From Microcaldota archaeon (GTDB lineage: Archaea; Micrarchaeota; Micrarchaeia; Micrarchaeales; Micrarchaeaceae), in contig JAJYIZ010000004.1 of the NCBI GenBank assembly GCA_021789815.1, forward strand, positions 1-43,112: a DNA stretch of 43,112 bases, given 5' to 3'. Each line of letters opens with the position of its first letter. Position 1 is the first letter of the stretch. Positions 1 through 43,112 of the stretch are shown piece by piece. The position numbers were made by a program, and so were the translations under genes. Under the pieces are notes generated by a model. That model was given only the letters and a program-made list of their open reading frames with translations, was not told where the DNA came from and made no database searches.

Positions 1-1614
1 ATTCTGCACGTATGTGCAGTAGTTGTTTGGGGTATAGCACCAGTATCCCCTGTCAAAAACAAGACAGCTGTACTCGCTCTTGTAAGATGCGTAACTCGAA
101 GCATAGATGTCTGTTAATTGTGCCGAAGTTCTGTTGTTAACTATGAAGAGGGTTGGGTCGTAGCTGAAGACGAGACAGCTTGAGGGTATGCTTATGCTGT
201 TGTTGTACACAAAACCCTCATAGAATCTCGCGTCTCCGGCCTGCGGTAGTGCGGACGGCTGTACGCCCAGAAGCGGAACGAGCGAGTAGAACGAATAGAA
301 TGCAAGAACCAGGAGCACAGCTATCCCAGAGGCCTTGGCTATGACTATAGGCATTTTCCTTCGTTGCATCCATTTCAGATAAGAGAACGACATCGCGTAG
401 CCTCCAAATATGCTTGCAGGGGCTATCAGCGCTAGCATAAATCTCCAGTCTATGCCGAAGGTGACGCTGCCACCGTAGAAAGATGTGTAGAGCACGAAGA
501 AAGCTGCGAACCAGATGACCAGGGCAAGCATCTCCCTTCTTTTCTTCAAAAACATAGCAGCAGCTCCCGCTATGCCCAGGAGCGTGAAGAACAGAGGCTG
601 CATTATGTAATTGCTCTTGTATGTATTGAGCCAGAATGAGAGGTTTCCGCACAGGTTCGCCTCAAAGTTCTGCAGGCTTATCGAGGAATTGGCCTGTATG
701 AATGGTACATTTGGCGTGCAGCTCATCTGCAGGTACGACCCCTGATAGCCATAAGAACCTGTGGTGAGCTGCGTGAAAGAGTACACCACCTCTGGTATCA
801 CAGACAGGGCGAAGATCAGGATTACTACGAGTACCTTTGTATTCATGACATTCTTTCTGACAAGCTTCATTATGTTCTCTTTGCGCTCGAGTATTATGTA
901 GAGGAAAAGAACGACCACTATGTAAAGCGCAGCATCGACCTTCATGTATGCCACCAAAGATAGAGCGAGCAGCATGCCCATGAATGTGAACACATTCTTC
1001 TTTTTCAGGAAGACAAGCATCAGGAATATCGCAAGCATCGAGTAAGCGAGCATGGGCATGTCCGAGGTCGTAGGCATCGACCAGACAAGGACAACCGGCG
1101 AAAGCCCGAAGAGCAGCTCAGAGAATAGCCCGGCAATGGGGTCTTTGAGCAGAACAGAGCCCACAAGGAAGGAGAGGAACACAGAGACGAGCGCAACAAC
1201 GAGCATTGTATGATATGCAACGCCAAGGTGTACGCCGAAGAGCGCGAAGCCTATCGCAAGCGTGAAAGATGTGCCTATCGGTTCATGGAATATCTCTCCA
1301 GAATAGCATGTATAAGGCGTTCCGTAATCGCACATCCACGCCTGCCCGGTCCTCAGAAGGTTTACGGCACCGGCTTGGTATATGGCGTCGTCGAAAAAGA
1401 GCAGCTGGGTCGGTTTTACTATTGCAAGCTCAACAGATACAAACAACGCGGCTATGATTAATGCTGCAGCCACGTGCTTCCATCTTATTCCGCTGTCTTT
1501 CAGAACGCTAAGGATCTGTTTTCTAGCAAAGATTATGGAAACGATCGTGCCTACAAAAGCGATCAGGATACCGAGCGTGAAGACATACTCATCTATCCCG
1601 ATGATCCCAGCCAT
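1..1614 (-). CDS. GT-C type membrane glycosyltransferase (partial, C-terminus off window)
   Basis: The frame stays open from an ATG at 1614 to the window edge, giving 538 residues without a stop, so the C-terminus is missing. The protein begins with a hydrophobic helix, then has a loop with an acidic pair (FFDDAIYQAG) and the segment SMPTTSDMPMLAYS between many membrane helices. This layout is typical of GT-C enzymes of the dolichyl-phosphate-mannose mannosyltransferase type, which move sugars from a lipid carrier on the outer face of the membrane. The visible end is a Cys- and Tyr-rich soluble region. Its ATG overlaps the TGA of the upstream carbamoyltransferase gene by one base (TGATG), so the two are probably translated together. 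Sugar donor and acceptor cannot be told from sequence. Confidence 0.75.
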   Translation of the reverse strand, partial: MAGIIGIDEYVFTLGILIAFVGTIVSIIFARKQILSVLKDSGIRWKHVAAALIIAALFVSVELAIVKPTQLLFFDDAIYQAGAVNLLRTGQAWMCDYGTPYTCYSGEIFHEPIGTSFTLAIGFALFGVHLGVAYHTMLVVALVSVFLSFLVGSVLLKDPIAGLFSELLFGLSPVVLVWSMPTTSDMPMLAYSMLAIFLMLVFLKKKNVFTFMGMLLALSLVAYMKVDAALYIVVVLFLYIILERKENIMKLVRKNVMNTKVLVVILIFALSVIPEVVYSFTQLTTGSYGYQGSYLQMSCTPNVPFIQANSSISLQNFEANLCGNLSFWLNTYKSNYIMQPLFFTLLGIAGAAAMFLKKRREMLALVIWFAAFFVLYTSFYGGSVTFGIDWRFMLALIAPASIFGGYAMSFSYLKWMQRRKMPIVIAKASGIAVLLVLAFYSFYSLVPLLGVQPSALPQAGDARFYEGFVYNNSISIPSSCLVFSYDPTLFIVNNRTSAQLTDIYASSYASYKSEYSCLVFDRGYWCYTPNNYCTYVQN

Positions 1615-3320
1615 CAGATCCCCGCCCGGTTGGTTACGAAGAATCCGTTTATGAACATGTATTTTGCTTTGGTCTCTTTTGCAGTCTCAACAGCGTCTTG
1701 CGGTGTCATGACTATCGGAAGCCCGTGGATGTTGAAGCTTGTGTTTAGGACAATGCCCCTGCCTGTCCTCTTCTTCACGTTCTTTAACAGGTCCATGTAA
1801 ATCGGGTTTTCATTCCCGACCATGTGTGGCCTTGCAGAGCCGTCTATGTGCATCGTAGCAGCGGTATGCTTCCTCATCGGTTCCTTAACCATGTACGCCA
1901 TGGTCATCAGTTTGTCCATTCCTTTTCCGTCGTATTCCAGGAGCTGTGGCACTTCTTCATCGAGCATAGACGGAGCAAACGGTTGGAACCACTCTCTCTT
2001 CTTGACATAAAGATTGAGGCGCTCCTTTACTTGCTCGGAATCGCTCGGAGCAAGTATGCTCCTGTTGCCCAGGGCCCGAGGGCCGAATTCCATGCGGTCT
2101 TGGAACCAGAGCAAGTAGTTGCCCTTGCTTATCAGCTCTGCGGCATGCGCCGCATGCTCGGCAGGAGATTCCTTCTGTATTACGAAGGCACGCTCCTTCT
2201 TCAGTGCCTTCTCAGTCTCATTTTCATCGTATGATGGGCCGAGATAGGGAGAAAACTTATACTGGGATTTTCCTGTTATCAAATAATTTGCATAGAGCGC
2301 AGAACCTAGAGCTATACCACCATCACCCATATGTGGGAATACATACCAGCGCTTCAGCGCATCCAGCCTTCTTATCATCATGTTCGCCTTGACGTTTGCG
2401 AAGCAGCCGCCAGCCATCACCACGTCGTAGATGTTGAACCTGTCGATAGAGTTGCTGATGAACTTTGTTATTATGTTGCTGAATAGCTGCTGGGTGTAAT
2501 AGGCCATCTGCTCTCTCGGTGTCTTCCACGCGATCCTCTCGAGCATGCCGAACTGCTTCAGCGAGCCGTACTTTGCGCGCACGATCGTTCCAGAAGCGGA
2601 AAAGAAGTCCTTGAGAATGTTATGCTCAAACGGAAAAGGATAAGAGAAATCGGCCATAGCCATTACCTTGCCTTCGTCCTCTTGTTCGCGCATACCCACG
2701 ATGTTTGTTACCTGCTCGTAGAAGATACCCAAGGAATCCCTTGCGCGTATGCTTATGTGCCTGGTGAGTTTGCCGTTCTCGAAAGTGCTGACTGTTGCCG
2801 AGAGCCCGTCACCCAGCCCATCAGAAGTTATGACAAGCGACCTGCCGAATGGCGATGTAAACGCTGCAGTCGCCGCGTGTGCCGTGTGGTGCTCTACGGT
2901 GTGGAGCTTGTAATCCTTGAAACCCATGCTATTCAGGTTTCTCCTCACTACGGATTCGCTTATGCTTCCACACAAAGGAAGTATTCCTACGCCGGTCGTT
3001 GTGTATTTTATTGCATGCCTTAGGTTTGTGAGCCTAGGCTTGATCATCTTCCTTCTTCTGAAGTTGTAGTAGTTCTCCCGTATGTAAGGGAAGACCCTCT
3101 CAAGAGTCTTCGCGAACTCGGTTGTAGTGAACGCGACGTGTTCCACCTCAGATGGTTTCACCTTTGCATAATCCAGCGCTGCCTGAATCGACCTATAGGG
3201 GAAGTGCACCTCGAACTTTCTCTTTGTAAACCTCTCTTCGTTCGCAGCGTAGACTATCTCGTTGTCTCGTATGAGCGCTGCTCCGGCGTCGTGCCCGTCC
3301 CACAGTCCAAGAACATACAT
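1614..3320 (-). CDS. NodU/CmcH-family carbamoyltransferase
   Basis: This 568-residue protein has the two-domain plan of O-carbamoyltransferases. The N-terminal ASKHA-fold domain (Kae1/TobZ-like) has WDGHDAGAAL at residues 7-16, the metal-binding cluster EHHTAHAA at 143-150 and a SDGLGD loop at 166-171. The C-terminal domain carries the family signature FGPRALGNRSI near residue 410. Such enzymes make carbamoyl-adenylate from carbamoyl phosphate and ATP and pass the carbamoyl group to a hydroxyl of a sugar or natural product. One-base overlap with a downstream glycosyltransferase gene suggests decoration of a surface glycan, which is inference. The length is normal for the family. Transcription probably starts from the TATA box near 3350 with almost no leader. 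Confidence 0.9.
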   Translation of the reverse strand: MYVLGLWDGHDAGAALIRDNEIVYAANEERFTKRKFEVHFPYRSIQAALDYAKVKPSEVEHVAFTTTEFAKTLERVFPYIRENYYNFRRRKMIKPRLTNLRHAIKYTTTGVGILPLCGSISESVVRRNLNSMGFKDYKLHTVEHHTAHAATAAFTSPFGRSLVITSDGLGDGLSATVSTFENGKLTRHISIRARDSLGIFYEQVTNIVGMREQEDEGKVMAMADFSYPFPFEHNILKDFFSASGTIVRAKYGSLKQFGMLERIAWKTPREQMAYYTQQLFSNIITKFISNSIDRFNIYDVVMAGGCFANVKANMMIRRLDALKRWYVFPHMGDGGIALGSALYANYLITGKSQYKFSPYLGPSYDENETEKALKKERAFVIQKESPAEHAAHAAELISKGNYLLWFQDRMEFGPRALGNRSILAPSDSEQVKERLNLYVKKREWFQPFAPSMLDEEVPQLLEYDGKGMDKLMTMAYMVKEPMRKHTAATMHIDGSARPHMVGNENPIYMDLLKNVKKRTGRGIVLNTSFNIHGLPIVMTPQDAVETAKETKAKYMFINGFFVTNRAGI

Positions 3321-3345
3321 GCTGATCAGAAACTTAAGAAGACAG

Positions 3346-3358
3346 AATTGTTATATCT
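3346..3358. promoter_or_regulatory. shared TATA box for divergent genes
   Basis: The near-symmetric block AGATATAAC (- strand) / GTTATATCT (+ strand) lies about 30 nt from the ATG at 3320 (-) and about 29 nt from the ATG at 3383 (+). Both distances fit archaeal leaderless transcription, so one site may serve both genes. Confidence 0.4.
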
Positions 3359-3382
3359 CTCGACATCAAGGGCTAAAAAGAT

Positions 3383-5317
3383 ATGCTTGGTAAATTTAGC
3401 AGTGGGGCGATGCTGAAGATAGGAAAACGTGGGATGTTCTTCATAGGCATGCTTGCCTTCCTTCTAGAGATGGGATACGGAAGCATCTACGATTCTGTAT
3501 CAAACCTGTCGATAGTCTTCGATATCCTTATCACATCCGTATTCCTTGTTTATGCGGTATCGTACCTGCTGTGGGAGGGAAGACCCAAACTCTACAAACT
3601 TGAAAGATACTTTCCGTATTTTTTTGCCGCCATCATTGTACTACTCTTCATGCACTATCTGCTGATAGTTGTCTACCTAAAGGTAGGCATCTTTCCAATA
3701 ATGGCAGAGCCCTATGCGTTTCTTAGAACCGTGCCGCTCTTCCTGCCATCATTGTTACTCATATTCTTTGGCATGAGCCTGTACAGGGCAAAACCCGCAA
3801 AGGGCCACGAACGCGGAATCAAAATGCTGTCACTGCTGTTTTTTGTTATCGCAATATCGTTGATAGCTGCTGTTTTCCTATCAGGATATCTGCTGCAGGC
3901 GCCGCAGCTTGACGATGAAGAGTTCATAACTCTCGCAGCTGCCCATGCACTTGTAAACGGTAGCAATCCCTATACCATCTCCTTCCCAACTGCGCTTTAC
4001 AACTATCCGCAGCAGACCAATAAGGCCGCCTCGTTGACGTTCACCACAAACAACACCTTCGAGGCTGGAATTGATTACCCAGCATTATCTTTCCTGACTA
4101 CTGTGCCATTTGTGTTGATCACTAAACTGGGAATACTGGTGTTCAACTATTCTGGGGTGATGGTACAGTACACGCTGTTCATACTGATTATGTATTTCCT
4201 TATGGCGCTGATGATGAAGGACGAAGCGCTTGCAAAACCGCCAATTGCCATAATTGTATTCACGATGCTGGTATTTACGTTCCTTACGGGCTTTCTGAAT
4301 TTCCTTATGCTCTCTCTGATGATATACTCTTTCTACAAAATAGAGAGCAAGTATCTATGGGTGATACTCGGAATAGCTGCAGCGTTGCAGGAAGAACTTT
4401 GGTTCGCGATCATACTCTTCCTGCTCTACAGCTTCAGAAACCATGGGCTCAGAAAAGGGACAATAAACCTGTTTGGCGTGGCTCTGGTGTTCCTCCTGGT
4501 TAACGGATACTTCATACTTGCAGGTCCACATTCATTCATAACTAACGTCCTTGTGCCTATAGGGGGATACATCCTGCCGTCTCCGTATGCAACTTTCGGA
4601 TATCCGATTGCACATCTTTATCAGGTCATGCTGAGTTCTGGGAACATTCCTTTCTACGCCGCAAGCGTTGCCACTATAATAGCATTCCTCTACTTCAACG
4701 AGAAGCGTCTGATCTTCCTTATGCCTATCATACCCCTATTGTTTCTCTTCAGGTCAAATCCTCCGTACTATTACTTTTTCATGGCAGCTCTTGTAATCTC
4801 GATGTACATAAAAGGCCAGAAAGCATCAGCACAATTGCCACACAAATCTCTATACAGATATGCAGCTATAGGTATCATATCTTTCCTTGCTGTGCTGGTC
4901 GCTGCGTTTATGATAAGTTCACACAATCAAGCGAAAAGTTTTGGTATCAATGTATATGATCAAAGGATCATACACACGTCGAACGGAATAGTGTACAATG
5001 CGACACTGTCCTACTCGCCCAACCATCTGGGGCAACTCTCTGTAATAGAATATGTTGTCTACAAAAATTATTACATACCAATAATACAGGGCATAGGGAC
5101 CGGCCGCATACTCATCGGCCCAAATGCGGTCGCATCAAACTCAAGTTTCAGCTATGTAGTCAATCCGAACAGAATATATCTCAATGGATCTGGTGGCCTT
5201 CTCAATATATCGATACTGGTTCCGAGCAACGAGAGTTTCCAGCCGTACATAGCCAGGTGCGTGCTCTACAACAATGCTTATTATTACACCTGCCCTGACG
5301 CCAGAATTAATGGTTAG
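3383..5317 (+). CDS. large polytopic membrane protein, GT-C glycosyltransferase-like
   Basis: This 644-residue protein has roughly a dozen hydrophobic helices followed by a soluble C-terminal region of about 130 residues rich in N-x-S/T sequons. After the fourth or fifth helix comes an extracytoplasmic loop beginning QLDDEEFITLAAAHALVNGS, with paired acidic residues where GT-C enzymes keep their catalytic acid. This, plus the neighbouring glycosyltransferase and carbamoyltransferase, suggests a lipid-linked sugar transferase, but the family is not recognised with certainty. The ATG at 3383 is favoured by the TATA box 29 nt upstream. An in-frame ATG at 3410 preceded by GGGG is an alternative. 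Its last 4 bp overlap the end of thrS. Confidence 0.65.
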   Translation: MLGKFSSGAMLKIGKRGMFFIGMLAFLLEMGYGSIYDSVSNLSIVFDILITSVFLVYAVSYLLWEGRPKLYKLERYFPYFFAAIIVLLFMHYLLIVVYLKVGIFPIMAEPYAFLRTVPLFLPSLLLIFFGMSLYRAKPAKGHERGIKMLSLLFFVIAISLIAAVFLSGYLLQAPQLDDEEFITLAAAHALVNGSNPYTISFPTALYNYPQQTNKAASLTFTTNNTFEAGIDYPALSFLTTVPFVLITKLGILVFNYSGVMVQYTLFILIMYFLMALMMKDEALAKPPIAIIVFTMLVFTFLTGFLNFLMLSLMIYSFYKIESKYLWVILGIAAALQEELWFAIILFLLYSFRNHGLRKGTINLFGVALVFLLVNGYFILAGPHSFITNVLVPIGGYILPSPYATFGYPIAHLYQVMLSSGNIPFYAASVATIIAFLYFNEKRLIFLMPIIPLLFLFRSNPPYYYFFMAALVISMYIKGQKASAQLPHKSLYRYAAIGIISFLAVLVAAFMISSHNQAKSFGINVYDQRIIHTSNGIVYNATLSYSPNHLGQLSVIEYVVYKNYYIPIIQGIGTGRILIGPNAVASNSSFSYVVNPNRIYLNGSGGLLNISILVPSNESFQPYIARCVLYNNAYYYTCPDARING

Positions 5318-7005
5318 AAAGCGAGCTCGTTCTTCCTTGATGATATCTCTTCATTCAAGAGCTTTATCAGCTCCTGCAATGTCATGCCCATCTTCGACTT
5401 TCCGGATCTGCTCCTCACAGATATCTTCTTGCCTTCCATCTCCTTCTTGCCAAGGACAATCATGTACGGTATCTTCTCAACCTGTGCCGCTCTTACCTTG
5501 TAATCGAGCGTCTTGTCAGAGGCGTCTGCATCGACCCTTATGCCCTCCTTCTTGAGCGCCTCGTATACCTCATAAGCGTACTCGTTCGCATGTTCCGATA
5601 TTGTCAATATGCGCACCTGCACTGGCGCAAGCCACGTCGGAAACTTCCCTTGATAGTGCTCTATCATTACTCCGGCGAACCTCTCCAGGGAACCGAGCAC
5701 CGCCCTGTGTATTATCACCGGCGGGTGTTCCTGGCCATCCTCACCAGTATACGACAGCCTGAAGCGTGCGGGTTCCTGATAATCTACCTGCAATGTTGCG
5801 CACTGCCAGTCCCTGCCCATCGAGTCTGTGACGTCAAAATCTATCTTAGGGCCGTAGAACGCTCCCTCCTTTTCCTTCAGCACATACTTTATCTTGTTAG
5901 ACTCAAGGGCGTTCTTCAGGTACGTTGTGGCCTTCTCCCAGACCTTCTCTTCGCCCATGTGCGTGTCCGGCATAGTCGAGAGCTTGAACTTCACCTTCAT
6001 TCCGAATATGCTGTAAACCTCGAGAATCAGCTTAAGAGTGTTGCTCAGCTCCTGCTCCACCTGATCCTCTCTAACAAATATGTGGCCGTCATCCTGGGTC
6101 ATCTCCCTTACCCTGAATAGACCTGTCAGAGCCCCGCTTATCTCGTTCCTGTAAAGCCTGTCGAACGTCGAGGTCCTGAAAGGCAGTTCTCTGTAGCTCC
6201 ACTTCCTTGATTTGTATACAAGGATTGAAGATGGGCAGTTCATCGGCTTCATACCCATCTGCTCGCTCTCGGATTCGAAGACGAACATGTTCTCCTTGTA
6301 GTGGTCTATGTGCCCGCTCACATGCCACAATGCAAGGTTGGCAAGCGTTGGTGTGCTTATCTCTTCATAACCATATTTCTTGAGGAGCTCTCTCATCAAG
6401 CCAGTCAACTGGTTGTATAATATAAGGCCGTTCCTGTGCCAGTAGACCATGCCTGGGCTGACCTCCTGAAAGCTGAAGAGGTTTAGCCGCTCTCCTATGA
6501 TTCTATGGTCTGTATCCGGAAGTCCTACAAAATCGCTCTTCCTTACTATCGACGTATCGACCTTGCGTTCGTGCTTCTTTGCTGTCTCTTTCTTCTCATC
6601 CCCGTAACTCTTGAACATCTCTGCGAGCGGGTGTCCCTTCGCAGAGAACGCAAGCCTCTTGTTCCAGCCGAACGGCGCTCTGTACACCTTCAGCTTGCTC
6701 TTCTGCGCCTCTTTGATCATGTAGTCAAGAAGGTTCATAGCCCTCTGTGGTTCCTCTAGGTTAGAGCTCAGGTGTGCAAACGGGTAGATCACAAGATTGC
6801 CTATTTTCTGCTTTGCCGCAAAATCAACGAGCTCCTTTACGGCCTTGCTCGCATAGGCCTCTGTGTCACCCCTTTCCAATGCTACTAGGAAGACGAGCGC
6901 ATCCTTTATCGTAGTTGTCTTCTGCTCTGCATTGTCGTGCACGCCTATCTCTGGCTCTATGGGCTCGTACTCGATGCTGCTTACATCAAGCTGTATTGCC
7001 TTCAT
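5314..7005 (-). CDS. thrS: threonyl-tRNA synthetase, archaeal type
   Basis: Charges tRNA-Thr with threonine. The first ~140 residues match the archaeal ThrRS N-terminal editing domain (D-aminoacyl-tRNA deacylase-like fold), with the YPFAHLSSNL and RAPFGWNKR segments. The class II core follows: MKPMNCPSS carries the zinc-binding Cys, FRVREMTQDDGHIF is motif 2 and HRAVLGSLERF is motif 3. An anticodon-binding domain begins near FPTWLAPVQVRILTIS and ends the protein. At 563 residues it is somewhat shorter than many archaeal ThrRS proteins but nothing catalytic is visibly missing. It is a single gene convergent with the membrane-protein gene at 3383 and divergent from the pilin gene at 7116. Confidence 0.97.
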   Translation of the reverse strand: MKAIQLDVSSIEYEPIEPEIGVHDNAEQKTTTIKDALVFLVALERGDTEAYASKAVKELVDFAAKQKIGNLVIYPFAHLSSNLEEPQRAMNLLDYMIKEAQKSKLKVYRAPFGWNKRLAFSAKGHPLAEMFKSYGDEKKETAKKHERKVDTSIVRKSDFVGLPDTDHRIIGERLNLFSFQEVSPGMVYWHRNGLILYNQLTGLMRELLKKYGYEEISTPTLANLALWHVSGHIDHYKENMFVFESESEQMGMKPMNCPSSILVYKSRKWSYRELPFRTSTFDRLYRNEISGALTGLFRVREMTQDDGHIFVREDQVEQELSNTLKLILEVYSIFGMKVKFKLSTMPDTHMGEEKVWEKATTYLKNALESNKIKYVLKEKEGAFYGPKIDFDVTDSMGRDWQCATLQVDYQEPARFRLSYTGEDGQEHPPVIIHRAVLGSLERFAGVMIEHYQGKFPTWLAPVQVRILTISEHANEYAYEVYEALKKEGIRVDADASDKTLDYKVRAAQVEKIPYMIVLGKKEMEGKKISVRSRSGKSKMGMTLQELIKLLNEEISSRKNELAF

Positions 7006-7035
7006 GCGAACACTTCACAGCAATATTTGAAATGG

Positions 7036-7045
7036 TATATTTATT
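7036..7045 (-). promoter_or_regulatory. TATA box for thrS
   Basis: AATAAATATA on the - strand is centred about 35 nt before the thrS ATG at 7005, which suits a short-leader archaeal promoter. Confidence 0.5.
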
Positions 7046-7074
7046 AGTAGTGTGTTCTGTGCTCTCACAAAGAT

Positions 7075-7084
7075 TTTTAAATAC
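7075..7084 (+). promoter_or_regulatory. TATA box for first pilin gene
   Basis: TTTTAAATAC is centred 37 nt before the ATG at 7116. The same 10-mer, followed by a related stretch down to the start codon, precedes the second pilin gene at 7613. Confidence 0.6.
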
Positions 7085-7115
7085 AATCGATGAAGTATCA
7101 GAAAGGATTGAGTAA

Positions 7116-7517
7116 ATGAATCTAGGGAATATAAACTACAGGGTTAGGAGCGTAATCCACCTTCTGGGAGTCTCTCTGCTCATGGTGAGCGGATTGCTCG
7201 CAGCTTTCACAGTATCCGCAACAGGCCAGGGCGCAATATCGAGCAACATCATAAGCACAACATGCTCGCTTTATGCAACAGTACACACGGTCATCTTCGT
7301 GATAGGTCTAGTACTTATCATAATAGGTGCCGCACTGTACGCAGGCGCACAGGTACTGCCAGGAAACCTGAAGGGAAGCGCGCAAGGTTATGGAATGGGA
7401 ATGGCAGTCGGTGGAGTTGTCGGAGTAATTCTGGCACTAGCAGCACCGTTCATTCTCCAGTCGGTAACCGGAAACAGCAGCGCATCGACAACCTGCGCGG
7501 CATACGGATCGCTCTAA
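7116..7517 (+). CDS. VirB2/CedA1-like pilin, copy 1
   Basis: This 133-residue protein has a basic N-terminus, a hydrophobic segment ending AAFTVSATGQGA that looks like a signal peptide with an A-x-A type site, and two more hydrophobic helices (about residues 53-74 and 91-110). The helices are joined by a short polar loop (VLPGNLKGSAQGYG). This is the plan of conjugative pilins of the VirB2/TrbC family and of archaeal Ced pilins. A Cys lies just before the first mature helix (TTCSLY) and another near the C-terminus (TTCAAY), which could form a disulfide. It is about 90% identical to the product at 7659. A TATA box and a strong terminator make it a one-gene transcription unit at the head of the secretion-like block. 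The pilin role is inferred from topology and context. Confidence 0.7.
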   Translation: MNLGNINYRVRSVIHLLGVSLLMVSGLLAAFTVSATGQGAISSNIISTTCSLYATVHTVIFVIGLVLIIIGAALYAGAQVLPGNLKGSAQGYGMGMAVGGVVGVILALAAPFILQSVTGNSSASTTCAAYGSL

Positions 7518-7529
7518 TCCGAAAATTAT

Positions 7530-7558
7530 GGAAGGTGCAAACCTTCCTTTTCTTTTTT
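7530..7558 (+). terminator. intrinsic terminator after pilin 1
   Basis: A 6-bp stem GGAAGG/CCTTCC with a 6-nt loop is followed by an 11-nt T-rich run (TTTTCTTTTTT). Confidence 0.75.
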
Positions 7559-7612
7559 AGACCTAGCCATGCCCATGGCTATCTGGCATCTGTGACGTGG
7601 GAAGCGAAAGGC

Positions 7613-7622
7613 TTTTAAATAC
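7613..7622 (+). promoter_or_regulatory. TATA box for second pilin gene
   Basis: TTTTAAATAC is identical to the box at 7075 and lies about 42 nt before the ATG at 7659. The intervening leader resembles that of copy 1, so promoter and gene were probably duplicated together. Confidence 0.6.
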
Positions 7623-7658
7623 GATTGATGGAATATCAAGAGAACAAGGCATGAGAAA

Positions 7659-8063
7659 ATGGCCAGATTTGGAATGAACATGGACAAAATGAGGAGGATG
7701 GTACATCTCCTTGGAGTCTCTCTGCTGATGGTCAGCGGACTGCTCGCAGCGTTCACCGTATCGGCAACAGGACAGGGAGCGATTTCGGGTAACGTCATAA
7801 AGACGACCTGCTCGCTCTACGCGACCGTGCACACGGTAATCTTCGTTGTAGGACTAGTGCTTATAATAATAGGCGCAGCACTATACGCAGGTGCACAGGT
7901 ACTGCCTGGAAACCTGAAGGGAAGTGCTCAGGGATACGGAATGGGAATGGCTGTCGGAGGAATAGTCGGAGTGCTACTGGCACTAGCTGCACCTTTCATA
8001 CTGCAGTCTGTGACAGGAAACAGCACGGCAACGGCTACATGCGCAGCATACAGCTCGCTGTAA
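7659..8063 (+). CDS. VirB2/CedA1-like pilin, copy 2
   Basis: This 134-residue paralogue of the gene at 7116 has the same signal-like N-terminal helix, two transmembrane helices, the identical loop between them and both conserved cysteines. Changes are few and conservative (V/I swaps, SSA to TAT near the C-terminus), while the DNA differs at many third codon positions. The duplication is therefore not recent and the protein is under constraint. An ATG at 7651 is out of frame and ends after eight codons, so 7659 is the start. It has its own TATA box and terminator. Two pilins could give a mixed fibre, or major and minor subunits. Confidence 0.7.
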   Translation: MARFGMNMDKMRRMVHLLGVSLLMVSGLLAAFTVSATGQGAISGNVIKTTCSLYATVHTVIFVVGLVLIIIGAALYAGAQVLPGNLKGSAQGYGMGMAVGGIVGVLLALAAPFILQSVTGNSTATATCAAYSSL

Positions 8064-8077
8064 ATCCATCCGTTTGA

Positions 8078-8113
8078 GGAAGGCTTTTGCCTTCCCTCTT
8101 TTTTCTTTTCTTG
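8078..8113 (+). terminator. intrinsic terminator after pilin 2
   Basis: A 7-bp stem GGAAGGC/GCCTTCC with a TTTT loop is followed by a long T/C run (CTCTTTTTTCTTTTC). Its stem sequence is nearly that of the first pilin terminator. Confidence 0.8.
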
Positions 8114-8162
8114 TTAGCGATTGGCGTGCAGCATAGGCCCTAAATTTTTGGCGCTACGCTGC

Positions 8163-8170
8163 ATATTTAT
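8163..8170 (+). promoter_or_regulatory. TATA box for membrane protein at 8196
   Basis: ATATTTAT is centred 29 nt before ATG 8196, which fits leaderless initiation there rather than at the farther upstream in-frame ATG at 8121. Confidence 0.5.
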
Positions 8171-8195
8171 TAGTTTTCATGCATATCTACTTGGA

Positions 8196-8927
8196 ATGAC
8201 CAGCGTCCTTGAGTATGCGATCGAGACCTACTTCGGCAGAATAGGCCTTATACTGCTCTTCTCGATATCTTTCGTGATAGCCCTTGCGATACCGATATTC
8301 GCTTCACTGCCGACGTACAGCGACATAGGGGCCATTTTCGTAAGAACCGGGAGCGTCTTCGCCAACCTCAACGCGATAAACACAGCGATAATAATAGCGG
8401 CTACACTCTTCTCGCTGCTCTTCCTCAGCTTTGCAATCGTAGCAATCAACGTTATAGTGAAGCATAAGAGAACGCAGGTCAGAATACGCCACGAGGTCCT
8501 TGATGGAATAGAGAAGTACACAGGCAGAGTGTTCATGATCCTGCTCCTCTTCACATTCATACTCAGCGTTGTGAATCTTCTGACATACTCTACTGGCTAT
8601 TCCGGCCTCGCAACAGCCATAGCTGGAATAGTTTTCATACCGCTCTTCTTCTATGCACCTTCATCCATAGTCATAGACGAGCGCGGAATGATAAGGGCAA
8701 TGAGGGCCAGCGCAGCATACCTCTTCAAAAGGCTCGACTACTTTCTCATGTGGCTTGCCCTGGCAATAGTCATCATATCCTTCTTCGATTTCATCTTCAT
8801 AATCGTGAGCGGAACGCTCATATCAAGGTACGCAATGCTGGTGTTCGATTCCTTGTTTGTGCTGCCCTTCCTTATTGTTCTGCAGAGCCAGATGTACATG
8901 AAGAGATTTGCGCTCTTGAAGAGATAG
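8196..8927 (+). CDS. six-helix integral membrane protein, function unknown
   Basis: The product is 243 residues with about six transmembrane helices in three pairs. The central IVIDERGMIRAMRASAAYLF segment before the last pair resembles a motif of archaeal YciC/DUF7847-like membrane proteins of unknown role. The start was set at 8196 because a TATA box sits 29 nt upstream. The in-frame ATG at 8121 would lie upstream of the expected transcript and adds 25 residues running through the promoter. It follows the pilins directly and precedes the VirB6-like series, so it may help assemble the machine, but it lacks the R-x5-R-x2-G-G signature of that series. Confidence 0.6.
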   Translation: MTSVLEYAIETYFGRIGLILLFSISFVIALAIPIFASLPTYSDIGAIFVRTGSVFANLNAINTAIIIAATLFSLLFLSFAIVAINVIVKHKRTQVRIRHEVLDGIEKYTGRVFMILLLFTFILSVVNLLTYSTGYSGLATAIAGIVFIPLFFYAPSSIVIDERGMIRAMRASAAYLFKRLDYFLMWLALAIVIISFFDFIFIIVSGTLISRYAMLVFDSLFVLPFLIVLQSQMYMKRFALLKR

Positions 8928-8932
8928 AATCC

Positions 8933-8940
8933 TTATAAAT
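8933..8940 (+). promoter_or_regulatory. TATA box opening the VirB6-like operon
   Basis: TTATAAAT is centred about 27 nt before ATG 8963. This fits a leaderless start there and argues against the in-frame GTG at 8948, which would lie upstream of the transcript. Confidence 0.55.
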
Positions 8941-8962
8941 AACTATCGTGCGAAAGCGTAGT

Positions 8963-10216
8963 ATGCTTCAGGGGATGAGCCGTGCAGCATTGTTTGCAGT
9001 GCTCGCGCTCATGTTGGTCGCGTCGCTAAGCAGGATGTCGTTCGGAGCCCTTCCAAATACTGTAAGTTGCGCGATAATACAGCAGCAGGTCGATATGGGG
9101 ACCTGCCTGGTCAACGCAATCCCTATAGCCATGGTCGGCGTTCTCTTCTCTCTCTCGCTTGTTGCAGTGTCATACATGTTCGATGCTGTGATACACATAC
9201 CGAGCATGCGTAATTGGTACAGGAACGAGCTCAAGGAGACTGCAAAGAGCTTAATGATTATAATAATCGCGATATCCGCACTGGCCCTGCTCAGCGGGAT
9301 AGCCTCGGTAGTCGCTAACACCGGCACAACTCAAACAGGCACATCTCCAAGCACAATACAATCGAACCTTGGAAACCTATACGACGCTGCGAGCAACTAC
9401 ATAACCGTGCAGCAGGGCAAGGCGAGCGACGCTTACTCCTTTATGACAGGCCTGTCTGTAGGGATAGGTCTTCTCAAGACTGCGCAACTCTACCTATGGA
9501 TACCATTCCCTCTTGTACCAGATTTCATAATACCGCCAACGAACCCCTGCATAGTTTGCTTGCGCTTTGGTTCGGATGAATTTCTTTACCAGAGCACAAT
9601 AATAGATACGTCTAGCATCACAGCGGTCAACAATCTTGCTTTCATAAGAGACGTTTACGAATTTCTTGTCCTTCCTGTGTTCTTTGTCTTCACTGTACAG
9701 CAGGCACTCCTTCCTGTCCTGATGCAGGTCGGCCTGCTTCTCTTCTTCCCTATAGGCATAATACTCAGAGCCATACCATTCGTCAGGGGAATAGGCGGAA
9801 CACTCATAGCGATAGGGCTTACACTATCACTAATCTATCCGTTTGTCCTTGTTGCATTCAATGTTCCGGTTACCAGTGCAATAAACAAACTTGTCACATT
9901 CAACAATGGTGCTCCACAATCCTGCTCCATAAATGTCCTGGTGATCGGCGACGCGATCTGCTGGATCTTCACCAGCTTCACGAGCGTCTTCTCTGGGAGC
10001 ATAGCGTATGTGACCGGGCTCGGCGCAGGGATAACGAGCCTGACAAGCATATACCCGGCATTCGACGGCATACAGTACTACACGTTCAACATAGGATTGC
10101 AGTTCATCCTGACGCTTCTCGATGTTGTGATAGTGGTTACAGCGGCGCAGAACATAGCTAAGATGCTCGGAGGCAGTATACGCCTAGGATTGGGCGGAAG
10201 GCTGAAACTCGCCTAG
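8963..10216 (+). CDS. VirB6/TrbL/CedA-like polytopic protein, paralogue A
   Basis: This 417-residue protein begins with a signal-like helix ending near SFGALPNT and then has several long hydrophobic helices. It carries both signatures of the series: E-L-K-E at residues 89-92, opening a long isoleucine-rich helix, and R269-x5-R275-x2-G278-G279 followed by a helix reaching a YP pair. Between them is a variable, mostly extracytoplasmic loop with Cys residues (NPCIVCLR). The C-terminus is a small basic Gly-rich tail. VirB6/TrbL proteins form the inner-membrane channel base of type IV secretion systems and CedA is the archaeal analogue; assignment here rests on topology, shared motifs and the neighbouring pilins and ATPase. 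The start is chosen by TATA spacing. Confidence 0.6.
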   Translation: MLQGMSRAALFAVLALMLVASLSRMSFGALPNTVSCAIIQQQVDMGTCLVNAIPIAMVGVLFSLSLVAVSYMFDAVIHIPSMRNWYRNELKETAKSLMIIIIAISALALLSGIASVVANTGTTQTGTSPSTIQSNLGNLYDAASNYITVQQGKASDAYSFMTGLSVGIGLLKTAQLYLWIPFPLVPDFIIPPTNPCIVCLRFGSDEFLYQSTIIDTSSITAVNNLAFIRDVYEFLVLPVFFVFTVQQALLPVLMQVGLLLFFPIGIILRAIPFVRGIGGTLIAIGLTLSLIYPFVLVAFNVPVTSAINKLVTFNNGAPQSCSINVLVIGDAICWIFTSFTSVFSGSIAYVTGLGAGITSLTSIYPAFDGIQYYTFNIGLQFILTLLDVVIVVTAAQNIAKMLGGSIRLGLGGRLKLA

Positions 10217-10223
10217 TGGTCGA

Positions 10224-11423
10224 ATGATAGGAATACCAATTCAGAACCTGGGATGCGCCCTTTACGGCGGCACCAGCTACACAAACGACTTCCTGGGCAT
10301 CAACTTCCTTATCATACTCGCGAGCTTCTCGATAGTTGCCTTCGTTTACATGGTCACTCGCTTCCTTCCGCCAAACCTCAGCGCAAGGATAACTGGGGTA
10401 ACACGCGTCGAAGTTGTAGAGCTTGTCATGTCCGTGGTGATACTTATGGCTGTGCTTGCCTTCGCGCTTACGGCCTGCAACATATCCTCTTCGATAAGCA
10501 CATCTGTTACGGGCAGCGGCAGTTCACCCCTGACGTTCGCGGACCAGTACATTGCGAACCTGACTTTCAATACAGGGCTAACATTACTGACAAACATCTA
10601 CGGCTACTCGATAGCCTACCAGATAGATGGTAGCATTTGGGGCCAGCTTTCCAATCTGTTGCTGAGCATAAGCCCTAGCATAGGGATCCCACCAACTCCT
10701 CCAGGATTCCAACTTGTCAATCTGGGCTTCCCGTTCGGAGCAGATCTATCGATACTTTATACCTCATTGGGTAACATGCTTATCGGCGCTCTCGCGCCCT
10801 TAGTCATAACAGCACTCGGCATACTATTTGTTCAATGGTTGGCAATACCTGTGATACAGGCTACAGCATTTGTCATAGTGTTGCCTGTGGCTGTCGCCAT
10901 GCGCTCCTTTGCTTATGCAGCAGCTGGCCCTGGGCTGCGCCAAGCAGCCAACACTGTTCTTGCGTTGGCCGTGGCGGCATACATAGTGTATCCGTTAGCG
11001 GTATCTTTTGATCCGGTGATAATAAGCTGGCTCTACGGAAGCCCGAGTGCGCTCTCAGGAGCATACCCGGCAGCGGGGTCCAATCCTGCGGCCCCATACC
11101 TGGCGCCATATGTTGTTGCATCGCTCTCGCCTGGGCTCTTCTCTTCTACAGGTTCGAGCAACTATCAAGCGCCCGGATTCTCATTCCAGGTGCCAGCAAT
11201 AGGATCGTTCCTAAATACCGCTTTTGCATTTGGCCTGCCAGCGCTGAATCCTGGAGCAATCTTCTCCCAGGTGCAGGTGCTGATAGACAGCGTAGCCCAG
11301 TTCATATTCACCGGCGTTGTTCTCTTCGCCATAGATCTTGGAATAACCTTTGCTTTTGCAATGGGACTAACAGCTGCACTCAACTCTGGAATAGAGGGTG
11401 AAGCAAGGTTCTGGAGCGGATGA
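10224..11423 (+). CDS. VirB6/TrbL/CedA-like polytopic protein, paralogue B (divergent)
   Basis: This 399-residue multi-helix protein lies 7 nt after paralogue A. It keeps the first signature (E-V-V-E at residues 63-66, before a long hydrophobic helix). The second is degenerate: R227 is present, but the following Arg and the GG pair are replaced (AAAGPGLRQAAN), and the YP pair after the next helix is kept. Large Ser/Gly/Pro-rich extracytoplasmic loops lie between helices. No cleavable signal peptide is obvious. It is the most diverged of the six and may have a distinct position in the complex. The stop codon is 4 nt before the ATG of the next gene. Confidence 0.55.
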   Translation: MIGIPIQNLGCALYGGTSYTNDFLGINFLIILASFSIVAFVYMVTRFLPPNLSARITGVTRVEVVELVMSVVILMAVLAFALTACNISSSISTSVTGSGSSPLTFADQYIANLTFNTGLTLLTNIYGYSIAYQIDGSIWGQLSNLLLSISPSIGIPPTPPGFQLVNLGFPFGADLSILYTSLGNMLIGALAPLVITALGILFVQWLAIPVIQATAFVIVLPVAVAMRSFAYAAAGPGLRQAANTVLALAVAAYIVYPLAVSFDPVIISWLYGSPSALSGAYPAAGSNPAAPYLAPYVVASLSPGLFSSTGSSNYQAPGFSFQVPAIGSFLNTAFAFGLPALNPGAIFSQVQVLIDSVAQFIFTGVVLFAIDLGITFAFAMGLTAALNSGIEGEARFWSG

Positions 11424-11427
11424 TTTT

Positions 11428-12939
11428 ATGATTGCGCAAAGCACCCTTGTAATGCTTCAGGCGCTTCCTAGCCTAGCTGGGCAGCAAAGCTCTTTACTAC
11501 CATTGGTCTTTGCAGCATTGCTGCTAGACTCTGTGATAATAGCGTTATGGTACATGCTCGGCTGGGTTATCGGCAACAACGGCGTCAAGGCTGCCGCACG
11601 TGGCGAACTCTACCAGCTGATAGGAACCGCAATCATAATAATTGTCGTGATGTTCGCGCTCGCTACATTCTCCGGACTCTTCGTTACATCCTTGAGCGGT
11701 TCTGACCTGCTGGGCAGCACAGCGACATCCAATCTGTGCACGCAGATAAACAACAACGCCGGAAGCATAGGCACTCCAATACCCCTACTAACGGCTGTAG
11801 GTGTGGGTGGTGTGCTTTGCAGTGCGGTGAACATGAAGGCAACATCCGATCCTATAACGAACGCAATAGACTATCCGCTGGCAGCTACTGGTGTTGTGCT
11901 CGAGAACCTGACCTACCAAGCGATAGTAAATCTCAACAGCCTTTTCGTCTTCGACGCCTATCTTGGTTTCCTGACCAAGCTCACTCCGACATTTTCGCTC
12001 TGCGTGACAAACATCCCGTATCCATTCCCAGGCCAGTGCATAGTGCCACCGCCTCCGGTTCCATTAGCATCGTCGCTGCTCACCCCGTTCATCGAGTTCT
12101 CTTGGAACGCCCAACCATACGCTGGCGAAGAGATGATATTCAGAGGGCTTACAGGCACAGGAATACTGTTCACTACAGCGACAGAATCATTTGTGATACA
12201 GCTCATATTCGTTGTACTAATGCTGTATGCGTGGCCAATGCTGATATTCGTTGGCCTTGTTCTCCGCTCCACCTTCTTCACAAGAAAGCTGGGCGGACTC
12301 TTCATAGCCGTGGCCATCGGTGCAGTATTCTTCTACCCGTTGGTATTCTCTGTGCAGTACCTAACGCTCGGGCACGGCCTTGGGAACATTCCTGTATACC
12401 AGCCGAGCAGCGCGGTCTCAACCCTGCCGAACAGCATAAGCTCTATTTACGGTTACAACAACCTTGTCTCAGCCCCAATTACTGCACTGCCGGCAACCCC
12501 GTGCAGCTGGAACCCCTTAAATACGAACAACCAGGACTGTGCAACCTACACTCCTAATTTCTACATATTCCCGAGCATAGAGACGATCGCAACTTACAAC
12601 AACTGCTGGCCACCGCTGGGTGATCAGACAGGCGCGATAACCGCAGAGGCGAGCGACATCGCAACGCAGCTCATTCCATTTGTCTCGCTCACAGAACTGG
12701 CTGCATCGCTGGCCGGCGGACTTGCATCGCAGGCGCCACCGCTTCTTGTTCCGTTCCAGTGCTTCCCGTACAACGGTGAGCATACCCTATTCCAGATAGT
12801 CAACGCTTACGGAATATACGGAATATCGGCGTACCTGTTACCAATACTTGATATAATGATTACGGTCTCTGCTATACTGGGCCTCTCGTATCTGCTCGGT
12901 GGCGATACAGAACTGGCTGGTCTGGGCAAACTAGTATAA
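11428..12939 (+). CDS. VirB6/TrbL/CedA-like polytopic protein, paralogue C
   Basis: The product is 503 residues. The start is ATG 11428, with a GGAG ribosome-binding site overlapping the end of the previous gene; an in-frame GTG at 11398 would overlap paralogue B by 26 bp and lacks support. It has E-L-Y-Q at residues 60-63 and R280-x5-R286-x2-G289-G290, then a helix ending in FYP. A long extracytoplasmic loop follows the second signature, with several Cys residues and many Asn/Pro. The two ends are strongly hydrophobic and the tail is Gly-rich (LGGDTELAGLGKLV), as in other members. No signal peptide is visible; the N-terminus leads straight into a helix. Confidence 0.6.
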   Translation: MIAQSTLVMLQALPSLAGQQSSLLPLVFAALLLDSVIIALWYMLGWVIGNNGVKAAARGELYQLIGTAIIIIVVMFALATFSGLFVTSLSGSDLLGSTATSNLCTQINNNAGSIGTPIPLLTAVGVGGVLCSAVNMKATSDPITNAIDYPLAATGVVLENLTYQAIVNLNSLFVFDAYLGFLTKLTPTFSLCVTNIPYPFPGQCIVPPPPVPLASSLLTPFIEFSWNAQPYAGEEMIFRGLTGTGILFTTATESFVIQLIFVVLMLYAWPMLIFVGLVLRSTFFTRKLGGLFIAVAIGAVFFYPLVFSVQYLTLGHGLGNIPVYQPSSAVSTLPNSISSIYGYNNLVSAPITALPATPCSWNPLNTNNQDCATYTPNFYIFPSIETIATYNNCWPPLGDQTGAITAEASDIATQLIPFVSLTELAASLAGGLASQAPPLLVPFQCFPYNGEHTLFQIVNAYGIYGISAYLLPILDIMITVSAILGLSYLLGGDTELAGLGKLV

Positions 12940-12999
12940 TGTGATAACCTGAAAAAGAACGGAAGACGGACGCGCACGGCAGCACTGATAGCTGCAGCA

Positions 13000-14028
13000 A
13001 TGCTCATGCTGCTTTTTGTGCACAGCCCATCTGCACAAATATCTACATTCTGTGGCGCTGTAATCCCTACTTCCAGCAATTTCTTCGGCAACGCCAGCGC
13101 TATAAGCTCTATATTCGCGATATCCCTTGTCATAATGCTTCTTATGGCTGGGATATCCGCCATGCTATGGGCCCTGGGATACTCCTTCAGGATGAATGGT
13201 CTGATAAGGGCAAGCAGACAGGAGCTTGGGGAGATAGCCATAACGATGCTTGTCGTTTTCATCTTTGTTGGCGCATTCTCTGCTGTTTCATCGCTGGCAA
13301 CCGGTCCACCGAGCCTGCTCTCAGGAACTGGCGCATACAGCGCCAGCGTATTCATGGACGACTGCAACCAGCTTGTCAACCACGCGCAGGTGCTCTTCCA
13401 ATATTCGTTCGATATCGGGTTCATAAATGACCTAACCCTGTTCGCATCCAGCCTCACAATAGATCTACACCCAGATGGCTTAGGTATATCTTTCAGCCCT
13501 CTGTCAGGTTACGCTACCGCAACAAAGGTTGTTGGACTTCTATTCATATTCACCGGAGTGATGGCCGGCCTGCTGCTTGGTGTTGGCGTAGCGCTTGGAA
13601 TATTCTACGTACTGATGCCGATTTTCCTCTTTGCAGGAATAATACTGAGAACTCTGCCGTGGACAAGGCCCGCGGGCGGGGCTTTCCTTGGGCTCTTCGT
13701 CGGCTTCTATATAGTATTTCCTATACTTTTGCACTTCCTGCTTTTCAATTCCCCGCCTTTCGCTGCTGCACCTCCTGTCCTCGGCGGTTCCATATGGAAC
13801 TTTCTGGCAAACCCGGGTGCAACGTTCACGCTTAGCGCTGGCCTGCTCCAGATAATTGATCCCGCGTTCTCAACCCAGATAATAATCACAATACTTATAC
13901 CCGCGCTGTACGCAACCTTCAGTTTTGCATTCTCCTTCATAATATCCTTCGATTTTGCTGAGGCGGCCGGGGCCTTCTTGGGTTCGCCGACTTTGAGGAC
14001 ATCGCAGGCATTGAATAAATTGTTGTAG
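13000..14028 (+). CDS. VirB6/TrbL/CedA-like polytopic protein, paralogue D
   Basis: From ATG 13000 the product is 342 residues, with E-L-G-E at 75-78 and R217-x5-R223-x2-G226-G227. The ATG cuts into a likely signal peptide. The upstream in-frame codons from CTG 12949 encode a basic stretch (KKNGRRTRT) and more hydrophobic residues that run straight into the ATG segment and end at HSPSAQ. Translation may therefore start at the non-AUG codon 12949, which has GTGAT just before it; that frame begins only 9 nt after the preceding stop. The loop between the signatures holds few cysteines and is the shortest of the series. The last helices are rich in Phe. Confidence 0.6.
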   Translation: MLMLLFVHSPSAQISTFCGAVIPTSSNFFGNASAISSIFAISLVIMLLMAGISAMLWALGYSFRMNGLIRASRQELGEIAITMLVVFIFVGAFSAVSSLATGPPSLLSGTGAYSASVFMDDCNQLVNHAQVLFQYSFDIGFINDLTLFASSLTIDLHPDGLGISFSPLSGYATATKVVGLLFIFTGVMAGLLLGVGVALGIFYVLMPIFLFAGIILRTLPWTRPAGGAFLGLFVGFYIVFPILLHFLLFNSPPFAAAPPVLGGSIWNFLANPGATFTLSAGLLQIIDPAFSTQIIITILIPALYATFSFAFSFIISFDFAEAAGAFLGSPTLRTSQALNKLL

Positions 14029-14035
14029 CGATAAT

Positions 14036-15115
14036 ATGATGCCGAAAATATTCAGGTTGGGCGCGGTTGCGCTGATGGCGATGGCATTCGCAGCATTGCT
14101 AATGCCCTCTGTCGGAGCTGCATCACCAACCCTGCCAATAAGCCCGACCAACTGGGTGCCTGTTGCTTTCGCAGCCGTGCTCCTTGTCATAGCGGTATCG
14201 GCTTTCGTATACGCATTCTCCGGACTGACAAACAGCTGGTATGCAAAAGCATGGGCCCAGAACCAGGTCTACCAGGGGGTATTCTCGCTGGTGCTGCTTA
14301 TCATCTTCATCTATTTTGTATACACTTTCTTCATAAATCCTGTGACTGCGTTCAACAACGCCGGCCTTGTACCAGGCTACGGCGCAGGCCAGTACAACTG
14401 CCAGAACACAAACACAATATTCACCCTCTCGGCATGCGACATGTACACATTCAACCAGAACGCTTTCAATGTGATGATTACTGTAGGTGCGCTTTCATAC
14501 ATTGCCGGCCTATCGCCCGGCATCAGTGTGCAACTCAACACACTCCCCAACGACCCTGGTGTTGATGTCAAAGCCAGCCTAATCGACGTAGTTCCTATAG
14601 AGGAAGAGCAATTGATTGTGAGTGCTTTCTTGGGGCTCTTCTTTGCCTTGGTGCTAAATCAGGTGCAGTCATTGCTTGTTGGAGGGGCTCTCCTGTGGCT
14701 CTCTCTATTCCTGACAATAGGCCTGGTTGCAAGATGTTTCGGGGTAACAAGGACATTCGGAGGTAGCATGATTGCCTTTGGCCTAGGTCTCGGATTCGTC
14801 TACCCAGTATTGATATCACTGACGTATGGCTTCATAAACGTCGGAAGCGGGCCGGTCAGCGTAGCAAACAACGTTGCCCAGATAGTTCCACTGCTAGTCA
14901 CGGCATTCTTCGCAGTGCTCAGCGGCCAGTTCGGCTTTGGCGGCACACTTATATTACTGAATTCGGATTTCATCAGGCAGCTCGCTTACGTGATAGCCGG
15001 TCTGACCTTCATACCGTTCCTAAACTTCACAATACTCGACGCTTTCATAAGGGACTTCTCGAGAGCGATAGGTAACCAGGTAGACTTTATGTCGCTTCTT
15101 GGAGGACTCTTGTAG
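14036..15115 (+). CDS. VirB6/TrbL/CedA-like polytopic protein, paralogue E
   Basis: This 359-residue protein starts with a clear signal peptide (basic MMPKIFR, hydrophobic core, cleavage near SVGAASP). Then come helices and the first signature in variant form (Q-V-Y-Q at residues 77-80), a Cys-containing loop (YNCQNTNT, SACDMYT), and R233-x5-R239-x2-G242-G243 before a helix with VYP. A C-terminal amphipathic tail ends in a Gly/Leu-rich stretch. It lies 7 nt after paralogue D and 8 nt before F, within one presumed transcript from the 8933 promoter. Its membrane-channel role is inferred from the shared motifs and context. Confidence 0.6.
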   Translation: MMPKIFRLGAVALMAMAFAALLMPSVGAASPTLPISPTNWVPVAFAAVLLVIAVSAFVYAFSGLTNSWYAKAWAQNQVYQGVFSLVLLIIFIYFVYTFFINPVTAFNNAGLVPGYGAGQYNCQNTNTIFTLSACDMYTFNQNAFNVMITVGALSYIAGLSPGISVQLNTLPNDPGVDVKASLIDVVPIEEEQLIVSAFLGLFFALVLNQVQSLLVGGALLWLSLFLTIGLVARCFGVTRTFGGSMIAFGLGLGFVYPVLISLTYGFINVGSGPVSVANNVAQIVPLLVTAFFAVLSGQFGFGGTLILLNSDFIRQLAYVIAGLTFIPFLNFTILDAFIRDFSRAIGNQVDFMSLLGGLL

Positions 15116-15123
15116 GTAATGCA

Positions 15124-18100
15124 ATGGGAATTTCAAAATTGATGCAGGTCTCTGCTCTTATAGCAATGTTGACTCTGTTTGCATCAATCAATATTGCGGG
15201 CGCTTCTGGCCCGTGCGGGACCACACCATCTGGTGCAGGCATCATGGCCTGCATACCTCTGACTATAACACAAAGTTCTGGAGCATCCCCGCCAAACACA
15301 CAACTTCTTGTGCAGATAAATCCCAGCGCTCTTGGCTCGTCATATTTTGTTTATGATCTGCAGAACATATATGTGTATAACGGAGTTACCGGCACTCCGT
15401 TGAACGCCTGGATAGAAGGCAACCCGAATAACGAGCAGACGCAATACTTGAGCACCAGCAGTACTGTCGACATATGGGTCAAACTGCCAGACACCCTTGC
15501 AAGCGGCACCACAGACAGCAACATCTACATCGGTATAGGCAATGCGATCGCAAATACGAATTATTTTGCCAACTCGTTGCTTAATATTGGAATAGCACCG
15601 CAACTGACCTGCTCCAACCCGACCAACCCGCAGACGGGCTGCAGCGCAGGCCAGTACGCACAGTATGACAACGGCCATAATGTCTTTAACCTCTACCTCG
15701 GATTCATAAGTTCATCTTACATCACGAGCAACTGTTACATCCACCACGATAGTGGAGGGGCTGCAAGCTACTCTGTTGCGGAAGGCATATCCTTCACTCA
15801 GACAGGCGGTAATGGAGGCTTCTACACATTTACCTGTTCTGTATCTCCTGTAGGCCAATACGGCCAGGAGATCGATACACTCGATATAGGTCAAGTGAAC
15901 AACGCACGTCTCATGACCGAATTATCACCCGATGCAGCAGCCTTCTCTTCCAGTTCTGTATCAAATTGGTATTATCCCGGTGTTGGGGGAAGCTGGGAAC
16001 CAGGCATAGGCCAGCTTGAGGTTTTTGATATAACCTCAAGCAGCTACAACCAATACAACCAGGGTGTGTCATCTCCACCGGCTTCACCCACACCTTTCCA
16101 GCTTGCATGGATAGCTGGTGGTAATCTTGGCATAACATCATATGGTTCATTTTCGAGCGTCCACACTCTGTCGACAAGCTACCCTGCAGGCGCAGGATAT
16201 GATTTTGCAACTTTTGGTTCTGAAGCTTGTGGTGGCGGATGTGTAAGCGGAAGCAGCTCAACATTCTACCTGCAATGGCTGCGTGTAAGATCTCTTCCGC
16301 AGCAGGACATAACTCCTTCTGTTGGTGCTAGTTCACTCACGCAGCTCACCCCTGTCAGCGGCGTAGGAATAACGCCTACTGGGAAAACCATAGACTCTGG
16401 GCAGAACCTGCAGCTCACAGCTTCGTGGTCTGGCGGTTACGCTCCATACACTGTAAACTGGTACGCTGGATCGTCATCAAGCTGCTCTTCTGATATCAAC
16501 TCGGCTGACCTGGTCGCAAGCTTCGCAGGAGTATCAGGCACCTCAAACGTGCTCACAGCCTCTCCTACTTCAACTGTATATTACTGTGCTGCAGTTACAG
16601 ACCAGTATGGTTCGTATGCTGCTACCTCTCTTGGAGATCTTGTAACCGTCAATCCAGCACTTGGCACACCAGTGATAACTCCAACAAATCCTGCGATAAC
16701 TGCTGGTAACCCTGTGCAGCTCACAGCTACTTGGTCAGGAGGCACGGCTCAGTACACAGTAAGCTGGTACTCTGGTAGCTCTCAGGCCTGCGCAGCAGAC
16801 ACAAACCTTGTGGTCCAGTTTTCTGGAGTACCGAGCACATCAAATATACTGACAACTACACCAACTTCTCCAACGTACTACTGCGTCACCCTCACAGACC
16901 AGCTAGGAGAGACGACGTCTACAACAACCGGCGACTATGTCACATTCCAGAGCACAGCACCATCTATAACTCCATCTAGCGCTGTGCTGGACTCCGGCCA
17001 ATCTGTCACATTCGGTTCTGCGTGGTCTTATGGAACCTCTCCATACACCGCGAATCTTTACACAACTACGGGCCCTTCATGCACCTCTTCAAGCACCCTT
17101 GTTCAGTCAATCACAGGGAGCGCGCAATCTGTTATGTTCAACGCGTACACGCCCGCTTCAACAGCATTATTCTGCATATACGTTACGGACAGCGCGACAC
17201 CGCCCTCGATCCAGAGCTCGGTGACTGCCTCAATAACTGTCAACCCCGCGCTCGCAGCGAACCCGATAACTCCATCTAGTCCTACGATAAGCAGCGGCTC
17301 TCCTGTAACGCTCACTGCAAATCCAGCTGGGGGAACAACCCCTTACGCATACCAATGGTTCTACACCTCGGCGTTTCCCTGTGATACGCAGATAACAGGA
17401 GCGACCGGGCAAACCTACACAACAACACCATCTGGAACTACCTCATATTGCTATCAAGTAACAGACAGCGCTACCTCACCTGTGAAACAGATATCGCAGC
17501 AGGACACAGTCACTGTTATACAGCCTCTGGTTGCAAACCCGATATCTGCCACGCAGAACCCGTATTATCAAGGAGACCCACCAGACACACTTACTGCATC
17601 TGTTACTGGAGGGCAAGCACCATACAGCTATGCTTGGTATTCTGGAGTTTCCCCCACATGCCCGAGCGCACAAGATTCTCTGATTACTGGAGCAACATCG
17701 TCTACATACTCTGTAAAACCGCTGGCCAATACTTACTTCTGCTATGTTGTGACAGACAGCAGGTCAACCTCCGCGACATCAGCAGCCTATCTGCTTTCGT
17801 GGTCTCTGCCAACACAATTGCAGGGGTGCGGGCTTCTTCCTTCAGATCTAGCAACACTGATAGAGACGCAGGTGCCGTGGTACTGCCCGATAAACCAGCA
17901 GATATACCAGGTATGGAAGGGAGATCTGCCGTTCGTTTTTGTGATAGTGCTCGTAGCCCTGATGCTGGCTGCGCTCATATTCATGATCGGCACTGCATTC
18001 CAGAACGATAGAATCAGGAACTTTGGAATAGGGGAAATATACGAAGCTATGGCGAGCGCAATAATAGTCGGCTTCTTCCTGTATGTGTGCGCGGTGATGT

Positions 18101-18837
18101 TCGGTCTCGGTCCCGGGATAGCCGTTGGCGGCATAAATCCATATTCAACTGCATTAAACCTGATATCATCTACGCTGACGCAGGCCCAGGGTCTCTACAA
18201 TTCGATGTACGGAACTTATCTAATAGACAAGTATTTCGTTTCTATAGAATTTAGTCTATCTATAAGAGGAGCCGAAATCCCATACATAGGACTTGCACAG
18301 CAGATATACCAACTTCCGCTCAACCTCTTTTACATCTATCCGGCTTCGACTTTGGGCTCGTTACTGATCGATGCTATGGCCGGACTCTTTGCCCAGTATT
18401 ATCTGATTGTGTTCTTCTCTGTTGCTGCAATACCCGCGTTCCTTGTTCCTGGTGTGGCGCTACGCGCCATACTCCCGACAAGAGCCCTAGGCGGCATGCT
18501 GATCTCGATAGCTATAGCCTTCTATCTGGTGATGCCTTCCCTCTTCGCTGTAGCCTACTACTTCACTTCTCCGGGGTTGCTGGCCAGCATCACTAGTGCT
18601 CAGGCGCAGCTTCAGCGCTGGGGCACTGGAACAGGCGCAGAACAGTACGCGCAGAGCGCGAGCAGTCCGCTTGCACAGGCACTAGGCCAGGTCAAATCAG
18701 CGATGTCGAGCTTCTGGCTCCTTGTGCTCTTCTACCCATCGCTCATTACAGCGATAACATACGTTTTCATAACGCAGGTTTCGAGGTTCATAGGCGGAGC
18801 CTCGCGTCTCGGCGGCCGCGTCAGGGGAGTAATCTAG
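15124..18837 (+). CDS. giant VirB6-like protein with DUF2341 and Ig-like ectodomain, paralogue F
   Basis: The product is 1237 residues. A signal peptide (about 1-27) leads to a beta-rich region resembling DUF2341 (about 45-150), then a lectin-like stretch to about 400. Five Ig/PKD-like repeats of about 95 residues follow (about 415-895), each with an early Cys and a later [YF]C or YC followed by a V-T-D or L-T-D strand. From about residue 900 the protein becomes a VirB6-like membrane domain with E-I-Y-E at 971-974 and R1114-x5-R1120-x2-G1123-G1124. It thus joins an extracellular adhesin-like arm of roughly 900 residues to a secretion-channel core. The arm could bind a partner cell or stabilise the pilus; that is inference. 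It is the last gene before a new promoter at 18846. Confidence 0.65.
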   Translation: MGISKLMQVSALIAMLTLFASINIAGASGPCGTTPSGAGIMACIPLTITQSSGASPPNTQLLVQINPSALGSSYFVYDLQNIYVYNGVTGTPLNAWIEGNPNNEQTQYLSTSSTVDIWVKLPDTLASGTTDSNIYIGIGNAIANTNYFANSLLNIGIAPQLTCSNPTNPQTGCSAGQYAQYDNGHNVFNLYLGFISSSYITSNCYIHHDSGGAASYSVAEGISFTQTGGNGGFYTFTCSVSPVGQYGQEIDTLDIGQVNNARLMTELSPDAAAFSSSSVSNWYYPGVGGSWEPGIGQLEVFDITSSSYNQYNQGVSSPPASPTPFQLAWIAGGNLGITSYGSFSSVHTLSTSYPAGAGYDFATFGSEACGGGCVSGSSSTFYLQWLRVRSLPQQDITPSVGASSLTQLTPVSGVGITPTGKTIDSGQNLQLTASWSGGYAPYTVNWYAGSSSSCSSDINSADLVASFAGVSGTSNVLTASPTSTVYYCAAVTDQYGSYAATSLGDLVTVNPALGTPVITPTNPAITAGNPVQLTATWSGGTAQYTVSWYSGSSQACAADTNLVVQFSGVPSTSNILTTTPTSPTYYCVTLTDQLGETTSTTTGDYVTFQSTAPSITPSSAVLDSGQSVTFGSAWSYGTSPYTANLYTTTGPSCTSSSTLVQSITGSAQSVMFNAYTPASTALFCIYVTDSATPPSIQSSVTASITVNPALAANPITPSSPTISSGSPVTLTANPAGGTTPYAYQWFYTSAFPCDTQITGATGQTYTTTPSGTTSYCYQVTDSATSPVKQISQQDTVTVIQPLVANPISATQNPYYQGDPPDTLTASVTGGQAPYSYAWYSGVSPTCPSAQDSLITGATSSTYSVKPLANTYFCYVVTDSRSTSATSAAYLLSWSLPTQLQGCGLLPSDLATLIETQVPWYCPINQQIYQVWKGDLPFVFVIVLVALMLAALIFMIGTAFQNDRIRNFGIGEIYEAMASAIIVGFFLYVCAVMFGLGPGIAVGGINPYSTALNLISSTLTQAQGLYNSMYGTYLIDKYFVSIEFSLSIRGAEIPYIGLAQQIYQLPLNLFYIYPASTLGSLLIDAMAGLFAQYYLIVFFSVAAIPAFLVPGVALRAILPTRALGGMLISIAIAFYLVMPSLFAVAYYFTSPGLLASITSAQAQLQRWGTGTGAEQYAQSASSPLAQALGQVKSAMSSFWLLVLFYPSLITAITYVFITQVSRFIGGASRLGGRVRGVI
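16366..17810 (+). repeat. five tandem Ig-like domain repeats within the VirB6-like protein
   Basis: Units begin near 16366, 16666, 16960, 17260 and 17535. Each opens with an I-[TS]-[PA]-[ST] strand and a [ST]-[AS]-G or similar turn, has W-S/A-G-G or similar, and ends with a Cys-x2-[VL]-T-D strand. The repeats are diverged at DNA level, so they are old and not a slippage array. Confidence 0.7.
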
Positions 18838-18845
18838 CCACTAAG

Positions 18846-18855
18846 TAATAAATAG
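18846..18855 (+). promoter_or_regulatory. TATA box for the VirB4N-like/ATPase operon
   Basis: TAATAAATAG is centred about 37 nt before ATG 18887, in the only intergenic gap (49 nt) between the VirB6-like series and the ATPase genes. Confidence 0.45.
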
Positions 18856-18886
18856 ATTCTTAGCCATAGATAGTGAGTGGTTTGGG

Positions 18887-19720
18887 ATGGATCCAAAGAT
18901 ATTCGTGCTGATGGGTTTCCTTGTCATATCATTCCTTCTGCTCAGCATTGCGATTGGCACACCAACTGTGCTGCTAGGCCCAGGCGGCAAGCTCGTTTTT
19001 CTTTTCCTAGCATTATTTGTTGATGTATTGGGCTTCGCTTCCCGTAGATACCTATACGTGATGACAACTTTTGTACAACAGAAGCGCAGGAACCTTGTTC
19101 TCAGTGCGGAGGAGCCATACTGGCTGTCGTCATCAGAGGACTCCATCGTAAGGAGGACGAAGGCCGGGATTGTAGCAACAGCTTACATAAGCATACCATT
19201 CTACAAATCAGCTACGGAGATGACAGACGACGAGAAGCTTGAGTTCTCCAGGCAGGTCAGCCGCCTCGTTGGAATAAGCGCAGATCCGATAAGGTTCACA
19301 GCGGAGCTCTATCTCATGAACAAGGATGCTTACATCCAGGAACTTCGCGACGCCATAAATGCAGAGGAGAACGAGGAGGCCCAACTATCGCAATCGAGCT
19401 CTACAACAGAGCAGCTGGAGATTGTGAGAGGCAAGCTCGCTATGTGGCGAAACGTGATGCAGGGCGCAAGCTCCGCGTCGTCTATGGAACTAGTTTCATA
19501 CGCAGCTATATCTGCTCTCGGTTCAAAAGAATACGAAGCGATAAGCCTTGTGCAGCAGAAAGCCCGAGAGGTCATATCTGCTATAGGCGCTACGCTCGGC
19601 GTCACGCCAAGCGTCATAGCCGGCAGGGAGATACTAAAGTTCGTTGAGCCCGAGTATCTGATCCCGTTCTCGACAGTGAGCGCGCAGATGGAGAAGAAGA
19701 CAGAGGAGCAGGTGGTCTGA
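18887..19720 (+). CDS. two-TM protein with VirB4 N-terminal-like domain, copy 1
   Basis: The product is 277 residues: two hydrophobic helices (about 5-25 and 33-52), then a basic connector and a cytosolic domain of about 220 residues. The domain opens with YWLSSSEDSIVRRTKAG, and its later helices run to a G-R-E-I-L element near residue 249. Two helices followed by such a domain matches VirB3/PrgI fused to the N-terminal non-ATPase domain of VirB4/TraC, here separate from the ATPase gene. The next gene encodes a protein of the same length and plan, and the two overlap by a single base (TGATG). It probably docks the ATPase to the membrane channel; this is inference from architecture. Confidence 0.5.
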   Translation: MDPKIFVLMGFLVISFLLLSIAIGTPTVLLGPGGKLVFLFLALFVDVLGFASRRYLYVMTTFVQQKRRNLVLSAEEPYWLSSSEDSIVRRTKAGIVATAYISIPFYKSATEMTDDEKLEFSRQVSRLVGISADPIRFTAELYLMNKDAYIQELRDAINAEENEEAQLSQSSSTTEQLEIVRGKLAMWRNVMQGASSASSMELVSYAAISALGSKEYEAISLVQQKAREVISAIGATLGVTPSVIAGREILKFVEPEYLIPFSTVSAQMEKKTEEQVV

Positions 19721-20553
19721 TGGATGGAACCGATCTGATATACCTTGCGCTCTGTGGAGTAATAGTGATGCTTGCTTTCGCCACAAACGCGGCATACGGC
19801 AAAGGTTATTCATATGTAGCAATAATGTTCGCGCTGCTGGCCGGCGTAGGCATACTCGCACTCCAGTACGTAGATTTTGTAGTGTTCCCGTTGGTCATGA
19901 AGATAATGGGAATAACATTCCAACCGGCTAAGGATTATCTTATAATATCGTCTCAGGACGCTATACTGAAGAACGTCAGCGGCCTGTACTACGCCACGGG
20001 CTATGCATCCGGCAACCTCTTTGGTTATACATTCAAGGCAGAGGAGGAAGAGCAGGGAATGGAAGAGAAGATACTATCTGCGCCGGAGAACTGGGAAAGG
20101 GCGATAATGAGCCTGGGCTTCCCCTTCAAGTTCCACGTGCTATCTGTTGGAAGAGACGTGCAAAAGGTAAGGGATGAGCTCGAAGGAAAGCGAAGCTACC
20201 AGGAGTTTCAGCTTGCCAGAACCCTCGAGAATGAAAAGGCGTCAAACGAGACAATAGTAACCGATATAAGAAGAAAGATAGCAATAATACAAGCCAAGAT
20301 AGACAGGGTGTCTGCAGGCGAGAAGCCCATATCGACGCTCATGTATTTCGAGACAACAGCTGTCGGAGTAACCGAGAAGGCCGCGCTCGACGCACTATCT
20401 TTGCAGATCAAGCAGCTCCAGATAGGCATGAGCTCGCTGAACCTGCAGGTAACTAGGGTAGCAGGCCGGGAGCTTTATTCCCTATTCAAGTTCAACTTTG
20501 GCGTTCCGATAGCTTTCCAAGACGTAGCAGCAGAGTTTGACCAAGAGGGTTGA
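19720..20553 (+). CDS. two-TM protein with VirB4 N-terminal-like domain, copy 2
   Basis: The product is also 277 residues and mirrors its upstream neighbour. Two N-terminal helices are followed by YLIISSQDAILKNVSG (compare YWLSSSEDSIVRRTKAG in copy 1), a long helical central part and G-R-E-L-Y near residue 258 (compare G-R-E-I-L). The central helices (about 140-190) are charged and probably form a coiled coil. Sequence identity between the two is low outside these landmarks, so they are old paralogues that may form a heteromeric collar for the ATPase. The TGA lies just inside the ribosome-binding region of the ATPase gene, implying coupled translation. Confidence 0.5.
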   Translation: MDGTDLIYLALCGVIVMLAFATNAAYGKGYSYVAIMFALLAGVGILALQYVDFVVFPLVMKIMGITFQPAKDYLIISSQDAILKNVSGLYYATGYASGNLFGYTFKAEEEEQGMEEKILSAPENWERAIMSLGFPFKFHVLSVGRDVQKVRDELEGKRSYQEFQLARTLENEKASNETIVTDIRRKIAIIQAKIDRVSAGEKPISTLMYFETTAVGVTEKAALDALSLQIKQLQIGMSSLNLQVTRVAGRELYSLFKFNFGVPIAFQDVAAEFDQEG

Positions 20554-20555
20554 TC

Positions 20556-22076
20556 ATGACAATAATAAAATTCCAGAATATAATGAGCAACGAGGTGGCT
20601 AAGCGTGCCTTCTTTTCAAGGCCCCCAGAGCCGCCGGCAAACGTCCTGATAAGCGATCCATTCCAGGCAATCTACATAGGAAACACCAGCCTGTTCAAGG
20701 TCCCGTTCAACTGGTCGTTCATGAACCTTGCAAACCCGCACATAGCCGTAGTTGGAATAACGGGATCAGGAAAATCCTTCTTCGTCAAGTCCTTCCTAAG
20801 GCGTGCAAGCTACATATGGAATACCAACGCGATAATAGTCGATTTTGCTGGGGAATATAAGCGCTGGGTGGAGCAGACAAGGGGCAAGGTCGTCTCGCTT
20901 GCAAAGGGCGACTATCTCAACCTTCTTGACCTGTCTAACATGAAGCCGCTTGACCGCACAAAGCAGATAATGAATTCGCTTGACATACTCACGGACATAT
21001 CACTATACCCTGAGCAGAAAAGGCTGACAGAAGAGGCGATAGAACAGGCATACACAAACGCCGGCTTTGTCCTCTATGAGATCCCTCCGACAAAGAAGGA
21101 GGCGCCCACGCTCAAGGAGGTAATAGCGCTCCTGCAGGAGAAACTGCAGGACGGCAGTTACCAGTATCCGGCAGAGCTGGAGAATGCAATTTACAGGATA
21201 AGGCAGTTCGCACGCGAAGGTGCAGACTACTTCGCGCACAAGAGCACCATAGACCTCGGCGCGCTTACAAAATCCGGACTTGTAGACATAGATCTTTCTG
21301 GACTTCCTGACGACAAGTTCAGGGCGCTCGCAGCACTCTTCATACTGCAGACCGTTAAGGAGAAGATGCGCTCCGAGGGCTGGCTCGAGACAAAGGGCCT
21401 CAAGGCGATAATAGTCCTAGACGAAGCGTGGAAGGTCGCGAGCGACGACAAGAGCGACGCGATCACGATAGTAAGAGAGGCAAGAAAGTACGGCTTTGGC
21501 CTAATAGTCGCGTCGCAGAACCCAACAGACGTCAACGAGGCGATATTCTCGAACGTCGGCACAACCTTCATACTCAGAATAAAGTTCGAGCGGTTCATGA
21601 ATTATCTGCAAGGATCGCTCAACTTCTCAAACTTCATAAGGAGCGAGATAGGCAGGTTCGGAGTGGGCCAGGCAGCGGTGAAGATGGACTTCACTACAGC
21701 GCTCAACTTCCCCGAGACATTCATAATAGGGAAGATAAACGGGGAGGAGCCGTTGTACATATACAAGGTGGACCTGTCGGATGTACTGACATCTAGCGAG
21801 CTCTCTGCAAAGCTCGTCCAATCCGAGTATCAATTAGAAAAGGAGGAGCTTAGGAACAAGCTCATAGAGTGCAACATACGCGGCGATACCGTTCACGACA
21901 TATTTTCGGCATTTGATGCCGGGAAGGAGCAGATGAAGATGCTCGATTTCGTCCGCATGCTCAAGACGGACGGGGTGCCGAACACTAGCATAGTTGCATT
22001 CCTCAAGACGCTGAGCATAGACGACGTTATAATATCAAGAATAATATCATACAGCGATGGTTATGGCAAATCCTAG
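20556..22076 (+). CDS. HerA/VirB4-type secretion ATPase
   Basis: This 506-residue RecA-fold ATPase is of the FtsK/HerA class. Walker A is G-I-T-G-S-G-K-S at residues 67-74, the DFAGEYKRW segment follows, Walker B is I-I-V-L-D-E at 285-290, and ASQNPTDVNEAIFSNVG is a typical HerA/VirB4 sensor region. There is no N-terminal VirB4 domain; that part seems to be supplied by the two preceding genes. A separate helical C-terminal domain (about 430-500) reappears as the next gene's product. Such ATPases power pilus assembly and substrate transfer in type IV secretion (CedB in Sulfolobales). ATG 20556 is preferred over an overlapping TTG at 20550 because GAGGG lies 6 nt upstream. Confidence 0.85.
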   Translation: MTIIKFQNIMSNEVAKRAFFSRPPEPPANVLISDPFQAIYIGNTSLFKVPFNWSFMNLANPHIAVVGITGSGKSFFVKSFLRRASYIWNTNAIIVDFAGEYKRWVEQTRGKVVSLAKGDYLNLLDLSNMKPLDRTKQIMNSLDILTDISLYPEQKRLTEEAIEQAYTNAGFVLYEIPPTKKEAPTLKEVIALLQEKLQDGSYQYPAELENAIYRIRQFAREGADYFAHKSTIDLGALTKSGLVDIDLSGLPDDKFRALAALFILQTVKEKMRSEGWLETKGLKAIIVLDEAWKVASDDKSDAITIVREARKYGFGLIVASQNPTDVNEAIFSNVGTTFILRIKFERFMNYLQGSLNFSNFIRSEIGRFGVGQAAVKMDFTTALNFPETFIIGKINGEEPLYIYKVDLSDVLTSSELSAKLVQSEYQLEKEELRNKLIECNIRGDTVHDIFSAFDAGKEQMKMLDFVRMLKTDGVPNTSIVAFLKTLSIDDVIISRIISYSDGYGKS

Positions 22077-22371
22077 CACCTTTACTATAACAAGGATGGA
22101 GCTGAGAAAGATCCTTGCTACGTACGGAGTGCCAGAAAGCAAGATAGACTCGATATTCAGCAGCATGGAGAAATCGCACAGGCACGTAAGTATAGTTCAG
22201 TTCATAGGTCTGCTCGAGAGGGCAGGCCTCAGTAGGGACAGGGTCATGAACGTCTTCAGAAGGATGAACATGAACGACATCCTTATAGAGGAGGTGCTCA
22301 ACATGGCAGACCAGAGCAGGATAAACGCTGAGACCGGAAGGCTCTACAGCGCATCGGTTGAATTTGGCTGA
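22057..22371 (+). CDS. stand-alone copy of the ATPase C-terminal helical domain
   Basis: The product is 104 residues (102 if it starts at ATG 22063) and all-helical by eye. Residues from E-L-R-K to N-M-A-D align without gaps over about 70 positions with the end of the ATPase. Shared points are ELR at the start, I-F-S in the second helix, [DQ]-F followed by [ML]-L, a Gly, and D-[VI]-[IL]-I-x2-[IV]-[IL] near the end. The gene overlaps the ATPase gene by 20 bp, so the two are co-translated. It could be an adaptor that mixes with or caps the ATPase C-termini. No known family is recognised. Confidence 0.7.
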   Translation: MVMANPSTFTITRMELRKILATYGVPESKIDSIFSSMEKSHRHVSIVQFIGLLERAGLSRDRVMNVFRRMNMNDILIEEVLNMADQSRINAETGRLYSASVEFG

Positions 22372-22375
22372 TCCC

Positions 22376-22792
22376 ATGGAAGAGAAGAAGCCCAAATGCA
22401 TGATCTGCAATCAGCAGAAGGAAGGGATAAACATAAGGCAGGACAGCGTAGTCTCAGCTATCCGTTGGCTCAACTCAAAGACATTCAAGTACAGCAATCC
22501 GTACAGGCCAGTGATCTGCAGGGACTGCTTCCTCAGGCACAGGAAGCTCAGGCAGGACTTCGAGCACAAAAGAATAGCGTACCTTGTGATCGGGTTCATC
22601 TTCCTTGTTGTTCTTATAATAGCATCTCGCGGCAATCCGGTATCTATACTGGCTGGCATAGGCGTAGTGGCTTTCATGTACCTCCTTGCTTTGATAAGCT
22701 ATGTCCCTGCACTTGATATCCCCGAGCAGAGGGAGCAGCAAGCTGCAGCGACAAGGCCAAAAGAGCACGGCAAGCGCAAATCCCGAAAATAG
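22376..22792 (+). CDS. zinc-finger membrane protein, unknown function
   Basis: The product is 138 residues. The N-terminal 60 residues hold two CxxC knuckles (K-C-M-I-C and I-C-R-D-C-F), likely one zinc site. Two hydrophobic helices follow (about 65-85 and 88-108), and the tail is basic (KEHGKRKSRK). The finger and tail should both face the cytosol. ATG 22376 is chosen because it follows the previous stop by 4 nt and has GGCTGATC, close to the archaeal GGTGATC ribosome-binding consensus, just upstream. It is the last gene of the ATPase operon. It might recruit nucleic acid or the ATPase to the membrane, which is a guess. Confidence 0.6.
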   Translation: MEEKKPKCMICNQQKEGINIRQDSVVSAIRWLNSKTFKYSNPYRPVICRDCFLRHRKLRQDFEHKRIAYLVIGFIFLVVLIIASRGNPVSILAGIGVVAFMYLLALISYVPALDIPEQREQQAAATRPKEHGKRKSRK

Positions 22793-22801
22793 CTAAAAGT
22801 A

Positions 22802-22810
22802 TTAAAATAC
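22802..22810 (+). promoter_or_regulatory. TATA box for coiled-coil protein operon
   Basis: TTAAAATAC is centred 33 nt before the TTG start at 22839, in a 46-nt gap after the zinc-finger protein gene. Confidence 0.45.
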
Positions 22811-22838
22811 CTCTCTGTAAATTAGATAGAGTGGTAGA

Positions 22839-23576
22839 TTGGTTGATGAGCAGCAGAGGCCCGGCTTCATAGAGCCAGACATAGAAGAAATGAGGATGCG
22901 GGCACGCATATCTGGAAGCTTTGACGATGTAACAAAAAGGTTATCAACTCTCGACCTATTCTATGTCAAGCAAAATCCAGACAGCGTCATTCTTCTAAGG
23001 ATAGAGAGCAGGGACATACAGAAGAGGCCCTTCCTTTTCTTCCTTATGACATTGGGCAAGGACAACGCGCTGGTTCAGTATTCAATAGCGCACGACTCCA
23101 GCGTCAAGATGCGCAGGCTCTACATAATAAAGAATCTATTGAATGTCCTGTCGCTTGTAGCTGATGTGTATACTATCGACAACGCAGAGCTCTTCCAGCA
23201 CGCAGATTCTGCTATAGACGACGTCGTAAGCTCCATCCCGCAGAGCTACAGTGCCCTCTACAACACATACGATTCATTGTACAACGAATACAAGGAACTG
23301 AGAAGACTGAACGTGGAGCTGACGGCATCCAACAAGAACCTTACGGTCCAGGGCATGCAGCTTGCGAACGAGAACCGCATGCTTGGCGAAAAGCTCAAAA
23401 CATTGCAGACGTATTCCGACGAGGCGCTTATGGCAAGGGTCCAGGACTGGATAGAGACGCACGACAGCACAATCGACATAGACGAATTTTCGAAGATAAA
23501 CGGGATAACCCCTCCGAGGGTTGAGCAGATACTCGACGCTATGATATCGAAGGGCTACATAGAGGTAAAGGGTTAA
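22839..23576 (+). CDS. coiled-coil protein with C-terminal winged helix
   Basis: The product is 245 residues, probably starting at TTG 22839; no in-frame ATG occurs until codon 18. An N-terminal alpha/beta domain (about 20-135, with the strand IQKRPFLFFLMTLG) is followed by a long heptad-like helix rich in Asn, Glu and Leu (about 140-190). A compact winged-helix-like C-terminus (DIDEFSKINGITPPRVEQIL to IEVKG) ends the protein. This could be a DNA-binding or subunit-bridging factor for the machine. It has its own promoter, and the basic 48-residue peptide gene starts 2 nt downstream. Confidence 0.6.
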   Translation: MVDEQQRPGFIEPDIEEMRMRARISGSFDDVTKRLSTLDLFYVKQNPDSVILLRIESRDIQKRPFLFFLMTLGKDNALVQYSIAHDSSVKMRRLYIIKNLLNVLSLVADVYTIDNAELFQHADSAIDDVVSSIPQSYSALYNTYDSLYNEYKELRRLNVELTASNKNLTVQGMQLANENRMLGEKLKTLQTYSDEALMARVQDWIETHDSTIDIDEFSKINGITPPRVEQILDAMISKGYIEVKG

Positions 23577-23577
23577 C

Positions 23578-23724
23578 ATGAAATACTACGTAAGGATAAA
23601 GAAGAGGGTCAGGTACCTTCGTACATACACGATACTGAAGAGAGTCGGAGAGAGGCAGAACGTGGTTACAAAGATACTTGTAAAGCTGCTTCAGAAGAAG
23701 CAAAAGGAGGGCATCCCTGTATAG
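23578..23724 (+). CDS. 48-residue highly basic peptide
   Basis: A short frame starts at ATG 23578, one base after the preceding TAA, and ends at TAG 23722-23724. About 17 of the 48 residues are Lys or Arg against two or three Glu, and the sequence looks helical (KKRVRYLRTY, LVKLLQKKQK). The close spacing to both neighbours and clean start suggest a real gene in the operon. It could bind nucleic acid or the ATPase. No family is recognised. Confidence 0.5.
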   Translation: MKYYVRIKKRVRYLRTYTILKRVGERQNVVTKILVKLLQKKQKEGIPV

Positions 23725-23736
23725 GCGGGTGTACAA

Positions 23737-26043
23737 ATGCGTCTAAAACCGGCCGCCGCGATGTTGGCTATACCAGTCATGCTTCTATTATTGTCCATAC
23801 CGTACGCTGCATCTCCGGGACTCAGCACATTTCTTCTGTCGCACAACGTTCTTGAGTATAATTCAAACAGATACCTGGTGCCCAGCGTACAGATAGGGTA
23901 CAGCACGGTTAACATTTCGAACATCTACATAAATGCAACGCTCTATGCAATACCACCGCGAACAAGAGTGTATATGTTAGATACATCGGGCAGCTGCTTC
24001 AACTGCGGCCAGCTTACGCAGATAGTAAGCCAGATAGATGCAGATCTACAGCAATACAGCGTAATCCAGAACGCATCGCAGGTAGGGGTCGTCGGCCAGC
24101 AGAATATTACATCTCTTCCAGGAGGATCCATACTCATAATCCTCAACGGAGTACTGCCGAGCTACATGCTCTCACAAGGCCCGGACGGCAACCCAATTAT
24201 GCAGGACCTACTTGCCAAGGGTGTAGACATAATCTACGTTGGCAGAAACTTTGGCAACGTCTCAAACGGCCAGATACTGCTTCCTACACAGCAGCCGCTG
24301 CCCTATTTCATGGCGTGGGGCCCGCACAATCCCTCTTTAAGCTACCCCAACAATCCATTCTATTTCCATCTGTCTACATTCCTGCTTGCAGGAACAACGG
24401 CAAAGCAGTACGGCCCATTGAGCTACCTGCAGGTAATCAACGGATCGTTGATAATATTCTCGAATTATCTCAACACGTGGCCAAACTCCAGCGATGCTGC
24501 TAGGGATATAGCCAAAACAACAGCGCTCCAGTTCTGGATACCTAGATATGCCACCACAAGCTCTGTTATAACCCCTCCAAGCTCAGCAAGTTCTACAGGG
24601 CAGGTGAACCTGCCGTTACTCAACCTTAACCGAAACTTCACATATTCTACTGCTATAGGTACGCCTATAGCGTACGGCCGGGTTGTGATCTACAGCACAG
24701 GCAACTTCTCCCTGTCGAACAGCAGCATATACAGGTTCATATCCTATACGCAGAACTTTACACAGAATGGATCTATACTTCTTCCCGGTGTGGTAGGGCC
24801 TGGGGTGCAGCTGCCAACCAGCATAACCATAAACACGGGCTCCGGCACTCCGGTAACGATATCGCCGCACGTCACAATATACTCCATAAACTATACGCCA
24901 GTGCAATCCATACCACTGCACCCGTTTACCGCGTCCGGCAATTTCACACAGATACAGGCACTTAGCTTCTACCTCCCACCAGGACAGTACCTTGCGAGGG
25001 TCGAAGGTTTCTATGGCAAGCAGTACGCCGTTGCGCTCTTCAACGTCTCCCAGATTAAGGTGAACCTGACAAGCGAGAACTACACCACAAACACATACCT
25101 ATTCTCGATAACCTCTGGCGGCCTGCCAGTATCTAACGTTAATTACACAATCAATGTCAACGGAGTCTTCCAGGCTTCTGGTACCGTCTACAACGGAACG
25201 ATAGCATACAAGCTGCCGCAAGGATCGCCCGTGCAAAAGGGCGCCACATTTTACATAACAATGCTTTCGACAACCTACACCGCGACTACACCAACTTCAA
25301 ACATCACCATACACATAAGCAACGACTACATCGCCATAGCAATAGTGGGCATTCTATCGCTGGTGATAATAACAGTCGTCAAGGCGCCAAACAGGGACGA
25401 GTTCTACATAGATGTGCCTACCGTGAGGGAGCAGAACCCGACGCCAATAAAGATAATCGCATCGGAGCTGGTGGCGGTCTTCGACAAGCAGAACGTATAC
25501 TATAGATGGAAGTACATGCCGCTTAACGTTGAGGAAGCCAGGCAAGCGATAGCCAACAACATAAAGGCCAGCGGCATGGCGGTCAGCCTGACGTACAGCA
25601 ACGTGGAGCTGCTCCTTGCGCAGCTCTCAACCGCGGGATTCCTTGTCAGCGCTGATAGTCTTTACGCTCCAAAAGCCTGGGTGACAAAGAGCGGGCACGA
25701 CATCGAGTATCTTGCTACATTCAAGAAGCTCAGGCTGTTCTTCGTATCACACGCATACCAGTTCAACGACATAGACGGGAGCGACAAGGCAGACATAGTT
25801 GCAACAATACACGGAGAACGCGTCTACATAGTAATCTATTCCAGAACAAGCAAGTTCCAGAAGATGCCTATATTTGCTGACTCTAGGACATACCTCGCTT
25901 TCTTGAATGCTGACAAGAGAGACGAATTCCTCATGTACCTGCGCAACTCCACAGGGCCATCTACAGAGGAGATAAAGATGTATACATCTGCAGGGCAGCT
26001 CACCCTCATAGATGCAGACAATCCTGGAGAAGCCCTTACCTGA
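23737..26043 (+). CDS. large single-pass surface protein with cytosolic domain
   Basis: The product is 768 residues: a signal peptide (about 1-24, ending IPYAAS), an ectodomain of about 500 residues with many N-x-S/T sequons, one membrane helix (about 531-548, IAIAIVGILSLVIITVV) and a cytosolic domain of about 220 residues. The first part of the ectodomain has alternating strands and helices with a Cys pair (GSCFNCG), followed by beta-rich regions. The cytosolic part begins with a charged linker (KAPNRDEFYID) and may contain a winged-helix-like unit. A GGCGGGTG ribosome-binding site precedes ATG 23737. It is the last gene of the block and its TGA abuts the TGA of top6B. A receptor or transmembrane scaffold for the apparatus is plausible but unproved. 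Confidence 0.6.
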   Translation: MRLKPAAAMLAIPVMLLLLSIPYAASPGLSTFLLSHNVLEYNSNRYLVPSVQIGYSTVNISNIYINATLYAIPPRTRVYMLDTSGSCFNCGQLTQIVSQIDADLQQYSVIQNASQVGVVGQQNITSLPGGSILIILNGVLPSYMLSQGPDGNPIMQDLLAKGVDIIYVGRNFGNVSNGQILLPTQQPLPYFMAWGPHNPSLSYPNNPFYFHLSTFLLAGTTAKQYGPLSYLQVINGSLIIFSNYLNTWPNSSDAARDIAKTTALQFWIPRYATTSSVITPPSSASSTGQVNLPLLNLNRNFTYSTAIGTPIAYGRVVIYSTGNFSLSNSSIYRFISYTQNFTQNGSILLPGVVGPGVQLPTSITINTGSGTPVTISPHVTIYSINYTPVQSIPLHPFTASGNFTQIQALSFYLPPGQYLARVEGFYGKQYAVALFNVSQIKVNLTSENYTTNTYLFSITSGGLPVSNVNYTINVNGVFQASGTVYNGTIAYKLPQGSPVQKGATFYITMLSTTYTATTPTSNITIHISNDYIAIAIVGILSLVIITVVKAPNRDEFYIDVPTVREQNPTPIKIIASELVAVFDKQNVYYRWKYMPLNVEEARQAIANNIKASGMAVSLTYSNVELLLAQLSTAGFLVSADSLYAPKAWVTKSGHDIEYLATFKKLRLFFVSHAYQFNDIDGSDKADIVATIHGERVYIVIYSRTSKFQKMPIFADSRTYLAFLNADKRDEFLMYLRNSTGPSTEEIKMYTSAGQLTLIDADNPGEALT

Positions 26044-27660
26044 TCACTCTTCTGGGCCCTCCTCATTTGCGCTTTCTACCTGCTTTCCCTCACTGTCTTC
26101 CTTCATCTTCGGGAAGTGCTTCGATACGATGCTCTCGAGCTTCTTCTCTACCTTCTGTCGGTCCGCCTTTGTAAGGTCGCTTACGTCTCCGGAAAGCTGC
26201 TTAACATATCTTGATACCGCCCTGTATCTTCCGGCATCGAACGCAACCTTCTCCTTCCCCCTGACATAGTGCTGCACCCCCCTTGCGGCTTCCATAACGG
26301 CTAGCTTTATCTCGTCTATTATCTCATCTTCTTGCGCCACCGCCTCTTTTCCGACACCAGAGTACGGGACATAAACAGAAGAGATGTTCACAAAAACGCT
26401 GATTGGCTGCGTCTCCATGTCGATGTTATATCTCTTCCATTCAATCTCGTTCGCCGCCTTGCTTATGGCGCAGCTCCCGCTGTCGAAGAGCAGGGGCACT
26501 CGGTTTGCGAACCTTAGAACATTTCCTGAGAAACCCTCCTCCTCTTTCTTTCCGGAATTGCCTCCGTATGCTACGGCAGCCTCGACAACAAAAGGAATGC
26601 CGCCCCTGAATATCCTCGGTTTCCTCTCCGTGACCGACATGTGCTCCGGATTCAGTATATTCTTGAGAGCGATCCTGATCTGTTTTTCCCCTATGGGTAC
26701 TACAGAGCTTGCATCAGGTGCAACCCACTTCACCTTCTTTATCGCATTTACCAGCCTTTCCGCCTCCTCCCAGTTCATCTGCTTTGGATTCTTGTCAAAA
26801 TCTATGGTTTTGTCCATCTCTTTCAGTTCGCCTATCTTGTTCTGCGTGGTCCTCGCGAATGTGTCAACCAGGAATGACGATATCTTCCTGCTCTCGCTTG
26901 TATGTGCAAACTCAAGAAGGTCGTTTGTCGAGAGCCCTGCCGGGTGCGGCTGTGCAACAGCAGGTCTTTGCGGAAGTTCCTTGACAGATCTCGGGAAGAG
27001 CGATTCCTGGCCATTTGGATCTGTCAGTTTGATCTGAAGGTGCGGGTTCGACAGCGCGGTCCTTCTTACATACTCATAAACGCCGTGCTCTCCGGCCTCG
27101 TACCTTATGTCTGCGTACTCTCCCTCTACTACCAGGCCGGCGAAATCCTCAGCCATGTCCGTCATCTCTGTTATCACCGCCTTGTTCGTGGCAGTCTGCA
27201 GTCCGAGCCTGCAGGAGTAGCCCTTGCCCTTCCCTGTCGAGGATTTTACGAATATCGGCTTGCCGGTTGTTATCTGCGCAAAAAGGACGCAGCCAGCAGC
27301 CCCTATGCCCTGTTGACCGCGTTGCTGCATGTACCTGTGGAACTTGGTGCCCGCGAATATGGTGGCAAGCGCCTTTCCGATAAAATTCTTTGGTATACCC
27401 GGGCCATTGTCCGACACCTTGATCGAATATCTGTTTACACCATTGCCGTTCTCGATCTTCTTTATAGCCACATCTATCTCTGGAAGTATGCCTGCCTCTT
27501 CGCATGCGTCAAGCGAGTTTGTAACGAACTCATGGACTATGGTGACGAGCGATCTTCCCTGGCCGGAGTAGCCGAGCATCTGCCTGTTCTTCTTGAAGAA
27601 TTCCGCCGCGGAATGCTCCCTAAACTCCTTGAATATCTGCTCTGCACCTGTGGTCGCCAT
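26044..27660 (-). CDS. top6B: DNA topoisomerase VI subunit B
   Basis: This is the ATPase subunit of the type IIB topoisomerase that relaxes and decatenates DNA. It has 538 residues, close to the usual length. The GHKL ATP-binding motifs are clear: EFVTNSLDACEEAG (N box, from about residue 45), VSDNGPGIP (G1), GQQGIGAAGC (G2), and later FRGGIPFVVEAA in the transducer region, which also carries the switch lysine. The subunit A gene is not adjacent here. It is the second gene of a two-gene - strand operon, 9 nt after the KH-protein gene. Confidence 0.96.
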   Translation of the reverse strand: MATTGAEQIFKEFREHSAAEFFKKNRQMLGYSGQGRSLVTIVHEFVTNSLDACEEAGILPEIDVAIKKIENGNGVNRYSIKVSDNGPGIPKNFIGKALATIFAGTKFHRYMQQRGQQGIGAAGCVLFAQITTGKPIFVKSSTGKGKGYSCRLGLQTATNKAVITEMTDMAEDFAGLVVEGEYADIRYEAGEHGVYEYVRRTALSNPHLQIKLTDPNGQESLFPRSVKELPQRPAVAQPHPAGLSTNDLLEFAHTSESRKISSFLVDTFARTTQNKIGELKEMDKTIDFDKNPKQMNWEEAERLVNAIKKVKWVAPDASSVVPIGEKQIRIALKNILNPEHMSVTERKPRIFRGGIPFVVEAAVAYGGNSGKKEEEGFSGNVLRFANRVPLLFDSGSCAISKAANEIEWKRYNIDMETQPISVFVNISSVYVPYSGVGKEAVAQEDEIIDEIKLAVMEAARGVQHYVRGKEKVAFDAGRYRAVSRYVKQLSGDVSDLTKADRQKVEKKLESIVSKHFPKMKEDSEGKQVESANEEGPEE

Positions 27661-27669
27661 CCTTATTAC

Positions 27670-28194
27670 CTAAAACGTTGGTGTCTGCGCTGTGCGCTTG
27701 TTCTTCCTGTGTGCTGCTTCCATGCGCAAGTAAGCGAGCTTGTGGGTTCCCCCTTCTATGAGCGTGTTCACAGCCGTTTCTGCCTCCTTTATTTCTTCCA
27801 TGCTGCCTATAAAGCTTACAGTATCCCCATAAACGCTCATCTTCACAGCGCTGACGCTCTCTATGTACCTCTTTGTCTTGCCGCTTTCTCCTATTATCCT
27901 GGCCTTTATCCTCTGGACACGCTTCTCGCTGCCAAGCTCGTGTTTGAGATCTATTGATGTAAAGTAATAGTTGTCGTTCAGGAGCAGCCTGGCTATGGCT
28001 ATGTCGAAGCCCCGTCCGAACGCATATACCACGCTCTTTGCGACGAAGACGTCGTATGGAGCGCCGTCTATTACTACGCATTCGTCATCGTTGATTGACA
28101 GCTTGCAGGAGCATGCGCTCTCTATTAGCTTCCTTGTCTTTGGCTCGTCCTTCAGGGCCGATAGCCTCTCCTGCGGTATGTATACCTCTTCCAT
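27670..28194 (-). CDS. KH-domain rRNA-processing protein (Pno1/Dim2-like)
   Basis: The product is 174 residues from ATG 28194, with two KH-type domains. The first starts right at the N-terminus (VYIPQERLSALKDEP) as in archaeal Dim2/Pno1 homologues, though its GxxG loop is changed. The second has the intact loop I-I-G-E-S-G-K-T-K near residues 103-111. The family helps small-subunit rRNA maturation. A TTG at 28212 would extend it by six residues, but the TATA box near 28230 places the transcript start below that codon. The C-terminus is basic (HRKNKRTAQ). It heads the operon with top6B. Confidence 0.85.
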   Translation of the reverse strand: MEEVYIPQERLSALKDEPKTRKLIESACSCKLSINDDECVVIDGAPYDVFVAKSVVYAFGRGFDIAIARLLLNDNYYFTSIDLKHELGSEKRVQRIKARIIGESGKTKRYIESVSAVKMSVYGDTVSFIGSMEEIKEAETAVNTLIEGGTHKLAYLRMEAAHRKNKRTAQTPTF

Positions 28195-28227
28195 GAGATC
28201 GCGCAGCTTCAATTCTACATTAAAGGA

Positions 28228-28233
28228 ATATAA
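28228..28233 (-). promoter_or_regulatory. TATA box for KH-protein/top6B operon
   Basis: TTATAT on the - strand lies about 36 nt upstream of ATG 28194. The rest of the 130-nt gap up to the + promoter at 28325 shows no gene. Confidence 0.4.
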
Positions 28234-28324
28234 GTTTATCTCGATAAATAGGCTTCAAAGTTCTCAAAATAATAGCGGAATAAAAGAAAGGGAAGGGCAT
28301 TCCTCTATTCTAGAATTCGGAAAC

Positions 28325-28334
28325 CTTTAAATAC
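28325..28334 (+). promoter_or_regulatory. TATA box for winged-helix regulator gene
   Basis: CTTTAAATAC, of the same type as the pilin promoters, should place the transcript start near 28355. Confidence 0.55.
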
Positions 28335-28351
28335 TTAACTATTCACAACAT

Positions 28352-28394
28352 AATCGTGATTTCGTCATGATTCAAGGACATGATGGTCACGATT
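28352..28394 (+). promoter_or_regulatory. inverted repeat at predicted transcript start, possible autoregulatory operator
   Basis: AATCGTGA (28352-28359) and TCACGATT (28387-28394) are perfect 8-bp inverted repeats. Between them CATGAT occurs twice (28366 and 28380). The first arm covers the expected transcription start and the second ends just before the GGAGGG ribosome-binding site, so a bound repressor or an RNA hairpin could block expression. Confidence 0.4.
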
Positions 28395-28411
28395 CAATCG
28401 GGGAGGGTCAA

Positions 28412-28948
28412 ATGCGTTCGAAAAAAAGCTTGGAAAAAGCATTAATCGAGATTCAAAATAATATTGCAAACATAAAGGACAGGGCCGAGAAGGAGAAGGA
28501 GGTCCTGATTCAGAAGGACAAGACAGATCAGGCCAACCTTGATCTAACAACTTTGATAAAATACATGGTGGATGAGAACAGGCGCACCACATTGCTGCTG
28601 AAAGGTCTACAAGAGAGTATGGCAAGGCTCGAAAATGGTATTCGCGACAATACCTACTACGAGGAAGAGGACCTAGAGGAACCCAAAACAACAATCAGAG
28701 GCGCAAGAGAGATACCCCTGTCCCAGCTAGACGCTGAGATCCTGAAGACCGTGCAGGTCATCGGGATGGCTTGCGCCGATGATATTAAGAAAACAATGAA
28801 TTACAAAGGAAGGAACGCCGCATCTGTGCGGCTGAACAAGCTGTACAGATTGGGTGTCCTTGAAAGGCACCAGCTTGGCCGAAAGGTCTATTACAAGTAT
28901 GATGCTGGCAAGGCGACCGACACGCTAATTGTTTCACCCCCACAGTAA
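28412..28948 (+). CDS. coiled-coil winged-helix transcription regulator-like protein
   Basis: The product is 178 residues from ATG 28412, which has a strong ribosome-binding site (GGAGGG, 5 nt spacing). ATG 28367 would add 15 residues and has no such site. The first ~80 residues form a charged coiled coil (LEKALIEIQNNIANIKDRAE), an acidic linker follows (YYEEEDLEEP), and the C-terminal ~65 residues are a winged-helix domain (LDAEILKTVQVIGMACADDI, then NAASVRLNKLYRLGVLERH and the wing GRKVYYKY). A DNA-binding regulator that dimerises through the coil is likely; its targets are unknown. An inverted repeat sits at its own promoter. It is a single-gene unit with a terminator. Confidence 0.7.
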   Translation: MRSKKSLEKALIEIQNNIANIKDRAEKEKEVLIQKDKTDQANLDLTTLIKYMVDENRRTTLLLKGLQESMARLENGIRDNTYYEEEDLEEPKTTIRGAREIPLSQLDAEILKTVQVIGMACADDIKKTMNYKGRNAASVRLNKLYRLGVLERHQLGRKVYYKYDAGKATDTLIVSPPQ

Positions 28949-28981
28949 TGAGGAGTCCTTAGGGACTCCTCACTCTTGTTT
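28949..28981 (+). terminator. intrinsic terminator after regulator gene
   Basis: A perfect 10-bp stem (TGAGGAGTCC/GGACTCCTCA) with a TTAG loop directly follows the stop codon. The downstream tract is only moderately T-rich (CTCTTGTTT). Confidence 0.7.
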
Positions 28982-29004
28982 AAGTGAGACATTAGCGCAT
29001 AATA

Positions 29005-29205
29005 CTAATTTTCGACTTTCTCCTTCGCACGCGCCCTTCCGAATGTCCTTGAAAACCACCCTGGTGTCCTCTGCGCTTCCCCTCCCTTCAGGGCTAATGG
29101 CTTTGGTGGCTCAAGCGCTACAAGTTCGATTGCTGTCTGATGCATTCTAGGGAGCGCGTTGATGAGGTCTTGAAGGGATTCCTGGTCGCCCAACTGCTTT
29201 GGCAT
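29005..29205 (-). CDS. small protein of unknown function
   Basis: The product is 66 residues starting MPKQLGDQESL. ATG 29205 has AAGGGG 4-8 nt upstream, whereas the ATG at 29223 has no ribosome-binding site. The second half is basic and ends in a charged tail (FGRARAKEKVEN). No membrane helix or known family is seen. It follows the gene at 29233 on the same strand, so the pair may be an operon. The coding status is moderate because of its size. Confidence 0.45.
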   Translation of the reverse strand: MPKQLGDQESLQDLINALPRMHQTAIELVALEPPKPLALKGGEAQRTPGWFSRTFGRARAKEKVEN

Positions 29206-29232
29206 TTTACCCCTTATCAACATTTCTTTTCT

Positions 29233-29625
29233 TTAACGTTCAATTCCCGCCTTTGCAGTTTGTGCCATGTCTTTGAAAGCAAGTAGTGGATCTTCTCTGC
29301 CCGTCTGTAACCCTAACAGGAGAGTCCTAAACCCCTCTGCGGTGGTGTGCTGGTCGAATGTCCAGGTTTCGTGATATGCTCCAGAAACGCTGAGTTTTCC
29401 AGTTGAAGCTAATACCAACGAGTAGTCCCAAATTATCTTTGCTTCCATAGACACTCTGCTATGCTCAAATCTCGCTATCGCCGCTATGGGACTGGTGCTA
29501 TACACATTCCTTGTACCCTCATAGGTGACTCTCGCTATCAATCTCGGTTCCTCTCTTGGTGCAATTTCTGTTTTTGGCACAACTAATGCAGTTGAATCTG
29601 ATCCTGGGTTATAAGTTCCTCTCAT
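29233..29625 (-). CDS. small soluble protein of unknown function
   Basis: The product is 130 residues from ATG 29625, with GTGAT upstream and a TATA box about 34 nt away. The sequence looks like a beta-sheet domain (PRLIARVTYEGTRNVYSTSP, KIIWDYSLVLAST) with a helical C-terminus (LLAFKDMAQTAKAGIER). No membrane segment, Cys or catalytic motif stands out, and I do not recognise the family. With the gene at 29005 and the regulator at 28412 it forms a small islet of unknown genes between housekeeping genes. Confidence 0.5.
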   Translation of the reverse strand: MRGTYNPGSDSTALVVPKTEIAPREEPRLIARVTYEGTRNVYSTSPIAAIARFEHSRVSMEAKIIWDYSLVLASTGKLSVSGAYHETWTFDQHTTAEGFRTLLLGLQTGREDPLLAFKDMAQTAKAGIER

Positions 29626-29655
29626 CAAATCACAGCTAAATCTGAATTTGTCTAG

Positions 29656-29663
29656 ATATTTAT
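29656..29663. promoter_or_regulatory. possible shared TATA box, small-gene operon and lysS
   Basis: ATATTTAT (ATAAATAT on the - strand) is 34 nt before ATG 29625 (-). It is 33 nt before the second in-frame ATG of lysS at 29692 (+), which would make 29692 the real lysS start. Confidence 0.35.
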
Positions 29664-31113
29664 GTCTTTTGAGAGCATCTATATCGATAGAATGGCAGAG
29701 GACTATATGCGCAAGCTGATAGCAAAGATGCCATATTCATACAGGGCGAACGCAGCCGCAGTGCGCATAAAGGACAACTACCAGAAGTACGAGAACAAGA
29801 AGGTATCTGTAGCTGGAAGGATCATGGCGATAAGGAAGTCCGGCAAGTTGATCTTCATGGATCTGCAGGATGGCACAGGCAAGATCCAGGCATACTTCGA
29901 TTACTCTGCTTTAGGGGAAAAGCCATTCGAGAAGCTAAAGTCCTTCAATGCTGGCGATATGCTTGGAGTAAAGGGCACGGTCTTCAAGACAACGCCAGGA
30001 GAAATCAGCATTAATGTCAAGGCATACAGGCAGCTCGCAAAAGCTATACGCATGCTGCCGGACAAGTGGAAGGGAGTTCAAGATGTAGAGACAAGGTACA
30101 GAAAGAGGCACCTAGACCTTCTGATGAATGAGGAATCAAGGAGCATAGCGCAGAAGAGGAGCCAGATGGTGAGCCTGATAAGGAAATTCCTCGATAAGAA
30201 AGGCTTCATGGAGTTCGAGACACCAGCGATACAGCCCCTCTACGGCGGCGGTGATGCACAGCCATTCAAGGTGCACGTCAACACCCTTGATGAGGATGAT
30301 TACCTGAGAATAGCAGACGAGCTATACCTCAAGAGGCTGATAATCGGCGGCTTCGAGAAGGTCTACGAGATCTACAAAGCGTTCAGGAACGAGGACATAG
30401 ACACAACGCACAGCCCAGAATTTACAATGATAGAGTGGTACCAGGCTTATGTTGACTATAACGACATGATGAAGCTTAACGAGAAGCTACTGGAGTATGT
30501 AACAAAAGAGATGTTCGGCAAGGACGAGATAACATACCAGGGCAACAAGATAAGCTTCAAGGCTCCATTCAAAAGGGTAAAGTTCATAGAAAGCATAAAT
30601 GAGAAGGTAGGTGGCGACGTGCTCTTGATGAGCGATGACGAGCTCTTTGCGCTTGCAGAGAAGAATGGGATAAGGCTTGCAGGCGGCACGCGGAACAGGG
30701 CGCACGCATACGCAAAGCTCCTCGAGGTGCTTGTGCAGCCCTTCCTGATGCAACCGACGTTTGTGATCGATTTCCCAAGAGAGACTTCACCGCTGACAAG
30801 GCCGAAGAGGGGCAACCCAAAACTTGTTGAGAGATTTGAGCTATACATATCGGGAATGGAGATATCTAATTCATATTCAGAGTTGCAAAACCCGATAATA
30901 CAAAGAGAAAATTTTGAAGAGGAGGCGAAGAAGAGCGCACAGGGCGACAAAGAAGCAGAGCCGATGGACACCGACTTTATTGAGGCGATGGAGCACGGCA
31001 TGCCGCCAACAGGCGGACTTGGCATGGGCATAGACAGGCTTGCAATGCTGCTGACCGACAGCAAATCCATAAAGGAGGTAATACTCTTCCCAATGGAGAG
31101 GAGGGGATCATAA
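29662..31113 (+). CDS. lysS: lysyl-tRNA synthetase, class II
   Basis: Charges tRNA-Lys. The protein has 483 residues: an N-terminal OB-fold anticodon-binding domain (VSVAGRIMAIRKSGKLIFMD at about 50-70), then the class II core with motif 2 (FRNEDIDTTHSPEFTMIEWY) and motif 3 (GLGMGIDRLAMLLT) near the end. This is the bacterial/eukaryotic class; many archaea use an unrelated class I enzyme, so its presence is informative on lineage or transfer. ATG 29692 (residue 11) may be the true start because a TATA box overlaps the first ATG. The last 6 bp overlap the Nudix-UDG gene tail to tail. Confidence 0.96.
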   Translation: MSFESIYIDRMAEDYMRKLIAKMPYSYRANAAAVRIKDNYQKYENKKVSVAGRIMAIRKSGKLIFMDLQDGTGKIQAYFDYSALGEKPFEKLKSFNAGDMLGVKGTVFKTTPGEISINVKAYRQLAKAIRMLPDKWKGVQDVETRYRKRHLDLLMNEESRSIAQKRSQMVSLIRKFLDKKGFMEFETPAIQPLYGGGDAQPFKVHVNTLDEDDYLRIADELYLKRLIIGGFEKVYEIYKAFRNEDIDTTHSPEFTMIEWYQAYVDYNDMMKLNEKLLEYVTKEMFGKDEITYQGNKISFKAPFKRVKFIESINEKVGGDVLLMSDDELFALAEKNGIRLAGGTRNRAHAYAKLLEVLVQPFLMQPTFVIDFPRETSPLTRPKRGNPKLVERFELYISGMEISNSYSELQNPIIQRENFEEEAKKSAQGDKEAEPMDTDFIEAMEHGMPPTGGLGMGIDRLAMLLTDSKSIKEVILFPMERRGS

Positions 31114-32067
31114 ACCCGCAAGCACGCCCTTCAGCTTCCTGAAATCATCCTCTATAAGCGGCAGGTTGGTTTTTATCCTGACGGCTGCTGCCGGGTGCAG
31201 CGTAATAAAGTAGTTTCGTTCTTTTTTGATCAGCTTCCCGTGCTCTTTCATTATCTCATGAAGCCCCAGAAGCTCCTTTGCAGACACGGCGCCTAAAACA
31301 ACTATGATTTTTGGATCTATGATCTTGATTTGCCTGTTCAGGAAATCTCTGCAGACATCTATCTCTTCATCTGTTGGCACCCGGTTCTCAGGCGGAAAGA
31401 ACTGCACAACACTTGTTATGTAGATGTTCTCTCTTCTTAGGCCGGCCCTTCTTATCAGCTTGTCAAGAAGCTGCCCGCTTATCCCTACAAAAGGTCTCCC
31501 TTGTTCATCCTCATTTCTGCCTGGCGCCTGGCCCACGAGCATCACGTTTGCGTTGAGCGGACCCTCACCAGGAACTAAGCTCTTGCTCAGGTTCCAGCCA
31601 CTGATCTTCTCGGGCAATTTCCTGTACTCTTCGTTGAGCCTCTCCATAGCTTCCTTTCTTTCTATGTAAATGTTTCCAGCGTCTATGAGCTCTTTTGTGT
31701 CCTTGAACTTTGATTTCTTGAGAGCATCGTCAGAATCCAGCCATTGGTAGTCCTCGTGCTCCCAAGATACCTTTACCTTAACGTTGGCAGGTACCTCTGC
31801 CAAGTATACTGTAACGGTTTTCTTTGCCTTCTGGCCCCCATCCCTGGTCCAATATTTTAACAGGTGCCTGAAGAAACGATCTGGCTTTACCTTAAGACCT
31901 GTTTCTTCCTCTGTTTCCCTGATTGCCGCATCTATCGCGTGCTCCCCCTTTTCTATATGCCCCTTTGGTATGTCCAACCACTTGCTCTTTCTTTCCAAGA
32001 AGAGAAAGAGACGCTTATTTTCCCTGTATGTGTAAACCAGGACACCTGCACTAAAGACAAGTTTCAA
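31108..32067 (-). CDS. Nudix hydrolase fused to family 4-like uracil-DNA glycosylase
   Basis: The product is 319 residues. Residues 1-140 are a Nudix domain with a perfect box (G36-x5-E-x7-R-E-x2-E-E-x-G-L). Residues about 157-319 resemble family 4 uracil-DNA glycosylase: PGEGPL, GQAPGRNEDEQGRPF at 179-193, PPENR at 225-229 and the active-site HPAA at 291-294. Three of the four iron-sulfur cysteines of that family are missing, and only C239 remains. A combined role in clearing damaged nucleotides and uracil from DNA is likely. The TTG start at 32067 is set by AGGTGA 4 nt upstream, which overlaps the stop of the archaeosortase gene; the open frame further upstream lies inside that gene. Confidence 0.8.
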   Translation of the reverse strand: MKLVFSAGVLVYTYRENKRLFLFLERKSKWLDIPKGHIEKGEHAIDAAIRETEEETGLKVKPDRFFRHLLKYWTRDGGQKAKKTVTVYLAEVPANVKVKVSWEHEDYQWLDSDDALKKSKFKDTKELIDAGNIYIERKEAMERLNEEYRKLPEKISGWNLSKSLVPGEGPLNANVMLVGQAPGRNEDEQGRPFVGISGQLLDKLIRRAGLRRENIYITSVVQFFPPENRVPTDEEIDVCRDFLNRQIKIIDPKIIVVLGAVSAKELLGLHEIMKEHGKLIKKERNYFITLHPAAAVRIKTNLPLIEDDFRKLKGVLAGL

Positions 32068-32075
32068 ATTTTCAC

Positions 32076-33614
32076 CTAGATGTGACTCGCTACCGTGTAA
32101 GAGGTACAGAGAACGCCGTTGTTGCTGTAGTCCAGCTGCCCGTTCAGGGCATTGTAGATCAGAGACTCTATGTAATTGAAGAGACCTATGGACCTGTAGG
32201 TGAGCATTGTGCACGAAGGAGCACCAGAGCCAATCAGTTTAATAAATTCATAATTAACCGAGACATACTGACTGGAGAAGTTCAACGGTGCTGCAAAGTA
32301 GTTGACATCAAACATCTGGTTGCCGGAATAGCCTACAACGCTTGTCAACCTTATCCCGTTTCTTAGCATGAAGGAATGCGCAGAAGATATCTTGCTATAG
32401 CCGCTCACCATCGCCCCAGGCAAAGGTATGTTTGAGTACGTCGCAACAACGTATGTTGCATTGTTTGTGTTACTTCCGTTAAGTATCGCAAGAGTCTCTG
32501 TATAGTTCTGCTCCTTCAGCTTTATCGTGTTCGATGAAAAATCCGCAAAACTGAGGCCAATAGCATGATAGATCGTATTCTGTCCTATTGTGCTAAGGTT
32601 TGTATAAAAGAAAGTAGGCGAAGCGTAAACAGAATGGAGATAAGGCAACGAGAAAAGTAGGCCAACAAAGCCTAGTACGATCACGTATATCCAATACACA
32701 CCAAAAGCCTTTTTCCATCTCGCAAAGTCGACCTGTATCTGATGGAGCTGGCCCTTCCTCAATCTTGCTATTTGCAGGCCGTATTTGGTTGCCAGAAGGA
32801 ACATCACTATTATTGCTACATAGAATAATATCTGCCCGGCAAAAAGATGAAACAAAGCAATCGCCTGTGTCAGGCCGTAGTAAGCCCAATAGTATGCTAT
32901 GCCGAACATGCGCGCAAAATTCAGAACTAGCATCAGCACAAAACCTGAAAGAATCCAAAGCATCTTCCTTTTGAAGCTGCCTTCATACAGATACGCAAGC
33001 GGTATCAGGAACATTACCAGCGCAACGAACGTCCCTATTGGTGCGCATGTTGACGCAATCGATATGCTGGTATTGACCTGTGAGGTTATCGTTATTCCGT
33101 TTAGTGTTACCGGAACGCCAAAAGATTTCAGCACATCGTAAACGAATACTGCGTTTGTTACTGCAAAAGCTTGATTCTGGCCAAGGAGCGGCATCAGGAT
33201 CAGCGGTGACATGAACAGAGAGTAAACTACAAGATATTTCAGTTCTCTTAGACCAGAAAAGCCAAACAGGATAGTTATAAACGAGATCAGTGCGAGCGGG
33301 ATTATCAGCGCATCAATCCTAAATGTTGCGAAGACAGAAGACAGACCAATCCTAGAGTATGAAAGAACTATCAGATAAAGCACAAAAACCAGGGTCCCTA
33401 TCACGAATGCCCTTCTGTTTTTGTTTAGTTTAAGGTTCTCCTTAAGCGAAAATATGATGAAAAGAAAAAGCATCAGCATTACTACTACCACATACGATAC
33501 AGGGTCTGTATCAAGAACAGAGGCGTTGGTTGTCCAGAGCGTTCCGCCCATTGCAAGGAGCGTTGCCAGCAGGAGCACCACTATTCCAAATACCTTGCCG
33601 GGGTCTGTACGCAT
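32076..33614 (-). CDS. archaeosortase/exosortase-family membrane transpeptidase
   Basis: The product is 512 residues from ATG 33614. About ten helices contain the family triad: C190 in STCAPIG, R235 in NFARMFG and H256 in LFHLFAG. Exosortases and archaeosortases cut a C-terminal tripartite tail of surface proteins and join the product to a lipid or other anchor. After the last helix a soluble extracytoplasmic domain of roughly 200 residues follows; it has the position of the EpsI domain fused to some exosortases, but the match is not certain. I see no protein in the window with a sorting tail, so the substrate is encoded elsewhere. The gene is coupled to the downstream Nudix-UDG gene. Confidence 0.85.
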   Translation of the reverse strand: MRTDPGKVFGIVVLLLATLLAMGGTLWTTNASVLDTDPVSYVVVVMLMLFLFIIFSLKENLKLNKNRRAFVIGTLVFVLYLIVLSYSRIGLSSVFATFRIDALIIPLALISFITILFGFSGLRELKYLVVYSLFMSPLILMPLLGQNQAFAVTNAVFVYDVLKSFGVPVTLNGITITSQVNTSISIASTCAPIGTFVALVMFLIPLAYLYEGSFKRKMLWILSGFVLMLVLNFARMFGIAYYWAYYGLTQAIALFHLFAGQILFYVAIIVMFLLATKYGLQIARLRKGQLHQIQVDFARWKKAFGVYWIYVIVLGFVGLLFSLPYLHSVYASPTFFYTNLSTIGQNTIYHAIGLSFADFSSNTIKLKEQNYTETLAILNGSNTNNATYVVATYSNIPLPGAMVSGYSKISSAHSFMLRNGIRLTSVVGYSGNQMFDVNYFAAPLNFSSQYVSVNYEFIKLIGSGAPSCTMLTYRSIGLFNYIESLIYNALNGQLDYSNNGVLCTSYTVASHI

Positions 33615-33710
33615 GGAAAACACACAAAACAATGTCCTCGGTCGAAATGGGCTTCATCAAAGGTCAGCAGTTACTCTTCTCTTCATAGGACATAGAGTAC
33701 TTGCAAGCAA

Positions 33711-33718
33711 TATTAATA
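33711..33718 (+). promoter_or_regulatory. TATA box for archease gene
   Basis: TATTAATA is centred 29 nt before ATG 33744. This fits leaderless initiation there rather than at the adjacent TTG 33741. Confidence 0.55.
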
Positions 33719-33743
33719 AGCAGTTCGATAAATAAGCGGTTTG

Positions 33744-34184
33744 ATGAAGAGGAAAGGCTACCTGTTCAAAAGTCACACAGCAGACGTGAAGCTTGTCGCG
33801 CACGGTAAGACTCTAGAGGAGGCATTCAAGAACGCTGTACTCGCGATGTTCGATACATCGGCTTACATCATGGCCGTAAGCAAGATGGGGGCAAAGGCAA
33901 GGCTGCTGACGGTCAAAGACAAGGCTGCGAACCTAGAGGATCTCTTGTGGGTAACCCTGCAGGATGCGCTCTCCGTAGCGGACTCCAATTCCGTATATGG
34001 TTATGCTGTAAAAAGCCTGAAAATAAGTGGCTCTGATGGTTCATACAGCGTAATATTACAGTTCTTTGCAAGGCCCCAGGACCCAAAATACTCTGTAATA
34101 TACGTGAAGGGAGTCTCCCGCTATGAATTGAAGGTCACTAAAAAGGGAAAAGAATGCAGAGTAAGTGCAGTTCTCGATGTCTAA
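33744..34184 (+). CDS. archease, RNA ligase RtcB cofactor
   Basis: The product is 146 residues, the usual length. The N-terminal motif SHTADVKLVAHG and the helix LEEAFKNAVLAMFD are typical of archease, as is the later LEDLLWVTLQDAL segment with acidic metal-binding residues near the C-terminus (LDV end). Archease speeds guanylation and turnover of RtcB, which joins tRNA halves after splicing. The rtcB gene is not in the window. A small membrane peptide gene follows 9 nt after the stop. Confidence 0.9.
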   Translation: MKRKGYLFKSHTADVKLVAHGKTLEEAFKNAVLAMFDTSAYIMAVSKMGAKARLLTVKDKAANLEDLLWVTLQDALSVADSNSVYGYAVKSLKISGSDGSYSVILQFFARPQDPKYSVIYVKGVSRYELKVTKKGKECRVSAVLDV

Positions 34185-34193
34185 GGTGGTCGA

Positions 34194-34307
34194 TTGAAAA
34201 AGAATCCAAGAATGCAGATTTTCATAAGAACGTTTCTGATCTTCTTGCTGGTCTTTCTGTTCCTATTCCTAGTCCTTGTCTCCTATCTGATCTTGTTGCG
34301 AATCTAA
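34194..34307 (+). CDS. 37-residue single-helix membrane peptide
   Basis: A frame from TTG 34194 has AGGTGGT 5 nt upstream, a good archaeal ribosome-binding site, and starts 9 nt after the archease stop. The peptide has a basic head (KKNPRM, then IRT) and one long hydrophobic helix of about 22 Leu/Phe/Val residues, ending LLRI. Inside-positive topology is expected. Function unknown; co-transcription with archease is likely. Confidence 0.5.
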   Translation: MKKNPRMQIFIRTFLIFLLVFLFLFLVLVSYLILLRI

Positions 34308-34321
34308 GGAAATAAGAGTCA

Positions 34322-34347
34322 GAGAGGGAAACCTAACGCTCCCTCTC
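34322..34347. terminator. hairpin between convergent genes, possible terminator
   Basis: An 8-bp stem GAGAGGGA/TCCCTCTC with a 10-nt loop lies between the end of the + strand peptide gene and the end of the - strand gene at 34380. No clear T-run follows on either strand. Confidence 0.3.
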
Positions 34348-34379
34348 CGCTCTGCAGATGTCTGCAAAATGTTTGGCTT

Positions 34380-34754
34380 TTACGTCATCTTTATTATTCC
34401 GCCTATGAAGGCGATGACGAAGGCCAGCACAGCCCAGTAGAACCATGCGCTCCCGCCGGTTACTATCAGGAAGGCAAGGCCGGTAAGGGTCATGAATGAC
34501 CACATTACTCTGCTCATGTATTCGTTTTCAGGTCTGCGTCCGGTCATGGTGCCTATGCTCATGAAGAAGAGCGTGATCGCACCTATGAAGGTGAACGCGG
34601 CAACGAATGGTCCGAAGAACTGTGCGCTGGAGAGCCACGGCCCAGCCGTGGCATTACTATTGTACCAAGAGAATGCTATGTACAGATAGAGCAGGGTTCC
34701 TATAAGCATTAGGAATCCTCCGGCCGTCTTGTTCATAGCCATTTTCTTTGCCAT
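34380..34754 (-). CDS. four-helix membrane protein, unknown function
   Basis: The product is 124 residues from ATG 34754 (MAKKMAMNKT), with four hydrophobic helices and short loops, one with the charged RRPENEY. The start was chosen because a TATA box (TTTAAAAATAC, 34781-34791) lies about 33 nt upstream and GTGAG precedes the ATG. The farther ATG at 34775 is only about 12 nt from that box and so would be outside the transcript. No family is recognised. Confidence 0.6.
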   Translation of the reverse strand: MAKKMAMNKTAGGFLMLIGTLLYLYIAFSWYNSNATAGPWLSSAQFFGPFVAAFTFIGAITLFFMSIGTMTGRRPENEYMSRVMWSFMTLTGLAFLIVTGGSAWFYWAVLAFVIAFIGGIIKMT

Positions 34755-34780
34755 TTTCTCACGGTAAATACTCATAGCAT

Positions 34781-34792
34781 GTATTTTTAAAG
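34781..34792 (-). promoter_or_regulatory. TATA box for four-helix membrane protein
   Basis: CTTTAAAAATAC on the - strand, centred about 33 nt before ATG 34754. Confidence 0.5.
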
Positions 34793-34819
34793 TTGAGTGT
34801 TACCAACGCTGAAAAGCTG

Positions 34820-34890
34820 AGCCAGGAGAGGGAGTTGAACCCCCCTATGTCGCTCTGCAGGCGACCGCATAGCCGATCTGCCATCCTGGC
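34820..34890 (-). tRNA. tRNA-Cys (GCA)
   Basis: A full cloverleaf reads on the - strand. The acceptor stem is GCCAGGA/TCCTGGC and the D arm contains GGC. The anticodon stem is GTCGC/GCGAC with loop CTGCAGA, giving anticodon GCA, and the T loop is TTCAACT. The discriminator base is T, the U73 expected of tRNA-Cys. CCA is not encoded and there is no intron. Confidence 0.93.
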
Positions 34891-34912
34891 ACATGCAACC
34901 TTTTTATTGCTC

Positions 34913-34925
34913 TTTATTTATATTT
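34913..34925. promoter_or_regulatory. shared TATA region, tRNA-Cys and CBS-protein gene
   Basis: TTTATTTATATTT lies about 27 nt upstream of the tRNA 5' end on the - strand and about 35 nt before ATG 34956 on the + strand. Confidence 0.4.
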
Positions 34926-34955
34926 TGTTATGGATATCTAAAAGGCCGTGTTATC

Positions 34956-36122
34956 ATGGACGCTTCTACGCTTAACATACCAAAGGAACTGATATCAAAG
35001 ACCGTCTCGTTTGACGCAAGCACCCCAATATCCGAGATACTCTCTGCAATAGACAAGTATGGGATTATCGTTGTCTTCAAGGGCCCGGAATACTACGGTG
35101 TTGTGGACAACCGATCAATCTACAGATATGGGCCAACAATGAAGAGCACGCGGATAAGCGCCGGGAAGCTTGCAAGCGTTGTTCCCACCATAAATGATAG
35201 TACAACAATAGACGATGTTCTCCTGGGCTTCCACAAGAGCAGGGTGAAGGCTTTGCCGTACACTTCGAGCAACCGCATAACCGGAGTGATAAAACGCTTT
35301 ACAGTGCTGAAGATTCTGCTTTCGCTAAAGATGCTTTCAGACATAAAGGTCAATGAGGCTATGACAACACCTGTAATCGCTATAGATTCTGGAGCTACAC
35401 TATCGCAAGCAAAGTCCGCTATGCGCGCCAACAAGGTGAACAGGCTTGTCGTCCTGCAGAACAAGCGCCTCTATGGAATAATCACAAACCATGACCTAAT
35501 CTTCAGCTACTCGAAGAAGGGCGAACGCCTTCCAGAGATGAAGAACAGGCCGTACGGATCATACGACGCGCAGCTGAGCGCAGCCGCAAGCAAGAACCTT
35601 GTTGTAGTGGACTACAGCAAGAACCTCGCAGACGCGGCCCGAAGCATGATAGAGAACGATGTCTCTTCTGTAATAGTTGTCAGGAAGGGCGCGCCCGTTG
35701 GAGTGCTTACGGTATTCGACATATTCGGGAGCGTGCTTTCCAGCAGGAGCGTAGGCGAGCAGAAGGTCTTCGTGTCCGGGATAGACGATGACACAAGGGA
35801 GTACGAAACAGACATAAGAACCGCACTCGACGGCTTCATGGAGAAGGCGGAGCGCATGAAGGGGGCGCGTGCTCTCTACATATCTGTCAACATAAAGAAG
35901 ATGCGCGGCCGAATGTACGAGATGCATGCCCGTCTCTCTATAGAGAAGCAGGGCACCGTATACGTGCACGCAACGGATTACAATATCGAAAGGACGCTCA
36001 ACCAGCTGCTTGGTAAGCTGATGAAGGAGATAAAGAGGAAGAAGGAGAGGACCATTGCGGTAAGGAAGGTCACAAGCTTCAAGAAGGGAATGGATGAAGT
36101 GAGATACTATGAAGAATCATAG
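34956..36122 (+). CDS. CBS-domain protein with HPF-like C-terminal domain
   Basis: The product is 388 residues from ATG 34956; the upstream in-frame start at 34893 would lie within the promoter. The first ~265 residues contain what look like four CBS modules in two pairs, with repeated patterns such as VNEAMTTPVIAIDSGATLSQ and RLVVLQNKRLYGIITNHDL. Such pairs bind adenine nucleotides as energy sensors. The last ~110 residues (ALYISVNIKKMRGRMYEMHA to a basic helix NQLLGKLMKEIKRKKER) resemble a ribosome hibernation-promoting-factor fold. A nucleotide-gated ribosome factor is possible; the HPF match is by eye only. The gene overlaps the downstream pilin-like gene by 14 bp. Confidence 0.7.
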   Translation: MDASTLNIPKELISKTVSFDASTPISEILSAIDKYGIIVVFKGPEYYGVVDNRSIYRYGPTMKSTRISAGKLASVVPTINDSTTIDDVLLGFHKSRVKALPYTSSNRITGVIKRFTVLKILLSLKMLSDIKVNEAMTTPVIAIDSGATLSQAKSAMRANKVNRLVVLQNKRLYGIITNHDLIFSYSKKGERLPEMKNRPYGSYDAQLSAAASKNLVVVDYSKNLADAARSMIENDVSSVIVVRKGAPVGVLTVFDIFGSVLSSRSVGEQKVFVSGIDDDTREYETDIRTALDGFMEKAERMKGARALYISVNIKKMRGRMYEMHARLSIEKQGTVYVHATDYNIERTLNQLLGKLMKEIKRKKERTIAVRKVTSFKKGMDEVRYYEES

Positions 36123-36579
36123 AAGGATAAGGGCGCAATCGAGTTTCGAGCTTCTTATCACAGTATCGTTCGGGCTCATAGTGCTTCTTCCTATAGTAGC
36201 ACTCGCCTTTATTCAGATTTCTACGTCTAGCTCATCCCTTGCATCTATAGAGGCGCAGGCTGCAGCAAGCAAGCTTGCAAACGCAGCAACGTCGGTAGGC
36301 ACGCAGGGATACCCGGCAAGGCAGCTCATATTGGTGCAGATGCCGCCTAGCGTGCAGAATGTTTATGTTGGAACCTTGCAGAACGGCGTAGGCCACGAAA
36401 TCATACTCGTTGTTTCCACAACGGCTGGGTCGAGCTACATCACTGCATATACCCCGATAAATGTGAGCGGCAGTCTTGGAGGGATAGCCGCGCAGGGCAG
36501 CTATCTGATAAACGTGAGCGCGCAGAACTCCTGCCCATCAAGCACTGCCATACCTTGTGTGTATATGCAGCAGTCCTGA
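36109..36579 (+). CDS. pilin-like protein with class III signal peptide
   Basis: The product is 156 residues. The basic N-terminus (MKNHRRIRA) is followed by QSSFELLI and a long hydrophobic helix. This is the archaeal Q-x-S-x-E-x3-L class III signal processed just before the Gln by an EppA/FlaK-like peptidase. The rest is a small extracellular domain with two N-x-S sequons and a Cys pair near the end (NSCPSS, IPCVY). It is probably a type IV pilus or surface-fibre subunit. No pilus ATPase or TadC-like gene is nearby. It overlaps the CBS-protein gene by 14 bp, an unexpected partner. Confidence 0.7.
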   Translation: MKNHRRIRAQSSFELLITVSFGLIVLLPIVALAFIQISTSSSSLASIEAQAAASKLANAATSVGTQGYPARQLILVQMPPSVQNVYVGTLQNGVGHEIILVVSTTAGSSYITAYTPINVSGSLGGIAAQGSYLINVSAQNSCPSSTAIPCVYMQQS

Positions 36580-36580
36580 T

Positions 36581-37222
36581 TCAACTCAGCCTTAACAGGT
36601 ATATGTTCCTGTAGAGCTTGTTGCCCCTCTTCATTCCATAAAGTGTGTATGACCTCTTCGGCTTTAGGTCATAGTACTGGAAGAAGTTGCCGGCCATCTT
36701 CTTGTCGCTCATGTAGATATCATAACCATTCGGAAGCTCATCGAGCCTGGATACGAACGCCCCCCTGACGTCTATAAAATTGGTGAACTTCTTGAGCATC
36801 CTGTCGACAGGCTCCCTGGGCCCTCTCAATTGTATCACAGCTTCGTAATAACCCGAAGTTCTCCTGTAGCAGTCCATGCACATTGTCTTCTTTACCTTTA
36901 TGTGGATCTTCTTCTCGAAGGTTGCCTGGTTTCCGTCAACTTCGCATGTGAACTTGAGCAGCGCTATTTTCCAGTCAAAGTCAACTATCGATATGCTGCA
37001 CTTGCTCTTCAGCGCCTGCTGCATCGCTTCCTTGAGAGAATTCTTGTCAGACTGCGTGTATCCTGTAGGGGTCCTTATCCTCTCGCAGCTCTTGCATCTC
37101 TCGATGACTACGCTATCCGGTATCCCTTCCTTTAGCTTGTCTGTTATGCAGACCTCGCAGAACTCTCCTATGAACTTGAACTTGTCGCTCGGCCTGTTGC
37201 AGGTCGGGCAGTACTTTATCAT
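36581..37222 (-). CDS. NMD3-like zinc protein
   Basis: The product is 213 residues. CxxC pairs appear at the N-terminus (KYCPTCNR, then EFCEVC), near RCKSCERI, and at MCMDCYRRTSGYYEAVIQLR, which is the hallmark of NMD3 proteins. In eukaryotes NMD3 exports and matures the 60S subunit; archaeal forms are shorter and probably bind the large subunit. It is the last gene of the secF-secD-nmd3 run, 9 nt after secD. Confidence 0.88.
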   Translation of the reverse strand: MIKYCPTCNRPSDKFKFIGEFCEVCITDKLKEGIPDSVVIERCKSCERIRTPTGYTQSDKNSLKEAMQQALKSKCSISIVDFDWKIALLKFTCEVDGNQATFEKKIHIKVKKTMCMDCYRRTSGYYEAVIQLRGPREPVDRMLKKFTNFIDVRGAFVSRLDELPNGYDIYMSDKKMAGNFFQYYDLKPKRSYTLYGMKRGNKLYRNIYLLRLS

Positions 37223-37231
37223 CTTATCACA

Positions 37232-38806
37232 TCAGGCATAGTGCCTGCTAAGTATCGCTCCATACGCCGGCCTTGTTATGAGGACGCCGAGGAGCGCACC
37301 TATTATCGTTGACTCTGAGAAACCGATTACACTGACCAGAGATGTCGAGAAGAAGAGGGGCATCATTGCAACTACGAGCAATGCAGCGTCTGCCCACACT
37401 ATGTAGAATGCATGGCCCAGGAGCGTTCTTGCAGATGTTTCTGAAGAGCCGTGCGCAAGGACTTCGTCAGTGATTATTATCTGTGCGTCTACTCCTGTAC
37501 CTACCACTGCAATCATTCCTGCCACGGCCGCGAGGTCTATGGTGCCTATCAGCCCTATTATAGAGACTATAATGAAGAGTTCCATTGCCGTTGTAAGAAG
37601 TATCGGAGCAACTAGGAATATCTTCCTGTACCTTATCATGATGAAAGCCGACACGAATATTATCGCTATGCCACCTGCTATCACGCTTATGTAAAGGAAG
37701 TGAGATCCAAGAGTTGGCGGAATCGTAGTCGGCGTTCCTACAAAGACTGCGACAGGTAGCGCTCCTCCGCTGAGCACGCTTGCTATAGTTTTGGTCTGCT
37801 GCTGTGCGTACGCAAGTTTCTGCGTCTTTGTCAGGGTCGCTGGCGCAATCCCGGATATCTGGTAGCTGTCGCTCACGTTACCATTCGTTATGGAAGGATT
37901 GAGTATCGGAGCTGACAGCAGGCCCACAACCGGCCACGTATCTAATATCGATTGGTTGAATCCAACGGTTGTAAACGTTGGTGTCATGTTGGCCCTGCTC
38001 TCAAGCTTTACTGTGTAGTTGTTCGCATTCAGATACGATAACAATGTCCTGTTTATTCCAGCGCTTGCTATTATGTTTGTGTACTTGCCCTTGTTTATTT
38101 GCAAAAAGTGCTCGGCGCTCTGCACGCTTATGTTGTTGTTTGAGACCTCAACTACTGGTATGGTTTCGTTGCCTGCGGAGAGCGCGGATTCTATACCTGC
38201 AAGAGCGCTCGATTGTGATATCAAGGAAGTAGTGTTGAGCGGTATTGATCTATTGAAGAGCACCACAGTATTGGAAGGCCTGTCAAGGAACATGTACAGT
38301 GGTTTGTTGCCCTGCCCGAAGACCACGCTCGCGAACCTTGTAGCTGCAGACTGTGTTATGAAGAATGTGACAATCCACTCTACAGTATTGTTTACCACCG
38401 TAGGGGCTGGCTGCCCTATGCTGCCCTTCAGTATGCCGGTTCCGTTTATCGCAACCTGGCCGTTGACATAGCCATCAAACCTTCCCTGGCTTTGTATTAT
38501 ATCTATTGTCTGGTTGATCTCGCTGCCTGTTATGCTAGGTATGACAACGTAGACCTCTCCGTTGCCTATCCCCTCTACGCTGACCTGCTTTAGGCCGAAT
38601 GTAGAAACACGCTGCTGCAAAGACGATATTAGATTGCTCATATCGCTGGCGTTCACTGGATGAGCAAGCGTTATGGGGATCTGGGTTCCGCCAGCGAACT
38701 CTATGCCGAAATGGATGCCGTAGTGCCAATCAAGCAGCGCAAGCGCTACAGCTATCACTATAAGCACAAGTATGCGCCTGTCCTTCAGATAGCCGGTCCA
38801 GTTCAT
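37232..38806 (-). CDS. secD: protein-export membrane protein SecD
   Basis: The product is 524 residues with the SecD plan. A first helix (LVLIVIAVALALLDW) is followed by the GIEFAGGTQIPI motif, a large extracytoplasmic domain of about 300 residues and five more helices (from HFLYISVIAGG onward). The helix region has AAVAGMIAVVGTGVDAQIII. SecD with SecF uses the proton gradient to help pull proteins through the Sec pore. Its ATG overlaps the secF stop by 4 bp (ATGA), and the secF-secD order is usual in archaea. Confidence 0.93.
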   Translation of the reverse strand: MNWTGYLKDRRILVLIVIAVALALLDWHYGIHFGIEFAGGTQIPITLAHPVNASDMSNLISSLQQRVSTFGLKQVSVEGIGNGEVYVVIPSITGSEINQTIDIIQSQGRFDGYVNGQVAINGTGILKGSIGQPAPTVVNNTVEWIVTFFITQSAATRFASVVFGQGNKPLYMFLDRPSNTVVLFNRSIPLNTTSLISQSSALAGIESALSAGNETIPVVEVSNNNISVQSAEHFLQINKGKYTNIIASAGINRTLLSYLNANNYTVKLESRANMTPTFTTVGFNQSILDTWPVVGLLSAPILNPSITNGNVSDSYQISGIAPATLTKTQKLAYAQQQTKTIASVLSGGALPVAVFVGTPTTIPPTLGSHFLYISVIAGGIAIIFVSAFIMIRYRKIFLVAPILLTTAMELFIIVSIIGLIGTIDLAAVAGMIAVVGTGVDAQIIITDEVLAHGSSETSARTLLGHAFYIVWADAALLVVAMMPLFFSTSLVSVIGFSESTIIGALLGVLITRPAYGAILSRHYA

Positions 38807-39957
38807 GGTGCCAACTCTTTCCTTCTTTTATATGCAAGTACCATAGGTGTGTTGCCGAACCAAGTTGTGAATATGTCTGCAATAAGGCCGGCAAGAACAA
38901 CGCCCGCGATTTCGAAGTATGTAGGTATGAAAGCAACGTAAGAGACTACGAGCAGTATCGCGAAAGTGATTATCGCGGCTGTTGTCATTGTTATGCCGGT
39001 CTTCATGGTCCTGTAGGCCCTTATGACGGGAGTGTCCTCGCTCCTCTTCAGTATCCTTATCGAGGAGAGCAGAGCAGTGTCTATCGAATAACCTATCAGC
39101 ATCAGTATGCCGCCTATAGACGCGACCCCCAACGGTATGCCTACAATTCCCATGACGCCAAGCGCGACTATTATGTCGTTAGCAGAGCTGAAGACAACGG
39201 CAAGCGATGGCACAGGCGTCCTGAATATTACAAGTACGGCTATCGCAACGAGCACGAACGCAGCTATTATTATGGACTGCATCTCGGAAAGGAAGAAGCT
39301 TCCCAGCGTCGGAGTCACATCGTTATACGAGTATGAAGTGAATGAGAGTATGCCGTGCAGCGCGGTTATCACTCTGTTTTTGTATATCGATGATGCGTTT
39401 ACGTATGCACTCTGTGCCAAACCGTACATCTGTTGTGCGTTGCTAGAATTATATTTCGGGGCACTGCCTGAGAAAGCCGATAATGTGGCAAGTTCTTTTG
39501 TCAGGTTCGTGTTCATCTGGCTCAGATATCTTGTCTGGTTGGTCTGCAAGCCGTTTATTATGGATACCAATGTCTGGTTGTTCGGCTGTTGTTTTAGGCC
39601 TGCCTGATAAGATGCCAAGAGGACCGCTGCGTTAGAGTAGTTCCCATAGCCGGTATAAACGTGCGACGCATACTGCGAGGCGGTTGCAAGTGTGCCGTTT
39701 GCAGCTATCGTTATCGATATGCCACCAATGGACTGCGAGACGCTCGCCTGTGCGCCAGGTATCTTGGAATCTATAGATGATGTAAGCGCCCTTACATCTA
39801 CTACAGAATTGGTCTGCAGCTGTATGTTTACGCCACCCTTAAGAGACTGGTCAAGCTGTATCTTCGGAATGAAAACAAGGCTGACGAGAAGCATGGCTAT
39901 TGGTATGACTATGAGCAGCTTGTAGTTCTTCATTTCATAGATGTTTGGTAACTGCAT
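38803..39957 (-). CDS. secF: protein-export membrane protein SecF
   Basis: The product is 384 residues. A first helix precedes DQSLKGGVNIQL, matching the SecF/SecD D-L-x-G-G-x-x-I motif, then an enlarged extracytoplasmic domain (about 30-205) rich in Asn/Gln/Ser. Five helices follow, including GVASIGGILMLIGYSIDTAL. This is the longer SecF type with a large loop. A 19-nt palindrome sits just upstream of the start. Confidence 0.92.
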   Translation of the reverse strand: MQLPNIYEMKNYKLLIVIPIAMLLVSLVFIPKIQLDQSLKGGVNIQLQTNSVVDVRALTSSIDSKIPGAQASVSQSIGGISITIAANGTLATASQYASHVYTGYGNYSNAAVLLASYQAGLKQQPNNQTLVSIINGLQTNQTRYLSQMNTNLTKELATLSAFSGSAPKYNSSNAQQMYGLAQSAYVNASSIYKNRVITALHGILSFTSYSYNDVTPTLGSFFLSEMQSIIIAAFVLVAIAVLVIFRTPVPSLAVVFSSANDIIVALGVMGIVGIPLGVASIGGILMLIGYSIDTALLSSIRILKRSEDTPVIRAYRTMKTGITMTTAAIITFAILLVVSYVAFIPTYFEIAGVVLAGLIADIFTTWFGNTPMVLAYKRRKELAP

Positions 39958-39972
39958 GAAAATCCGTGAATG

Positions 39973-39991
39973 TATGCACTAATAGTGCATA
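39973..39991. promoter_or_regulatory. 19-nt perfect palindrome upstream of secF
   Basis: TATGCACTA-A-TAGTGCATA is a perfect 9-1-9 dyad, 16-34 nt before the secF ATG. It lies where the promoter or transcript start of secF-secD-nmd3 would be, so a dimeric regulator site is likely. No T-run follows, so a terminator is less likely. Confidence 0.45.
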
Positions 39992-40012
39992 ATAGTCTAT
40001 GTAGCAGGAGCA

Positions 40013-40372
40013 TCAAGCGTATTTCTTCATCAGTCTGTGGTGCATAGATGTTGTGAACCCGTATATTACAACGAAGAACGAAAGTATTATCAGGGACCAG
40101 CCGAAGAATGCCGGATATGTGAGCGTGCCCGGCACCACAGTTGCAAGCAGCAGGCCTATTATGAATAGGTAAATCCCCCAGAAGACCCCTCTAAAGATGT
40201 GCCACCCAGAGTGCTTCTCAAGGTAATGGAGGTGCCTCTTGTAAGATGCTTCTAAATATTCAAATGTGGTTTCCCTTCTTTGCGCCATGACACCGAATAT
40301 ATATGATAAGAAAAGCATTAAAAGGGTGCTGCAGAGCCAGACAATCTCTTTTATAGAAGGCATCTCAATCAT
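40013..40372 (-). CDS. three-helix membrane protein, unknown function
   Basis: The product is 119 residues from ATG 40372 (ATG 40363 is also possible). One N-terminal hydrophobic helix is followed by a charged helical loop (RRETTFEYLEASYKRHLHYL) and two more helices, ending in a basic tail (MHHRLMKKYA). It lies upstream of secF on the same strand with a 55-nt gap. Its 5' end overlaps the rio1 promoter on the other strand. No family is recognised. Confidence 0.55.
   Translation of the reverse strand: MIEMPSIKEIVWLCSTLLMLFLSYIFGVMAQRRETTFEYLEASYKRHLHYLEKHSGWHIFRGVFWGIYLFIIGLLLATVVPGTLTYPAFFGWSLIILSFFVVIYGFTTSMHHRLMKKYA
40349..40356 (+). promoter_or_regulatory. TATA box for rio1
   Basis: TTTTATAG is centred about 26 nt before ATG 40378, which fits a leaderless start, and lies inside the first codons of the gene on the opposite strand. 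Confidence 0.5.
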
Positions 40373-40377
40373 TAAGC

Positions 40378-41151
40378 ATGGCAAGAATGAGGTCAAAGAG
40401 GCACCGCCAGGAAAGAGAAGAATTCATGCTCAAGGAGCGCAGGAAGGTCGACCAGGGCATATTCGACACAAGGACAATGACATACTTGAGCAAGTTCTAC
40501 AACAAGCGCATCATCACCGCGCTCAAAAGCCCTATAGCTAGGGGCAAGGAGGCGGATCTTTATCTGGCAGAAGCCGGCGATGCCGAGGTGGTCTCTGGCC
40601 AAAAGTACGTTATGATGAAATTCTTCAGGATAGAAGCCTCAGCGTTCATAAAAATGTCAAAGTACATAGAAGGGGACCCGCGTTTCGAGCGCCAGATAGG
40701 CAAAAGCAGAGAGAGCATAATCAACACATGGTGCAAGAAGGAGTTCGGCAACCTTCGAGTTGCGAACGGTGCAGGCGTGCTCGTTCCAACCCCGTACATG
40801 TTCAACGGCAATATAATCGCTATGAAGTTCCTGGGAGACCATAAAACAATCGCCCCATCGCTGAACGATGTACGTGTGGAGGATCCAGAAGCCGCACTTT
40901 ATCTTATAATAGAGAACATGAAGAAGTTATACCAAGCAAAACTGGTCCATGCAGACATCAGCGAATACAACATATTGGTCTACAACGAAGTACCGTACAT
41001 GATAGACTTCGGCCAGGCGGTTTCGACAAGACATCCCAGCGCCCATGAATTTCTAAAGAGAGACGTTGCAAACATACTCCAGTATTTCGCAAAGAAGTAC
41101 AAGATAAGGAAGGACTCCGATGAAGTTTACAGATATTTGCTCTCAGTCTGA
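40378..41151 (+). CDS. rio1: RIO1-type serine kinase/ATPase
   Basis: The product is 257 residues, typical for archaeal RIO1. The basic N-terminal helix precedes the phosphate-binding loop ARGKEADLYLAE, the lysine strand (VMMKFFR), the catalytic loop LVHADISEYNILV (H-x-D-x-S-x2-N) and the metal-binding MIDFGQAV. RIO1 acts in late maturation of the small ribosomal subunit. Its last 9 bp overlap the end of thiI on the other strand. Confidence 0.95.
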   Translation: MARMRSKRHRQEREEFMLKERRKVDQGIFDTRTMTYLSKFYNKRIITALKSPIARGKEADLYLAEAGDAEVVSGQKYVMMKFFRIEASAFIKMSKYIEGDPRFERQIGKSRESIINTWCKKEFGNLRVANGAGVLVPTPYMFNGNIIAMKFLGDHKTIAPSLNDVRVEDPEAALYLIIENMKKLYQAKLVHADISEYNILVYNEVPYMIDFGQAVSTRHPSAHEFLKRDVANILQYFAKKYKIRKDSDEVYRYLLSV

Positions 41152-42279
41152 TTCGCCCATCAGCTTGATTGTCCTCTTCAGGACGTTATCCAAATCGCAG
41201 CTCTTGTAGAGCCTTGACACAAGTTCGCTTCCCATGTTCGTTGAAGGGTTCTTTACGCCTATGGCGCAGACATCCTTGTAGCTCTTTATTGATATGTCGT
41301 ACGTGCCTAGTCTCTTTGCTTGGTCTATTATCTCCCGCTTGTCGAATCCTATGAGCGGCCTTATTACAATGGACTCTATTCCATGCTGCGACGCTGTCAT
41401 GTTGCCTATGGTCTGCGAGGCAACCTGGCCTAGGCTCTCACCAGTCACTATAGCGTTCGCATGCTCCCTCCTTCCAACTTCTTCTGCAAGCCTGTAAAGG
41501 AACCTGCGGAAGAGCACAAGCTCATACTTCTGCGGTATCTTTATGGTAGCGGACTGGAAGATGTACGCCGGTGCATAATAGACTTTCTGCTTTTGGCTGT
41601 ACTTTGATAGAACGCCCAGAATATTTTTCATTTTTGATGATGCGGCTTCCTTGTTGCTCCTGAAAGCATGCACGTGCAGGTACGCTACATCCAATCCCCT
41701 CTTCATAGCGTAGACCGCAGCCACAGGCGAATCTATGCCACCTGAGAGGAGCACGATTGCCTTGCCCGAAGAGCCTACAGGAAGACCGCCCAGGCCTACA
41801 ATCTTCTCAGAAGAGAGCATCGTCCCGTTCTTCGTAACGTTTATCAGCAGTTCCTTATCCGCATCCTTGTCTATTTTGAAGCCTAGGTTCCTTGATTTCT
41901 TTATGAACTCGCTTACTATTCCATAAGAATTGAACTTTGTGCCTTTGTATGACCTTTTTGCAACTATCCTAACTGTATCTTTTTTGTCAAACATTCCGTT
42001 TGACGCTTTTATTATATCCGGCAAGGAGTTCTTTGCCATTATAACCCTACCGAACCAGGAGATTCCAGGCACAAACCTAAGATTTTGGATTCCCTTTTCC
42101 GTTGTCTTGCTGTCTTTGAAGTAGACCAGCAGCCTGTCACGCTCATCGACTATTCTTGGTTTGCATCCTTTCAAAGCGGCATTTATGTTGCCATTAAGAC
42201 GTCTTATGAAAGAGCCCCTGTTCCTGCCCTTCAGCCAGAGCTCGCCGTAGTGCACAACAACAGCATAGTTTCTTGCCAT
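41143..42279 (-). CDS. thiI: tRNA 4-thiouridine synthase ThiI
   Basis: The product is 378 residues: an N-terminal ferredoxin-like segment (HYGELWLKGRNRGSF), a THUMP domain, and an adenylating PP-loop domain with LLSGGIDSPVAA. There is no C-terminal rhodanese domain, which is normal for archaeal forms. The enzyme makes 4-thiouridine at position 8 of tRNA. ATG 42279 is chosen because the conserved N-terminus begins there, GTGAT precedes it, and the longer open frame runs into the secE gene. Confidence 0.93.
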   Translation of the reverse strand: MARNYAVVVHYGELWLKGRNRGSFIRRLNGNINAALKGCKPRIVDERDRLLVYFKDSKTTEKGIQNLRFVPGISWFGRVIMAKNSLPDIIKASNGMFDKKDTVRIVAKRSYKGTKFNSYGIVSEFIKKSRNLGFKIDKDADKELLINVTKNGTMLSSEKIVGLGGLPVGSSGKAIVLLSGGIDSPVAAVYAMKRGLDVAYLHVHAFRSNKEAASSKMKNILGVLSKYSQKQKVYYAPAYIFQSATIKIPQKYELVLFRRFLYRLAEEVGRREHANAIVTGESLGQVASQTIGNMTASQHGIESIVIRPLIGFDKREIIDQAKRLGTYDISIKSYKDVCAIGVKNPSTNMGSELVSRLYKSCDLDNVLKRTIKLMGESD

Positions 42280-42307
42280 CGCATCACAAGCTATAAAAAT
42301 ATCGAAA

Positions 42308-42317
42308 GTAATTAAAC
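42308..42317. promoter_or_regulatory. shared TATA region, thiI and secE
   Basis: GTAATTAAAC lies 27 nt before the secE ATG (+), and its complement GTTTAATTAC lies 33 nt before the thiI ATG (-). Confidence 0.4.
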
Positions 42318-42339
42318 TCAAAGAATTAATAACGATTCT

Positions 42340-42537
42340 ATGGACATCATAGGCAACCTGAGCAGTTTCATAACAAACGCTAGGCACATACTTTATGTTA
42401 GCTACAAGCCAGGCCCCGATAGGTTCAAGCGCACAGCAAAGATAATAATCCTAGGGATATTGGTAATAGGCCTGCTCGGTTTTTTCATAGCAATACTTGT
42501 TTCGCTGGCTGTTTACGGTAACCTCTCATTCGCATGA
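42340..42537 (+). CDS. secE: preprotein translocase subunit SecE/Sec61-gamma
   Basis: The product is 65 residues: an amphipathic N-terminal helix, the conserved YKPGPDRFKRTAKI hinge, and a single hydrophobic helix (IIILGILVIGLLGFFIAILV). The length and the K-P-x4-F-x3-A-K pattern fit Sec61-gamma, the clamp helix of the Sec pore. The start is leaderless by TATA spacing. The next gene begins 2 nt after the stop. Confidence 0.9.
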   Translation: MDIIGNLSSFITNARHILYVSYKPGPDRFKRTAKIIILGILVIGLLGFFIAILVSLAVYGNLSFA

Positions 42538-42539
42538 TC

Positions 42540-43112
42540 ATGAGGATAACAATAGATTTTACTAAATCTGCGCAGGAGAACGCGGACGATTTCTACAAAA
42601 AGGCGAAGAAACTCGTGCAGAAGAAGGCCGGCGCCGAATCTGCTATAAAGGACCTTGAGAAAAGGCTCAAGGAAGCCAGTCAATTGTCTGCAGCAGCACC
42701 GCAAACCAAGAGAATAGTGGTGACCGAGAAGGAATGGTACGAGAAGTTCCACTGGTTCTTCACCAGCGATCACATGCTGGCGATAGGTGGCAGGGACGCA
42801 CAGCAGAACGAGCTGCTGAACTCGAAGCATTTCGATGAGAACGACCTCTTCTTTCACGCGAATATCTTCGGGGCGTCAGTCACGATACTCAAGAACGGGG
42901 CAAAGGCCTCAAAGGAGGCGATGGAGGAGACTGCGCAGATGGCAGCCTGCTACTCGAGCGCCTGGAAGGAGGGGCTGCACGCGGTCGACGTGTATGCGAT
43001 GAGAAGAGAGCAGGTCAGCAAGTCTACAGGCAAGGGCTCCATAGGCAGAGGAAGCTTCCTTCTCAGCGGCGAACGCCAGTGGTACAAAGGAGTTTCCCTA
43101 TCGCTCATATTT
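42540..43112 (+). CDS. NFACT-R domain protein (partial, 3' end off window)
   Basis: The first 191 residues are visible. A short beta/coiled-coil lead (ENADDFYKKAKKLVQKKAGA) goes straight into the NFACT RNA-binding domain: WYEKFHWFFTSDHMLAIGG, then GRDAQQNELL, FFHANIFGAS and EQVSKSTGKGS. The protein starts without the NFACT-N part, so it resembles stand-alone archaeal DUF814 proteins rather than full-length RqcH. NFACT-R domains bind tRNA or ribosomes in quality control. The downstream end is not in the window. Confidence 0.85.
   Translation, partial: MRITIDFTKSAQENADDFYKKAKKLVQKKAGAESAIKDLEKRLKEASQLSAAAPQTKRIVVTEKEWYEKFHWFFTSDHMLAIGGRDAQQNELLNSKHFDENDLFFHANIFGASVTILKNGAKASKEAMEETAQMAACYSSAWKEGLHAVDVYAMRREQVSKSTGKGSIGRGSFLLSGERQWYKGVSLSLIF

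What the first reader, a model, noticed from the sequence alone, without database searches (positions are those of the whole stretch)
7116..26043. Candidate new archaeal type IV secretion/Ced-like machine in a DPANN-like genome
One nearly continuous + strand block encodes two VirB2-like pilins, six VirB6-like channel proteins, two VirB3/VirB4N-like membrane proteins, a HerA/VirB4 ATPase and five accessory proteins. Known Ced systems (pilin CedA1, channel CedA, ATPase CedB) are far smaller. There is no relaxase, coupling protein of VirD4 type, integrase or repeat border, so it looks resident rather than mobile. DNA uptake from, or attachment to, a host cell would suit a small-genome symbiont; that part is inference.
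Basis: partly seen in the sequence, partly recalled or inferred. Interest (0 to 1): 0.9.

Follow-up and report, generated by a model that had tools for sequence, protein, structure and literature searches.

The report
Resident type IV secretion machine of Micrarchaeota
Nearly all members of the Micrarchaeota, tiny archaea of which several are known to live on other archaea, carry a fixed chromosomal set of about 16 genes for a pilus-and-channel machine descended from the one bacteria use to pass DNA between cells, and it is a strong candidate for how these cells connect to a neighbouring or host cell.

Summary
Window 7116-26043 is one strand-consistent block of 16 genes: 2 pilins, 6 paralogous polytopic proteins, 2 paralogous two-TM proteins, a VirB4/HerA-type ATPase and 5 others. 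Homology is now tested, not just suggested. Half of the pilin orthologues match VirB2 (TrbC) or T4SS_pilin. The CedA model finds a polytopic member in several genomes. The two-TM protein models as the VirB4 N-terminal domain, and all five best PDB matches are R388 VirB4. The ATPase matches VirB4, CedD and CedB.

The genome is a Micrarchaeota MAG. The ATPase is in 214/245 genomes of the phylum (89/96 of high quality). In this order the gene order is kept, and the topoisomerase VI B gene follows in 53/55 testable loci. In cultured ARM-1 the operon is scattered but all core parts are kept. In cultured Micrarchaeum A_DKE it is intact. It is therefore resident, vertically inherited and under selection. 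A large extension, Ig-like in this window, sits on different channel subunits in different genomes, as a changing adhesin would.

Best reading: an enlarged Ced/Ted-type, T4SS-derived contact machine, probably at the symbiont-host interface. Cargo and direction are unproven. Genome searches were confined to Micrarchaeota; other DPANN phyla are untested.

The parts
7116..7517 (+). g1: VirB2/CedA1-like pilin, 133 aa; N-terminal hydrophobic leader plus two hydrophobic helices
   Evidence: No direct Pfam hit; orthologue set A1: 16/32 hit PF04956 TrbC/VirB2 (best 9.7e-8), 15/32 hit PF18895 T4SS_pilin; TM layout; alignment
7659..8063 (+). g2: second pilin, 87% identical to g1
8193..8927 (+). g3: six-TM membrane protein of unknown family, next to the pilins or channel genes; not related to the channel proteins
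   Evidence: negative in hhalign
8948..10216 (+). g4: VirB6/CedA-like channel paralogue
   Evidence: hhalign to g5-g9 E 1e-24 to 1e-35
10224..11423 (+). g5: VirB6/CedA-like channel paralogue; N-terminal TM pair resembles the pilin
   Evidence: hhalign to pilin E 8.8e-6, prob 83%
11398..12939 (+). g6: VirB6/CedA-like channel paralogue (start may be the ATG at 11428)
13000..14028 (+). g7: VirB6/CedA-like channel paralogue; orthologues in A_DKE and G007 hit the CedA model
   Evidence: NF041796 CedA E 8.3e-7 at L166 10616-11074 and 0.0027 in G007
14036..15115 (+). g8: VirB6/CedA-like channel paralogue
   Evidence: AlphaFold pLDDT 78; Foldseek ranks 2 and 7 are R388 T4SS entries with VirB6 (weak); two orthologues hit T4SS_pilin, best 0.0015
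15124..18837 (+). g9: VirB6/CedA-like channel subunit (residues ~870-1236) with an extra N-terminal Ig-like extension of about 870 aa
   Evidence: PF13927 Ig_3 1e-8, 3 stretches; g9 profile aligns to residues 870-1236 only
18887..19720 (+). g10: VirB3/VirB4N-like, two N-terminal TMs plus a cytoplasmic domain; paralogue of g11
   Evidence: hhalign g10-g11 E 1.1e-38
19720..20553 (+). g11: VirB3/VirB4N-like: the N-terminal half of VirB4/CedB as a separate gene
   Evidence: 7/36 orthologues hit CedB, best 2.3e-4; window protein over CedB 141-219; model pLDDT 85, Foldseek ranks 1-5 all R388 VirB4, prob 0.96-1.0, E 0.06-0.12
20550..22076 (+). g12: VirB4/CedB/HerA-type ATPase without an N-terminal domain of its own
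   Evidence: PF01935 6.6e-19; NCBIfam VirB4 CD1110 6e-20, CedD 1e-18, CedB 9e-18 over CedB 252-534
22057..22371 (+). g13: small helical protein, weakly similar to the C-terminus of g12
22358..22792 (+). g14: Cys-rich (CxxC...CxxC) N-terminus plus two TMs; conserved next to g12 across the class
22839..23576 (+). g15: cytoplasmic protein, coiled coil plus possible C-terminal winged helix; conserved next to g12 across the class
   Evidence: (weak)
23737..26043 (+). g16: large N-terminal part (probably exposed), one central TM, conserved C-terminal domain of unknown family

Best explanation
A chromosomally resident machine of the Micrarchaeota, derived from type IV secretion and related to the archaeal Ced/Ted DNA-transfer systems but enlarged. 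Shown by sequence: VirB2-type pilins; six diversified VirB6/CedA-type membrane subunits; two VirB4 N-terminal-domain proteins encoded apart from one VirB4-type ATPase; conserved partner genes. Inferred: the ATPase hexamer docks on a membrane platform made of g10 and g11, drives assembly of the pilus from the membrane pool, and pushes or pulls cargo through a hetero-oligomeric channel of the six VirB6 paralogues. The exposed, lineage-variable extension on one channel subunit (here the Ig-like part of g9) helps to bind the partner cell. The likeliest setting is contact with a host or neighbouring archaeal cell. Whether it imports DNA or other macromolecules, or exports effectors, is open.
For: Component homology. 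Near-universal in the phylum and vertical: 214/245 genomes, 89/96 of high quality; gene order kept; Top6B downstream in 53/55 testable loci; VirB4 and Top6B distance matrices correlate, r = 0.81 against at most 0.14 in 500 shuffles. All core parts kept in ARM-1 although split into several loci, so the parts are selected for, not merely carried along. Concordant loss: eight class-level genomes without the ATPase also lack VirB4N. Large extensions on g4, g5, g8, g9 or a pilin, and a loop insertion in g6, in different genomes. Precedent for a T4SS in ultrasmall epibionts: Patescibacteria (PMC12102498). Micrarchaeota-host filaments and nanotubes seen by cryo-EM, molecular identity unknown (PMC11329633).
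Against: No experimental data. The VirB6 fold match is weak (TM about 0.3, a designed protein ranks first). The window's own pilins have no direct VirB2 hit; the assignment rests on orthologues. PyrB, a marker of pyrimidine self-sufficiency, is as common with the system (19/37) as without it (4/8), so the system does not track nucleotide dependence. The authors of the ARM-1 tomography believe the nanotube is made by the host, not the symbiont. In some families of the class the channel genes were not found beside the ATPase.
Confidence: 0.6

Rival explanations
1. A true Ced-type DNA importer: it takes up DNA from kin or host cells for repair and recombination, as in Sulfolobales.
For: Closest named relatives of the ATPase include CedB and CedD, and of the channel CedA; no relaxase of family PF03432 in nine genomes. 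Ced also has paired paralogues CedA/CedE and CedB/CedD (PMC11868833).
Against: All matches lie far below the equivalog cut-offs, so these are not Ced orthologues; three times as many channel subunits; presence does not track pyrimidine auxotrophy, which speaks only against uptake of DNA as a nucleotide source.
Confidence: 0.25
2. A protein-effector exporter that delivers proteins into the host cell, as in Rickettsiales, whose T4SS also has several VirB6 paralogues with very large extensions.
For: Several diversified VirB6 paralogues with huge extensions recall Anaplasma VirB6-4 (PMC7648143); the nanohaloarchaeal giant Ig-VirB4 protein was proposed to secrete effectors (PMC10266531).
Against: No coupling protein or effector is recognised in the cluster; substrates unknown.
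Confidence: 0.2
3. A pilus for attachment only: the T4SS parts build a VirB2-type pilus and adhesion platform but move no cargo.
For: Pilins, multiple and with five to nine matches per genome in other families, and adhesin-like extensions.
Against: Six conserved channel paralogues are more than a pilus platform would seem to need (inference).
Confidence: 0.13
4. An integrated conjugative or mobile element.
For: The parts resemble conjugation genes; a second, minimal pilin-VirB6-VirB4N-VirB4 locus exists in A_DKE (L167).
Against: Same chromosomal neighbourhood across the order, no PF03432 relaxase, no relative of the ATPase found in IMG/VR, only distant ATPase hits in plasmids.
Confidence: 0.02

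Closest known systems
Ced system of Sulfolobales (CedA, CedA1, CedA2, CedB; CedD, CedE)
   Same: Pilin, CedA-type channel and CedB/CedD-type ATPase; chromosomal; duplicated channel and VirB4-like parts
   Different: Here six channel paralogues, two VirB4N proteins split from the ATPase, five further conserved genes, in one operon-like block, in a different phylum; scores far below Ced equivalog cut-offs
Ted system of Thermoproteales (TedA, TedB, TedC)
   Same: Resident T4SS derivative with pilin, channel and ATPase
   Different: Described with one channel and one pilin gene; no counterpart of the g10-g11 split or of g13-g16 reported
Patescibacteria (CPR) T4SS
   Same: Widespread, chromosomal, relaxase-poor T4SS in ultrasmall host-dependent cells; VirB2-like pilins often several
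   Different: Bacterial MPF-FATA lineage with VirB1 and VirB8 homologues; no VirB4 split reported
Rickettsiales T4SS with several VirB6 paralogues
   Same: Several VirB6 paralogues, some with very large extensions, in an obligate symbiont
   Different: Gram-negative VirB system with VirB7-VirB11 and VirD4 (own knowledge); C-terminal rather than N-terminal extensions
Nanohaloarchaeal giant Ig-repeat VirB4 proteins (SPEARE)
   Same: DPANN; Ig-like adhesion repeats combined with a VirB4-type ATPase system
   Different: There one giant protein carries the repeats and ATPase; here the repeats sit on a channel subunit of a multi-gene machine

Membership tests
Type IV secretion superfamily | VirB4-type ATPase | tested here: met
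   DUF87/TraG P-loop and VirB4, CedB, CedD models; VirB4 N-terminal domain as separate g11
Type IV secretion superfamily | VirB6-type polytopic channel protein | tested here: met
   CedA model hits orthologues of g7 and g8, best 8.3e-7; six paralogues by hhalign; fold match weak
Type IV secretion superfamily | VirB2-type pilin | tested here: met
   16/32 orthologues hit TrbC/VirB2, 15/32 T4SS_pilin
Type IV secretion superfamily | VirB3 | tested here: inconclusive
   g10 and g11 each begin with two TMs fused to the VirB4N-like domain; no VirB3 model hit
Type IV secretion superfamily | VirB8 | not tested
   no dedicated profile run
Conjugative T4SS | relaxase | tested here: not met
   PF03432 below cut-off in all nine genomes searched; other relaxase families not tested
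Conjugative T4SS | VirD4-type coupling protein | tested here: inconclusive
   none in the block; an unlinked 552-aa DUF87/TrwB-like ATPase without TM is elsewhere in the genome
Ced system | CedB equivalog score | tested here: not met
   64 bits against a cut-off of 700
Ced system | CedA equivalog score | tested here: not met
   27 bits at best against 330; homologous but not equivalog
Ced system | DNA import activity | not testable with these tools
   needs a culture assay
Mobile element | sporadic distribution and variable location | tested here: not met

The most novel reading that the evidence does not exclude
This is the dedicated symbiont-side translocon of Micrarchaeota: a hetero-oligomeric channel of six specialised VirB6 paralogues on an ATPase platform made of two specialised VirB4N paralogues, with a swappable adhesin setting host range. 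In ARM-1 it would be a candidate for the unexplained 21-nm barrel in the envelope.
Probability: 0.25. Interest if true: 0.95.

Novelty: new variant of a known kind. Interest (0 to 1): 0.77.

Why it matters
How DPANN archaea connect to their hosts at the molecular level is an open question; filaments and nanotubes are seen but have no known genes. A near-universal, vertically inherited T4SS-type gene set in Micrarchaeota gives named, testable proteins in two cultured systems (ARM-1 and Micrarchaeum A_DKE). It parallels the T4SS that ultrasmall epibiotic bacteria need for growth on their hosts, which suggests the same kind of machine was recruited independently for epibiotic life in both domains (inference). 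None of the papers I opened from the open-access library describes it, including a 2025 comparative genomics paper on Micrarchaeota, and targeted searches surfaced no other candidate; supplements, subscription papers and preprints could not be checked.

Tried and rejected
Direct Pfam and NCBIfam scans of the window's channel proteins: nothing meaningful. PF04610 TrbL in the own genome: only a sub-threshold hit elsewhere. Profile searches of pilin, channel and g11 against PDB sequences: nothing significant. Minimal A_DKE locus as a bridge to CedA: its channel protein has no CedA hit. IMG/VR relatives of the ATPase: none. Idea that the system tracks pyrimidine auxotrophy: not supported, PyrB present in 19/37 genomes with and 4/8 without the system. 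Nuclease in the g16 C-terminus: no conserved nuclease motif seen. Mobile element: rejected. A search for the machine outside the phylum was not possible: the one genome-contig scan kept only its best 80 of 309 loci, nearly all labelled Micrarchaeota.
Full report
Observation. The block 7116-26043 holds 16 genes, all on the + strand, with ten of 15 gaps 20 bp or less. I number them g1 to g16. The genome is a 678,604-bp, 29-contig assembly, 90% complete; named close relatives are Candidatus Micrarchaeota, including the cultured Micrarchaeum A_DKE and ARM-1.

Identity of the parts. (a) Pilins g1, g2: the window proteins have no direct VirB2 hit, but of 32 orthologues 16 hit TrbC/VirB2 (best 9.7e-8) and 15 hit T4SS_pilin. 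They share a leader, two hydrophobic helices and a C-terminal cysteine. (b) Channel proteins g4-g9 are six paralogues (hhalign E 2e-15 to 4e-35), while the unrelated six-TM protein g3 gives no match, so hydrophobicity alone does not explain it. The CedA model finds the g7 orthologue in A_DKE (8.3e-7) and gives weaker matches in five other genomes: g7 in G007, g8 in G082, longer frames in G060 and G063 that I did not place in the system, and one in G016 that is probably chance (42-aa frame). It finds none in two genomes without the system, but also none in the window's own genome. The N-terminal TM pairs of g5, g7 and g8 resemble the pilin (E about 1e-5, prob 63-83%), as published for CedA and CedA1 (PMC9905601). 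The AlphaFold model of g8 matches R388 VirB6 only weakly. (c) g10 and g11 are paralogues (1e-38). g11 orthologues hit the CedB region 141-219, and the g11 model (pLDDT 85) has R388 VirB4 as its five best PDB matches, prob 0.96-1.0 though E 0.06-0.12. The ATPase g12 begins after that region: it matches CedB 252-534. So VirB4 is split into separate N-terminal-domain genes and an ATPase gene. CedB and CedD are already known to cover different parts of the VirB4 N-terminal domain (PMC11868833).

Distribution and descent. The ATPase was found in 57 of 60 relatives and 214 of 245 genomes of the phylum, 89 of 96 of high quality. In this order the whole block keeps its order: 48 of 57 loci with enough upstream sequence show all six channel families, five more show five where the locus ends, and four show none nearby, ARM-1 among them. 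In 53 of 55 loci with enough downstream sequence Top6B comes next. Across the class g11-g12-g14-g15-g16 stay together, while pilin and channel genes may lie elsewhere. VirB4 and Top6B distance matrices correlate (r = 0.81; best of 500 permutations 0.14), with the ATPase the better conserved. Eight class-level genomes without the ATPase also lack VirB4N. In ARM-1 the operon is broken up: six channel genes together, g10-g11 two genes from thrS, g12-g16 beside Top6B, pilins elsewhere, yet all core parts are kept. This argues for selection on the machine. No PF03432 relaxase passes its cut-off in nine genomes, no IMG/VR relative of the ATPase was found, and plasmid hits are only distant.

Variable extension. 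g9 in the window carries about 870 extra residues with Ig-like stretches ahead of its TM core. In other genomes the extension sits on g4, g5 or g8, or on a pilin; g6 in one genome has a large insertion between TMs. It lies behind a leader-like first TM, so it is probably outside the cell (inference). A changing exposed domain on a fixed machine is what a host-recognition part would look like (inference).

Function. Shown: homology, conservation, vertical descent. Inferred: pilus, channel, energised transport, contact with a host. PyrB occurs in 19 of 37 genomes with the system and 4 of 8 without it, so simple nucleotide scavenging is not supported. Cryo-ET of ARM-1 with its host shows nanotubes and a 21-nm barrel in the symbiont envelope of unknown composition, though the authors think the tubes come from the host (PMC11329633). 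Patescibacteria have a widespread T4SS reported as essential for epibiotic growth (PMC12102498; PMC12857230). I put 0.6 on a host- or neighbour-contact T4SS machine, with DNA import (0.25), effector export (0.2) and attachment only (0.13) as narrower readings that overlap with it.

Novelty. It belongs to the T4SS superfamily and looks as if it works like Ced/Ted, but it is not a Ced orthologue by score. Its six channel paralogues, split VirB4, extra conserved genes and phylum-wide residency are undescribed in the open-access papers I could search. I class it as a new variant of a known kind.

Limits. The AlphaFold models are single chains; E-values from hhalign are pairwise; TM counts come from a simple hydropathy scan; signal peptides were judged by eye; the search outside the phylum could not be made; preprints and subscription papers were not searchable.

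Noticed in passing
L167:8982-12236 (A_DKE chromosome, about 611-614 kb): A second, minimal locus: pilin, one channel protein, one VirB4N-like protein and one ATPase closest to CedB. It looks like a compact Ced-type set beside the large system.
   Followed up: partly
L045:17223-19286: A 687-aa protein whose C-terminus is the VirB2-like pilin, with a long N-terminal extension: a pilin-adhesin fusion.
   Followed up: partly
G060, G063, G080, G104, G120, G146: Five to nine pilin-like matches per genome, partly in tandem, in other families of the class.
   Followed up: no
window:22057-22371: g13 is weakly similar to the C-terminal part of the ATPase next to it (E 0.006), perhaps a duplicated domain.
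   Followed up: no
window:36109-36579: Short protein with a type IV pilin-like leader (AQSSFELL...), suggesting ordinary archaeal type IV pili may be present too; judged by eye.
   Followed up: no
window:32076-33632: Polytopic protein with motifs that recall archaeosortase/exosortase (TCAPIG, LNFARMFG, FHLFAG); judged by eye.
   Followed up: no
window:31108-32214: ORF that appears to join a Nudix domain to a family 4 uracil-DNA glycosylase-like domain; judged by eye.
   Followed up: no
families f10, f13, f15 and part of f17: Lineages of the phylum that seem to have lost the system; their lifestyle would be informative.
   Followed up: partly
window:3383-5317: Multi-TM protein of unknown family whose weak relatives (23-35% identity) also lie near the block in several order members.
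   Followed up: no
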